This document shows positions 1-64,000 of a stretch of DNA of 64,000 bases, one piece after another. Origin of the DNA: Ilex aquifolium (taxonomy: Eukaryota > Streptophyta > Magnoliopsida > Aquifoliales > Aquifoliaceae). Location of the stretch: assembly GCA_951799425.1 (NCBI GenBank), contig OX637396.1, positions 42,585,901 to 42,649,900 of the forward strand, given 5' to 3'. Under the pieces are notes generated by a model. It saw only the letters and a program-made list of their open reading frames with translations, made no database searches and was not told where the DNA came from. The stretch's first letter is position 1. Each line of letters begins with the position of its first letter. The position numbers and the translations under genes were made by a program.

Positions 1-535
1 CTCCTGTGAGAATGAATTGAAAACTGTATTAGATGTCAATGATATGGTAGTGGTCAAGGACTCAAGAATGATTAATCTGTGTGTTGCGATGAATCTATCA
101 CTCCGCATAAAATAAAAGTAGAAAGAGAATTGAAGTTCTAATAGATCCGAATAATTTGATTTACAATTTGTGTTTGATAATGTTTCAGCTACTAGCAGTG
201 TCATGACTGGCTGATTCCTGAACTGTTGTACTACATGAGAGTTGAGACACCTATGAATTGAGATATTGGGGATGTGATTATGTGGGTGCCTTACGATCAT
301 TCAAGATATCATCTTTAATACACGGTTGACTTTAATCTTTAATTCTAGGTTATAAGGTTTGGTGTTTTGAGATATTGCATTTATTTATTTTTGACTGAGG
401 GATGTTGTTGCATGCTTGTGGATTTAATGTATATAAATCTGTTTTTATAGCACCAAGGAGATGGATGGCTTTATCCTAATTATTATCTTCAGAGGTTGTA
501 TAGTTTCAGCTAAATATATGTACATTTTTTGGCAG

Positions 536-813
536 CTGAGAAGGCTCACTATGCTGCTCGAGATCCCATCACAGGATTGAAGAATTACATGATTGAAAAC
601 AATCTGGCCAGTGAAGCAGAATTAAAGGCCATAGTGAAGAAGATAGAGGAGTTGGTTGAGAATGCTGTTGAGTTTGCAGATGAGAGCCCTGCTCCATCTC
701 GTAGCCAGCTTCTGGAGAATGTATTTGCAGATCCAAGAGGTTTTGGAATTGGAGCTGATGGTGGGTATAGATGCGAGGATCCCAAGTTTACCCAAGGCAC
801 TGCTCATGTCTAA
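536..813 (+). CDS. PDH-E1 ALPHA: Pyruvate dehydrogenase E1 subunit alpha, plastid type, last exon (partial)
   Basis: This is the C-terminal exon of the plastid pyruvate dehydrogenase alpha subunit, which decarboxylates pyruvate to make acetyl-CoA for fatty-acid synthesis. The acceptor AG is at 534-535 and the exon opens in the middle of an alanine codon. About 92 residues follow, then TAA at 811-813. Recognisable family blocks are AARDPITGLKNYM near the start and the highly conserved tail SQLLENVFADPRGFGIG, then YRCEDPKFTQGTAHV. This tail is typical of the chloroplast form, not the mitochondrial one. Bases 1-535 read as intron; all upstream exons lie left of the window. Identity is from remembered family sequence and is strong. 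An apparent TTG start at 529 is only the open frame running back through the splice acceptor. Confidence 0.93.
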
Positions 814-2675
814 CCCCTGAAGGCTGGTTGTGCATTGACACTAGAGCTGGTTTCCAGTACTTTAACGACGGATGCTTGGTTACTTTTTTATATTCTAGTT
901 GGTGAACACGTGCGTTGCACATAGATTATTATCAAATTAAAATGTTTTTTTTATTAATGGTAAAGATTGTTAGCCTTTTTTTTTTGTAAGACCAAAATAT
1001 GTTAGAACCAAAATAAAAAGAAAGATTAACAAAATTGAAGAAGAATTAACTATTGTTCCTTTGAAATTACAAAGATAACCCTTGGTAAAAGTGTTCTTTA
1101 TGTTGACAATATTGTTTAAAAAAATAATAAACCACTACACAGACATAGCTAGTAAACCTCACCTAGGGAAATTATCCCACCCTTCATAAATGTCCATACT
1201 TGTTGACTACAAGTGGATATCTCTTTGCTCCCTCCAGAGCATTTCCAATAGGTGGATTATACTCCACGAAACCTGACAAGGGTATTCTTAAAGAATCACA
1301 CATATTAGACAAATAGTGAGATCAGGAGGATACAAAAGTGTTAGTTTAGTCAAGAAGACATGCAATACGAATTAAAGCACTACGGTCAATGTAAGATGAG
1401 CCACCTAAAGGTTAAAACACACCAGAATACTTGCAAATTAGAACAAAGTCATCATAGGAACATATTGATGGCCGTCTAGAATCTATTCATATAATGATGT
1501 TTTCCGAACAAAAAAAAAAAAGAATGGACTAGTATCTAACAATTAGTACACATTTTCCACATTTAGATCATATGTTTACTAAAATCATTCAAAAATTAAT
1601 GTTACTGTAAAAAAACTATTGTCTTGTATTTTGTAAAATTATGTGTTACTGAGCACAAAACTTTATTGTTACTGCGAATATTAAAGTGTATGTTATATAA
1701 TATACGTCTCAAGGTTTGCAATTGTATGTTAAAATTTAATATAGTAACATTAGTGTCAGTATAATAACACGACTGTACTGGTAACACGACCCTAATTGTA
1801 ACTTCAATCATATAGTAACATGAATGTTACTATATATTAACATTCGTGTTACTGAACTTTGTTGTCATTGTTCATACTCCCTATATTATGCATTATTGTT
1901 GTTAAGAAAATTTTGCTATCTGATTTTGACTTAATAGACCAACAATTTATTTGTACCTTAAGCTTTACATATATAACTATCAAAATATATAACTTTCATA
2001 TAAAACTTCCGTTAATTATCATAATATTTAATAAACGGTTTCCATATATAATTCAATCAAGAGTTTCCATATATACCTCAATGATCTAATCTATGTGACT
2101 TTCCATAACTAGACAAAACTAACACCGTTAAGGGTAATTTTGAGATTTAAAAAATAAGTGGATTTTTTTTTTTTTTTGAAAGTAAAGCAGAAGTGGACTT
2201 AAGTACCTACATATAAGTTTAAACATAGATTTATCCCCAAATAAATTTCCTTTTAAAACTCAAGTCATTATAAATTCATCTAAAAAAAACACGCTCAATT
2301 TTCATTATTTATTTCTTAGAAATGGAGATGCCTCGTCCTTGTTTATTTACCTACCAGGATTTCTGTTTGCAAATTTATGTTTCAAGTACTACTGTCTTGA
2401 TTGCTCAAGTGTTACTGGACTGGAGATTGGAACAAAACCACATGTGCTTGTGGGCTGGGCTGGGCTGGGCTGGGCTTACATTCCAGCAGTTATTCCAATT
2501 AATTTGAACAGCTAGTGAAGTCCCTCCCATCCAATCCATATAATATAAATTCTTATTTGCTGGTTTTATGAGTAAAGAAGATTATCATCCAGTTTGGTTG
2601 ATTTTTTTTTGTTTTTTTGATCCATACAAAAACAGATAAATAATTCCAATATTTTTTTGTTTGACAAGGGAAGAA
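814..2675. other. Intergenic region after PDH-E1 alpha, no gene seen
   Basis: The first 100-200 bp should be 3' UTR. At 895-898 a CTAG is preceded on the minus strand by a GTGC-AAC-GCAC hairpin about 10 nt away, which resembles a Helitron 3' end, but the base beyond CTAG is A rather than T, so it is not called. From about 1595 to 1860 the motif GTTACT and its complement recur many times in AT-rich DNA. A short (CTGGG)n run sits near 2455-2476. No convincing coding sequence was found. Confidence 0.6.
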
Positions 2676-3440
2676 ACACTAATGCTATTGGGACATAATT
2701 GAGAGATATAATTTGGAGACATAATGAGTTGTCACAAATGAAATGATAGTAAAATATATTTAGAGTAATGCTATTATGACATAATTTGAGAACATAATTT
2801 GGGGACTTAATGATTATGACCATTAGATTATCAATGAGTCCCAAAATTAAATTATCAGCAATGCTATTGGGACATAATTTATGTATATAATTTGGGAACA
2901 TAATGAGTTGTCACCAATGAAATGATAATTAATTCATTTAATGCTACTATGAGACCCATCATTAAATACATTTCATTATCATTTCATTGGTGACAACTCA
3001 TTATGTCCCCAAATTATGTTCCTTAATTATGTCCCAATAGCATTAGTGTTAAATTATCACTGGGTCCCAACACTATCAATCCAATGATCATAATGCATTA
3101 AGTCCCCAAATTATGTCCCTAACTTATGTCCCAATAGCATTAGTGATATATTTAATGATGGGTCTCATTATAACATTAACACTAATGCTATTGGGACATA
3201 ATTTGAGGACATAATGAGTTGTCACCAATGATATGATAGTGAAATGTATTTAATGATGAATCTCATTATAGCATTAATGAATTCATTATCATATCATTGG
3301 TGACAACTCATTATGTCCCCAAATTATGTCCATAAATTATGTCTCAATAACATTGCTCTAACATTAAATGAATTCATTATCATTTTATTGGTGACAACTC
3401 ATTATATCCACAAATTATGTCACTTAATTATGTCCCAATA
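2676..3440. mobile_element. Nested cluster of small inverted-repeat (MITE-like) elements
   Basis: The block CACTAATGCTATTGGGACAT and its reverse complement recur at least six times, starting near 2676, 2860, 3030, 3130, 3180 and 3430. Each is followed or preceded by a second conserved block around ATAATGAGTTGTCACCAATG. Copies alternate in orientation, so the segment can fold into several long hairpins. The pattern is best explained by repeated insertion of one MITE family into itself. Individual borders and target duplications cannot be separated by eye. The cluster ends only about 80 bp before the probable promoter of the PRR clock gene. Confidence 0.8.
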
Positions 3441-3522
3441 GAATATATTGAATCACAATCAGCATCCCACCTGTCAAACTCCTGACCCCTGGACAAAAAA
3501 TCGACGTGGCAACACTCAGAAA

Positions 3523-3531
3523 AAAATATCT
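3523..3531 (+). promoter_or_regulatory. Evening element upstream of the PRR gene
   Basis: The sequence AAAATATCT is an exact evening element, the site bound by LHY, CCA1 and REVEILLE MYB factors. It lies 577 bp before the chosen PRR start codon, between the MITE cluster and a CT-rich leader-like tract. PRR9 and PRR5 promoters are established targets of LHY/CCA1/RVE8, so position and identity fit. An ABRE-like ACGTGGC lies about 15 bp upstream at 3504-3510. Function is inferred from motif and context. Confidence 0.65.
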
Positions 3532-3582
3532 ACCTCTCTCTCTCTCTCTAATAATCTACTACGTTCCCTCCTCTCTCTCTGT

Positions 3583-3643
3583 GTGGGCCCACCCACTCTC
3601 TGGAGGACGATCAATGACCACAACATGTTCCCGCCGGACCCAC
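3583..3643. promoter_or_regulatory. Two class I TCP-type motifs in the PRR promoter or leader
   Basis: GTGGGCCCAC at 3583-3592 is a perfect palindrome containing GGNCCCAC on both strands. A second GGACCCAC is at 3636-3643. Class I TCP proteins bind this consensus. The pair is 465-525 bp upstream of the PRR start codon and may be close to the transcription start, which I cannot place. A short motif of this kind can occur by chance, so function is only suggested. Confidence 0.45.
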
Positions 3644-4107
3644 ACACTATAACCGATTCTGGCTAAAATCAAAATCAAAATCAAAATGGGTGACGAGAAA
3701 TGCACCAGCTCATCTTCATCAACCAAAAGCCAATGGCTACCCACCTTTTGATAAGCTCCTTCGACTAGCTACGAGACTTTTACACCAGATTTATTACTCA
3801 TACATAGACACACACACAGAGACAAGAGAGAGAGAGAGAGTCTGTCCATCGTCATAGGAAGGAAGGAAGACTGTGTGGATCGATCGATTATGATCCACTA
3901 AGTAGTTTAGCGGTTTTCCACTTTGTAGATAGTTTGGTTTTGTCCAAAAATTATTGCTGACAGACAACGAAGGAGAAATGGATTTTGCTGGACCTACTTT
4001 GTTTCTACGTACTACTGTTTCAACTTTTGGCTGACCACAAATTAGGGCTTTTGTTTTGTTTTCGGTTTGCTTATTATTGGAACGTTGTGCTTCTTGGATC
4101 ATCGAGG

Positions 4108-7100
4108 ATGTGGAAAATAAGTGAAATAGTGTCGAGCGGCGAAGAAGAAAGGATGGACATGGAACTGAAGAAGGAAAATGAGGAGAAAAAGAATACGAAC
4201 AAGAAAGAAAGCTCGTTATCGGATATGAGTAAGCGGGAGAGTTATCTTAATCTTCCTCGGATGCTTCTTAGAGTTCTGCTGGTAGAAGCAGACGACTCCA
4301 CTCGTCAGATCATTGCTGCTTTGCTTCGTAAATGCAGTTACACAGGTGCTTTCCTCCTTTTTATTTTTTATTTTTTTTGGTGCTTCTTTCTTTTTATCAA
4401 GAAGTTTTGTTTTTGTGCTTGCAATTGGGTTACAAATGAAAAATCAATCTTGTTTAGGTTGGCTGGCTAATAGGGAGCGTTTGACTTTCGACTCCTAGTA
4501 GCCTTGTGGACTGTTCCTCTTCTTATTTTAGTTTTCGTATTTTTCTTTACATTTCAGTTTTCTTAACATACATGGTCTGATGATCAATGATAAAGTTGCC
4601 CAAGAGTTTGAATAATTATGACCAACTTCAGCATTGTCCCTGATTGGTCTCATGCCATAGACAGCAAGAGCATCTGAGGGTCATTCTCATTCATTGGGGG
4701 ATTAAACGTGTGAATATTATGATACTTGTTCTGTTTGACTGGGTACGGAGTTGGTTTTGATAAGAGTATGATTCATGTAACAGCACAGTGACCTTGCACA
4801 TATTAAGTTATGAACAGCTCACCTGAGTGATTAGACTGCTATATATTTTGTAGTTTGGTTTTAATTTCCAATAATTTTCGTTTATTTTGGTTGAACATAG
4901 CCATGCTTGATCAATAGAGATGTCTATCTGCTTCAGATGTCCCTCTTGTGTGTGCTTATCCCAGCTAGTGTTATGGATGGTATAATTCCAGACTCTAATG
5001 ATGTTGTGTTTCCATGTGAATGTTTGCCAAATACCATATACAAGATTTCATTTTATTTTATATTTTTCAAATGGTTTCTTCACTGTCATTGCTACCTTGA
5101 TTCAATCCTCCAATCAACAAGGTGGATCAATTTGAAAACTTAAATGTGTGCTTTATTGTGATAGAATTTTCTTCTTCTTGTTGGAGAACCATTTTACCCT
5201 TGCAATTTTTCAATCCACAAGTCCTGTTGTCAACACCCAATTGTTTCTTATGATTATTTTGTTCAGCAAATGAATACAAGTTATCACATGGGTTATGACA
5301 TCTTGAACTTGTGAGGGCTTGGGCTTCTGGAACTAATCACAAGTACTATGTTTGCTTGAGCAGTTGCTGCTGTCCCTGATGGTTTAAAGGCATGGGAGAC
5401 ATTAAAAAGGGGAACTGACAAGATAGACCTCATATTGACGGAAGTGGAGTTGCCATCGATCTCTGGATATGCGCTTCTCAACTTAATTATGGATCATGAC
5501 ATTTGCAAAAATATTCCAGTTATCAGTATGCTGTCATGACCAAATATTTACTGTTTTTCTGTTTTATCAGTTCGATATTTGACAGTACTTGATTCTGGGC
5601 TTACACAACTCTTAAATACTTGTGATCATGCAGTGATGTCGTCTCATGATTCAATTAGTGTGGTCTTGAAATGCATGTTAAAAGGCGCTGCTGACTTTCT
5701 CATTAAGCCTGTGAGGAGGAATGAGCTGAAGAACCTATGGCAGCATGTTTGGAGAAGACAAATGGTATGCTTCATTTTCGCACTTATCTTTTCCCATTTG
5801 TACTGTGTTTTGGTTCTGTTTATATGATTCAAAATGGAACCTTGATTTGAATAGCAAACTGCTGGGCATGTTCCTCACAATATAACAGCTGCAAAACGCG
5901 AAGTTGAAGCCGTCTCTGAAAACAATGCTTCAAGTAATCATTCGAGTGATTATCTGGTTTCTACCAAGAAAATGAATGAATGCAGTGAGAAAGGGAGTGA
6001 TGCTCAAGTGAGTATCGATTCATCTTTTAGAACTAAGTAAAGAAGTACAATTTCTCTGGCATATATCGTTTTGAATCTATTGATGCTAGGAATGCTGTTT
6101 TTTTTGAGTTTTTGCATGGAAATTTTCTGCTAGCGAGTGTTAAGATCTTTGGTGTACGTCTCTTGTCAATGCAATGAAACAAAGGAGAGTAACTACCTTT
6201 TAGTATCTGTTTTCGAGTGGTTTAGTGCAGAATGATTTAATCTATTCTGGACTTGGATTGCACAATTGACCATGAAGGAATTTAGTTTTCTTTTCTACGT
6301 ACATTCCCAGATCAATGTTGTGATGTGTATATGGAGCCACTACTATATTGAGTAAAATTTTTCTCAGATTAGGTTGGCTTCATGAAGTTTTACAAAGATT
6401 GCATGTTTTGTCACCTCTTGTGCAGAGCTCTTGTACAATGCTTTACTTGGAAGCTGAGGATGCATACGTGGAAAATATGCAGGGTTTGTCACAGATAAAT
6501 TTTGAAAGAGCATCATCTGATGAAAGCAATATAGCAAGGCATGAAGAATGTGGAGAATTAGTTGAGAAATTGCTTACGTCTAATAATGAAACAGGAGGTA
6601 TGTCACATCTCTTGTTTTCCTTCCGGTGCTAGTATTGCACTAATCATTAGTCTACCATTTATCAGCTAGGGCATCTGAGAAAACGATTTTTTACAGGAAA
6701 ATCAAGTGTATCTGGATCAGATGTTGTTTCCTGCAATGAACCTTATAGTACAACTGGATTCAGATCGGGAGAAGACCATACATTGAATACAAATGCAGGT
6801 GCGTGGCTAGAAAGTTATGGAGACTACAGAAATATCATTGGTGAGAATGACAGGTGCACTGATGAACTCATTGAGCCCTCAAGTGAAGCCATTGACTTGA
6901 TCAGCAAATTTGAATACTGCCCAACAGACATTGCTGGATGTTCTGGCAGTGTTGCTCCATACTTAGAACTTTCTTTGAGAGGATCCTATCCCAGTTGCTC
7001 AAAAGATGTACGGACTAACCAATGGCATACTCTACACCACTCCAACGTCTCTGCCTTTTCACGGCAAGTCACTCTTTCAATAATCTTAGTACACTCATAT

Positions 7101-9184
7101 AGTCATATCTGGATGGTGCTGAAGTTGAGATTTGAAAAAGGCAACATTGGGTTATTTTTTTTCAGAGTCTGCTTTCAATTGTTTCTCACTGCCTTTTGTT
7201 TTATTGTAAAAGTGCACGTGTTATACACTTATTGAGGATCAGTGTACCAAATAAAAACAAAACAAAACAAGTGGACTGTTGGTGTAGTGCCATCGTGTCA
7301 GTGGTGATGGTAATAGGGTAACTGTTCTTATGGTGGAGCGGCTGTCTAACATTAAAGTCAGTAGCCTCCGCACAAGTAGCGTAGCTGGCAATGAATATAG
7401 TTGTGGACCTGTGGTGATGACAATAATGGCAAATATTATGTTATGTCAATGAAGAATATATTTTGCCCAATATGTTGACCTCTATATATGTAAATTTATA
7501 CATGTATTTTGCTCTATTGTCTTGCTTAGATGTCTGCAGACTCCATAGCAGTAATATGGTTGTCAATGAAGATGGTTATGGAGGTGACAATGATGGTAAA
7601 GATTGTGTTGTGTCGATGAAGTATATTTTTTTACCCAATATGCTTACCTCCATGGCCTCAACTGTTTATATATTTTTATCTGTATTGTTTTGCAAAATGT
7701 CGTGTTGTTTGGTGTTATCAAGAGCATGTCTTTTTTTTTTTCTTATTCCTTCCTGGATGCTTTATTACCTGGTTTTATTCTTCATCTTAAAGGTTTAAAT
7801 ATGTAATTTCAATGCATGCACCCAAAGCAAGGTTTGTGTTGATGTCCTCACTGAAATATTCAATTCATCTGGTGAAACAAGATTTTGTGCGGTTAAGTGA
7901 CTCAATTTTAAATGCCACCTGAGAGTGGAATTGTAATTAACTCTTCGCTTCTATCAGCAGGTATGATAATAGGAAGACTCTGCAACCACTTTTTCCAACA
8001 TGGGCCGGTAATTGTGCTGAACCAAAGGAGGTTGCAAGTACTGATCAATTGCCTCAAAACTACTCTGGTGTATATTTGTCACATAATGCTGCTTTGAGTA
8101 GTAGTCAGGAAAACATGACCACTACGGTTGGCAGCCAATCTAGACAGAGTAAAGCAGCATTTCCAGGCTCTGAACTTAGTTTCATTCCTACCACTCGGGA
8201 CAGGTTTGATAGTTTGTGTGCCTACCATGGTCACATGTTTCCGCCCATACTTCATACTCAGTCAGTGTTTCCCCCAGTGTGGAGCCCCAAATCAGCTGGC
8301 CAGCTGGCCCCTTTGCTGATGAGTGACTCACTTCATTCTGTTTCTGAGATTAACAACTCAATACAAGGTAATCACACGTTTGATGAAACTATCAACCACT
8401 CTGCCGGCCAAACTGTGCAAGAGGAAGATATCAATGTGGAGCCGGCAGAAGTATTGAGCCCTGGTCTGATTGATGACAGTGGCTTTTTTGATGGTGTCAC
8501 AAGTAACCTTACCAACGGTGTGTGTGAAAACATGTGCGATACAGTTGATGGCAATGCCACTCCAGCTGCATCAGTTTCTAGAGGCACTATTTCTGAGGTT
8601 GCTGTGAATGACAGGCATCTCCTTGTTCAGGATGAGCTGAAAAGAGTGGATTCTCACTGCTCCACTCAAAGGGAAGCAGCTCTATTAAAATTCCGTTTGA
8701 AACGAAAAGATCGATGCTATGAGAAGAAGGTATGTTCTTCATTATAATTTTTGAATTGGCCATGTGACATGACATCATGGATGGATGAACGATTTTAATG
8801 ACAGAATTCTGTCCCAGGCATATTTGTGATACTGATTTGGTATTAATGCATCATGCTACGGTGATCAAGTGCCATCACTACTCTCGTGGTGATTTCATCA
8901 TCAACTTTTCTTTTTTATTGGATTAGTGAAGATAATGGTGTGGAATTCCACATGTAATTCTTATACTGATATGCATACCTGTGGTTGATTGTGGTGAAAA
9001 CATCATATGCAAGGCATGATCCATGTATATAGATATTTTAGATTCTTCAATGTGAAATTTCCATCCACAGGTTCGATATCAAAGCAGGAAAAGACTTGCA
9101 GAGCGGCGTCCTCGTGTGAAAGGACAGTTTGTACGTCTGGTGCAAATTGGATCTTCTCCCACTGATTTTGATGGCGGCCCGTGA
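4108..9184 (+). CDS. PRR9: Pseudo-response regulator of the PRR9/PRR5 clade (circadian clock), 8 exons
   Basis: This gene encodes a nuclear clock repressor that acts on LHY/CCA1-type genes through the day. Exons are 4108-4345, 5364-5525, 5634-5764, 5855-6007, 6426-6597, 6697-7063, 7961-8729 and 9071-9184; spliced they give 701 residues with one open frame. The receiver domain starts near [16 protein letters not shown] and ends near [19 protein letters not shown]. Where true response regulators carry the phospho-acceptor Asp, this has Glu ([10 protein letters not shown]), the hallmark of pseudo-receivers; the Lys of IKP is kept. A CCT domain spans the last exon junction ([21 protein letters not shown], then [20 protein letters not shown]). 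The start at 4108 fits the family N-terminus; an in-frame ATG at 3985 is less likely. The junction 7063/7961 needs a GC donor. Details such as [13 protein letters not shown] favour PRR9 over PRR5. Confidence 0.92.
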
Positions 9185-9962
9185 GACTTGCCAACGCTCT
9201 TTTGCTTCATTCCTTCTATGGAAGGCTGTAAAAGTTTGTTTTCCTACTGACTTGGTAGCATTTGTAGGAAGAAAATGTGCACAGGTTGTTTGTGTGTGTT
9301 TGTATAATGAGAGGTAATATATAGAAGCGTGTAATGTAGTGAGACAATGAACGGGAAACGCATGCAAGTTTCTCTGACGCAGGTGTAGGTTTCAACTTGA
9401 TGTTTTTCATGTTGAGTTAAAGGGGTAGTGTTGTGATCATTTAAGTGTGCTGATCCTGCCTCTGTTACTTTTGTATATGTAGATATACATTGTTCAATCT
9501 TCATGGAAGTGAGTGGGTTGGTTGGGTTAAAATATATATTGATATTCGAATATGTAAAAGGTATTAGTTAGATTGATGAATAAACTCTTACCCTTGTTGG
9601 AAGGAAATTCTAACTTATTGCACCGATTCCAAAATGAAGGAAAGCATCTTCAAGGAAATTGTTGCATGGAAAGTAATGGAAGTTAGTTCAATATGGCATT
9701 CATACGTGTGCTTTTGGAATTTGGATACCAGTGGCCTGGTGACGAAGCATGTCCAACTGATACAAGGCCACGTACTGACTAACCCACGCAGCAGCCGAAA
9801 CTTGAAGATTTGCCTTTTTTCTTGCGGTGCGAATGAGACGCCCTTTCTTTCGGCCTCTTTCTCTTTCATCGTTTCAATTCTACTTTCGGCCGCTCACAAT
9901 ATAATATAATAAAAGCTCCTAAATAAAGAATTTCAGAATAACAATTAATAGTATTATTAGTG
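9185..9962. other. 3' flank of the PRR gene, no further gene seen
   Basis: This stretch should begin with the PRR 3' UTR. The remainder is ordinary mixed sequence. An open frame at 9634-9909 has no family features I recognise and no splice context, so it is not called. Confidence 0.5.
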
Positions 9963-10673
9963 CAGTCAAAATTCGACACGACACGATTAATCGACACGAA
10001 TTAAACGGGTTTGGGTAATATCTTAATGGGTTTGGGTGATAAACGGGTTGACACGTCAAACACGTTTAATAAACGGGTCGTGTTCGGGTGAGACCTGTTA
10101 AACCGTTTATCACACGTTTACCCGTTTAAATAAAATTAATATAATAATAAATTAATAATTATTTTAAAAAATTAGCAAGAAAAAAAAAAGTAAAAAAATC
10201 AATACAAAAAAAAAAAAAAAAGGTATAGTAGTAGTTCAAAGACAAATGAGGGGAGATGGGGAGCACTTCAAAGACAAAGGCAAACCAATGACTTTTGTTT
10301 TTGTCCCACATTGTAAAATGAGGGGAGATGGGGAGGGTTGAGTTGTCTATAAAAGGCAATGACCTATTTCTTTCTTTTTTTAAGCCTTCAAGTCTAATTT
10401 TTATGAGATTTCGCTAAAAAATTCTCTTTTTTGAGGTAAGTACAATTGACAATAAAAAAAAAGTAGATTATTAAAATTTGTTAATATAATTTTTTTTCAA
10501 ATTAAATGGGTTAAACGAGTCATGTTATGTTACCCGTTTATTAAATTGGTCGTGTTCGTGTTGAGATTTTTCACCCGTTTATTAAACGTGTCGTATACGG
10601 GTTTACATATTTTTAATCTATCACCCGTTTAACCCGACACGTAACCGTTTAACCCGACACGTTTGACACCCCT
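9963..10673. mobile_element. Degenerate hAT-like non-autonomous element rich in ACACG/ACCCG repeats
   Basis: The right end reads CGACACGTTTGACACCCCTA, so its complement begins TAGGGGTGTCAAACGTGTCG, a familiar hAT-type terminus. The left end near 9963 is a diverged version (GTCAAAATTCGACACGACAC). Both subterminal regions are packed with ACCCGTTTA/AAACGGGT and CGACACG motifs in inverted order. Matching 8-bp target duplications were not found. The middle is A/T-rich with no coding capacity. Confidence 0.6.
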
Positions 10674-10686
10674 AAGTATGATGAAA

Positions 10687-10874
10687 GAATAATACTATTT
10701 GGACCTAAAAATGAAAAAAATGATTTAATTTGTTGACATAATGATGTGGTTTCATAGGAATCATTGGATCAACACCAAGTTCTAATGTTTGATGGGATCT
10801 ATGGTGAATCCAAATGTCACAGTGAATTAGGTCAGTAAATCATATTAGTAAATTAAGTCCCAATAGGATTGCTC
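10687..10874. mobile_element. MULE-type MITE, 188 bp, perfect 9-bp target duplication
   Basis: The element begins GAATAATACTATTTGGAC and ends with the imperfect inverted copy GTCCCAATAGGATTGCTC. It is flanked by an exact 9-bp direct repeat, ATGATGAAA, at 10678-10686 and 10875-10883. A 9-bp duplication points to Mutator-like transposase mobilisation. Similar copies are at 13510-13692, 13709-13889, 29237-29400, 29490-29658 and 52569-52740. Confidence 0.8.
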
Positions 10875-10883
10875 ATGATGAAA

Positions 10884-11398
10884 ATGATCGCCCTTAGCCA
10901 GTAGCCACCCATTTTTGATCAATCATCGGCAACATATCGTTTCACTACCCTATCAAATTTGGATCTTCTCCAATCAACAACGTTTTAGTCATCCATGCCA
11001 AATCCAAAACTGGGATTCAATAATGAAATTTATCTAACCCATATATAATTGAATTCTCTAATATTTGTTTTTTTTAAACTTCCTTCACCAATATTTGTTT
11101 CAAACAATTTCAATCCACCTGACATACCTATAGATTTAGAGTGTTAAACTGTTATAACTCTATAATCTATCATTTAATATTACAACCGAACGATCCATCA
11201 CCTACTTTATTTAATCTTGCCGGGCAATAGCTTATCACATTTGTCATCAGTGCAAGTTTATCTTTTCCCTTTTTTGACCTAAAGTAGGGTACAAGTGCAT
11301 AAGCCATAAAGATTTTATCGGGTTTATCTTTCCAATCTTTTATGTAAAGAGTAATGACAAAAGTAAAGCAAATTAAAGGCAAAGAAAAAGGGCCAAAA
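10884..11398. other. Intergenic stretch, nothing recognised
   Basis: AT-rich sequence between two small transposons. No coding frame with recognisable features, no RNA gene and no clear repeat structure was seen. Confidence 0.5.
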
Positions 11399-11407
11399 AA
11401 AAAAAAA

Positions 11408-11739
11408 GGTTAAAAATATTTTTGGTCCTTAAAATATGTATTTTTTCTTCGTTTAGATTTCATTATATCAATTTTGTCGATTTAGTCTCTAAACTTTTCA
11501 ATTTGTGTCATTTTGATCCCTACATAGACAAACTCTTAAGTTTTTGACAAAATGATGGCATTTGATATTGTCTAAAAAAATGGCACGTAGTCACTTCGGT
11601 CAAAAAACTTAATGAATTGTCTGATTAGGAATTAAAGTAGTGCGGATTAAATACTTTAAAGACCAAATTGATAAAATTAAATAAAGAGGACTAAATTAAC
11701 AAAATATATATATTTTAAAGATAAAAAATACTATTAACC
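11408..11739. mobile_element. Small long-TIR element, MULE-like, 332 bp
   Basis: The ends GGTTAAAAATATTTTTGGTC and the inverted ATACTATTAACC continue inward as a diverged inverted repeat of over 60 bp (TTTTGGTCCTT/TTTAGTCTC blocks against GGACTAAATT/AAAGACCAAAT). Flanks are AAAAAAAAA and TAAAAAAAA, compatible with a 9-bp duplication but low in complexity. It lies about 300 bp upstream of the NHL gene. Confidence 0.6.
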
Positions 11740-12009
11740 TAAAAAAAATGTCATCAGGAGAAAGAAAAGAAAAAACATACATAACAAAAATGGAAGAGTG
11801 AGAAAGTGAAGAACCTCCCACTGGTTCAAATAAAATAAATTGAAAGAAAACAACTTTAGTTTGGAATATATTCATTTTTCCTGTCCCTTTCCCTTCTTTT
11901 TTCTGTTCCACTTGTCCACAGATTCTTCTTCTTCTTCCACCTTTCCTATTGTGCACTCCCCACGATCACCACCCACCTACCATCCCCACCCTCTCTCTCT
12001 CTCCCCCTC

Positions 12010-12016
12010 TATATAA
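12010..12016 (+). promoter_or_regulatory. TATA box candidate of the NHL gene
   Basis: TATATAA follows a pyrimidine-rich CTCTCT tract, a common plant core promoter layout; a second TTATAAAA lies at about 12019. The first is only 28 bp before the first in-frame ATG (12038), which would put the transcript start at or after that codon. This makes downstream starts at 12083 or 12116 credible. Confidence 0.5.
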
Positions 12017-12037
12017 CTTTATAAAAACCATGTTTCC

Positions 12038-12694
12038 ATGGCAGAAGAGCTCGGACCAGAAAAGAACCAACCACCGGCCAAAATGAGCGAGGACAAGCAC
12101 GGCGAAGGTACCACCATGGCTTCCCATGTAGGCCGTGCCTTGTGCTCATGTATGGTTGTCTTCCTTTTGCTACTAGGTATCACAGCCCTGGTAGTGTGCT
12201 TAGTGTATCGTCCCCACAAGCCAAAGTTCACAGTTGTCAGCGCGGCCGTCTATTATCTCAACACCACGGCCCCACCGTTCCTGTCCGTCACCATGCAGTT
12301 CACCATCGTCACTAGAAACCCCAACAAGCGAGTCTCCATCTTCTACGACCAGCTTTCAGCTTTCGTGTCGTACAAGAACCAGGCGATCACGCCGCCAGTG
12401 ATCCTGCCACCTCTGTATCATCGAAAGCACAGCACGGTGGCGCTGTCGCCGGTACTGGGCGGGGCTGCAGTGCCAGTTTCGGTGGAGGTGGCAAATGGGT
12501 TGGTGATGGACCAGACTTATGGGGTGATTGGTTTGAGGCTGGTTTTGTTAGGGAAGCTGAAATATAAGGCTGGGGCTATAAGGACCGGGCATTATGGGAT
12601 ATATGTGAAATGTGATATGTTGGTTGGGGTGAAGAAAGGCTTTGTGGGCCAAGTGCCTTTGCTTGGATCTCCAGAGTGCAAAGTTGATATATAA
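12038..12694 (+). CDS. NDR1/HIN1-like (NHL) LEA_2-family membrane protein
   Basis: A single-exon gene for a 218-residue protein of the NDR1/HIN1-like family, small plasma-membrane-anchored proteins linked to defence and abiotic stress. A short basic/acidic N-terminus is followed by one membrane segment at about residues 36-57 (CMVVFLLLLGITALVVCLVY), then YRPHKPKF and a LEA_2 domain. Family marks are RNPNKRVSIFYDQ at about 91-104, YHRKHSTVAL at about 128-137, and the end GQVPLLGSPECKVDI. Length is normal. Start choice is open: ATGs at 12083 and 12116 are in frame, the latter in an excellent context (ACCACCATGGCT), and an overlapping out-of-frame ATG at 12030 opens a frame that stops at 12084-12086, overlapping the second ATG. 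It is a neighbour of, but has no clear tie to, the clock genes. Confidence 0.88.
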   Translation: MAEELGPEKNQPPAKMSEDKHGEGTTMASHVGRALCSCMVVFLLLLGITALVVCLVYRPHKPKFTVVSAAVYYLNTTAPPFLSVTMQFTIVTRNPNKRVSIFYDQLSAFVSYKNQAITPPVILPPLYHRKHSTVALSPVLGGAAVPVSVEVANGLVMDQTYGVIGLRLVLLGKLKYKAGAIRTGHYGIYVKCDMLVGVKKGFVGQVPLLGSPECKVDI

Positions 12695-13500
12695 AGCTTA
12701 ACATTGTATATTTTGGCTGTTCTTTCTTCTTTTTATCATGTTGTTTTTAGTCTGTTCTGTAATAATGATGCTTAAAGGCAGATTAGTTTTGTTCTAGGCA
12801 AAGTTAGGGCAAAAAAAAAAAAAATGAAACAATGGGTTTCTTTTCTTCTGTTTGATCTAGTTCACCCCCCACTTCCTTGCCTTGTTCAGTTGCTCCCACT
12901 CTTGGTCAGCCGTGGGCGTCAAAAAGGTATGAACAAATGGCTGCATGCACAATTGCCTTGTTTCCGCTCTTGGCTAGCTGTGGACTTGAAAAGTGAACAA
13001 ATGGCTCTTCGTGCAACAAATTAATCATCTTAGTGTGTCATACTGCCAAAAGCCAGATGGTGTATTTATATATATATATCTCATTTTGCTTTATCATTTT
13101 TTACAGAAGGCAAAATAAGTGGTGAATTTAGGAAAACTTTGCGGCAACTGTTGGTGTTGCGAATTGAACCAATATTCGTGATCAGCAGAGTTGCAATATC
13201 CCACCATCAACTAAGCAAAATGTTCACTTCGAAATTGATATCCTCTACTCAAATTGCACCCACAGCCTTCTAAAACTGCTGCTTCATTCTGTATGCTCTG
13301 TGAATGAGACTAAATAACTGTGGATAGTCTCTCTCTCTCTCTCTCTCTCTCCAAGTGCTGAAACTAGTTTATTCTTTGTGACGAAAAGTTGAACCTGGGA
13401 TTTCCGTTTATCTTATGGATTTATCCTTATCTAATTTATTGTGCATTAATTAGTAATGAATCCCAACATTAAATAAAATGCACTTCCAATTCAATAATCA
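12695..13500. other. 3' flank of the NHL gene, no further gene seen
   Basis: The NHL 3' UTR probably covers the first 100-150 bp (AATAATG-like signals near 12761). A short A-run lies at 12811-12824, (TA)n at about 13066-13078 and (CT)n at 13328-13352. No coding sequence was recognised. Confidence 0.5.
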
Positions 13501-13509
13501 TTATGTATT

Positions 13510-13692
13510 GAGTAATGCTACACTGACCAAATTTTGGGACCAAATTTAGAGCCCAAATGACATAGCAGTTGACTTGGGCTTCTTTATTTGGTGCCATGTC
13601 ATTTGGGTCTCAATAAAGATTTCAAATAATAGGCTGCCATGTCATTTGGGCTCCAAATTTGGTCCCAAAATTTGGTCAGTGTAGCATTACTC
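13510..13692. mobile_element. MULE-type MITE copy A, 183 bp, near-perfect TIRs
   Basis: Terminal inverted repeats of about 38 bp begin GAGTAATGCTACACTGACCA and end TGGTCAGTGTAGCATTACTC, almost without mismatch, indicating a young insertion. Flanks TTATGTATT (13501-13509) and TAATGTATT (13693-13701) match in 8 of 9 bases, the size typical for Mutator-like elements. Confidence 0.88.
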
Positions 13693-13708
13693 TAATGTAT
13701 TTCCTAAA

Positions 13709-13889
13709 GAGTAATACTATTTGGATTTAAAAATTTGAACTCATTTGTTGACCTAATTCACTATAATTTTTAGATTGACTGTGGACTCCATCAAACATTA
13801 GAACTTGCTCTTCATCTAATGATTCCAATAAAATCACATCATCATGTTAGCAAATGAGGTCAAATTTTTAGATATCAATAGCATTACTC
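13709..13889. mobile_element. MULE-type MITE copy B, 181 bp, abutting copy A
   Basis: The ends GAGTAATACTATTTGGATTT and ATATCAATAGCATTACTC are inverted copies. Flanks TTTCCTAAA (13700-13708) and ATTCCTAAA (13890-13898) match in 8 of 9 bases. Its left target site overlaps the right duplication of copy A by two bases. It is more diverged than copy A. Confidence 0.82.
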
Positions 13890-13898
13890 ATTCCTAAA

Positions 13899-14609
13899 AT
13901 ACCTATATAAGTAAAACTATATATTAAACAATCTGGAGTAGGACTTTGACACGTACACTTTTACTCCAGCCATGGGTATGGCATCTCTGAACTTGTCTTA
14001 TGGAAAGCTAGATAGAATCTCTGAGTGAAGTGGTTGGACGAGGCATCAGGTTCTTCACTACAGTTAAGTGATTAGCCACTTACCGATGTAGAATCTTTAT
14101 AGATTACCCAATCAGTTCTTTTGAAGCATATATATATATATATTGGAGAATCTCATGACCATATGGAGAACAGCATAAATGCTTATATATACCAGCGGTG
14201 TGCTACTTTTGAACTGAATTCTTAGACCATTAATGTTATCAAACAACCTAAAGTAAGTTTTTTTGTTGGCAGCCCCAGTTCCAGTTCCACCATTAGGATC
14301 AGCGGTACTGGTGTTAGAGGTAGGGTAAAACCACAATATACAGTTTAGTTTCCACATTCCTTCCTTATTCTAATTTGAGTGGCAGACCATGGCATGGTGC
14401 CTTGGGAACCTTGGTTGGGTTTTGCACTTTATGTTACGGACATGGACAGCGAGATCACAAGTACTCTATGTACATTGAACCTTAATTTCACTCGATCTCT
14501 TATTATAAATTGAAGATTAATTTGTTATTTATAAATGGATCTCACATACTAGAGTTGAATGAAATTGAGAGAGAGTGTGTCGGAGGAGATTAGATCCACG
14601 ATGAAGGTA
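13899..14609. other. Intergenic stretch, nothing recognised
   Basis: Mixed AT-rich sequence with a (TA)n run at about 14131-14144. Open frames here lack family features. No RNA gene or inverted-repeat element was seen. Confidence 0.5.
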
Positions 14610-14614
14610 CTACT

Positions 14615-15168
14615 TGATGGGCCAGGCCCAAAAGGCCCAAAATCATACTGAAGCCCAGTTGTAATTAAAGGCTCAAATTTATAAAGACTCAGGCCCAATA
14701 AGACTCGAGCTCAATTAAGTGCACCATGGAGCTGCCTCGGCTTAGCTACAAGATCCAGAGAGCACCCTTACCTTCTCTACCACCTTGGAAGCAGTCAACT
14801 TGGACCGGGTCTTGTGGGGAGCTCCTCAATGGCCACACCCGTTGAGGAGAATTTGCAAGTTCCACCAGGATAGCCAGATAGTTGCCACTTAATAGCTCCA
14901 CTCTGTTGGAGAATGGCTATTAAAGGTAAGCCCCACCAGCACTTGGGGGGCATCACCTTCTACAGAGCATAAAACTCATCTTCCTCTCTAATCTGTAACA
15001 CTCCGTTCACCGGAATCAATAAAATACCGGTAACTCTCTGCCATTCCAAAGTGGACGTAGGTCAAATTGACTGAACCACTATAAATCCCGTCTCCCTCTA
15101 CTTTAATTATGGCTTAATTTCTAAATTACTTAACTAGTGGTGTGCAAAGTCAATTTTGTGCATCATCA
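14615..15168 (+). mobile_element. Solo LTR of an LTR retrotransposon, 554 bp, 5-bp target duplication
   Basis: The element starts TGATGGGCCAGGCC and ends TTTTGTGCATCATCA, the TG...CA signature with short inverted ends. It is flanked by exact direct repeats CTACT at 14610-14614 and 15169-15173. Near its end are AATAAA-type signals (AATCAATAAAATACC) and the block GTGGACGTAGGTCAAATTGA. No second LTR, primer-binding site or polyprotein follows, so it is a recombination-derived solo LTR. It is related to the longer one at 31019-32004. Confidence 0.88.

Positions 15169-15170
<2 letters not shown>

Positions 15171-15209
<39 letters not shown>
15171..15209. repeat. (CT)n microsatellite beside the solo LTR
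   Basis: About 18 uninterrupted CT units follow directly on the solo LTR's right target duplication. Confidence 0.9.
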
Positions 15210-15211
<2 letters not shown>

Positions 15212-16498
15212 TTCAGACTTGAGACTTGAGATGCAGATTTTTTACTTGATAATTGATAAACAAGTGGACTGATATCAGTTTTGCATTTGGAGAGGACCAT
15301 ACTAGCTAGGCTGGGCATGTCTGGACTTACAGCCTACAACCAAGGCCCATAACCCAAATATATGATTTTACTTGCTGTTCCTTGATACCCAAATATCAAT
15401 ATTTTATGGGTTTTTTGAGTTTTGGTACAATTTTTTAGACTTATTTGAGCAAAAGTGTATGGATAAGTTATTTACTCTATTAAATACAATTTTTATAAAT
15501 TTGTTTGTGTTTAGGTACAAAATTCAAATGAATTAAAAATATTTTTACCTAAACACCATCCCTTAAATTATGCAGTCATCATTGGTAGTTATTTGAGGAA
15601 ACAAATATCTAAAGATTAATAATAGTACTGGGAAGTAAAATAGGGGCATTAATGATCAAAATTTTTCTTCTTCGGCAACAAGATTCTATGGCAATGAGAT
15701 TTGATTAGAATGCCACAAATTATATGTGAATAAACACTGAATTTTTTCAAAAAAAAAAAAAAAAGAGAATTGACCAAGATGTTTTGTTAGATATTATGTA
15801 TTGTTCGTTGTTGGGATGTTGGGAAAAAATAACTTCTTTATTTTTTTTTAATGGGTATAACTGTTTTTTAATGGGTGTAACTATTTTTTTAATGGATGTA
15901 ACTATTTTTTTAATTGATGTAACTATTTTTTTAATTGGTGTAACAATCACAGTCTCATGTAATTGTTAAGGCATGATGATGTAATGATGCCGCGATACTA
16001 AATGGTGCAATTATTTAGTTTATGTAAACAACTGAATGACAAATTTGGTTGGTGTAATAATTTTGTGTAATTATTTTGTGTAAATGTTTGGTTTATTAGA
16101 ACGTATGAGTAACTGTTTTATGTATTATAGGACAATTGTAACTAATTGATATAACTGATTAGTGTAATTGTGATATTGTAATATTAATATAAATAGAGTA
16201 AGAGAAAATAGGAAGAGAGAGAGAGAAACTGTTAGAGAAAATATGCACATATTTTACCTCTCATTGTTTAATTGTAGTCAAAATATATGAAAGAAATACA
16301 AAAGGTTTCAACCCATCAGTTATTTACTGAATGACAATATTGTCATTTTTTAAAAATATGCATTTTAGCACAAATAAGATTTTATGTTATATTTTTGCTC
16401 AAATAAGTCTAAAAAATTGTACCAACTTCCAAATCACCCTTTTATCACAGTTCCAGCTCCAGCTCCAGCTTGAGAGAGAATGAACCTGATAATTCTAA
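15210..16498. other. AT-rich intergenic DNA with a minisatellite
   Basis: No gene was recognised. At about 15847-15953 five tandem units of roughly 24 bp carry the motif TTTTTTTAATGGRTGTAACTA with drift in each copy. GTGTAATT/GTGTAAC motifs continue loosely to about 16180. An A-run is at about 15750-15763. Confidence 0.6.
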
Positions 16499-17438
16499 GA
16501 GCATCTCCAAGAAGACTATCTAAAATAGCTACTCAAAATATATTAAAATATTGTATTATCTACTTTAGCTAACCACTTTTTCAAAGTCATTCCAACAACA
16601 TTATCTATTTTAGTTATTCACTTCAACTAACTTTAACTAACTTTCAATAATAAAATCTAAAATACTATGTAGTATGCCATGTCATCACCATATTGATGAC
16701 ATCACATGCTGATGTGTTACGTCACGTCATCAAAATTTTAAATTTTTTATTTTTATTAATAACGGCTATATTTACAACAGTTATATGTAGCCACCACTAT
16801 TATTTACTACTCCTTCTTCACTTCACAACAGTTGTCTATAGGGTTTTCCTCCCTATACCTCATTTCCTGATGGATTCTAAGAAATGGGTCGCAAGAAAAT
16901 ACTCTTTTTGTACTAAAAGGTGCATAAGCATTTGGAATATGTATTGGGAAGCATAGCATTTCTCTTACTGAGCAAGGAGGAATCAAGGTAATATGTATCC
17001 CAAATGTTTCTACACACGAACACACATCAACCCCCCAAAAAACAGAGGCTCACAAAAACAATAGTTAGAAAAAGGTGCAGTCAAAAGGTGATCAGAGAAT
17101 TAGAATGTATGGTTTGAGGAAAAAAAGAAAAATTAAGTAGACCATTTACGCAGAAAATTTCAAAAGAAACACCAAAGGTCATGAAGATTCCCCAGGAATA
17201 GCTAGAAATCAAGGTCACATAAAAAAGGTTAGAAGTCTCACATAAATAAATTTCAGGTAATTAAAGGAAAGTCGACATAATCCAATAACATACCAAGAAT
17301 CTTCCCAGTAAACAAACTGAAAATTCATAAAAATCCAAAATCTCTCAAGAAACCCACAATCGAACAGAGCACGCAAACCCCATAACCATAGGCTAATCAA
17401 ACACTAAAACAATACATGTATACAAATATACCCACAGA

Positions 17439-18624
17439 CAGGGGTGGAGCCAGAAATGTTGGTCAGGGTGGGTACTTTAATTGTGCACTCTAATTTTTTT
17501 CCTCATAACCAATCACACTATATAATATATTTATATTTTATTATATTATATTTAGCTGAAATTGATATAAAAAAATTCAGTTCAAGAATGACAAAAAAGT
17601 AAGAATCAAAACAAAATTATTGTGAAATAGTAAATTCAATTTTTATTTAGCCCAAACAAAATCCTAACAAAAAGACAAAAAAAAAATAGTACATTTTTAA
17701 CCTAATTATATATTTCAATATAATATATAAAATTTTAAAATCTCTAAAATTTTGTATATGAATTAAATGTAAATTAATTTTTCACTAAATTTCTATTAAT
17801 GTGCACAATCACAAGTCTTGTAGTAAAATTATTCTTTATTTAGTTGCAAATTTTGGTTGAGGTCACTGTCATCTTATAGAAAAATTCCCTATTCAAAATA
17901 GTTTGAAATATTTTTGGGTTACAACCTTTTGTCTTTTGTATACAATCTTATTTTATTAGGTTATAGATTACTATTACTTAAAAAATGGTAAATGAGAATT
18001 AAAAATTTGTTCTTAAAAAATAACGAATATTGTGTTAGATAAATAAAAATATTGTATATTCGTTAATATACAAATAGATCACTGACTCAATCCAAAACTA
18101 ACATTTATTTTAGAGGGTTAGTGGTCCACTAATTTATTGAAAAAAAAAAACTAGAACCATTGAAATTTTCAAAAATTTAAGAGGGCAAATATAATGTATA
18201 AAATAATTTTATGGATCCTTATCTAAGGTGGTCCAAAAATGAGGGGGGCAAGTGCTCACCCTGATCCCCATATGTTTTTTATAAGGGTTAGGTGATATCT
18301 GTCAAGTGGCCAAAAATTTGTTTTTTAATGGTGGGCCAAAAGTTTTATTTTTTAATAGATTTGGGTGGATTGTGATAGGTCATAGATTTGATTTTTTAAT
18401 GAGTTTGGGTAGATAGTGATGGGCTCAAATTTTTTTGTTTTAAATTAGCTTAATTTTTTAATTTTTTTGTTTAAATAATGTGGGCTTAACATTTTTATTT
18501 TTTATTTTGGGTGGGCACAAATAATATATTATACAAATATATAATATATATACATAACTAATTAAAAAATAAAAAATTGACGGGGGGCACATGCCCACCC
18601 TGGCCATGCCTCCCTCCGCCCTTG
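17439..18624. mobile_element. hAT-type element nested in the Harbinger-like element, 1186 bp
   Basis: Ends are CAGGGGTGGAGCCAG and the inverted CTCCCTCCGCCCTTG, with a further inverted block GGTCAGGGTGGGTA/TGCCCACCCTGGCC. The 8-bp direct repeat CCCACAGA lies exactly at both borders (17431-17438 and 18625-18632), diagnostic of hAT insertion. The interior is A/T-rich with no transposase that I can recognise. Confidence 0.87.
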
Positions 18625-18700
18625 CCCACAGATAAGAGAAAACCCATCAAGATCATATCTACCAAATCTAAAGAAAACCCACAAATAAAATGACATATAC

Positions 18701-18802
18701 CCTTTAGGATAGACATTCCCAGTGACAGGGAAGACCAGAGAGGATCCTAATCGATCCTCGGTGGCCATTGATTTGGATTGTTTCTTGATCTTCTGAGGCG
18801 GA
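18701..18802 (-). pseudogene. Captured exon fragment of a nucellin-like aspartic protease
   Basis: Read on the minus strand, a short frame contains KKQSKSMATEDRLGSS and then LVFPVTGNVYPKG, followed by a good splice donor (GG|GTATAT). The SSxVFPVxGNVYP motif is the usual entry to the protease domain of plant nucellin/ASP1-like aspartic proteases. No catalytic DTG exon follows. It sits between the inverted ends of the Harbinger-like element, which suggests gene-fragment capture. Assignment rests on a short motif only. Confidence 0.45.
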
Positions 18803-19087
18803 TTGGAAGCTGAAGAACAGCTTTGTAGTGTTGCACATCACAGTCGGTTGAGCCTCAGTCGTTCGAACGAGGGAGGCGAGGGAGGCAGAGAGTTGACAGA
18901 GGCGAGGGAGGCAGAGAGTTGACAGAGAGTCTGGCGAGGGAGAGGGGCTAGCTTGATGTAGCGACTGAAATTAGGGCTATGGGAAATAGATAGTCAGATA
19001 GCTAGTCCGTTGGAGTGGAATTTAAGGGAGAAGCTATCTAAAATAACTAAGGGGAGGGGTTTATTGAGCCTCTTGGAGATGCTCTAA

Positions 19088-19911
19088 ATAAACAACAATG
19101 TCAGTCGTTCAATGAAGAAAAAAGCCTTGCAGTTTCCCAAGGTGCTTTAAAAATACAATAAAAATAATAACTTTGCTTATATAATCATGCAATATTTATT
19201 GCTGGCTACTACACAAGAAGCTGCAGATGAAGATGATATAGATAATAGATTCTCCATCCATTTAGGTCCTGTCTCAAGTTTTGATGAGAAGCCTTACAAG
19301 ACAACTTTCTGAAAGGTCACACACACCCACACCCACACCCACACCCACACCCACACCCACACCATTCTCAAATTTAATCATTTTGGGTTGCTATCAACAA
19401 ACTAGTCAATACCATCACTCTTGCAACTAGCATTTAGGGGGATGTCCTTATAAGGCGCGGTGCCGGTAATGTTTTCTTCGTCAAATATATTTATATAATG
19501 AATGAATTTTTCTCTCACCCTACTCTAGGTGTGTCGTAGCCTCCACCTCCTTCTAGTTAAATAAATTTGACCTTTGTCTTGTAGCAGATTTAATGTGTGA
19601 AAGTATCAACTCGCCTAACGCACAAAGCGCCCATAAAAGTAGCACCAAAGATTCTTCATTAGCTATGTCCTATCCCGCGAGCAAGCAATACATTCTTTAT
19701 CCATTCAAGATTACAAAGCACTACTGTCTCCTAAAACCAAGTGTTTTCTTTTTTGGGTAAACAAAACCAAATGTTTTCTTAGAAATAAAATAATACACTT
19801 AATGTTCCCTTGTACCAAGTACGACCGCTATATAGGTATTAGGTAAGTCCAACCAATTAAGTATATGATTAATTATATATGTTATGTAGCTGCCCACGAG
19901 AGCATACTCTA
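19088..19911. other. Intergenic stretch with (ACACCC)n array
   Basis: A hexanucleotide array of ACACCC, about seven units, lies at 19320-19362. The rest is mixed sequence with no recognised gene. Confidence 0.6.
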
Positions 19912-19920
19912 TATTATTAT

Positions 19921-20425
19921 TAGGGTAAATTGCACCAATGGTCCCTGAAGTTTGTCACTTATTGCACTTTCGTCCCTAAAATTCTAATTTCGTCAATTTT
20001 GTCCTTCATGTTAACACATTGACTCAATTTGGTCCTTACCCCTAACGACCGTCCAAATAATAGACGGAAAATGTCATGTGCCTCGCACATGGGACTTTTG
20101 AAGGATATTTTTGGTATTTTACTACTATTTATGCATCTAAACACAATTATCCATTATATGTATACATTAAACATGAACCCAAACACCCACATTCTTCTCC
20201 TTTTCTTTTATCTCCTCTCTCCCTCACACAGGCAGTATCTTCTCTCCCCTAAAAAACGTAGACATCATTCTCTCTCTCTCTCTCTCTCCCGCCCCCCACT
20301 CCCAAACCCAACACATCTGAACCCTAGCACAAACACAACAGAAAACTAAAAATACACACCCACATCATTACTTCGCCTCCACCCCTCAAACCCAACACAT
20401 CTAAACTCTAACACAAACACAATAG

Positions 20426-20518
<93 letters not shown>

Positions 20519-21413
20519 GCACAGGAATGATGTATTCTTTGCCGGAGAAGATCGATAGCTGCTGTGGTGGCAATAAAGGTTTTGAATTGATGAAGAATTT
20601 GGTATGAATTGGGTATTGCTCAATTGAATTCTGATTGTGAATTTCTCTATAGATCTCCCTCCTGAATTGTGTCTTGTTTTCTAAAATTTCGTTGGGGACA
20701 TGAGAATTAATGGGTCTAGTATGGTAGTGGTGGGGGGGGGGGGAGCGAGATTTGTTGTGGTGGAGGTGGGTTTTCTGGGTTGGCTTGTGAGTGGAGTTGG
20801 AGCGAGATCTTTGTTACTCTCTTTATGCTGGGTTGTGTGTGTGTGTGTGTTTGTGTGGTCTGTGTGCGTGTTTGTGTGTGTGAAGAAGGAGATGTGAGAT
20901 AGAGAAAGAAAGAGAGAAAAAAAAACGATAGAGATTAATTGGGTTGAGTGGTCGTCGCCGGTGGGCTGGTCGTTGTTGGGGCGAGACATAGAAGTGAAGA
21001 GCTGGAGAGAGAGAGGCCGCTGGTTGAGAGAGAGCGAGAGAAAAAAGCATGGAGAGAGAGAATTGGGGCTACAACTCAGGTGGGGGAAGGTGTGTGATGC
21101 CGGAATTAGCGGATTATCGGCAGTGTGGGGAAGAGGGAGTGTGGCGAGTAATGGTGGTTTTTTGTCCTTTAGACTTATTTTGAGTTTCCATTTTTTGCCT
21201 TATATTTTGAATGCACAATGACAAAAACACCCATTAACATTCCCATGTGCGAGGCACATGACATTTTTCGTCTATTATTTGGACGGCTGTTAGGGGTAAG
21301 GACCAAAGTGAGTCAATGTGTTAATATGGAGGATGAAATTGACGAAATTAGAACTTTAGGGACGAAAGTGTAATAAGTGGCAAAATTCAGGGACCATTGG
21401 TGCAATTTACCCT
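19921..21413. mobile_element. Long-TIR Mutator-like (MULE) non-autonomous element, 1493 bp
   Basis: Inverted repeats of about 175-185 bp (19921-20100 and 21232-21413) begin TAGGGTAAATTGCACCAATG and end CATTGGTGCAATTTACCCT, with only scattered mismatches. The exact 9-bp direct repeat TATTATTAT flanks both ends (19912-19920, 21414-21422). The interior has a tandem duplication (CAAACCCAACACATCT at about 20302 and 20388), a long (AC)n(AG)n run and a more GC-rich, promoter-like part at 20700-21130. No transposase was recognised; a captured host 5' region is possible but unproven. Confidence 0.9.
20428..20517. repeat. Compound microsatellite (AC)n(AG)n
   Basis: About 19 AC units run directly into about 25 AG units inside the MULE. 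Open frames across it only reflect the dinucleotide repeat. Confidence 0.95.
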
Positions 21414-21504
21414 TATTATTATGTGAAGAATTGGAGACATGCATACATTGTTTGTTTCAATGAGTTGATTGAAGAGCAAACCGAATGGAAACTGACTTTG
21501 CAAG

Positions 21505-23045
21505 TAGGGATGGCAGTGGACCGAAGCGGGAGCAGGGGTGTAGTCTTCATCCCCGTACTCGCTTAAAAAAACTTTGTCCATCCCCGGTTCACGAGTATAG
21601 TTTTCATCCTTATCCCCGTCCACGGGTAAATTTGTAATCCCCGTCTCGTCCCTGCCTTCACCCCCGTCCACGGGTAAATTTGTAATCCCCGTCCCATCCC
21701 TGCCTTCACCCCCGCCCAAGCTCAAGCCCAACATAATCCAACATTGTAAATAATCCAAAAAATCAAAAAAATTGATTGTCACGAACTGAAAATTACAACA
21801 TAAAGTCTATTCAACACTTTTCAAACAAAAAGTCTATTCAACAATTTTTAAAGAGCAAAAATCATATTCAAGTAGAATAAACTCAACAATTAATAAAAAT
21901 CATATCTAACACTATAATCAGAATTTAACAAAGACCATATTCAAGTAGCATAAATTTAGAAAATTCAGAATATTGCATATTTAACACAAAATCAGATGTA
22001 GCACATATAAATTGCAGATCTAACACAAAAAAAAAAAAAAATCAGAACAAGCAACATCTAAAAACTTCGTATCTAACGCACCTAGGGGTGTTCAAATTTT
22101 CGATTAGCCGCAAGTTCCTACCCTACCCGATCCTACCCTACCCTATTAAACGGTTAGCCGCAAAAATCGGGTAGGAATGCGGAAGAGTTTTTGGTCTTCC
22201 GATTAAATCGGGTAGGAATGCGGAAGAGCTATCCATTTCCGCATTCCTACCCTACCCTACCCGCATTAATTAATTAATATGATTTTAATGTATTTCATAT
22301 GGTTTAAACTTAAATTAATTGTTATTGTATTTGTGTAACAATTATGGTGGATTGATGTTCATACTTTCTTGTGTTTTATTATAATTGTTGTTGTAGTTGT
22401 TTTATATTTTAGTGTTATTGATTTATTGTGTTGTTAAATTGGTGCATTCAAAAATTAATAGTTACAAAAGTATTTACCCGATTTCCTACTCGACTTCCTA
22501 CCCGATTAATCGGGTAGGAAGTCGGGTAGGAATACCACACCTGTCGGGTAGGGTAGGCCAAGAAAAAATTCTTCTGCAAAGTATCGGGTAGGAAGACGAA
22601 AGAGCATATTTCCTACCCGTAGGGTAGGGTGAACACCCCTAAACGCACCATAGATTCGAAACAAAAACTCTTAATAGTTAACACAACACAGATCCTTAGA
22701 TCTAACAAAACTCATCACAAATCTAACAAAATAGATCATAGATCTAACAAAAACCATAAAAGTAATAAATCTTATCTTATTGGATACAGAAAAAAAGTGG
22801 ACCACTGAATTTTAAAATTAACTTTATGGGTGCGTGGGTGGGAATGGGATATATATATATATATATATCACGGGTTAGCGAGGGCGGGGAGGGACGAGGC
22901 GGGGGTAAGTGTCAGTCCATACTCGTGCGGGTTTATGCAGGTATTTTCATATATGTCTACCGTCTAATACGTATGATCTATCCTTAGTCCAAATAGAACG
23001 AGTTTAGATGAATACTCATTTTTTTACCGTCTACTGCCATCCCTA
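21505..23045. mobile_element. hAT-type element, 1541 bp, perfect 8-bp target duplication
   Basis: The ends TAGGGATGGCAGTGGAC and CTACTGCCATCCCTA are inverted, and TTTGCAAG is repeated exactly on both sides (21497-21504 and 23046-23053). Subterminal blocks of CCCCGTCCACGGGTAAATTT occur twice on the left, and GCGGGGAGGGACGAGGCGGG on the right. No transposase is visible. A second hAT has inserted at 22083-22641. Confidence 0.9.
22083..22641. mobile_element. hAT-type element nested inside another hAT, 559 bp
   Basis: The ends TAGGGGTGTTCAAATTTTCG and GTAGGGTGAACACCCCTA are inverted; AACGCACC flanks both sides exactly (22075-22082, 22642-22649). The subterminal parts are dense with CTACCC and CGGGTAGGAA motifs in both orientations. 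There is no coding capacity. A decayed relative lies at about 39750-40207. Confidence 0.92.
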
Positions 23046-23053
23046 TTTGCAAG

Positions 23054-24300
23054 TCACATTTCAGCATTCAAATTTTGTCCATTGCGTAATTTGGAGAAAA
23101 AAAATCCGTCCCCCCACCCAAAACTCATTTAATGCAAAAACATGCCAGTTGGTAGTGAAATTGGCCCCAACCCTAAACTTTTGCAATTATTGGTTATGGA
23201 ATCAATGGAGACCCCTCCCCACCCCCGGCTGGACATTTATCTGAGGCACGACATTGACATTGATCATCCTATGATATAAAAAAAATTGAGAAATATGTGA
23301 CATTCCTTATGGCATTGAATGAATGAAATTAACACCCTACGAATTCCAAATATAAACACGCTTCTTGTAAAACACACACACAAAAAAAAAAAAAAAAAAA
23401 GTTGGCCGTCAGATTCCCATGATTCGGATATCATGTAAGCCAGGTGGGTAAAGATCAAATATTTTGACTGGAACTTAGCATGTTATTTTTCACTCTTAAT
23501 TGAAGATGTCGCATGGTATTTGTTTAAGAACAAATACTAATAGGATTAGATGCTCATACGCCTTTTGATTTCGTTGCCTGCCGTTTTAACGTTGAAAGAT
23601 AATGTGATATATTTCATGCGTATATGATCCCAGAAAAACAGTTGATGAATATTTTTTTTTTTTTTGGGGGGGTGGGTGGGGGGGGGGGGGGGGGGGAGGA
23701 ATGATGGGTCGCCCATCATCAGACGAGGGGAGTGACGGTGACACGATCCACAGAACGACTTTCCAAAAACTCTCTTCGCTCTGTACAAATTGGGGACTCC
23801 CCACAAGGCTCTGTCCCCGCTGTTGTACAACTCTGCCACGCCAATAATGCTTCAGTGTTCAGACCTTGTAGGCTACACACATCTCTCTCTCTCTCTCGGT
23901 AACTATCACCAACTCTTTTATCTGCAAATATATTTTCCACCGTTCATTTGTTAACCACAGCTCCCCTATTCCTTTAAAATAAAACCATTCTTACCTTTTA
24001 CTACACCATTGTTTCATCCAACCTCACACCTCACCTCTTATGTTCTCTGTCTCTCTCAGTCCTTCTGAGCATTTAATGTATTTTGGAGCATACCCCAGAT
24101 CAAAAAACGAAGGAATATATCTCTTGAGTATAATGGTGCTTTTGTCTCCCTTCTCCGGGGTTTCATTTATTCCAGTAGTTTTGTTAGCATCACTGCGGAA
24201 AGTTGGTTAGTACTGAGGAAGATTTAAAAGACCAGAGGCATTGGTGAGAGGGCTGCTAACATATGTGTTCTGTTACGCACTTCCAACAACTTTTTCTTCA
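23054..24300. other. Upstream region of the bHLH gene
   Basis: An A-run (23382-23400), a T-run followed by a G-run of about 30 (23666-23696) and a CT-rich tract at 23882-23898 are present. Pyrimidine-rich DNA near 24035-24060 may be promoter or leader. No other gene was recognised. Confidence 0.5.
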
Positions 24301-26585
24301 ATGGAGAGGCTTCATGGACCCATCAATACCTGTGTATGTTAGCTCGATTAGTACTTTGTTATCCTTTATTGGAATAGAAGAATGGATGCATTTACTACTT
24401 ATAAGGTTATATATAGCTAGCATTCAATGTGAGGTGCTGATATCCTTATAGATAACCTTACCACCTGTTTGTGCTTCTTTCTCTTGTTAATATTCCATTC
24501 TCGTTCTCGTACATTAATTCTTTCCTTTCTTACTACTGTTAATGCTTATTAGAACAAGAAACTGATCTACCCCCAACCAATCCATATGACAGTGTCTGTC
24601 CATACTCCCTACTCTCTTTTATCTCTCTGTATCTTTTGCTCACTTGAGTTTTGGTGAGGAATCACTTAGGCCTAGAAAATTTGCTCTTATGTTCTTTTCC
24701 TTTCTTCACATCTTTCTATTCTCTACACTGGTCTTGCAGATCTTCGGGGAGGAGTATATGGAGGTGGAGCCCCTACAACAAGAAACTACAAATACGTTGG
24801 GTATGTGCAGTACTTATGAGCAATATCTGAGCTCAGACAGCTTGAATTTTGAAGATCAGGAAGAAGAAACACCACCGCACCTGAGAAGTCCAAGTTTGGA
24901 AGACAAATTTCCGTTCCTTCAGATGTTACAGAGTGTGGTGGAGTCGCCACCTTGTTCGCCTTTCAAAGAACCCAGCTTTCAGATGTTGTTGAGATTACAG
25001 CACCAGAAGAAGCCATTGGACCAGTCTCACGACTATTTTTATGAAATGAACACTACTAGTAGCACTCGGATGGTTCCGGCATTGGACCCTGAAAGCTGCG
25101 TTACTCATGACGTTTTGGATCCGCATTCGCCTGTCAAATCCGGAACCAGGGAGTACCGGCACCCACATTCGACTTCCTCTGCATGTGGTGTGAGCTCCGA
25201 GTGCAACAAAAAACAGCCCACCAACGCCGAAGGCAAGGGTTGCGGGGAGCTGAGAGATTCAGAGTTTGTGCGTGCTTTGGCTCAGCCGATGAACAAGCGG
25301 GAAAGAAGTAAAAGGAAGCGAACTAGGGCACCCAAGAACAAAGAAGAGGTAGAGAATCAGCGGATGACCCACATTGCAGTGGAGCGCAACCGCAGACGGC
25401 AAATGAACGAGCATCTTAGTGCACTTCGGTCCCTCATGCCCTCCTCTTACGTTCAAAGGGTATGGAATTAATTTATGCAGAGTGTTCCTTAAGTCTCATT
25501 CTTCTATTGATATACTAGTAGTGTTTCTTAATACTGATTTTTTTATAAAAAAAAAAACACACACACACACAAGGGTGACCAAGCGTCCATAATTGGAGGA
25601 GCAATAGACTTTGTGAAAGAACTGGAGCAATTACTTCAGTCGCTGCAAGCCCAGAAGAGGAGTAAATTCGAACGGGGATCGAGCGGTGACACCTCCTCCG
25701 GATGCTCCACGGCTGCAGGATCATTAATGGACATCAACGGGAGTAGTGATTGGAAGGACGAAGAGCGAGGGAGGAGGGCGGAGAGCGAGTCGAGGGTGGC
25801 AGATGTAGATGTGAGTGTGATTCAAAACCACGTCCACGTGAGCTTGAAGATAAAGTGTGGAAAGGGGAGGAGGAGTGGTCATGAGCTAGTGAAGGCCATT
25901 GTTGCCTTGGAAGACTTGAGGCTTACAGTGCTGCACCTCAATATCACCACGTCTTCCTCGTCCTTGTTGGAAACATCCTTTCATTACTCTTTCAGTCTCA
26001 CGGTACGTACGGTATTATCCATCATTACAGCTTCTGCCCGTTCCTTTCTTTTCTTGCTGCTTTCTCTCTGTCTCGAGTCAACCATTTTGACTCTAAAAAA
26101 GTTACCCTACCCTACCCTACCCTACCCTACCCTACCCTTACTTACTAATGCTGTACTACTACAACAGTAAAGTAGTGTAGACCACCAGTTCAAAAAAAGT
26201 AGCGTAGACCAGCATAAGCACGAGAGTGCTTTCTTTTCATTCAAGAAAGGAATCCAAAACCCTAACTCTGGTTTACAACATAGGAAGAATATTCAATATT
26301 ATAAGTGTAATGTTATTAGGGTCTAAAAAGAATTAATATAATTGGTTAATATAATAATGTATAAATAATTAATAAATTAAATTAGTTTTTTGATTTCTAA
26401 TAACATTACTCCTACTGGTATTATAGATATAGTCATGATAATTAATGAAGTGGGTTTGAGGAATTAAGTTTGTAATTTTGTAAATGCATGGTGATGCTCA
26501 GATGGAAGATGATTGTAAGCTTGGATCAGCGGAGGAGATTGCATCAGTAGTTCACCAAATATTCAGCGTCATCTACGGCAGTTGA
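24301..26585 (+). CDS. Group Ia bHLH transcription factor (bHLH57/67/70-like), 4 exons
   Basis: Exons 24301-24333, 24740-25459, 25574-26002 and 26502-26585 all join in phase 0 and give 421 residues. The tiny first exon encodes [11 protein letters not shown], matching the MERxxGxIN start of this subfamily, and the GT at 24334 is a good donor (GTATGT). The bHLH domain is split by intron 2: [20 protein letters not shown] (residues about 218-237) then [14 protein letters not shown], followed by [20 protein letters not shown]. The basic region carries the H-E-R residues for E-box binding. A C-terminal ACT-like part includes [10 protein letters not shown] and ends in [18 protein letters not shown]. 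Group Ia also holds SPCH, MUTE and FAMA; the sequence is closest to bHLH57/67/70. The (CCCTA)n repeat lies in intron 3. Intron 2 has an unusual acceptor, an A-run then (AC)n. Confidence 0.9.
26102..26139. repeat. (CCCTA)n microsatellite in bHLH intron 3
   Basis: Seven near-perfect pentamers. It is a 5-mer, not the 7-mer CCCTAAA plant telomere repeat. Confidence 0.9.
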
Positions 26586-26890
26586 CAACTTTGACTTGCA
26601 GGAGGAATATTGCAGCGATCAATGCTGGGCAGTACAGTTTTATCCTATTGCACCAGAGCGGCTTATTTATAAGAGAGAGAGAGAGAGAATGGAAAGGTTT
26701 GGGGGGTTTGTTAATTTCGAGGAACGGTGCGCACCCCTCAGTTGTCTCCATTCCTTGTTCGTCCTCGTCCTACAGAGGGTGCCAGGTGGTAAGGAGAGGG
26801 GGACAGACAAAGAGGCAGGCCATATGAATATGATACTCTACAATCATTAACTTTATTTTCTTCTTCTTGCAACACCCACCGCTACTCTAA

Positions 26891-27376
26891 GGGCATGTTT
26901 GGTTCAGGTATAAGACTGGTACAAAGGGTGGTATTAAGGAAAATAGTACGTGGGGTCCACTTTATACCTTATTTGTTTGTCATTTTTCGGTCGGTATTAA
27001 TTTGCGGGTCGCAATACCGACCCGCTGTGAACAGTGCCATTAATGTCTTCTACATGGTGCTATTGAATCCCACCTATCAGGTGGTATAAAATGTTGGAAG
27101 GAGGTATTAAAGTGGTAAAAGACTCAATTGCCCTCAACTACAAAGCCAGCCGCAATTGTTGACTTTGATTTATAAGGATAAAATTGTCTTTTTACACCCC
27201 AGCCGCAATTGTTGACTTTTTTAAATAGGTATTACATAGATAATATTTGTGATACACAAACAAGGGGAAGGATGGGATTATAGTTTAAGACCGGATATAA
27301 TATACTATTGGATAGGAGTAGAATGGAAATAATGTCTAATACCGGGCTTATTTTATACTCAAAACAAACGGGCCCC
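26891..27376. mobile_element. Probable TIR element with GGGC...GCCC ends
   Basis: The left end GGGCATGTTTGGTTCAGGTA and the right end TACTCAAAACAAACGGGCCC are imperfect inverted repeats, a common plant MITE-like terminus. A direct repeat AGCCGCAATTGTTGACTTT occurs twice inside (27148 and 27201). No clean target duplication was found, so borders are approximate. Confidence 0.55.
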
Positions 27377-27946
27377 AACTGTTACTTTGAATATCAAAAA
27401 TATAAAATAAAGTAAATTTCAATAAATCTATCTGATTTGATAGTATTAAATAGACTTATCTAATAGTTATAAATAAATCTATTCGATTCGATAATATTAA
27501 ATAGACACGTATGTCTATGTCTATGTCTTCTCTTCTCCATCCGACTACTCTCCAATTGGCCTTTGACTATGTCTATATGACCAAAAACCAAAAAAAAAAA
27601 AAACAATTTTTATTTTTTCCTTCATTTCTTCTACACACAGCCATTATTTGATTTGTCGTCCACCACCCTATAAGTATAAGCTCCACAAATGTGAATGATC
27701 CATAACCCATGCCACTACTGGGCAGGGCGGGCTATTACTAACTTTGACGCTTCCACTTGGGGCTGCTTAATGGATACATAGAGAGCCATGGACTCTGATT
27801 TTCTCCCTCTATGAGTTCGGACATTTCTTGCTCGAAGCATTAGTTTTCTGCAAAAACATGCTTTTGGTGTCTTGGCAAACTAAATGAGCTAAATGTATCA
27901 TAGGTTGACTTCATTTGTGTATAACGCAACTTAGCATTAAATTAAT

Positions 27947-28434
27947 GGGTTAATTATACGGGAGGTTCTTAAAATATGGTGTTTGTCTCATTTTGATCCC
28001 TGAAATATTTAATATATTTTTATATTGTCCCTCAAGTAGATAACGCCCAAATTACTAACGATTTTTTATCATAAATTTGTCACGTGATACTTAAACATGG
28101 ACAAAAAAATAATTCGAATAACTCTTGACCAAATTTCTACTCAAATTTGGTTAAATAATTATCCAAATTACATAGTTTTGATTATAAGCTATCTCAATTT
28201 TGGTCAAAAATTATCCATATTACATATTTTTTTTCAAGAGCTAACCAAATTTTCTTTAAGATCTATCAAAATTAGTTTTTGTCCATATTTAAATATTACG
28301 TGACAAGTTTATAACAAAAAATCGTTAGCAATCTAGATATTGTCTGTTTGAGGAACCATATAAAAATATATTTAATACTTCAGAGATCAAAATAAGACAC
28401 TCCATACTTTGAGGACTTCCAATGTAATTAACCC
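27947..28434. mobile_element. Long-TIR MULE-type element, 488 bp, perfect 9-bp target duplication
   Basis: Inverted ends of about 170 bp begin GGGTTAATTATACGGGAGGT and end GACTTCCAATGTAATTAACCC, with moderate divergence. TAAATTAAT is repeated exactly at 27938-27946 and 28435-28443. The element is almost all TIR; the short centre holds ATTATCCAAATTAC-type repeats. No coding capacity. Confidence 0.87.
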
Positions 28435-28443
28435 TAAATTAAT

Positions 28444-29227
28444 TCTTGACTTTATTTTATGTTGGAGCAGAATTTGTTGTAAGTTTGTACACTTTGATTT
28501 TCAAAATTGGTGAGGTAGGTATTGTTTTAACAAAAATAATTCTCTAGCGTATCTTAAAGCTTTCTATTGTCTCGCGCAAATATTTTCATTTTTTTAAGTT
28601 AATCAGATTCTGAACTTACAAAAATAAGTAGGGCTTTTAACTTGTTCAACGACATGCACACAGGGTCCCTTTGTTTAGTAAGAAAATGGTAGAAAATACA
28701 AAAAAAAAAAAATTAAATTTTCATGTGTCAGTTTGGTTAGCATGAAATAGAAAAAATAAATCTTTTCCATACTTAGATTTCTCACTACTAAACAACTTTT
28801 TTTTTCTTATAAAAAATACAAGAAAATGCAAAAAAGTTATGATTCATAACTAACTTATCATTTTATTCTTATTTTTCTTAAAACATTTTATTAGTTCTTA
28901 ATTTTAAAAAATCTTAATATGGATCTGGTTAACCGTATAATTTGACCAAGAGATCTTCATAGTTCGTACGGATACTTGTTCCATAATTAGGGTAGGAGCA
29001 GCTTTTTTTAAATAAAAAAAAAATTTAACTTTCAATTATAATACATATATTTTTCTTCTTTAGACCTATTTAATATATTTAAGAATAATTTAAACAAATA
29101 AAAAAAATCTTGTAACTTTGATTTCTTTCAAACAGTATAATGAAATTTTTTTAAAACTTTCTCACAAGTTTTTCATGCTAACCAAATAGATGCATGAAAA
29201 TATATTTTAGTAGGTGTCATCTGGAAT
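28444..29227. other. AT-rich intergenic stretch, possible decayed repeat
   Basis: No gene was recognised. Blocks around 28668-28760 (TTTGTTTAGTAAGAAAATGG) and 29160-29200 (TTTTCATGCTAACCAAATAG) look like remnants of a further inverted-repeat element, but I cannot pair the ends convincingly. Confidence 0.4.
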
Positions 29228-29236
29228 ATACTTCAA

Positions 29237-29400
29237 TCAATAATGCTATTTAAATTTAATTTAACTTATTGACTTAATCCATTACAATCATTAGACTAAT
29301 TGTGTGTCCCAATAAATATTAAGGCTCATTGTCAATTTAATATTTATAAATGATTAGATTAATAAATTAAGTCAATAAATTAGGTGAAAGTGACATTATT
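29237..29400. mobile_element. MULE-type MITE, 164 bp
   Basis: The inverted ends TCAATAATGCTATTTAAAT and GGTGAAAGTGACATTATT continue inward (TTATTGACTTAAT against ATTAAGTCAATAA). Flanks ATACTTCAA and ATACTTTAA match in 8 of 9 bases. It belongs to the family seen at 10687. Confidence 0.68.
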
Positions 29401-29489
29401 ATACTTTAATTAAAGTGTGCCTCTCCTCTAGCCCATGACGTTTTAAGATTTAAACTTGTGGAAAAAACCCAAATATGTGAATAAGTATG

Positions 29490-29658
29490 GAATAATGCTA
29501 TTTGTATTTAAAAATTTAACATAATTTGTTAATCTAGTAATGTGACTTCATTGTAATTATTGGATTAACACTAAGTTTTAATGTTTAATAAGACTCATAA
29601 TTAATCTAATTATTATAATAAATTAGATCAATAAAATTAAGTTTGAATAGTATTGCTC
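29490..29658. mobile_element. MULE-type MITE, 169 bp, diverged
   Basis: The element starts GAATAATGCTATTTGTATTT and ends TTGAATAGTATTGCTC, an inverted copy of the family ends. Flanks match in only 6 of 9 bases, so it is an older insertion. It lies about 350 bp upstream of the CURT1B start codon. Confidence 0.65.
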
Positions 29659-30008
29659 TTATGTATTATATCCAATGGAATAGAGATGATGTGAAATCCA
29701 GAGGCATGTATATATAATGTAGATGATAAAGAAACACCATAAAATGCCTATCCAAGGAAGCACCATAAAATGCCTATCCATATATCCAAATGATGGAGGA
29801 ACGAGTGGTCGTCCATCTCCCCACCACAATCCACATTCATTCTAGTGAGAAAAAAATATCGGACCTTTCACAGTAGAACACACGAAAAGCTTAGGAAATT
29901 TAGATTGGAATAAATCAAAACTCCCCATATTCTCTACCTTCTTCTATCACCACCCACCCGAATCTCTCTCTCTCTCTCTCAGGTAAAGGGATTCACAAGT
30001 AGCTAGGA

Positions 30009-33000
30009 ATGGCCTCAACCACCTCCTCCACCCCACTTTCAATCTCTTCCTCTTCCACCCTCATTGACGGAAAGGCTTCTCGCCAATCAGCCTCTGCCTC
30101 CTCACAATGTGTAACCCTTCCCACACTTTCTCTGCCACCGGTGCAGTCTCAGAACCGTGCCTGGAAGACCACTGCCTATTGTACGTACATAAACATCATC
30201 ATCATCAATTATTTACACCCTAACCATAATTTAAGCCATAGATATCGATGTACAACTATCTAGTCACTGATCTAGTGGTTTCAGGTCGAAAGATCACCCG
30301 CAATGTTGTTGCCATGGCTACCGGAGAGGCTCCAGCTGAAGTTGCAGCAACTGAGCTGCCTGAAATTTTCAAAACACTACAAGAAACCGTAAGCATTTAT
30401 CTTGTCCTAATCGGCCCTTGCTTCCTTCTACTGCAGTTACCGACTGTTTGGGCTCTTCTTCTTTTTTTTGGTAAATACAGTGGGATAAAGTTGAAGACAA
30501 GTATGCAGTGACTTCTCTTGCAGCAGCTGGTGTGGTTGCTCTGTGGGGTTCTGCTGGACTGATCTCGGTGAGTCTCCACATTAAATCATTGTGTTGATCA
30601 CTGTTGAAGAAAGTGTGTATATAAGTAGATTATACTATAGTGCTTTAAATTTAAATCATGTAAAAACAGAATTGAACTTATATCTGTATACTATTATATG
30701 CAATTTAATCAAAACTAAGCTTATATCTATATACTGTGTACTCACAGTGGCATAGATGTGCACGAACAGAAAATCAGAAAATGCAATCCAAGCTTTGTGT
30801 AATTACAATTTTTTTAAAACATATTTGCTCCCTTTCGGTACTCAAGGTTGACGAGCAACTGTCTCCCAAGATAGAACGAATTTCGTCTTCGTAGAGGTAG
30901 CACTTCAATCTCCAAAGATCAGCGAACACAACTTATGTTTGTACCTGTATCGAACAATGAACAGAATGCAGAAAGAAAGAGATAATGCACCAATATGTAG
31001 AAATTCATCTGTAGAATTTGATGATGCACAAAATCGTCTTTGGCAAGATCAACAGTCAAGAATGTGTACGTGTATGATTAATAAGCAATTAATAGGCAAT
31101 CAATGACAATCAATGACAAAACAGTAAATAATAGATCAACACAGAGATTTATAGTGGTTCGGTCCGGTTGACCTACGTCCACTCTCGGGAACGGCAGCGG
31201 TGGCCTGGTGTTCTTTATTGATGAATAATGGTACTCCGGAGAGTTACAGTGCATTGAGGGAGAGAGAATTGGTGTAGAGAGACAAAGCTCTCGGTGGAGA
31301 GAGGTGTAGTGTGTGTAGAAAGTTCAAGGTGTAGAGGTCTCAAGAAGGTGATGAACATGTCACCGGACGGTGTATATCGGAGTTACAGTGCTTCTAGAGA
31401 GAGAACGGTGTGTATGAGGGTAAGTGTAGGGGTTTCAAGGCGTGTCCTTCATATGGAGAGGACTTACATTATATAGGTTGGGAGAGGCGGTGAGGCGGTC
31501 ACTATAATTTAGTAAGTACAGTTATGGTAGGACTCTACCATTTTGGTAAGTTCTATTTTGGTAGGACTTGATCTTCTCAATCTTCATCCCGGTATTCTCT
31601 CCCTCGTACTCCTATTCAGTCAGAGGAAGATCTTGGACTGGTCTTGACCTGTCTTGACTTGAGTTGGAGTGGGCCACATTTGTTTGGACTTGCATCGGAG
31701 TCATTCCCATGGCACTGAGGTGGACTGAGGGGAAGACAACGGAGGAGGACGAAGGAGGGCTCAAGGGGCTGCCTATGGGCGGCGCCCTAAGGGACCCTAT
31801 GGGTGGCGCCCATTTGGGGACCTTGGGCGGCGCCCTCCTAGGGGCCTTGGGCGACGCCCCCCTTGGTCCTGGTGTTGGCCTCTTGCTTCATTTGGTGCTT
31901 TGTCATCCTTCTAAATGGGTTGACCCAGCCTTGATTTGGAACTTCCTTCGGGCTTTCTTGGTTCATTTAAATTGGGCTTGACCTAGTTAATTTTGGACTC
32001 ATCAGAATTCATATCTGAAAATTACATAAAGGCAATCTATATATAGATTCCTCGTGTCTGTTTAGATCGCCCAAAAGAATACACCCAATGCCTGTTCGAA
32101 TCGAAGGGACAAACCCTTTGATCTGAACAGTAGCAAATGGAAAGGCACTTCAAGGCGAACAGACAGGAATAAGAACAGCGACAAAATTGAATTTTGTCCA
32201 AAAAGATTATATTTTTTGGCCTAAGCCCGACCGAGCCAAGTAGCTCGCATGTGTGGTAACCAAGATAATGTAGGCGCTCGCTCCGCTCACAAAAGTGTGT
32301 TATCCCTTGGAGCCCAACCCATGAAACCAATTAAGAGCATATTAACTCACCAAAGTACTTTTTTCAACGTGGAACAAACCTTACTCCACTACACTAATCT
32401 TATTTTATTTTATTTAATTTTGAGACATAATTTCTCATTCAAATCTTAATGGTTTTGGACAAATAAATGTACCATGTTAATCACATGGCGGAAGAAAACA
32501 CATTTAAACTTGGTTCCACCAATTTCAAGGTGTGGGTCCCACTTTAATGCAAACCCAAAGTTACTTAAATACTTTGTCAAAACCATTTTTTCAAACAATC
32601 ACTACGTTCTTTTTTGTGTAATTGAATCACGATCTGTATTATGTCCCTGCAATGTGTATCATTAATTTAGTCACATGATAATTGAAAGAGTGAAAATATG
32701 TTTTTTGAGGAATGGGGTATGGCTTGAAACAGGCAATTGACAGGCTTCCGTTGGTTCCTGGTGTTCTTGAGCTCGTTGGCATTGGTTACACTGGTGTAAG
32801 TTGTGTTTCGTTCACTGTTGTGCTTTCAATTCATAAAAACTGATAAGTAAATCACAAGTGAGCTTTTGGAATTAACACCATTTGCTTAATGACCTGGTAT
32901 ATCGATATTGGACACAACTCGAGTTTTACTAAGTAAGAAAAGTGTCAAAAACAACTGCGTCTATATGCATCTTGTAGTTGGACAGCCTACTTACACATCC

Positions 33001-33318
33001 TCTTATGTCTTTCCGTTTCTTGCAGTGGTTTGCATACAGAAACCTGATTTTAAAACCAGACAGGTAAGCTTCAGTTATTCTTACGAACACTTAGCCAGAG
33101 AGCTTACAAGAACACTATGATTGAATTCTGTCAAATCCCTTGGCAGAAGTCTTTCCACAGACATTTTTATTAGTTGACTGAATTCTATTGACTTCTTTAT
33201 AGAATCTTTCCATAGAAATTTTAATTTGATTCATCATATTTCCAGGGACGCATTGATAGAAAAAATCAAAGGCGTGTATGGTGATATAATTGGGACCAGC
33301 AAAAAGGAAATTAACTAG
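30009..33318 (+). CDS. CURT1B: CURVATURE THYLAKOID 1B-type protein, 6 exons
   Basis: CURT1 proteins oligomerise at grana margins and bend the thylakoid membrane. Exons are 30009-30180, 30285-30388, 30481-30567, 32733-32795, 33026-33063 and 33246-33318, giving 178 residues in one frame (Arabidopsis CURT1B is about 174). A Ser/Thr-rich plastid transit peptide opens the protein (ASTTSSTPLSISSSSTLIDG). The mature part has an amphipathic region (TELPEIFKTLQETWDKVEDK), two membrane segments (AVTSLAAAGVVALWGSAGLI and LVPGVLELVGIGYTGWFAY) and a charged tail ending GDIIGTSKKEIN. The sequence RKITRNVV and the tail mark CURT1B rather than CURT1A. Intron 3 is 2165 bp because of an antisense solo LTR and other repeat DNA. 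In Arabidopsis this gene lies between bHLH70 and CCA1, the same order as here. Confidence 0.94.
31019..32004 (-). mobile_element. Antisense solo LTR in CURT1B intron 3, 986 bp
   Basis: On the plus strand the element runs from TGATGATGCACAAAATCG to TTTTGGACTCATCA and is flanked by exact GAATT repeats at 31014-31018 and 32005-32009. Its left end is the reverse complement of the right end of the solo LTR at 14615-15168 (ATTTTGTGCATCATCA), and the block GGTTGACCTACGTCCAC also matches that LTR in reverse. So the LTR lies opposite to CURT1B transcription. GGGCGGCGCCC-type repeats at about 31780-31860 are unusually GC-rich. No internal retrotransposon region remains. Confidence 0.88.
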
Positions 33319-33760
33319 AAATGCTGCTGAGATAAGGTCAAAGTTCAGGCGATGAAGCAAATATTTTGCAGTTATTGCACTGTGATCATGCTTATTTCAG
33401 GTAGCACAAACCTCTAACCAGAGTAAAACCCATGTTATGAACCGTATTGTTGATACATTATTTTACATATTATATTCCCTTTTCTTAAGTCTAAGCACTG
33501 CCCTCGATCACAAGTCTTCTGTTAGTTCAATGTGCTTGAACAATCAGTATATATATTCAAGTGCTCTGCAACTTTGCACTCTTACGTATATTGAGAGCAG
33601 ATAATAAAAAAATTTCCTACTATATTTGAATCTTGTATTTAAAACTTAACTAGTCCATCAAAGCATAGAATAGGATCAAACTAGTGTGTACATCCTTATG
33701 CTGAAAGCAATTAATACACGATATGCATTCTAACAGGAGGGCACACCTTGAACCAGCTAT
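33319..33760. other. Gap between CURT1B and the O-methyltransferase pseudogene
   Basis: Two convergent 3' flanks. No gene or repeat was recognised. Confidence 0.5.
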
Positions 33761-36266
33761 CTACTTGTAAAATTCAATGACCCAAAAATTACAGGCAAAA
33801 CATTCCAAGCTTATGCCTTTAAATCCAGCCCCTGCTGCCAAGGCCAGAAACTCATGCTCTGTTCGCTCCTTTCCTCCTTGATTTTGAGTCATCATGACCA
33901 GATCAATTTGGCTAGTGTTTTTTACAGAGGCACTACTATCGGGTGTCACCGGTAGGATTGCCTCGACAACAATTACCTTTCCATTGTCTGGTAGAGCTTT
34001 GTAGCAGTTCTATAGCAACTTCAAGCAGTGATCGTCACTCCAATCATGAAGTATCCACTATCAAATGTTGTCAGCGAGTAAGGTGAATGCATATTAAGTT
34101 GAGAAAACTTCACACCCTGGATAGCATCTCAAGGCATACCAAAAAAATTAAATAAAATGGTTATAGTGATACAGGAGCAATGCTAGACACTTCTCTTTTT
34201 TAACGCTAGACACTCCCTTCATCCCCACATACATCTTGTTATTATGTTCACTTTCATATATCCAAGGAAAATGTTTATCAGCTTGCCATTTTCTTTTTAA
34301 AATACCTCTACCAAATTAACTTGCATAAGATCAAAGAAATTCAGTAATGAATAAAATTTAAAAATTTAATGCACACCACCCTATTGGTTTGAAATTACAC
34401 AAATTACCCTTAGAAATGGAAAATACAAATGTATAAGTGTGTGCGTGTGCATACATTTTCCCTCTTTCCCTCGTGCATATGTGTGCAAAGAGGCAGAGGG
34501 CGTCTCGCTTAGAGGAGCACTGACAAGGGTTAATTCTTGGGAGGGGGCGTGAAGGGAGGTGTTGCGTTTGTTTACAAGCGGGGATAATAATTTTTCAAAG
34601 CTCAAGAAATGAAATGCATTTTACTTAATCTCAAGGATAGCTTCTATAATTTACCCTATACTTCAGCATGACGAATATTTGTACATTAGTATTCGTAAAA
34701 GGCGTATACATAAAATATCCTTTGACATCATGTGTTCTAGCAAGATTTGAACTAACCTTCATAAATATGGCATCTCCTTTTGGAACGCTTTCAAACATAT
34801 CTCCCCCAACATGTTCCACTCCTGCATTAAGGGCTCAGTTTACATTTTAGAGTGTGGCCGAAAATTTGCAACATAACAGGATGTACACTTGAAAAGAACA
34901 ATCTTGGAACTCGCTTTGTTTTTCGTATCAGTTTGCTATCCAAATTCATTGATGACATTGTTGAAAATTTAGTCGTTCACTAAAGGGATTAGAAAAGACA
35001 ATCGCCATAAAATTTTCAAGATGTGATAACTATTTTCAAGGATTGAACTACATGTGAGTTTTAATGAAGTAAACCAAAGCCATCCTTTCAGGTAATCTTT
35101 ACCATAGCAATATAATCGACCTAGTTTATTTCTTTTTAATGAAAAATTTGAACAAAGCCATTAAAGGCTTGACAGTAGACAGAAATGCCTTATAATTTAT
35201 TATTCGAGTGATGACTTAATCTACAAACAGTGTGCTTTTGCATACAAATGCCACAAAGATTGAAAACGAGTTGCTTTCGTGAGATGAAATCATTAATCTA
35301 TCAGAAACAAGAGAATACGTAAAATGAAATCATACCAGGATAGGCAGGGGCATGTGGCAAGTCAAAATTAAAGCCCTTAATAGAGGGGTATTTAGATGTA
35401 ATCATGTTGAGGGTGACTCCCAGACCACCACCAACATCAAGTAATTGCTCAAGGTGCTCGAAGGCCCCGGTAGCAATCAAGGATTTTCTTGACGACTATA
35501 GTAGTGTGGTTGATCATTGCCTTATTGCAAACCTCATTGAACCTTGGGTCCTTGCCAGGGTAATCAAATGCATGCGTTCCATGGACCCTGTCAAATGGAA
35601 CGCCACCTTCAAGAACTGCATCTTTCAGTTCGTACCTGGGAGTGAGTGCAAGTAATTTGAATAACACCATTAATTGCTTATTTGGAATCTAATTTGCAGA
35701 CTCACTTAATATCATTGAATGAGATCCACAATCAATCTAAATATACAAATGCATTAGATACCCAAATTAAATTAAATACATGTAATGTATATCAGCGGCA
35801 AAAAGAAGAGAAATTCATCTGGGGAATGGATGAGAGAGAATTGACAAACCCACCAGCTGCCATGAAGACTTTGTCTTGAAGCAAGGCCATCAAGGGGGCG
35901 AATGATACTCCGTCTTGTTTACGAACAAAGTATTTGGCGACAGGAGCCAGTCCGTACAGCCTATGAGCACCGCCATCAACGACGGAGAAAGTGAGCAGAG
36001 AATGGGTGGCTAGGAGTCGAAGCATCCGATCCAGCATGAGCGGTGCGTCGGGATTCTTAGCTGCTGCAGGCATTCTGGAAGCGATCTCTGAAGCAGAGAG
36101 TTGGGCACCTGAGCCTGCTCCTGCAATGATCTCAGCACGTCGAGCTGGTTGGCTGCGTGCAACACCATGGGCAGCGCTAACGAGTTCGCCAGTTGCAACG
36201 CATACGAGCAGTTCTCTTCTTCGTTTTCCTTTGAACAGGCTATTTTTTAGCTGATGAAGTCTCCAT
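33761..36266 (-). pseudogene. Caffeic acid O-methyltransferase (COMT)-type pseudogene, 4 exons
   Basis: The homologue methylates phenolic hydroxyls of lignin or phenylpropanoid intermediates using S-adenosylmethionine. Exon remnants on the minus strand are about 35854-36266, 35336-35635, 34757-34821 and 33761-34057, the usual COMT layout. Matches include [51 protein letters not shown] (SAM motif I), [33 protein letters not shown] with the catalytic His, and NQGGKERTEHEF. Lesions: TAG at codon 9 and a frame change before KENEEENCSYA; one base missing near 36131-36136 between QLDVL and EIIAG; one extra base near 35461-35470 before [14 protein letters not shown] at 34010-34012 in LL-stop-NCYKAL. 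Splice sites are mostly intact, so decay is fairly recent. It cannot make a full enzyme. Confidence 0.87.
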
Positions 36267-36763
36267 CTTGTTAGCAGTGTCGACTTAATTTCAGTGTTCA
36301 GGCCCGGCCCTGCCCTGGGGGGAGCGAAATTGGAGATATTTATGCTACAAATAGACGAATGGTGGGTGACTGGTATTTGACGCACTTCAGCCACTGTGGT
36401 TGTCCAATTGAATGATATTTGAATTTATCTTGGCCCAAGAAAAAGCTGGCCACTAGTGATTTGTACCAAGAAATCCCCTCTGATTTGGGTGAGTTTCCAA
36501 ACCAATATAAAGAATCCCCAACCAAACATGGCCAATTTGATCAAACAAAACCAAACAGCACCAAATAGTCTGGCTTAATTGCCAAAGTAAAGAGGTTTTT
36601 GATAGTGGCACGACACATTATGTCCTCTAAACTTGGAAAAATTTGCATGGCACATCTCATAAACGGTTTTTAAAAATCGGCCGGTTTGAAGTCCATAAAA
36701 GAAAAAATGAAAATTTTGGCCATTTTGATTTTGCCCTAAATCGCAAAAGGCAGAGAACGAGTG
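36267..36763. other. Gap between the COMT pseudogene and the CHCHD2-like fragment
   Basis: No gene recognised. It includes the former COMT upstream region and an ACGGTTTTTAAAAATCGGCCGG block at about 36663-36685 resembling repeat ends seen again near 37980-38070 (ACCGGTCCGACCAGTTGACC). Confidence 0.45.
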
Positions 36764-37658
36764 ATGGGTCGCCGCCGAAGCTCCGGAGGAAGATCAATGA
36801 GGTCAACTTCTCGTCCTGCTACCCGCTCTCCACCACGTAAGCCTCCACAGCCAGTTGCTCCTGCCGCCTTTCGGTGAGATAAGAGAGAGAGAGACAGAGA
36901 CAAAGAACAATCCTCGCCTTCCGGTGAGATAGGGTGGTTGCAGCGTCACTACGGTGACCTGTGGTGCCTTATGGGGACTGCGAAGGCGGTGACTTCAAAG
37001 GCTCCAGTTTTCTATATCTAAGCAGTTTTTTCGTCTTCTGTCACAAGTAAACTCTATAATCCGAAGCTACCGATGTGTATCTCTACGTGGTCTTGCTTGC
37101 TTTCTTGATTCAGTAATCCAATCCATGTGTATTGCTTCAATGATGATGAAGTGCATGTGTAGCCATTGTCTTTTTTTTTTTTAAGCCATGGTTGGTGTTG
37201 AAATTGGTAAAGTTGGGTTTGGATTATGTTTATGTGGGCATTATTAGGTCTTTTTCTTTTGCGATTACAATGTTAGGGTTTGTGAAATTCACAAATTAGG
37301 CTTCCTATAACTGAAATTATGGTTTTTTATATGTTCTTTTTTTTTTGTCTTTCCTTTCTTGTTTTGTGTTCATGTTCTGTTTTTATATGTTTTTCTGATC
37401 CAAATCCCTCCAGTATACTTCTACAATTTCCTCAATGATCCTCCACCAGCGCCTGTACAAAGGGGATCTGCAAGTGGAGGGCTTAGTTCTGTAGTTGCTG
37501 AAGGCATGGCCTTTGGTGGTGGTGGGAATGGTATTGCCCACAGGGCTATGGATTTCGTGTTGGGTCCCAGGGCCATAGAACATGAGACAGTGGCCTCCCC
37601 TGCCCCTACTGCTAAGGCAACAATCATTAACGTTGAACTTAAAAAATTTGTAAAGTAA
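36764..37658 (+). pseudogene. Truncated CHCHD2/MIC17-like gene copy
   Basis: Complete relatives are small mitochondrial proteins with a low-complexity N-terminus, a hydrophobic middle and a twin CX9C (CHCH) domain. At 36764 a frame begins MGRRRSSGGRS and continues through SPPRKPPQPVAPAAF, like the Arg/Pro-rich N-terminus. A second block at about 37430-37625 reads DPPPAPVQRGSASGGLSSVV, then AEGMAFGGGGNGIAHRAMDF and VLGPRAIEHETV, the family's central region. A donor at 36837 (GTAAGC) and an acceptor at 37413 join in frame, but that would remove the PPQPVAP part. The CX9C domain is absent; the frame ends in unrelated sequence at 37658. I read it as a truncated copy, though a missed 3' exon is possible. 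Confidence 0.55.
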
Positions 37659-39749
37659 AAATTTAAAAATATTTTAGGTTATAAAGTGTCATTCAGCCTT
37701 GTTTACATTTATCTTTTGTTCTGATTTTATTTGATAAGTGTCCTAATACGACTTATTATGTGATTGCTACTTTATATGGGTAGTTTGTTAATTTTTAAGA
37801 AATCAATGTGACTGTGTTAGTAGTTTGGAGCTTTAAAGTTGAACTTTGATATTTGACACAAGTGTTTCTTTTACTTAACTTCGTTAATTTTATGGCAAAT
37901 TGTATGCATTTTAGACATATTTTATGTTTTCTAGCTAAATTATTATGTTTTATAATTATTATATATTTTTTTTTATTATATGACCGGTCCGACCAGTTGA
38001 CCCAATGGTTGAACCAGTGAACCATTGACTCGGTCCCCTTACCAGTTCGATGACCAGTCCGGTTATGATAACATTGCTCCTAGTACCTTACTTACAACTT
38101 TAAAAAATGATGACGTCATGGAATATTTTTTTTATTAATGACAATTTTACCCTCTACTAAAAACTTATAAAACCTATTGTGTGGGTAGAATTTTGCACTA
38201 TGAGTCACCATCTCATATGGACGGTGAGAAAATCTTGAGTAACCTGCAAGATAAAAGAACATCTATGTGAACTGATGAAGATGCAAGTGAGCAAAAGAAA
38301 TAGTAGTAACTTGATTGGAGGTAAGGTGGCCGAATCAAAGTGACTTCAGAAGGTGAGTGCCGATCAACATGGTCCTCCCAAGGTGGGTGCCGACCGGCAG
38401 TACTTGAGTTGGTGTCCCACAATTGTCCTCGTAGACTTAGGGTTTTTTGGGCCTTTATTACATAAAGGATTAGGGTTTTAAGTTTTGTCTCTCTCTTCTC
38501 CTCTTTACTTATTTCCCTTTGTGTTCCTTCACTTGGTTTATAGGGTAGAGATTGGCTGATAGAAGGAAAGGAGAAGCATTCATTATTGCTTGTACAGGGG
38601 ACTGACTTACTTTGCTCATGAGCTAGTTGAGCGATAAGAGTTGCTCGAGAGTCAAACCAAGTTTGATAGGGTCAGGCAGACATGCTTGAGAAATAACTTA
38701 ATGATTCCAGAGCGAAGAATGACTTCTCAAAGAAAAAGGTTACTAAGGTAGAGATTCAAGCTGGCGAGCTTCAAGAGGAATTAGCTAGGCTAAGAGGAGA
38801 ACGCTGAGATAGAAAAACAAATGAAGAATATTGTCTGCGATCATTACTCTGAGATCTTGGACAAAGTCAAGAAGAAATAAGCCAGAGATAAGAACAAGTC
38901 CTTCGGAGATGGTTGGGGAGGAACTTTCAAGGCAGTCAGATTGATAGGTCAGATCCAACATGGGAGGACGTTCCGTGGCTTGAGAGTGAGTTCTGATTCC
39001 TAAGATTATTGTTATCTTATGCTTAAATGTTAAAATTTGTTCGATTTAATGTTGCATAAAGTTGTGGTGATAACTCATGAGTGCATGTCATCTAATTTTT
39101 GTTAAATATCTCACAATTGTTATCCAAATGGATCACAAATAATATCAAATTGCTTAGATTCTATATGGGTTGAATTAGAGAGATTGCTTAAGATTATTTG
39201 ATTGTTGAAGTATGTTTGAAAATTAGTATTTGGGTTTATTTGAAAGTTGAAGAAGTTTGCTATGTGTGGTAAATCTACAGTAGAGAATTGTAAGAAACAA
39301 CGAAAGTAGGGTGAATAGGTTACCCTTAGGTCTTATTGCATTTCTCACCTAATGACCATTAACTACTATACAACAAGTTGGATGCAAGTGGGCATTTTGC
39401 GATTTTTTAAAGTTATATAATGTCTTCAAACGTAGACAATTTCTAATTCATTTATATTACCTCAATGCTAAATTAAATTTTATCTAGTGGTGAGAGGCTC
39501 ATTTAGATGCAACAAATCTCGCTTCTTGTTATTTAGAGACAACTTTAGACTCACTTTATCACTGAATCATGTTATTAAAATTTAATTTGGGAACAATGTA
39601 TGGTGTCTTAGTATTGAATAAAATTCATGATTAATTTAATAATTATAATACATCAATAAATTAAGTGTAAATAAAATTATTCTTGATCCATAGTGCGTAC
39701 TCGCAGCTCGCTGTATAAGTATACTATTTTTACCCAAATTTCGTCCAAA
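37659..39749. other. Repeat-derived intergenic DNA with a decayed coiled-coil frame
   Basis: At 37980-38075 ACCGGTCCGACCAGTTGACC-type sequence looks like a transposon end. From about 38640 to 39000, broken plus-strand frames read like a coiled-coil protein (EIQAGELQEELARLRGER; DPTWEDVPWLE) interrupted by stops; this resembles proteins carried by plant retroelements but I cannot name the family. A faint MITE-like stretch lies at about 39573-39690. No intact gene was seen. Confidence 0.4.
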
Positions 39750-40207
39750 ACAATCAGGTAGGAAGTCAGGTAAGAAATCGGGTGAACACATTTTTTTAGT
39801 TATTAATTTTTGGATTATTTTAATAATTTAATTAAGTAGCCTGCACCAATTAACTAACACAATAAGCTAATAAGATTAACGAAAATACAATAAATTCGAT
39901 AACATATATACAATTGCAATAAAACACAACAAGAAAGTCATAAATATCAATACATCATATATAAGAAAGCCATAAACATCAATAAAACATTAGGGTTTCT
40001 AGATTTTTTGATTTTAATTTTTAGGGATTATATATATATATATATATGCGGGTAGGGTAGGGTAGAAATACGAAAATTTTGTAGGTATTCTATATTTATA
40101 CTCAATTTTTTTACGAAATACCAAAAAAATATTCCGTTGGCCTACCCAATTATTTCGAATAGATAAGATGAAAATTTACGAGCAATCAAAAATTTGAACA
40201 CCCCTGT
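39750..40207. mobile_element. Decayed relative of the hAT element at 22083-22641
   Basis: AGGTAGGAAGTCAGGTAAG motifs at about 39757 and GCGGGTAGGGTAGGGTAG at 40049-40066 match the subterminal repeats of the other element. The right end AATTTGAACACCCCTG at 40191-40206 is its terminus. The left end and target duplication are lost. It ends about 215 bp upstream of the TCP motif of LHY. Confidence 0.6.
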
Positions 40208-40371
40208 TAGCCATGGTGATGTTCTCCTATACTGACTGATCATACAATGTGTGTTCCGGGTCCATGTTGAGTAACAATATGTGATTTGAATTGGAGGTTT
40301 TTGATTTGGAGAGGATTCGGATCCTGCTTTGCGTTGGGTTGGGTTGGGTTGGGCGACGTCTCCTTCAACAT

Positions 40372-40385
40372 CACACGACCGTGTG
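40372..40385. promoter_or_regulatory. Inverted repeat CACACG-AC-CGTGTG upstream of LHY
   Basis: A perfect 6-bp inverted repeat with a 2-bp spacer, 35 bp upstream of the TCP palindrome. CACACG/CGTGTG is close to bHLH or bZIP half-sites. No known function is claimed. A LUX-type GATTCG lies at 40314-40319. Confidence 0.35.
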
Positions 40386-40419
40386 TTCTGGAAGTACCAT
40401 AACACCACCACGTAAGGCT

Positions 40420-40430
40420 GTGGGTCCCAC
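40420..40430. promoter_or_regulatory. Class I TCP-binding site in the LHY promoter
   Basis: GTGGGTCCCAC contains GGTCCCAC at 40423-40430, the TCP-binding site through which CHE (TCP21) acts on the Arabidopsis CCA1 promoter, and reads as GGNCCCAC on both strands. It is about 1.2 kb before the LHY start codon but upstream of the intron-containing leader. The match is exact; binding is inferred. Confidence 0.6.
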
Positions 40431-40603
40431 AAGGTGTAGCTGGTGGTGCTTTTTACGGGGCACTCACCTCTGAGGATGTGGTGGAGATTTAATCTGAACA
40501 AGGGGAGCCAAATATACGGCAAACAACGCAAGCAGCTTTCTCTCTCCTCCCTCAAAAAAGTGCAAGGTGGGGATTTGCGAATCGGCCACTAATCCTACGC
40601 CAC

Positions 40604-40702
40604 ATGGCATCATCCTCTTTCTCTACACCCTCCATTGTCTCTCTCCTCGGTACCCTTCCTTCTTTTCCAGCCTCAAATAAACTCCCCTCATTTTCTAAAT
40701 AA
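40604..40702 (+). other. Candidate uORF 1 in the LHY leader, 32 codons
   Basis: ATG at 40604 opens a 32-codon Ser-rich frame (MASSSFSTPSIVSLLG...) ending in TAA at 40700-40702. It lies downstream of the TCP site in a CT-rich region that is probably transcribed. Whether it is in the mRNA depends on the unknown transcript start. Confidence 0.35.
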
Positions 40703-41011
40703 ATATCCACAACAAAATAGTAGTGGCTGAGATTTTTCCTCAGAGAACAGTCGCTTGTTTTTGGCCTTTGCCCAAACCCGGTTCTCCTCTCCTCTCCTCT
40801 GCTGTTCATCACTCTCTGGTTTCTATCTATCCATTTCCCATTGTCTTATTTGTCTGTCCAGTCTTTTTTCTACTTCACTTTCCCATCGAGTTTCTCAAAT
40901 TCCGATCCACCATTGCCTGAAACTTTGGGTTTCCTGGTGAGTGTCTGTCTGATGAACTTGCCTCATGCTTAATCGGATACCAAATCGGATCCCCAAGAGT
41001 TTAGCTGAACG

Positions 41012-41593
41012 ATGGATGTTTCGGAAGGTAATTTTTTTTCGATTTGTAGGGTTTTCTGTTCAGATTTCTGGTTATATATATGTGTAATCTTGCTGATGAA
41101 ACTGTTGACAGGTGGCTTTATGAGTCGCTTGTTAGTTTTACTGATTGATTTTTTTTTTTTGTCTCCTCTGTTTCTTCTTCTTCTTCTTCTTCTTCTTCTT
41201 CTTTTTTCACATTTTAAAGGTTTTGGCATCAACGGGCTCGTTTTGGTGAGGATTCTGAATAAGGAATTTCCCCTTCCCCCTTGTGTATCTCTGTCCGTTG
41301 GCGGTGGATTCTGACTATATATTACGGAAAAAAATTGAAAAAGGATTTGATTATACTATTTTTTTGTGATTTTAATCAAGTGCATGCGAATAATCCATTC
41401 GAATGCTTACAGTTTGGAATCAGAGACGAATCTCTATCGATTTTTGTTGTTACTTTTTTTCTTCTCTTCTTTTGCAGTACTAGTAGTATTACCTTATCAG
41501 GTTTTGTCGACCAACACGGCTAGTCTATTCGAAGATGAAAGAAGGGTGCTGCTGCATCCCTTACTCGTCCGTGAGGATTTGAAACGGCGCTAG
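41012..41593 (+). other. Candidate spliced uORF 2 in the LHY leader, 43 codons
   Basis: ATG at 41012 (MDVSE) runs into a good donor at 41028 (GTAATT). The next strong acceptor (TTTTGCAG, ending 41477) continues the frame as VLVVLPYQVLSTNTASLFED and then ERRVLLHPLL, to TAG at 41591-41593. That is 16 + 116 nt and ends 22 nt before the LHY ATG. The leader intron and frame continuity are visible; translation is not shown. Confidence 0.45.
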
Positions 41594-41615
41594 CCAGCCT
41601 CCACTGGTCCAGTAG

Positions 41616-43948
41616 ATGGACCTTTACTCCTCTGGAAACGAACTGGTCATTAAGGTCATCTTTAATATACGCGTAGATAGAATTTTCATATATAGCTTCT
41701 TATTTTTGGTCTTTCTCCACCATTTTTTAAAACCTTAACTCAGTCTCTTTGAGTCTGAGTGATGGTCGAATCGATTAGAACGAAGCAAATTCTCAGCTGT
41801 GATTAATTTCCTATATGGCAGACAAGGAAGCCATATACAATCACCAAGCAACGCGAGCGATGGACTGAAGAGGAGCATAATAGGTTTCTAGAAGCCTTGA
41901 AACTCTATGGCCGAGCTTGGCAGCGCATAGAAGGTTCCACTTCTTCTGCTTCACTTCTCATTCTTTTGTTGCTTAATAGTGTATTTTATTTTCATCTAGC
42001 TATCTATTTGTCTATTATTTTAATTTAGAGCTGTAAATTTATTTCAGATTACTGATTGGTCGAGGATTATTATTGTCCTTTACCCCCCAAAATCCATGTT
42101 TTTTGTTTTATCGGCTGAATGAATCTATTGCCCATCTCCTTTTTGGAGCAACCTCCAATATTCTATTTCTTATTAACATTATTCTCATAATTGGAGATCT
42201 GTTCCTGCTCTTCTTTTTTGTTGTCTTTGTGGTGCACAGAACATATAGGAACAAAGACTGCTGTGCAGATCCGGAGTCATGCTCAAAAATTCTTTACAAA
42301 GGTCAATCAGTACCTTCTCACTTCATGCTTGTTGGCAGATTTATTACTGTTACTAGTCTTATCTCCAGCTACACCGTCAACATCTTTGCCTTTATCTGCA
42401 TCTTTAAAAGTTTGAGTTGTGTTAGATCACTTGTACCTTTGTTTTATTTTCCATTGTAAGTACTCATGTTCCTTGTTTTGGTGTGTCCCAGTGTATTTAA
42501 ATAACATTCTAAGAACTGTTGTTGGTATTCACTGTTCACAGGGAGCAAACTTTTTTTTTTCCCATTTTCTTTGTTGCGTTCTGGCATGCATATAACTTCA
42601 AAGTTCAAACCTATCTATTTTATTCGAACTTGGGATGTATTATGCTAAAGACACTTCTACAGCTATCATGCGTGACCAATGATGATCCCAATTGAGAGCC
42701 AAGCAATAGTATAAAGATAGTACATCTTTATGCTTTTGAAATGTTATGTTGGGTTGACAAAAGAGAGGTTGGGAACTTGAAATGATAATAACAACCTTGT
42801 GCAAATAACATCTGGAGTTAGGTCTCTTGCCAAGTCCATCCATTCGAGAACAGCTTGAGCAAACTGTTTAGTGGCCTTTTTGGCCTAGAATATTTATCCT
42901 CTCGAAGATATGATATGTAATACATAGTAACCAGGAGTGCTCAACACGTAAATAGAATTCCTACCACATACAGCATTTTGATTCAGAAAGGTAAAACTAT
43001 TCGTGCATGTTTAACATTGAATGCATTTGAAGTGTTTATAGTCTATCTAAAAAGGAAATAATGTTCATCCTCCGTGTATTGTTGAGTGAGTCAAAATTCG
43101 GAAAATCATGCTAGAGCTGGGTTCGTAAAATTCATTTTCCACTTTTCTCCTTACTTTTATCTCCTTTGTCGCCAAAGTAGTGATGTAGAAGATTGCTTGT
43201 CAATGTCAACTTTATTAAGTACCGTCAGTTCATGGATACATTCTTCTATGGTTCTTGGAGAAGTATATTATTATTTTCAAGTAAAAAGAGAAGATATGAA
43301 AATCAGTAGGTAGGATGACTAACTGATGTAGAACAGTTGGCAGCAAATTAATTGGAGTAGGCTGACCGTGGTATTGTTCACCATGAGTTTCTTCAGTTTT
43401 GGGCCCAATTCCATTGTTTAGGCCCTAACAACTCCGTCTTTGCCGTTTTAGGAAAGTTTTTGGAAATTCATAATAAATAAATGGAAATTCTGCATTCAAT
43501 AACGTTAGTTTTGTTAAACTCTAGACGACACGTGCTTTTATGTTAACTAGTTCACACATGCATTGCATGTGAACTATCTTGAGTATAAAATATTTGTGTA
43601 TTGAAGTTTTGGAATACTTTCAAAAACAATTAATCAACTCTATATTCTATATCAGTAGAAACCAACTCCTATGAGTCTGTTTACACTTGAAGCACATGTA
43701 TTGTAACTATTTCATTATCTTTTCTTCATATTTGGGATAAGAGTAACTGTGAGCATTTCTTGTTAAACATATATTATTATAGTACAAAGGAATTAATAGA
43801 TGTACTCTACTTAAAGTTGTAATCTTAAGAGATGCTTGAACTCATCGTTAGTTAATTGAAGAATTAGTCAAATTTCAAACTCTATAAGCAACATATTCCT
43901 TTTGTTAAGTGGTTTTAGCAATATGTGTGCACACACACACACACACAC

Positions 43949-44003
<55 letters not shown>

Positions 44004-47000
44004 GGATGTTTAGCTAAGAAACTAATAAAACTTTATGTTAAAATAACGATTATGGAGATTGTCGCTCCTATTTGATGTAGAAACTCATAAGAAGTCAAGA
44101 AACTTGTCTATAAAAGTTGTGACAAAAAACACAACTTTAGCTTCACAAACCATAACCACTAAAATTAACCGGTGGAAGCCAAAATGAACCAAAATTTCTT
44201 ATTACATGCATTAAGTATATACCCGAATTGTCTAACTATACTAATATATATACCTAAGCATAGATAATTTCGTCTTATGAGTATTATAAGTGTTATCGCA
44301 AATAAAAGATTTCATCTAATGAAAGTTTTATCAACAAATTGCTTTTAAATTTAAACCATATCCACTTTCACTTGTCAAATCAGTGGAAGTGCACCATTAC
44401 AATAATTTTATAACCTTAATTGTTTTTAGTTTTAAGTAGATATGCACATACTGACAGTGTCTAAAGATGAGATTGTTATTCTTACTTTAATATAAAAATT
44501 TGGAGTACTTGGAAGGCCATTTGTCATTTGAGTTAAGCTCTTGGTTTTGGTTTGAGTCGAACCATGTATAAAATCATATTATAATAGAGAATCCAAGTTA
44601 AAGTGAAAGGACAAGCAAACTGGCATTGAAAATGTATCACCCAAGAGGAACTTTGAAACAAGTACATAGGAAGCATGCTCACCATTCACCACATTTGGCA
44701 TACTCACCATCAGGGGAAAAAAAAAAAGACACCAAAAAATCAATAATGTGACACTAAATCCAGTTGTTAAGCTTAAAAATAAAACAATAGACCAAATCAA
44801 AATAGTAAAAATATCAACATAAAGCAAACCAAGAGACTAAAAATGCTAAAAATATTAAACCCCGGGATTTTTACAAGGAAAAAAGGTTTTTCAGAACTCA
44901 ATATCAATCTTAATTTAGTACTTCTACAATCCTTGCAACCCATGAAATGAACATGATGGGAGAACCAACAGTGAGAGAAAGAGTCGAGGTTAACCATAGA
45001 ATATGGAGAAAAATTCTTGACCTTTTGATTGTGTGTATATTGAAGATCGCATCAAACCCCCACAATGTTGCAAAGTATATACCAATCTTGGCTCTCTTTG
45101 TTGCTTTAGATTGTGTCTGCGATTGCTCGATTGGTCAATGTTCAAATTGATTGGATTTGTCATTATCTTTTGAAGATCTCGAAACAATCCTTGTCATTAT
45201 CTTTTGAAGATCTCAAAACTATCTTGCATAGGAAGGATGTTGGCAAACGTAAAATCCAGGCGATGGTAACCAAAGAAAATAATGGTAAAAGGCGAAGAGC
45301 TTGGGATGGGAGAGGAAAAGGTTTGTCTAGGCATTAGTGTTAATTATCTATTCATTCACGTAATTAAGTTCATAACAAAAGAAGATTAAAAGACATAAAT
45401 GATATAATTTTCGTTACACGAATAATTATGAGCTGGCGGAAGGAAGGAGAATATGGAAGAGATGCCAATGTATTGCCAGAATTGAGAGGTTTTTTTTTAA
45501 TGCTTTGTAACATAAGGAAGACATAAGGGCTGTGATTTTCATTGAATATAAAATATGGATAAAAATGACCTAATTATATTATTTAAAAGAAAAAGAAAAT
45601 CAAAAGTTTTGAAGGATAACTAACATTTAGAATTCAATTTATATTTATTTATATTTAGTATAGACATAGATATAGATTTATTCATTACACTTGTAGATAT
45701 AGATAGATATCTACACTAATCAAATATAATAATAATTATTGTGAAATATTTAATGACCCATTTGATATAATCAATGTCACAAGTGTTTGATATTCTAATT
45801 CTAATGGTAATCTTGGCATTTCTAAAATTTTGGAGGCTAAAAGTGTCCAAATAAAGTTTTTTATGTATTTTGACATTTTAAAGTAGTATAGATTAGTTAA
45901 ATTGAAATTTTCTATTTTTGGTAAATTTCGTATAATTAGGGATTTTGATTCTATTATGGGGATGATTAGGGTTTTACTTGTTCCTATATATATTTCTATA
46001 TGTAATACAAATTATTTAGTTAATAATATACTTTTTTTAGAGTTATTCTCTTGTTCTTTTCTGTGGATTTAGTATATTCTTGTCCTTACACTGAGAGACG
46101 GTGATCTCTTTATGTCCCTTCATTCCCGTTGCGTCACTAACTTTCGCCCAACCAAAGGGTTTTGTGCACTGATCATACTTCAGATTGAGAGCTAAGCACT
46201 GCAGTAAACACTAGTAAATATGTTTATGCTTTTCAAATGTTGTGTAAAGACCAGTTTAAGGCAATTGTGCAGCAATAAAAGCTTGGTTGACAACTGCCAG
46301 GTTGGAGATTTAAATCCTAGGGAGGCCACCTCTGTAAATAATGTCACATATCTGTCTCTAGGGGTGAACCCCCCTGGCATGCTTAGCCACGAAAATTGTT
46401 TTTTTTTCTATTAGACTTAGTCATGAAAATTATCATTGTTTATCTGCACAACAGGTAATTGGAGACAATTTACAACTCTTTTGTTTTGATAGTGATTATA
46501 TTATAAATAACAACCTACGACTCTTTTGTTTTGATGGTGATTATATTATAAATAACAACTTACAACTCTATACCTTTAAGTTCACCTCTTAATTCGTTGA
46601 AGTCTATGTGTAGGTGCATTTGCACATAGCATGATTGATATCAAATCCACATTATGAAGCAGCATACCTAATAGGAACATGGTTCTTTTTCACATTTTTT
46701 TCTATTGGTCACTTTCCCTTCTCAAGAGGGTGAGTCTATACTTATCCCTATTAGACTATAGAGTATGGAATCCTCCTTTTAAGGAAGGGATATGAAAGAG
46801 GGTGCGAGAGTGTGATCTATTTGTTGGGGCGTATTCAATAAATTCTAAAGCTTAAGGTCATAGAAAGAGGGTGCTTGACTGTTATCTATTTGTTGGGCCT
46901 ATTATGTAAATACTGAGGTGATAGGAGTAGTGGTTGTGAATGACCCCTATGTTGTAGGTTCAAATTCTTAGGAAAGGTGAAAAGACTAAATTGATATATG

Positions 47001-50000
47001 CTAACTGGAGAGAGAGCCTACTTCTGAATTTGGCATGTCAATAATACCCTATGATTTGATGCGGAGCCTTCTGAGGCGCTTTGCATAGGGATGCATTGGC
47101 ACGCTAGCGGCAGCACATTGCTTGGCGTGAAGGCAAGGGAGTTGCCGGTGAAAACTGTTTGTTTTGTGTCTTTGAGATACTCCTTGACATTGTCATCTTA
47201 GATATTGTGGCACTCCAGTGGTATTTTCTCAAATTCAATAAAAGAGAGTGAAAGATCTCACCAGAAAAGCTATTGGGTTCCTCTATTGCTCTTTATAAAG
47301 AATACCTTGGAAAAAGTTGCACATAATATAAGGTTTTTTTTGGGCAAACATTATAAAGCTTGTCTTTTGGGAAAAAAGTTGCACATAATAAAGGTTTCTT
47401 TTGGGCAAACAGTATAAAGTAGGTAAATTGCTTATGCTTCAACTGTAATTTTTGGAAACTTAAGTAGCTCCACCAACTGGGAGAGCATTTATGCTTGTCT
47501 CCTCAAATACATGGAAAATAAAAAGGTTTCCGATTATTGTGTTAGAGGGAGTGTTATGATTGGCCCAAGGCCAATGATGATGTCTACTATTATGACTTGA
47601 AATTTTTTCCATATAGCTGCCAAACGAGTATTGTGATTGCTCGAGTACTTTGATGTCTCCTATGTCACTTAGATTTTTCCCCATAGGTGTTATAATGGGT
47701 TGTAAGATGGCACAAGGGTGCAACTGTACTACCTTCAGTGCCAATCTAGGCACTAAGTGAACTTGTCCATGGAGCAAGATTATGGCTATTTGGCGAGGTT
47801 TCTGGAGCTTCAATGTGGAAAAACCTTTTATTGTGTAAACCTCATTTCAGTGTGTTCGTGTTGTGTCATAGCTTGTTCGTGTCATGCTGTATTTATGTCT
47901 TGTGTAAGTGCTTCTTAGTTGACAATGATGGCTATTGTAAGAAAATTCGTAAAACAATAAATGCTCTTCATGTAATTTCAGCAATTGTAATGACCAGGGA
48001 AATTTCACCTTTCAATATTTTTGAATCAGTTCTTTCATGGGGTTTTCTAGGCTGGCATAACCAATTAAGTTACTCATTGTCATTGGCATTATCCCCAGTA
48101 TTTCATAATACTATTTGCTGTCTTCAATTATAGAAGAAATCTGTCTTATCAAGAAATTATAGGACACTTAATTAGCTGTTCCAACATATGCATGTGAATA
48201 AAATACTGACATGGTTCCCATCAAAAAATTATTGACATGGCCAAACTTAAATGCCATTGCCACCTTCTGGGTCCATCTTGTGACGAACTTTCCTTTTTCT
48301 TTATTTAGTTTGTTTAACTGTTACTCTTTCTAACTTAGAGTTGTGAAAGAGAAAAAGTACAAAACATATCCGGGAACAATCCAGTTTTCTCGAAACATTT
48401 TGTTTGGCTACATGATACTGTAATTTCAACATGGAGTGGGAGGATGTCCTATATTAAAGGCTCTCCCTAAAATTGGTGATATCTCTGGGTCTTTCAGAAC
48501 AATGAGAAAAAATGACTCACAAAACAATTATGTGCAGAATGCTAGAGGATTTACAGACAAAGAGAGTTGAAAATTGGGGCGAGGCATTTCATTGTTTAAA
48601 TTGGTTTTATACGTGTAAGATGAAACCTTATTGAGGGATTTTAAATTGTCTAATGTATCAAGGAGAGAAAATTGCTTTGTCTGCTCTTCAGATCATTGAG
48701 GTCACTTCTAAACTTATAATGACCATCAGATCCCTTACCACAGTTTATATAGAACTCAGTGTAGTTGATATAAGAACAGGTGATGGACTCAATCTGACAA
48801 GTGTCTAGAACAGGGTAGTCAATATGACTTGATACCTCATGAGAGATTCACCTGGATTTGATCCATATGCCTGACCTAACATTCTATTATTAGGATAATT
48901 GGATCATGAGGCTGACTATGTGCAGCTGTAAAAGGGTTCATAGCATTTTTATAATTAGAGTATGCTCTAATAATAGGGGTTCTTTTGATCAATTAACTTT
49001 TGTGCCTCTGGTTTCGAAACAAATTCTCGAGTCTTGCAAAAGGAGGGCTGTATACAGATAACCCATTGTCCGTATCCATCCCATCCTCCTAAGTTTACAG
49101 TAATCCTAGACGAGGCTATGATATCATTTTCCTTGTGTTTCCACCTAGACTACATGTAGTCTCTTAAGATTTTCTTTGTGATATATTATGCTTCAGACAA
49201 AGATTTGCAAAGTTCTCTTATCTATTGGATTAGCTTTTTGCTTCTAAAATTATTTTAGTCCGTAAAATTTAATTCTTAATTTGTTTCTATAAACTTCTTC
49301 CAGTTGGAGAAGGAGGCTCTTGTTAAAGGAGTTCCAACAGGGCAAGCTCTTGACATAGAAATTCCTCCTCCTCGCCCCAAAAGAAAACCAAGTAATCCAT
49401 ATCCTCGAAAGACTGGTACAGGAGCTCCTATTTCACATGTGGAATCAAAGGATGGGAAACTATCAACATTAGTTTCTTCTTTGTGCCCTGACGAAGATGT
49501 GCCGGACTTGGAGAAAGAACCACTTTCCAAGGTATATATCTCCATGTATCATCGTTCTTCTTGGTTCTGTTTTCTTTTTCTTTCTTTTTTTTTCATGTAC
49601 TTTTTTATAGCACCATGTCTAATTCTCTTCCTGCATTCTCTGTTATCTTTTCTTATGTTCTTTGTCCTTTAATTCTGAAATTAGTCTTCTTGTTTCTTGT
49701 TCATCAGAAACCTGGTGATGATGAAAACCAAGGAAATACCACAGAAAACCAGGATGAGAATTGCTCTGAAGTTTTTACCCTTTTCCAAGAAACTACCTGT
49801 ACCTCCCTGTCTTCTGGAAATAAAAATTCCTTGCCACCCATGGCGCCCAGCAATTTATGCACTTTGAGGGAGTTTGTGCCAATCTTGAAAGAGGCAATCA
49901 ACCAGGATGAAACAAATGAATCTCACCTTTCCATTGGACCCAATGGAAATCAGGCATTTCAGGGTAATGGCGCAGGCACCATCTCAAACTCGGTAAACTC

Positions 50001-51622
50001 TCGCCCTTCACATGAGAAATTGGTTCGTGGCAAAAGAATGGATGATCTGAACCAGCCTGAAAACTTCAGTTCTTTTTCGACTATTGACATGCAAGCTATC
50101 CAGAACTATCCAAGACATGTCCCTGTGCACATTCTAGATGTGAGTCCGGGAATGAGTCCTCAAAGTGTTTCCCCAGATATGTCGCACCAAGAATCCATTT
50201 TCCACCAAATGAGGAAAGTTGATGGACAGCCCAACCTATTCACAAATCCCGCTGCATCTGCTACTACAGAAAATGATAGAAATGCATCTAGATCCCCCAT
50301 TCATCCATCATTTCCTTCTTTTCATCCGCTTTTCAACCCAATCCCAAACAATCAAGATGACTACCAATCATATCTCCACATTTCCTCCATGTTTTCAAAT
50401 CTTATTGTATCTACTCTGCTACAAAACCCAGCAGCCCATGCTGCTGCCAGTTTTGCAGCTACATTCTGGCCCTATGCAACTGTGGAAAATTCTGCAGATT
50501 CTCCTGCAGGTGCTGCAGGAGGTTTTCCATCACGGCAGATCAATTCTGCTCCTAGTATGGTAGCAATTGCCGCGGCTACAGTAGCAGCTGCCAGTTCATG
50601 GTGGGCAGCCCATGGACTGCTTCCTTTGTGCACTCCCTTTCACACTGGCTTTGCCTGCACTCCTCCATCTGCCACTGCATGTGAAAGACAAATGGACAAG
50701 AGTCAAGCTAGAGCAGCCAACATCAAAAGAAGGGAGGACACTTCTGATCCTGCCTTGCAAGGTCCACATTTGGACCCAGTATACAATGAAGCTTTGCAAG
50801 AATATTCAGCTTCTAAATTACCAATGTCATTGTCAGACTCTGAGGAGAGTGAAGATGCAAAGCCACATACTGGATTTACTGCTGCTGATACTGAGCAAGC
50901 TGCAATGACAACTGAGATTCATGATTCAAACATGACGAAGAGCAGAATACAGGTGGGCCGTTCTTCATGTGGTTCAAACACACCTTCTAGCAGTGAAATA
51001 GAGACAGATGCTTTAGACGAGCACGGGAAACATAAGGAACAGTCAAAAGAACCTGATACAAGTCATCCAATTGGTGACTCCGGTAATCGACGTGGTAAAA
51101 GCTGCAGCAACACAAATGATTCCTGGAAGGAGGTTTCCCAAGAGGTAATTGAAATTTAGTTTATGATTAAAGTCTTGATGATTATATTGCTATTACATTC
51201 ATTGCTACTCTGTGTCATTTTGGATGCAGGGGCGGCTGGCTTTTAAGGCTCTGTTCTCCAGAGAAGTATTGCCACAAAGCTTTTCTCCTCCACATGCTCT
51301 GAAAAATAAGGAGCACCAGAACGAGGCAAATGAGAAAGACAAAGATGCATCAAAGTTGGACCTCAACTGCAAAACATGGGGAATTTCTTCCAGTCATCAA
51401 GCAGTTGAGAAGAGTACATTCTTTAGAGAGAAAGAGGTGGGGGAAGTGGGGCTACTGACAATGGGGCTTGGGCATGGGAAGCTCAAGGCCTGTCGAACAG
51501 GATTTAAACCTTACAAAAGGTGCTCAATGGAGGCCAAGGAGATCAGGGTGGCAAGTGCCCGCAGCCAAGACGAAGAGAAATGTCCCAAGAGATTACGCTT
51601 GGCAGGGGAGGCTTCAACCTGA
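41616..51622 (+). CDS. LHY: LATE ELONGATED HYPOCOTYL / CCA1-type clock MYB, 6 coding exons
   Basis: LHY is a morning-expressed single-MYB (SHAQKYF) transcription factor that binds evening elements and represses evening and PRR genes. Coding exons are 41616-41654, 41822-41933, 42240-42301, 49304-49531, 49708-51144 and 51230-51622, giving 756 residues in one frame. The N-terminus reads [13 protein letters not shown], then [40 protein letters not shown] and [17 protein letters not shown] (the MYB repeat, about residues 14-71, with Ala in SHAQKFF). [20 protein letters not shown] and [17 protein letters not shown] follow. The large exon is Ser/Ala-rich, and the end has [20 protein letters not shown] and [14 protein letters not shown]. 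One gene serves for both LHY and CCA1, as in most plants. Upstream lies at least one leader intron. The third coding intron is 7002 bp and holds a Helitron. Confidence 0.96.
43547..45892 (-). mobile_element. Helitron-like element in the large LHY intron, 2346 bp
   Basis: On the minus strand the element starts TCTATACTACTTTAAAATG (5' TC, preceded by A at 45893) and ends with the hairpin CACATGC-AAT-GCATGTG, then TGAA and CTAG, followed by T (43546). A|TC...CTAG|T with a subterminal hairpin is the Helitron signature, with no target duplication expected. The interior is AT-rich, with (CA)n(TA)n at 43928-44000 and a 34-bp direct repeat (TTGTCATTATCTTTTGAAGA) at about 45157 and 45193. No Rep/helicase was recognised, so it is non-autonomous. 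Confidence 0.72.
43951..44000. repeat. (AT)n microsatellite
   Basis: About 25 AT units, directly preceded by about ten CA units, inside the LHY intron. Confidence 0.95.
45893..49303. other. Remainder of the LHY large intron
   Basis: Intron sequence with partial repeats. A block of about 70 bp around ATTGAGAGCTAAGCA (46183) resembles one at 42690 (ATTGAGAGCCAAGCA), so a repeat flanks both sides of the Helitron. At 47314-47420 two tandem copies of a roughly 50-bp unit (AAGTTGCACATAATA...GGGCAAACA...ATAAAG) occur. Frames at 47460-48133 lack recognised features. No gene was identified. Confidence 0.5.
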
Positions 51623-52559
51623 TATTTGGTAACACATGCAATTTTACAAGGGAAAACTTTGTTGTTGCATGCATTCCCTGATTTATCCCTTTGTTTTCCC
51701 TTTCTAGATTTATCGTCTAGTTCTGAAGCTCACGAAACTTGTGTTATTAGGTATTTGAGCTACATGTTTATATGTGCTTTACTTTCTTTATTTGGAACCA
51801 TGCAAACGCACTCAGATACTGCATTGGACAGACTTGAGAATTATAATCAAGTGACAGCATTGATCTGTCCTCTTTCCCCATGTATATTTGGACATGCCCA
51901 AGAACAGTGTTTTATCGCACAAATCGATTCATAATCAATTTGATAGGTGGGGTCAACTTGATGATGATACTGACCAGGGTATTTTCACAAAAGTCTCTAT
52001 AGTGGACCCTTTTCGCATATGTGAAGGCAAGCATGTTTTGACCACCTTTTCATCCTGAATAATACCGAAGTTGGCCAACTGTGCACATTGGTTTCCTTCC
52101 CTAAGGGTGTGCAGTGCATGACTATACTCCCAAAGCTGCTGAGTAGATTCTTGCAATTTAGCAATAATGCTCTGCTGGGATATGTTTCCTCTTTGCTAAT
52201 TAAGGAGGTTTGTATGCTTCCAACGAATCAGTTTCTATGATGGCTCTGGACCTCTGGTGATGCATTTCTCTTATATCAGCAATAGTCCCCTGTAGATTGC
52301 CCAAAGTTCAGCCTTAATGCTGGTAGTGTAGTTGAAAAAAAAGTCCATAGAATCCTAACACTCATTGTCCTCTTTACCATCTCGCAGAATGCCTCCAAAG
52401 TCTGTTTTTTGGAGATTGTGTATAACAACACTACAATTTGTTCTGGTCATGATCTTTCTAATAGTTGCAAGGCACTGAGCAAATACACAGATTTGTAACT
52501 TCCGTTGGGGCAAAATTCTTTTAACCTCCTGTGGTTAGGCTATTGTACACATCACCCCA
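51623..52559. other. 3' flank of LHY
   Basis: Includes the likely LHY 3' UTR. No further gene or repeat was recognised. Confidence 0.5.
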
Positions 52560-52568
52560 TTGTTTCAA

Positions 52569-52740
52569 GAGCAATGTTATATATTTTAAATTTGTATCTC
52601 AACTGTGCATCTCAAATCAATAAAGATGGTTGGATCAGTGGGTTACAATTAAAAAAATTGATGGGACTCACTCATCCAATGATCCCCGTTTATCTGGGAT
52701 GCACATTTTGGTTACAAATTTGAGATACATAGTATTTTCC
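52569..52740. mobile_element. MULE-type MITE, 172 bp, perfect 9-bp target duplication
   Basis: The ends GAGCAATGTTATATATTTTA and TGAGATACATAGTATTTTCC are imperfect inverted repeats with a shared inner block AAATTTGTATCTCAA/TTACAAATTTGAGATAC. TTGTTTCAA flanks both sides exactly (52560-52568, 52741-52749). Confidence 0.78.
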
Positions 52741-52749
52741 TTGTTTCAA

Positions 52750-54037
52750 AATGATCTGTTAACACTGTTACCCAAAAATTAAATTGACTTGCCCAAAAAA
52801 AACACTGTTGACAACAGTTGCAAAACATACATTTTTACCCTTAATGTCTTCTCTTCTTTTCCTTCTTATTCACTTCAACCACTGATAAACACCACTTCCA
52901 GGTCCGCCACCCTCACCGTCGGTACCAACCACGACCACCACTCGATAACTCAATAAAAATGATATATGGAATATCAATAAAAATGCAATATGGAACAAAA
53001 TAAAAAAATAAAATTGTACTTAAATGAAAATCAAATAAAATCGAAATATGAGAAATCAAAATTGAATTTCAAATCTAGATGCAATTGATGATATGTGTGT
53101 GTGTGTGTGTGCATATGGGGGGGGGGGGGGGGGGGGGTATTTTTTATTTTTTAAAATTTTAAGGGCATATTTGTCATTTTATGTTAGAGATTGATTTTGA
53201 CCTAAAAAAAATTTATTTTTACTCTCGAGTTGAGCGCATGTATCACAAAATTCATCCAAATTTACGGAATTTGTACAGTTGCATTTTAGTCCAATAACAT
53301 AAAAGAGTTATGTGTATATTTTAAAACAACAAGGGGGTGATGTGAACAATAACCTAACCACATGGGGTTAAAAGAATTTTTCCTTTTTATTTATATGCAG
53401 ATTTGTATGAATTTTATGTGAAATTGGTGTATTTAGGTATTGTGGATATGACTTTTAACCTTTAGATTCTAAATTTAGGGTTTTCTTCTGCAATTGCATT
53501 ATTTTCTTGAAAAACAATATAAGTTCATTGATTGAATTTGAGCTGAACTTGAGCAAGTGAGCTTGAACTAGGGGTACAACTTGGGTGGGTTAACCCGAAC
53601 TCAACCCAAAACAAATAGTATTTGGGTTGAGTTTTTTAAAACTTAGGTCGGATTTGGGCAAAAAATCCTCAACCGAATTGAATTCAAGTTAGACTCAGGT
53701 TGCGGGTTCATGAGTTTAATTCAAGTCCAGATCAAATTACTAAAAATCGGGTTCAACCCGAGTTCTTATTTAAGCATTAAATATATAATATGTGTTATTT
53801 AAGTATTATATATATATATAATAAAGTAGTTTACAATTCAAATCTCAAAAGATAAACAAAATGACTTTTGTTATTCGCGGTTGAGATCACTTTAAATTTT
53901 ACTTTAAAGTTAATCTAACGGATAATATTAACACCCTAAATTTAATAGGAAAAATAGGGCCCTAAGGGTGTGTTTGGAGTGACTTTTTAAAAGTACTTCT
54001 AGAAATTATTTCTTATAAATACTTTAAAAAAAATATA
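52750..54037. other. Intergenic DNA with simple repeats and hAT-like motifs
   Basis: A (GT)n run meets a run of about 21 G at 53093-53137. At about 53570-53770 GGGTTGAGTT/AACCCGAACTCAACCC motifs recur after CTAGGGGTACAACTTGGGTG, resembling a degenerate hAT end. No gene was recognised. Confidence 0.5.
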
Positions 54038-54046
54038 GTGTTTGAA

Positions 54047-54300
54047 ACCGTCCCACCACTACCTCTACCACCGCCACCGCCACTGCCGCCACCACCACCA
54101 CTGCCACCGTCGCCACCACCATCGTCGCCGCCACCACCGCCGCCACCATCGTCGTAGCCACCACCACCTCCACCGCTACCACCGTCGCCACTACCGCCAC
54201 CACCACCGCCGTCACCACCACCACCACCGCCATCGCCGCCACCATCACCACAACCATCACCGTCTCCTACCACCACCACTGTCGCCCACCACCTTTCACC
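54047..54300. repeat. Imperfect (CCR)n trinucleotide array, about 250 bp
   Basis: A long run of CCA, CCG and CGC triplets with mixed third bases. Frames through it translate as poly-Gly, poly-Val or poly-His-Arg and are artefacts of the repeat. Length and irregularity suggest an old expanded array. Confidence 0.9.
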
Positions 54301-54406
54301 CCCACTACAAACCGATACTTAAATTCTTTTATCTTTTCTCTATATTTGTGATTTGATTTTGGATATAAATATAAATATGTTTATTATTTACTATTTTTTA
54401 TTATTC

Positions 54407-54434
54407 TGTGCCTTCAGGCACAAGCAATAACTAG
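54407..54434 (+). mobile_element. Helitron-type 3' terminus
   Basis: A hairpin TGTGCC-TTCA-GGCACA (54407-54422), an 8-nt spacer, and CTAG at 54431-54434 followed by T match a Helitron 3' end on the plus strand. The 5' end was not found upstream, so the extent of the element, which may include the CCR array, is unknown. Confidence 0.5.
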
Positions 54435-54929
54435 TATATATATATAGGAGCTACACAATAAAATAACGTGTTACTCACACTTATCAAGAACCTTTTATAG
54501 CACTAGAAGGATTACAAACTCCCTTGTTCAACTGATGTGGGATGTTGAATAAAGAACAAAAGAGAATGTTTAAATTAGAATCGCACATTGGTTACAAACA
54601 AAAAATATATCTCCCTCCTCTTGTATATAAAGAAAACAAACTTCATGTGGCTTGTGTCTTGAATTAGCTTGGTTTTCATTGGGTATATGTAAGCATCTCC
54701 TTGAATGAAGGTCATTTCCTTATCGAAGTCCATGAGGTCATCTTCTAATCCCATGTTCTTATCTTCCTGTAATGTCTCTTTCCTTTCTAGGTAGAGTCTT
54801 TGTTTGTCTTTTTCTGATTTTCTTTATTCAAATCTAGAACTTGTTTAAATTCTATAATTTTTTTATCCAGAATTTCCTATCAACTTTGGATTGTCTCCAC
54901 TTCTTTTTGATTCTGATCCCTAATTCTAG

Positions 54930-56905
54930 TCACATATTGCTTCTTTCTTTTAGGTTGGTCTCTTTTTTGGGGTATAGTCCCCCCTAGGAGTTGGATCTCG
55001 CCTACTCATCCAAGCAGCAAATTTCTTATGTTCCCTCATTTTCTGAGTTCTAGTTAGTGGTTGGTACATAAGAGAATTTTGGGTGTTGCAGGCGATGCCA
55101 ATTGCCCCATTCTACTTCAGGACGAACAACCATTCTGGGTCTACTTGCAACCCTGGCTTCAAACCTTTCTTTTTGGTTTCTTCTTTTCTCTTTTAGGCGC
55201 TCTTCTCTTCTTATATGGTCAATATTTTGAAGCCATTCTTGATTCTTTCTTGGCTTTCCCGTGGTAAGTTGTTGTTCTTGGTGTCTATCTCTCCCCTGAA
55301 AAATGGTAGGGACCATTTCTATGGGTGTATATTTCTTGTAAATTAAAGATTCATGGATCAACACCATCGAAGATTTTCTAAGTACCATTGCAGAGTTGGA
55401 TGTCTCCTTCCCCTCTGACACAATATCATCCCGGGATATGGCCTCTGGTTTGGTCAATTCCTTGGCACATCTGAAGTATATAACCAATGGTTTTTCCTCC
55501 TCTTTGGGGCTAAGCCTGCTGGTAATTGGCCGCTTCTTTTTGGGGCAATTCTTCTATTTTATTTCTCTGTCTTCTCGTTCACAATCGAACTAGCAACCCT
55601 TTTGGATCCCTACGTGTTAACAAAAATCACATTAACTTCCACTTACTTGGGAAAAGGGTTATTGTCAACACCCATTATTTCTTTTTCTTGGGTTGCATAT
55701 TTGAGCATTCTTTTTTGTATCAAATCTTGCACACGATTTCTGAAAATAATGCAATTTTTAGTGGAGTGTTGAAATGAATTATGTCATTTGCAAAATTCTT
55801 TCCCCTTTCTATCTTTTTCTGGAGGAACATATCCCTGGGAAAGGGTAATGAATTTTTGGATAACCATCTCATCAAAGAGAGCATCAGTTATTAACAAGTC
55901 AAAAGAATATTGTCGATATGTCGACAGGGAATCCTTCTTGAATGGGTGATTTGATGGCATGTTTACATGATCTTCTATCCTTTTCAAAGTATTACACACA
56001 ATTGGGGATTTCTGTATTACTTGTGCAACATGAATTTCCTTGTCTCCATATAAATCTTGGTAATAGGTGCCTAACACATTGTTTTTTCTTTGTTGCTCCT
56101 CTTTAAGCAACACCTCATATCTAGTAATCTTGACTAAGAGTTCAAATAAATCTCTAAACTCCATTCCTTCAAACTTCTTTCTTAATTCCAAGTCTAAACC
56201 ATTTTGGGATAATTTTACAAGTTTTATTTCAGGCATATAAACATGACACTTGTTTCTTCTTTTATTGAATCTGTCGATGCACTGTTCTGTAGACTCATTA
56301 GGCTTCTGCCTTAATTTAGATTAATCGGCCATCGACACTTCTGACTCATTTCAAAAGATGTTGTTTTGGTCAAGGATTATAAGAATAACTTCATTTTCAA
56401 ATTCTCACTGTTCCCAACTTGTCCATATTGGAAAGTATGGGGATATGATTTTTTAAAAATTATTCTCTGTCCTTTTAAAGTCAGAACCATTCAAATCTTG
56501 AATCATCTCCATTAGTTGGTTTATATTGACAGCCATACTGTTATGGATCTCTATGTTTTCAAATGGCTCAATGGGTTACCCCCAAAGTCTAGGGTTCATT
56601 TCCTCAAATGGATCCATAGGAGGCGTGGGGTGCCTCTCACGTCCCCTACTGGGGTGATCTTGAGTCATCTTTGACCCATTTCTATCTCTAGGATTTCTAG
56701 GATGATAAAAATTTGGAAAAACCTCCACAAGTTCTCTTTCGAACATCATATTAAAGTGATTTTGATGTTGAAAACTATGACACATGTTGGGTGCCATCAG
56801 TGGCATCTGGTTTTCTACAAGAATTACCACTGGGTTGGTATTTCCCTCTTCTACTATTACATTTCGAATTACATTAGAGGATCTTCGATTCATATATCCT
56901 GACAT
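54930..56905 (-). pseudogene. Decayed retrotransposon gag-like region
   Basis: On the minus strand, broken frames read from 56905 downwards: a Pro/Arg/Asn-rich part (56576-56905), a central part (55784-56236) containing KLSQNGLDLELRKKFEGMEF, RDLFELLVKITRYEVLLKEE and YVPPEKDRKGKEFCK, and a basic part (55050-55487) with WLQNIDHIRREERLKEKRRN. This order, with a capsid-like domain before a basic tail, resembles gag of Ty3/gypsy-type elements. Stops and frame changes separate the parts, no protease, reverse transcriptase or integrase follows, and LTRs were not found. It is a dead fragment; the family is uncertain. Confidence 0.55.
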
Positions 56906-58340
56906 ATTTATCTGGTCATTTATATTAATTCATGCATGACATTCATCAAATCTTGTCTAATACTTGAATGAGGACCATACAATACTTTTTTCGGGTTTTG
57001 CACAAAGTCCTACATCTGTGCACTGTTTTGGCCACTAGTTTGTTCATTTCCTTGTATCACGAGGTTGGCACTTGAACTTCCTTCAACATAGTTGGCGTTG
57101 CCAGGCATAACCTTCATGTTTTCATTGTGTTATGTTCCAATCACTCCTTCATCTTGCCTCTTTGTTCGCACCATGTTTGATCCAAATTAGTAATGTTATT
57201 CTATCGAGCGTGGCAAAAAATTGTTGGTCTCCACAAAAGATTTCTCCAGCAATCGATGGACTTAATCCCTTTTACAGAGAGATATCATGTGACTGTTTGT
57301 TGTTAGGTTCAATTGCCTTATTTATGGACTTTCTTAAATGATCACAATTGACATAATTACAAAAAGTAAAGTGACAATAAAAAAATTAACGAAAGATAAG
57401 AACACTTTTATTAATTTCAAAAGTTTTTAAGTTACAACAAACTAATAATATAGTCCCTAAAATTAATCATATTTCTAATTCTAAGCTAAAATTACTATTA
57501 AAATGTACAAATCGTAAATCTTTGATGAGTTTGATCGTATCTTCTCCTTATAATTAATGCCTGTTTAAAGGCATCTTTCCATCAAAGGTTACTCTGAATT
57601 TCTTCAGACAATTTTCTCTCCGGTTTCTTCCTTGTGTCAACTACTACTTTTTGAATTCCTTAAACCCATTAACGCTAATAACTGCTGTCTTTTAAAATTC
57701 CAAAATAATCATTTATTTCCCTCCCTTTCAGACGTTAAAATTGTTCCTAAATTTAAACAGGCCAGATCGGCTTACTATATATTCATTTTTAATTGAATGA
57801 ATCCACGTGACAAATTCTTTTGCTGACTTTGTTCAGTGGACAGACATCATTCATCGTCTTTTTACAGAAAAATGTAAAATTTGGTCCAAACAGGTATCTA
57901 AGTTTTTTCGCCATCACATCCCCATCAAATACCCTCATCAGAAAAGCACAGTTCAAATCAAAGTAAAATTCAACGAATAATTAGGGAACAGAAGTATAGT
58001 CTATATATTTATAAACAACGTGACAAGCGTGAACTCATATAATCCTCGAGTCAACTTCAACACAATCCACTTAGATGCTTGATCCTTGAAGATAAAGCAA
58101 AAAATGAAAAACAGTTTACCCTGCAAAAATCACGCAACTACACAATAGGTCCACCACAACCTATAAATGTTTCAATTCTTTTTAATTTTTTTTTTTTTTT
58201 TTTTGGGGTTTGGTATTGCTGGTTTTTGTGTGCTCTTTCTTACTGTGTCATGCACCATATATTTATATCTTTCAGCACAAAGTGCAGGTTCGACCAAAAA
58301 AACCTTGCCACTGGCATGAGGTAAGAACCTTCTGTTAAAA
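56906..58340. other. Gap between the gag-like fragment and DCL1
   Basis: The right part should include the DCL1 3' UTR (DCL1 runs leftward). A T-run lies at 58186-58204. A further stretch at 56940-57350 may be more of the retroelement. No gene was recognised. Confidence 0.45.
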
Positions 58341-59457
58341 CTACTGGCATGAATACCAATTATTTAACAGTTCTAAGAGAAGAACCGCAGCAGAATCCTT
58401 GGCTTTCTTGACGCTTGGCATAGGCTCTCCCACACATTCATCCGTCCATCCCCTATCCGATGTATTCACACGTACAGCAAAAGTAAACCTTTTCGCATGT
58501 GCTGGGCCACCCTCATTCACACACCTGCAGATCCAAAATACCGAGTAATTAGTTACCCAAAAAGAAGAAGTTGATTCATTAACAATTGATTAGTCATTCA
58601 ACCTGTAAAAATTCAACTGATATCCTAATTGATCACCAAGAAGTCGATCAAGAAGATCGCTTGTAAATTCTTACCGATATAATGGCATTGGCCAGTTTCT
58701 ACGCAAGCAAATGTCATTTAAAGTCTGCCTGGTAAAAGTTTGGCTGCCATTCTTCTTCTTCGCGTCCTCATCACCCCTCTCCTTAGCTTCAGCTGTCTCT
58801 TTCTCTTTCAAAGCAACAAGTGCATTCCTGGCAGCTAACTTTTGTGCCATTTTCTTTTGTGCATTCTGAGCTATCCCAACCTGGACACCATCGATAAGTA
58901 CTTCAACAGTAGCCAAGTTTCCATTTCGAGTGGCTTTGTACTCGAGGCCTTCAGCATGTTGCTGGCACCGTTCTTGGAGCTCCCGCACCGGATGCATTGG
59001 AAGCGTTTCTGGAGTGACCATTGGATGCAACAAAGGTTGGAATACCTGGAAACATACCGACAATGCAGCAATAGAAACTCAAATCTCAAAGCACCCATTC
59101 ATCCCCCAAAAAGAAATAGAACAAAAAATGAAAAAACGTGAAATAAATAAGGTGTCAGCAACTGACCCTCCAAACTACTGCAGTATCACGTCCACTGTCT
59201 AGGAAGATAGCACCAGCAACAGATTCAACGATGTCACCAAGAACTTTTGGAGCTTTGCAATCCCCTAAACCAAACGAGTTGAACCCTGGTTTTGACAATT
59301 CATTTTGAACCTCTTTCACAAAGTCCCGAATCTGAAAAGTAGAATAATATACAAAAATCAGGAGGGCCTCTCACCAAAAAAGACAATTTGCCAAAGAATA
59401 GAGAAACTATAGGTAGGAAAAGAATCCCTCCCCCTCCTTCACACCCCCTTGCGCACC

Positions 59458-59490
<33 letters not shown>

Positions 59491-62400
59491 AAAAAAAAAA
59501 CTTCTTGACTACAAATAAGAAGTTACAAACCTGCTTTTCAAGAGCACTTGAACCATGCCGAAGGTGCAAATGAAGATTATGTTTGACAGCAACCCGGGCA
59601 AAGTTTTCATTGTTCACAGCAGCAGCTCGAAGGTCAGTCAAGCGGCCTGGGGGCAGATCTGTGTATGTGAAAAACAAGTGCCTTGTGATGAGATGATCCA
59701 AGACTGCATCACCAACAAACTCCAATCGCTGGTAGCAGGACACTCCAGAAGATGGCCGTGAAGCATGAGTAATAGCTTCTACCAATAGGCCCCTATCATT
59801 GAACTTGATATTCAAGGAACTTTCTAAAGCATCAAAATTGACACTCCTAAGTACACTCTCTGGAACATTGGTAGGCCTGATTGAGCACTCTATCTCTTCA
59901 GGGTCAAAATCCACCTGAATCCCAATCCATTTCATTAGGTGGTTTGCAGCATTCTTCCCACCTTCAACATAAAAAACTCCAATCAGTGCTTCGACAACAT
60001 CTGCTAGAGTCTTGCTAGAGAGGACTCGATAAGAACTAGAATCACTCTCAAGCTCACCATCTTCCATTCCATCATCTTCATACCCATAACCAAGGTGATC
60101 TTTTCCTGGTACACTCCCATTGAGTTCTCTTTCTTGATCAAATAAGGATAACTCTACGTCCTTGGTATCCTCATCGAAGACTGGTAGCACCCCAGGAGCA
60201 GCCCATCTAGATGGAGCAAATCGATCTGCTTGGATATACGGTTGAAGCCCCTTACGTAAGGCATACTGATATAGTACCATGTTGCTCACCATTTGCTGTC
60301 TCATCCTAGTGAGCTGACCTTCGTGTTTCTGGGGATATTTTAGAAAAAGGAATCGACTAACAACCCATTTCAGGTAAGCGTCTCCTAGAAGCTCTGCTCT
60401 TTCATAGCAGAAAGTCTCTTGGCATGAAGCAGCTGTCAAAGCTTCCAATATCTGTACGTATTTTATTGGCTCACACATAAATATGTATGTTACACAAATA
60501 ACAACGGCATGGTAATATCTGGGTGACTAGCATACCTTTGAAGCAGGGACACGATAATTTATTATATCCTTAAGCTGAATAGCAAGCAGCATGCTTTCAA
60601 CTCTCCTCATTATCGAGGGCAATCTTTGAGCACCTCGAACTAGTGTTCCAGGAAGCGGATGTACAAAACACAGCTCAGGAGGAAGGAAAACATAGTATGT
60701 TTTGTCAAGTGTCTCTTCGGATTCCCCTTCATGAGCTGAACAAAAAAATATATTCAATTAGTTCTTTTGTGAAGCTAACTCAATCGATGTAAAAGAAAGC
60801 TAAGAAAAGGAAAGCATACTTTCTGCATGTTCAAATCGTGGGGACAGAAGATTCTTGCAATACGAAACACCACGACCTCTTATTAGAGGTTGTTGCTTAT
60901 AAATCAAGTTGACTCCATACCTGTTTGCCATACGGACTGAATAGCCAAATGCACCATTGATGTGCATGAAGAACAAGAAACTCTCCCGATCTTAGAAGGA
61001 TACATAAACTACTAACAGGGTGAAATTTATGAAATATGGTTCAAGGAATCCAACTTCTTTCACTCCGAATCCAACTTCTTTCACTCCTGAAGGTAATTGA
61101 ATGTTCCCTTCAAAGATAGTGATAAGCTTTTCTCTTCTTCACACACATTTAAGGTCAAGGATCAAAATTTCGTTTCGGTGTACTGTTTCGGTCGTCTAGA
61201 AAACAGAAACGTTTCGACGTATTTCGAAAACGTTTCAACCCATTTCAGAAACATAATGAAAAAAATAAAAAATTTAACAACTATTTTTCCAAAGCATTGG
61301 TCGAAATATATCAAAATATCTTGAAATACCTTGAAATATTCCGAAACAATTGTGCACATGTATTAAAATATTACAAAACATCTCAAAACATTATGGAATA
61401 CCTCAAAATATTAGAATTTCGATTTCATCATTGATTCATTTTGTTCTCCTTGAAAACGGAAACATTTCGGACGTTTATACCATTTCGAAACGAAATTTTG
61501 ATCCTTGACTAAGGTGCATTCAAGCTATCCAGTACTTGCATGAGAACCAAGCAACTGTTAGAAGCTGAAAAAATAGTTCACATAGTCGAATTACTAAATG
61601 ACAATCAGCCACTTTAGATTGCAAAGAGGCACATACTTCTGCTTGTAGTAATCAGCATATGAGCTGTACTCCAGGGGACCGAGATAGCCTTCTTTCCTCG
61701 GAAATGAGTTATCAGCAGTCACATCATAGTGCACAGAGTCAACATAAAACCTCTTGCCAGAATGAGCAGCTGTAACAATTCTTCCCACCAAATCATCTCC
61801 CCTCATACAAGAATCAGCCATCATCAGTCCGCACTGGGTCGAGTCTGCATAATTTTGCATTTCAATATCTTCTCGATTAGGGACCAACCCAGATGCCTTC
61901 ACAACATCAAACTGTGCAACTGCTCCTCTAATGCCATAAGTAGGATGGGATTTCTGTCCAAAGCCCATGCCATGACGCAATTTTCCAAATCCATACTCCC
62001 TTCGGTCTCCACCCAATGTCCGCTCGTTTGTGCCAAGATAGACATCTGGTCGAGCTCTCTGAAGGGGATTGTTCCAAGCATCTGTCTTAGTTATTTTTCC
62101 AACCATATTCCAGTCAATCTCTTTTATAGGATCTACGCACTTATCGCCAACCATAGGCACAAATAAATATGCCTTTGCAGGATCCCAAGGAGTGGTGGAT
62201 GGTTCAACATCCACGTCAAGTACAATGCTCATCAATCTTACATGAAAACTCTTAAGGGATGCCAACTGCATGTAAGCAGCAGTCAGAAATTTATTTAAGC
62301 AGGTAACTAGAAATCCAAAGACTAAGAATATTTAATGATTTGAAATTTTGAATACTAAGGTATCAGTACTTCAACATTTGGCTACCAAGTAAGGTAAACG

Positions 62401-62744
62401 ACCAATAAACCTGGCTTTCTGTTATGTCTATAGAACCACGGAAGACAAGAGATGCCTTTGTTATCATGGTTCGAGCGATAAAGAGATCCATCGACATCGA
62501 TAACACCTACTAAAAATCGGTGTGGTTAGAGACCAACATAGGTTCATTTCTGCAATACTTAAAATGATAAATGGCAACATACCTCTGCATCCAGCTCATT
62601 GCCAAAGAGTACCGCAAAGTCTGAAACTTGAGTTAAGAAAGGATCTTTTGACGAACCATCATTTACACAAGTAACAGCATACATATATAGATGAAACAAC
62701 TTGGAGTTGTCATAACCATCTCTACCAGATAAAATCCATTCTCC
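58341..62744 (-). CDS. DCL1: DICER-LIKE 1, C-terminal part (PAZ, RNase IIIa/b, two dsRBDs); 5' part outside window
   Basis: DCL1 is the nuclear RNase III that cuts pri-miRNAs to miRNA duplexes. Minus-strand exons are 62583-62744, 62411-62506, 61637-62265, 60820-60920, 60536-60735, 59531-60451, 59167-59331, 58675-59045 and 58341-58524, giving 942 residues without a break. Order: dicer-dimerisation/platform part; PAZ region (FVPMVGDKCVDPIKEIDWNM onward); RNase IIIa with ERAELLGDAYLKWVVSRFLF; RNase IIIb with LEFVGDAVLDHLITRHLFFT and CKAPKVLGDIVESVAGAIFL; dsRBD1 (HPVRELQERCQQHAEGLEYK to AQKLAARNALVAL); dsRBD2 (QTLNDICLRRNWPMP, then GEPMPSVKKAKDSAAVLLLE). The acidic catalytic residues of both RNase III signatures are present. 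The protein ends LLNNWYSCQ. Two nuclear dsRBDs and the miR162 site identify DCL1, not DCL2-4. A MITE lies in one intron. Confidence 0.97.
59457..59486. repeat. Poly-C/poly-A tract in a DCL1 intron
   Basis: About 22 C followed by an A-run, read as G-rich on the gene strand, between the exons ending at 59331 and starting at 59531. It explains a false Gly-rich extension of the RNase III frame. Confidence 0.9.
61154..61509. mobile_element. TIR element (MITE) in a DCL1 intron, 356 bp
   Basis: The inverted ends GTCAAGGATCAAAATTTCGT and ACGAAATTTTGATCCTTGAC are perfect over at least 24 bp. TAAG flanks both sides (61150-61153, 61510-61513). The inner sequence repeats CGTTTCG/CGAAACG and TTGAAATA motifs. 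The family could not be fixed from a 4-bp duplication. Confidence 0.78.
62497..62594 (-). promoter_or_regulatory. Split miR162 target site of DCL1 across an exon junction
   Basis: The last 12 nt of one exon (CTGGATGCAGAG, 62583-62594) join the first 10 nt of the next (GTGTTATCGA, 62497-62506). The spliced 22-mer pairs with miR162 over its length with one bulged target base, as in Arabidopsis DCL1. The site exists only in spliced mRNA. It makes DCL1 subject to feedback by its own product. Confidence 0.88.
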
Positions 62745-62865
62745 CTGCAGGGCAAAATGGAGATTAGAGAAAGTGCATTCCAGAGCATAAGAAAATCAAA
62801 GGAACTTTCTAGGTCAAGAGAAGTTCCTGCCTAACTAGTTTAAAAACACATCACAAGCTGAATCT

Positions 62866-64000
62866 AAATTTTTTTTTAATAATAAACAAAACAGTTTTAT
62901 TTATCTTAAAAGAACATAAGTGAAAAGAGAGTTGGACAAGTGGTCCAACCTCTAAGAAGATTAAAAAGAAAGAAAAACAAAGAAAAACAGGAAAAACAGT
63001 GGCAATATCTATAACAAAACAGCGCAAAGAGCACTTGGAGCACCATATAAAGTCCCACTTTAAATCCCAAGAAGCTCTCCACCTTGCCATAATGCAAAAT
63101 AGGGTCCTACCTTCAAATCCTTTGAAACCGAAGTCCAAAATAATGCCAAAAAGTACATCTATTCTCATAATCCATCCACTATTTCACATTCATCTTCAAA
63201 GATTATCGCATTACTTTCCAACCAAATAGTCCACATATAGTGGCAAGAATAACACAATTCCAAAGAGTGACCCCTTTCTTCTTCCTTCCAAAACCGCCTA
63301 AGAAGCACAGATACAGACACGGGGATACGGCAAAATTAAAAAATATAGAACACAGATACAACAAGTATACGGCTATTAAAAAAATATAATATATTTTTTA
63401 TATAATAATATAGCTGTAATATATTAAAAATAAAGCATATATTATAACAATATTAATAATAAGACCTAACAAATATAAATTTTTTGTTTAAAATTCAAAT
63501 AGATCAAAATAAATATCCATCATTTTCATCAAATATCATTACATACATTGACATTCATAGTATATAAGTTACATAATAAAAATTATATTAAAAAAAATAA
63601 AAATAACACATCTTTTAATAATCAACAGTTATTTTTTTTTTTAAAAAAAATTCCTCGTCGTATTTTAACCGTGTCCTAGACGTATTCTAGTCATGTCCTA
63701 AACATATTCTAGTCATGTCTTGGTCGTGTCCGACTGGGTTCACTATTCAGGACACTTCTACGCCGTGTCCGACACTGCTACAGCACCCTCTGGGAAGTAT
63801 CTGTGCTTCCTAGAAAAATGCTAAATAGATAGAACATGGAGTAACCCAACTCATTCTTGCCAAATTAAGCACTTTATTCATAACGACAATGCAATAAGGC
63901 AATGTAAGAATAAATGATCCACATTTTCAAAATCACACCGACACATAACACACTACTATGGAGAAAGACAAGCATGGGGTCTTCTCCTTTGTAGGGGTGC
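62866..64000 (-). mobile_element. 3' part of a LINE (L1-type) in a DCL1 intron, interrupted by another element
   Basis: On the minus strand the right segment contains CVMCRCDFENVDHLFLHCLI, the zf-RVT motif that ends plant LINE reverse transcriptases. Beyond the interruption the left segment carries TLWNCVILATI and other tail-like frames and stops at an A-run (62871-62879 on the complement), a LINE-type tail. Frames are broken. The 5' end is outside the window. It lies in the same direction as DCL1. Confidence 0.65.
63302..63809. mobile_element. TIR element inserted in the LINE, about 508 bp
   Basis: The inverted ends GAAGCACAGATAC (63302-63314) and GTATCTGTGCTTC (63797-63809) are exact. Subterminal GACACGG/CCGTGTCC motifs recur (GTCCTAGACGTATTC, GTCCTAAACATATTC). 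The middle is very AT-rich with no coding capacity. The LINE-like frame resumes on the other side, which supports insertion; a clean target duplication was not found. Confidence 0.7.

Follow-up and report, generated by a model that had tools for sequence, protein, structure and literature searches.

In flowering plants, members of two clock gene families, LHY/CCA1 and PRR5/9, have been described as close neighbours on one chromosome. According to the main text of Michael 2022 (PMC9516744), this linkage spans Amborella to Arabidopsis and is found in 61% of 123 species; about 39% are without the pair, and the grasses, in which it has been lost, account for 13%. The two genes are separated by 18 genes and 800 kb in Amborella, by 9 genes in grape and, in the case of CCA1 and PRR9, by 4 genes in Arabidopsis, where the LHY-PRR association has been lost; the pair lies closer together in younger lineages. 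Retention through many polyploidies, together with the drawing closer of the genes, is argued there to go beyond plain fractionation and to reflect selection on coinheritance. The same text places the phases of CCA1 and PRR9 4 h apart, reports that linked genes differ in expression pattern, and describes a second linked pair from the same two families, RVE4/8-PRR3/7 (PMC9516744).

Here we describe the neighbourhood of a PRR gene and an LHY gene in the window, the whole 64,000-nucleotide stretch of Ilex aquifolium DNA that was analysed. It lies on C6 of its own 800-Mb assembly, in which all within-genome searches were run. The PRR5/9-LHY linkage is real at this locus but is already known (Michael 2022, PMC9516744).

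Results

Gene models and placement of the clock gene pair

A first-pass annotation had placed a PRR gene and an LHY gene head to tail on one strand, and its end points for both proved exact, with intact gene models (Table 1). The genes are 32,432 bp apart, with three intact genes and one broken gene between them, in line with the published linkage of genes a few genes apart on one chromosome. The bHLH and CURT1B genes that had been placed in this interval were recovered through their HLH and CAAD domains; the LEA_2 gene, the broken O-methyltransferase, PDH-E1alpha and DCL1 had gone unlisted.

In the splice model the PRR gene is free of internal stops, and six of its seven introns are GT-AG and one is GC-AG. 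The protein matches Response_reg in Pfam at residues 56-167 (E=1.9e-21) and CCT at residues 645-686 (E=1.2e-15), the N-terminal receiver-like domain and C-terminal CCT motif of a clock PRR. Its LTEVELP motif places a Glu opposite the Asp of ISDVHMP in ARR1, the replacement expected of a PRR; we take that Asp to be the phospho-acceptor of true receivers. The LHY model has five GT-AG introns, the third of 7,002 bp, and a Pfam Myb domain at residues 24-67 (E=1.1e-13). A single Myb with SHAQKFF, a proline-rich stretch (PPPRPKRKP) and a long C-terminal region are all present, and the name LHY follows what we take to be the sequence features of that family. No other locus in the genome matches beyond residue 110 of 756, and for the RVE1-type copies on C8 and C20 the match is confined to residues 10-54, which sets the gene apart from the RVE type.

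Under uniform placement, any of three PRR5/9 genes would lie this close to LHY with an estimated probability of 2.8e-4, and any of 64 sMYB x PRR pairs with 6e-3. A chance origin of the closeness was set aside because the linkage is conserved in the published comparison.

Table 1. Features of the window, in window coordinates
Feature	Position	Strand	Details
PDH-E1alpha (plastid), open frame holding last coding exon	514..810	+	Pfam E1_dh E=1.1e-7; human PDH-E1alpha chain 2ozl E=2.1e-5
Evening Element AAAATATCT	3523..3531	+	585 bp upstream of PRR ATG
PRR gene	4108..9184	+	ATG 4108, stop 9184; 8 exons, 701 aa
LEA_2 (NHL-like), one exon	12038..12694	+	Pfam E=1.9e-5, 25.5 bits, barely above the 25.4 cut-off
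bHLH gene, at least 3 exons	24758..26585	+	HLH E=1.4e-8
CURT1B-like gene, 6 exons, 178 aa	30009..33318	+	CAAD domain E=5.6e-29
COMT-like O-methyltransferase, frame changes	33764..36246	-	Pfam Dimerisation E=9.3e-9
LHY gene	41616..51622	+	ATG 41616, stop 51622; 6 exons, 756 aa
DCL1, 3' part, runs off window	58671..64000	-	RNase III, PAZ, dsrm

PRR clade and paralogues

The clades of plant PRR genes considered here are PRR5/9, PRR3/7 and TOC1. In pairwise comparisons, receiver exons 2 and 3 of the window PRR are 74 and 80% identical to those of the copy at C1:61.2, and 63 and 77% identical to those of the copy at C18:27.3, with 61 and 52% identity, respectively, for exon 1. Identity is 43-64% to the copies at C1:52.4, C18:19.7 and C9, and 51% to those on C14 and C17. 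On these pairwise identities, the window PRR would belong to the PRR5/9 clade. The C1 and C18 PRR5/9 copies are separated from each other by a dS of 0.43; against the window copy, dS is 1.6 for C1 and 1.3 for C18. Both are older paralogues of the window PRR. A genome-wide protein search found no LHY copy near either of these loci.

Neighbouring genes

PDH-E1alpha on the left, whose earlier exons are seen to the left of the window in the same genome, and DCL1 on the right flank the PRR-LHY pair. The assignment to DCL1 follows from 543.6 bits against DCL1 chain 7eld, versus 242.8 for DCL3; other matches in the genome are at most 37-61% identical. The CURT1B gene is the sole copy found genome-wide at E<=0.001. 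In the bHLH gene, which the first-pass annotation had called bHLH57/67/70-like, an ACT-like domain match (E=3.7e-4) fell under its cut-off, and other loci in the genome match parts only, at 27-71% identity. The reading frame of the COMT-like O-methyltransferase shifts from piece to piece, and the gene is probably a pseudogene.

This segment unites genes that we take to be split in Arabidopsis between the end of chromosome 2, with PRR9, bHLH70, CURT1B and CCA1, and the top of chromosome 1, with DCL1, LHY and PDH-E1alpha; bHLH70 and CURT1B are presumably among the genes between PRR9 and CCA1. The first-pass annotation had likened the window to the PRR9-CCA1 segment. That likeness holds, as do the gene identities and the head-to-tail order; the intervening genes number four according to the main text of Michael 2022 (PMC9516744) and three intact plus one broken here. 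DCL1 and CURT1 go unmentioned in that main text; the PDH-E1alpha and DCL1 flanks, along with the emptied region on C5 that is the likely partner (below), are additions made here. No paper naming these Arabidopsis locus ids together was found in literature searches.

The likely partner region on C5

A PDH-E1alpha paralogue, 88% identical, lies near the start of C5 (C5:130230). Two markers, this gene and a Myb locus (1.30 Mb), make the start of C5 a likely duplicate of the window region. The 30 kb beyond the C5 PDH-E1alpha hold no PRR, LEA_2 or bHLH gene, though the spacing on C6 would put them there. The same projection puts CURT1B at the edge of these 30 kb and LHY and DCL1 farther out, and the absence of the latter two from C5 rests on genome-wide searches. 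On C5, protein searches of the whole genome (E up to 0.001) detected neither LHY nor CURT1B nor DCL1, whose full-length matches fall in the window only. Nor was a C5 copy of the window PRR found genome-wide, the sole C5 match being CCT-only, at 37.9 Mb; the bHLH matches on C5 (27-60% identity) included none near 130 kb, the nearest being at C5:223576 (27%). The only other tblastn matches within the 30 kb, for bHLH (E=0.97) and DCL1 (E=0.039), were both short and were counted as noise. Collectively, the neighbours seem to have been lost from C5 along with the clock genes, so that block loss accounts for the pattern without clock-specific selection. One deletion, gene-by-gene loss and rearrangement all fit the 30 kb read.

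Promoter elements

Within 2 kb upstream, the window PRR has a single Evening Element (Table 1); in a random sample of 2,000 2-kb pieces drawn at 14 loci of the same genome, 6.7% hold one. The first base of the PRR element is also the position at which the segment of the first-pass annotation begins. Five Evening Elements precede the C1 PRR5/9 copy and three the C18 copy, for which 1,807 bp were read. No Evening Element occurs within 2 kb upstream of LHY; a shorter AAATATCT is found at -2512, and two CBS (AAAAATCT) lie upstream. No perfect G-box was found within 5 kb upstream of LHY; on the downstream side the nearest one, at 43529, falls within intron 3. Judged from sequence, this cis support for a repression loop is weak, and it neither demonstrates nor rules out such a loop.

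Discussion

The PRR5/9-LHY linkage in this window is probably inherited microsynteny. In an ancestral flowering-plant segment, PDH-E1alpha and DCL1 would have enclosed PRR5/9 and LHY, themselves separated by a few genes, and the linkage would have been kept on C6 because one homoeologous block survived while the other was lost; selection for coinheritance may have contributed. The two proteins would act in trans on each other's genes, as in Arabidopsis, LHY at the Evening Element of PRR and PRR at the LHY promoter, so that closeness of the genes would not be needed. We infer mutual repression of PRR and LHY in this plant.

The comparison with other plants that the first-pass annotation had proposed is largely published for grape, poplar, Amborella and monocots and does not refute the linkage; kiwifruit is absent from the main text (PMC9516744). 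As a counterpoint to plain inheritance, the same text argues that retention exceeds fractionation. Michael 2022 attributes this to coinheritance under selection for 'environmental robustness', whereby matched PRR and LHY alleles would work best and their linkage would be favoured. The spread of the pair over many clades and its tightening in younger lineages speak for such selection, as does the persistence on C6 of both LHY and the adjacent PRR, neither with a detectable C5 copy. However, CURT1B and DCL1, which are not known to be clock genes, have likewise been kept only on C6, and two further PRR5/9 loci persist without LHY. The sister RVE4/8-PRR3/7 linkage is not kept among the loci found and typed here, the RVE8-type gene lying on C15 and the PRR3/7-type genes on C1, C9 and C18. 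The share of species without the pair, set against that of the grasses (PMC9516744), also argues against coinheritance, and we regard this explanation as possible but rather unlikely. A broader version of it is more doubtful. An RVE6-type gene lies 1.1-1.5 Mb from each of the three PRR5/9 genes (C6, C1 and C18), with LHY on C6 only; since C1 and C18 are recent duplicates, these amount to two independent cases. Conceivably, the PRR5/9-LHY linkage might be what is left of a larger clock block with both sMYB branches, in which case LHY-PRR5/9 and RVE-PRR linkages might share one ancient sMYB-PRR neighbourhood kept by coinheritance selection.

Co-regulation in cis, one of the readings offered by the first-pass annotation, would have an enhancer or chromatin domain common to both genes couple their rhythms, and closeness alone favours it; among the Hi-C papers listed for these genes, titles and abstract openings make no such claim. 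It is disfavoured by the difference in phase and expression between linked genes and by the unlinking of the pair in grasses, both reported in the main text (PMC9516744), and by the three intact genes and one broken gene that intervene here. We consider it very improbable. That a misassembly joined the two genes is hardly credible: the window contains no N, lies inside one contig and holds intact gene models, its PDH-E1alpha and DCL1 flanks agree with what we take to be the top of Arabidopsis chromosome 1, and no support for an artefact was found. The earlier interpretation as a whole is partly supported, with linkage and intervening genes upheld and the coinheritance meaning a hypothesis.

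This window is one more instance of the linkage and at the same time a control against a clock-only reason for it, its non-clock neighbours sharing the same fate. If selection does keep the negative-feedback partners of the clock linked, this would be a rare conserved neighbourhood of unrelated, differently timed plant regulators.

The linked PRR and LHY genes are intact

Splice models were obtained for both clock genes of the window, a PRR gene probably of the PRR5/9 clade and LHY (see table). No internal stop interrupts either model, and all introns are GT-AG with the sole exception of PRR intron 6 (window 7064-7960), which has a GC-AG splice pair (ACG|gcaagt). According to Pfam, the PRR protein has a receiver domain plus a CCT motif, and LHY has a Myb repeat; in alignment, the PRR receiver carries Glu at the position of the Asp in ARR1. 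The first-pass annotation had proposed this linkage, with bHLH and CURT1B genes in between, and its coordinates match the splice models of PRR and LHY exactly; the interval it gave opens at 3523, where an Evening Element begins. The third LHY intron (window 42302-49303) measures 7,002 bp, compared with 85-306 bp for the remaining LHY introns; it contains a TA-like repeat and, at 43529, the nearest G-box downstream of the LHY start.

Features of the window from left to right, followed by RVE6-type genes; C1, C6 and C18 are sequences of the same assembly
Feature	Position	Strand	Basis
Plastid PDH-E1alpha, end of gene	left of PRR	+	sequence matches
PRR	ATG 4108, stop 9184	+	splice model, 8 exons, 701 aa
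LEA_2 gene	between PRR and bHLH	+	Pfam
bHLH gene	between LEA_2 and CURT1B	+	Pfam and model
CURT1B	between bHLH and COMT-like gene	+	Pfam and model
COMT-like O-methyltransferase	33764-36246	-	pieces in different frames
LHY	ATG 41616, stop 51622	+	splice model, 6 exons, 756 aa
Gag-like open frames	55050-56929, LHY-DCL1 interval	-	reading of open frames
DCL1	right of gag-like stretch	-	protein match
RVE6-type Myb genes	C6:41.35, C1:60.09, C18:25.71 Mb		

By our reading, there are at least two frame switches among the pieces of the COMT-like gene, which may reflect a pseudogene or base errors. Two exon-like pieces at 36.7-37.7 kb, which we take to resemble a CHCH-domain (MIX17-like) protein, are likely a relic; no third exon was found by motif in 37.4-39.4 kb. 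The gag-like stretch is probably an LTR element, and a Pfam scan of two of its pieces gave no transposon family.

A single Evening Element lies upstream of the window PRR (at -585), compared with five and three upstream of its C1 and C18 copies; among random 2-kb pieces, 6.7% contain such an element. Binding of LHY to PRR through this element is plausible. No G-box was found in the 5 kb upstream of LHY, and G-box-mediated action of PRR on LHY is not supported by that region.

The linkage is ancient and previously described

We take the end of Arabidopsis chromosome 2 to carry PRR9, bHLH70, CURT1B and CCA1, and the top of chromosome 1 to carry DCL1, LHY and PDH-E1alpha. With these positions, genes that are split over two segments in Arabidopsis would form a single segment in the window.

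The linkage of the window is real, intact, ancient and previously described. According to Michael 2022 (PMC9516744), at least one LHY/CCA1-PRR5/9 linkage is retained in 61% of 123 species, with 0 intervening genes in Kalanchoe, 4 in Arabidopsis (CCA1-PRR9), 9 in grape and 18 over 800 kb in Amborella; linkage is also reported in quinoa, cranberry, camphor, soybean, poplar and Spirodela, and was lost in grasses. Literature searches for the linkage, in a collection covering few subscription journals, ranked that paper first, and none of the other papers listed bears on the linkage by its title.

Copies elsewhere in the genome

The window lies at C6:42585901-42649900 of an 800-Mb assembly, with the contig end 189 kb beyond its right edge. 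No second LHY copy was found in the genome at E values up to 0.001, the remaining matches being RVE-type genes aligned over the Myb region only, and the genome search gave no full second copy of CURT1B or DCL1. Two further PRR5/9 loci lie at C1:61.19 Mb and C18:27.26 Mb. The dS between them is 0.43 (574 codons), while the window PRR differs from the C1 and C18 copies by 1.61 (589 codons) and 1.33 (619 codons), values above 1 being near saturation; the C1 and C18 genes therefore appear to have arisen by a recent duplication, with the window PRR apparently a far older paralogue. Two almost identical TOC1-type receiver pieces were also seen, at C14:21.87 Mb and C17:15.90 Mb, with a CCT match near the C14 copy and none near the C17 copy among the matches listed.

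The clade names used here for RVE-type and PRR-type genes are presumed from motifs. All three PRR5/9 loci have an RVE6-type Myb gene at a distance of 1.1-1.5 Mb. PRR3/7-type genes are present on C1, C9 and C18; C1 and C18 share PRR3/7-type and RVE6-type genes in conserved order, with their PRR5-type genes oppositely oriented relative to these neighbours. In contrast to the sister RVE4/8-PRR3/7 linkage in print (PMC9516744), that pair is unlinked among the loci found here, the RVE8-type gene being on C15.

A likely partner segment seems to lack the clock genes and their neighbours

The single other PDH-E1alpha copy is at C5:130230 (88% identical), and a Myb gene of the LHY/RVE family is located on C5 at 1.30 Mb, C6 likewise having one 1.5 Mb from its end. 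These two markers make it likely that the C6 end is partnered by the start of C5. Within the 30 kb beyond the C5 PDH-E1alpha, nothing aligns with the window except the PDH end itself. If spaced as on C6, PRR, LEA_2 and bHLH would be expected inside these 30 kb and CURT1B at their edge; LHY and DCL1 would fall outside, and their absence from C5 comes from the genome-wide search. The clock genes and their neighbours seem to have had one shared fate, in one case and over the 30 kb of C5 read.

Michael 2022 (PMC9516744) proposes selection for inheritance of a balanced clock, and disfavours co-regulation because the phases and expression of the linked genes differ. In the one case and 30 kb read here, block loss would account for the shared fate, and clock-specific selection is not required in this genome. 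The window contributes a further case of the linkage, together with its flanks and with a partner segment that is likely emptied; this speaks for a control based on non-clock neighbours before one accepts that the clock pair is under selection.
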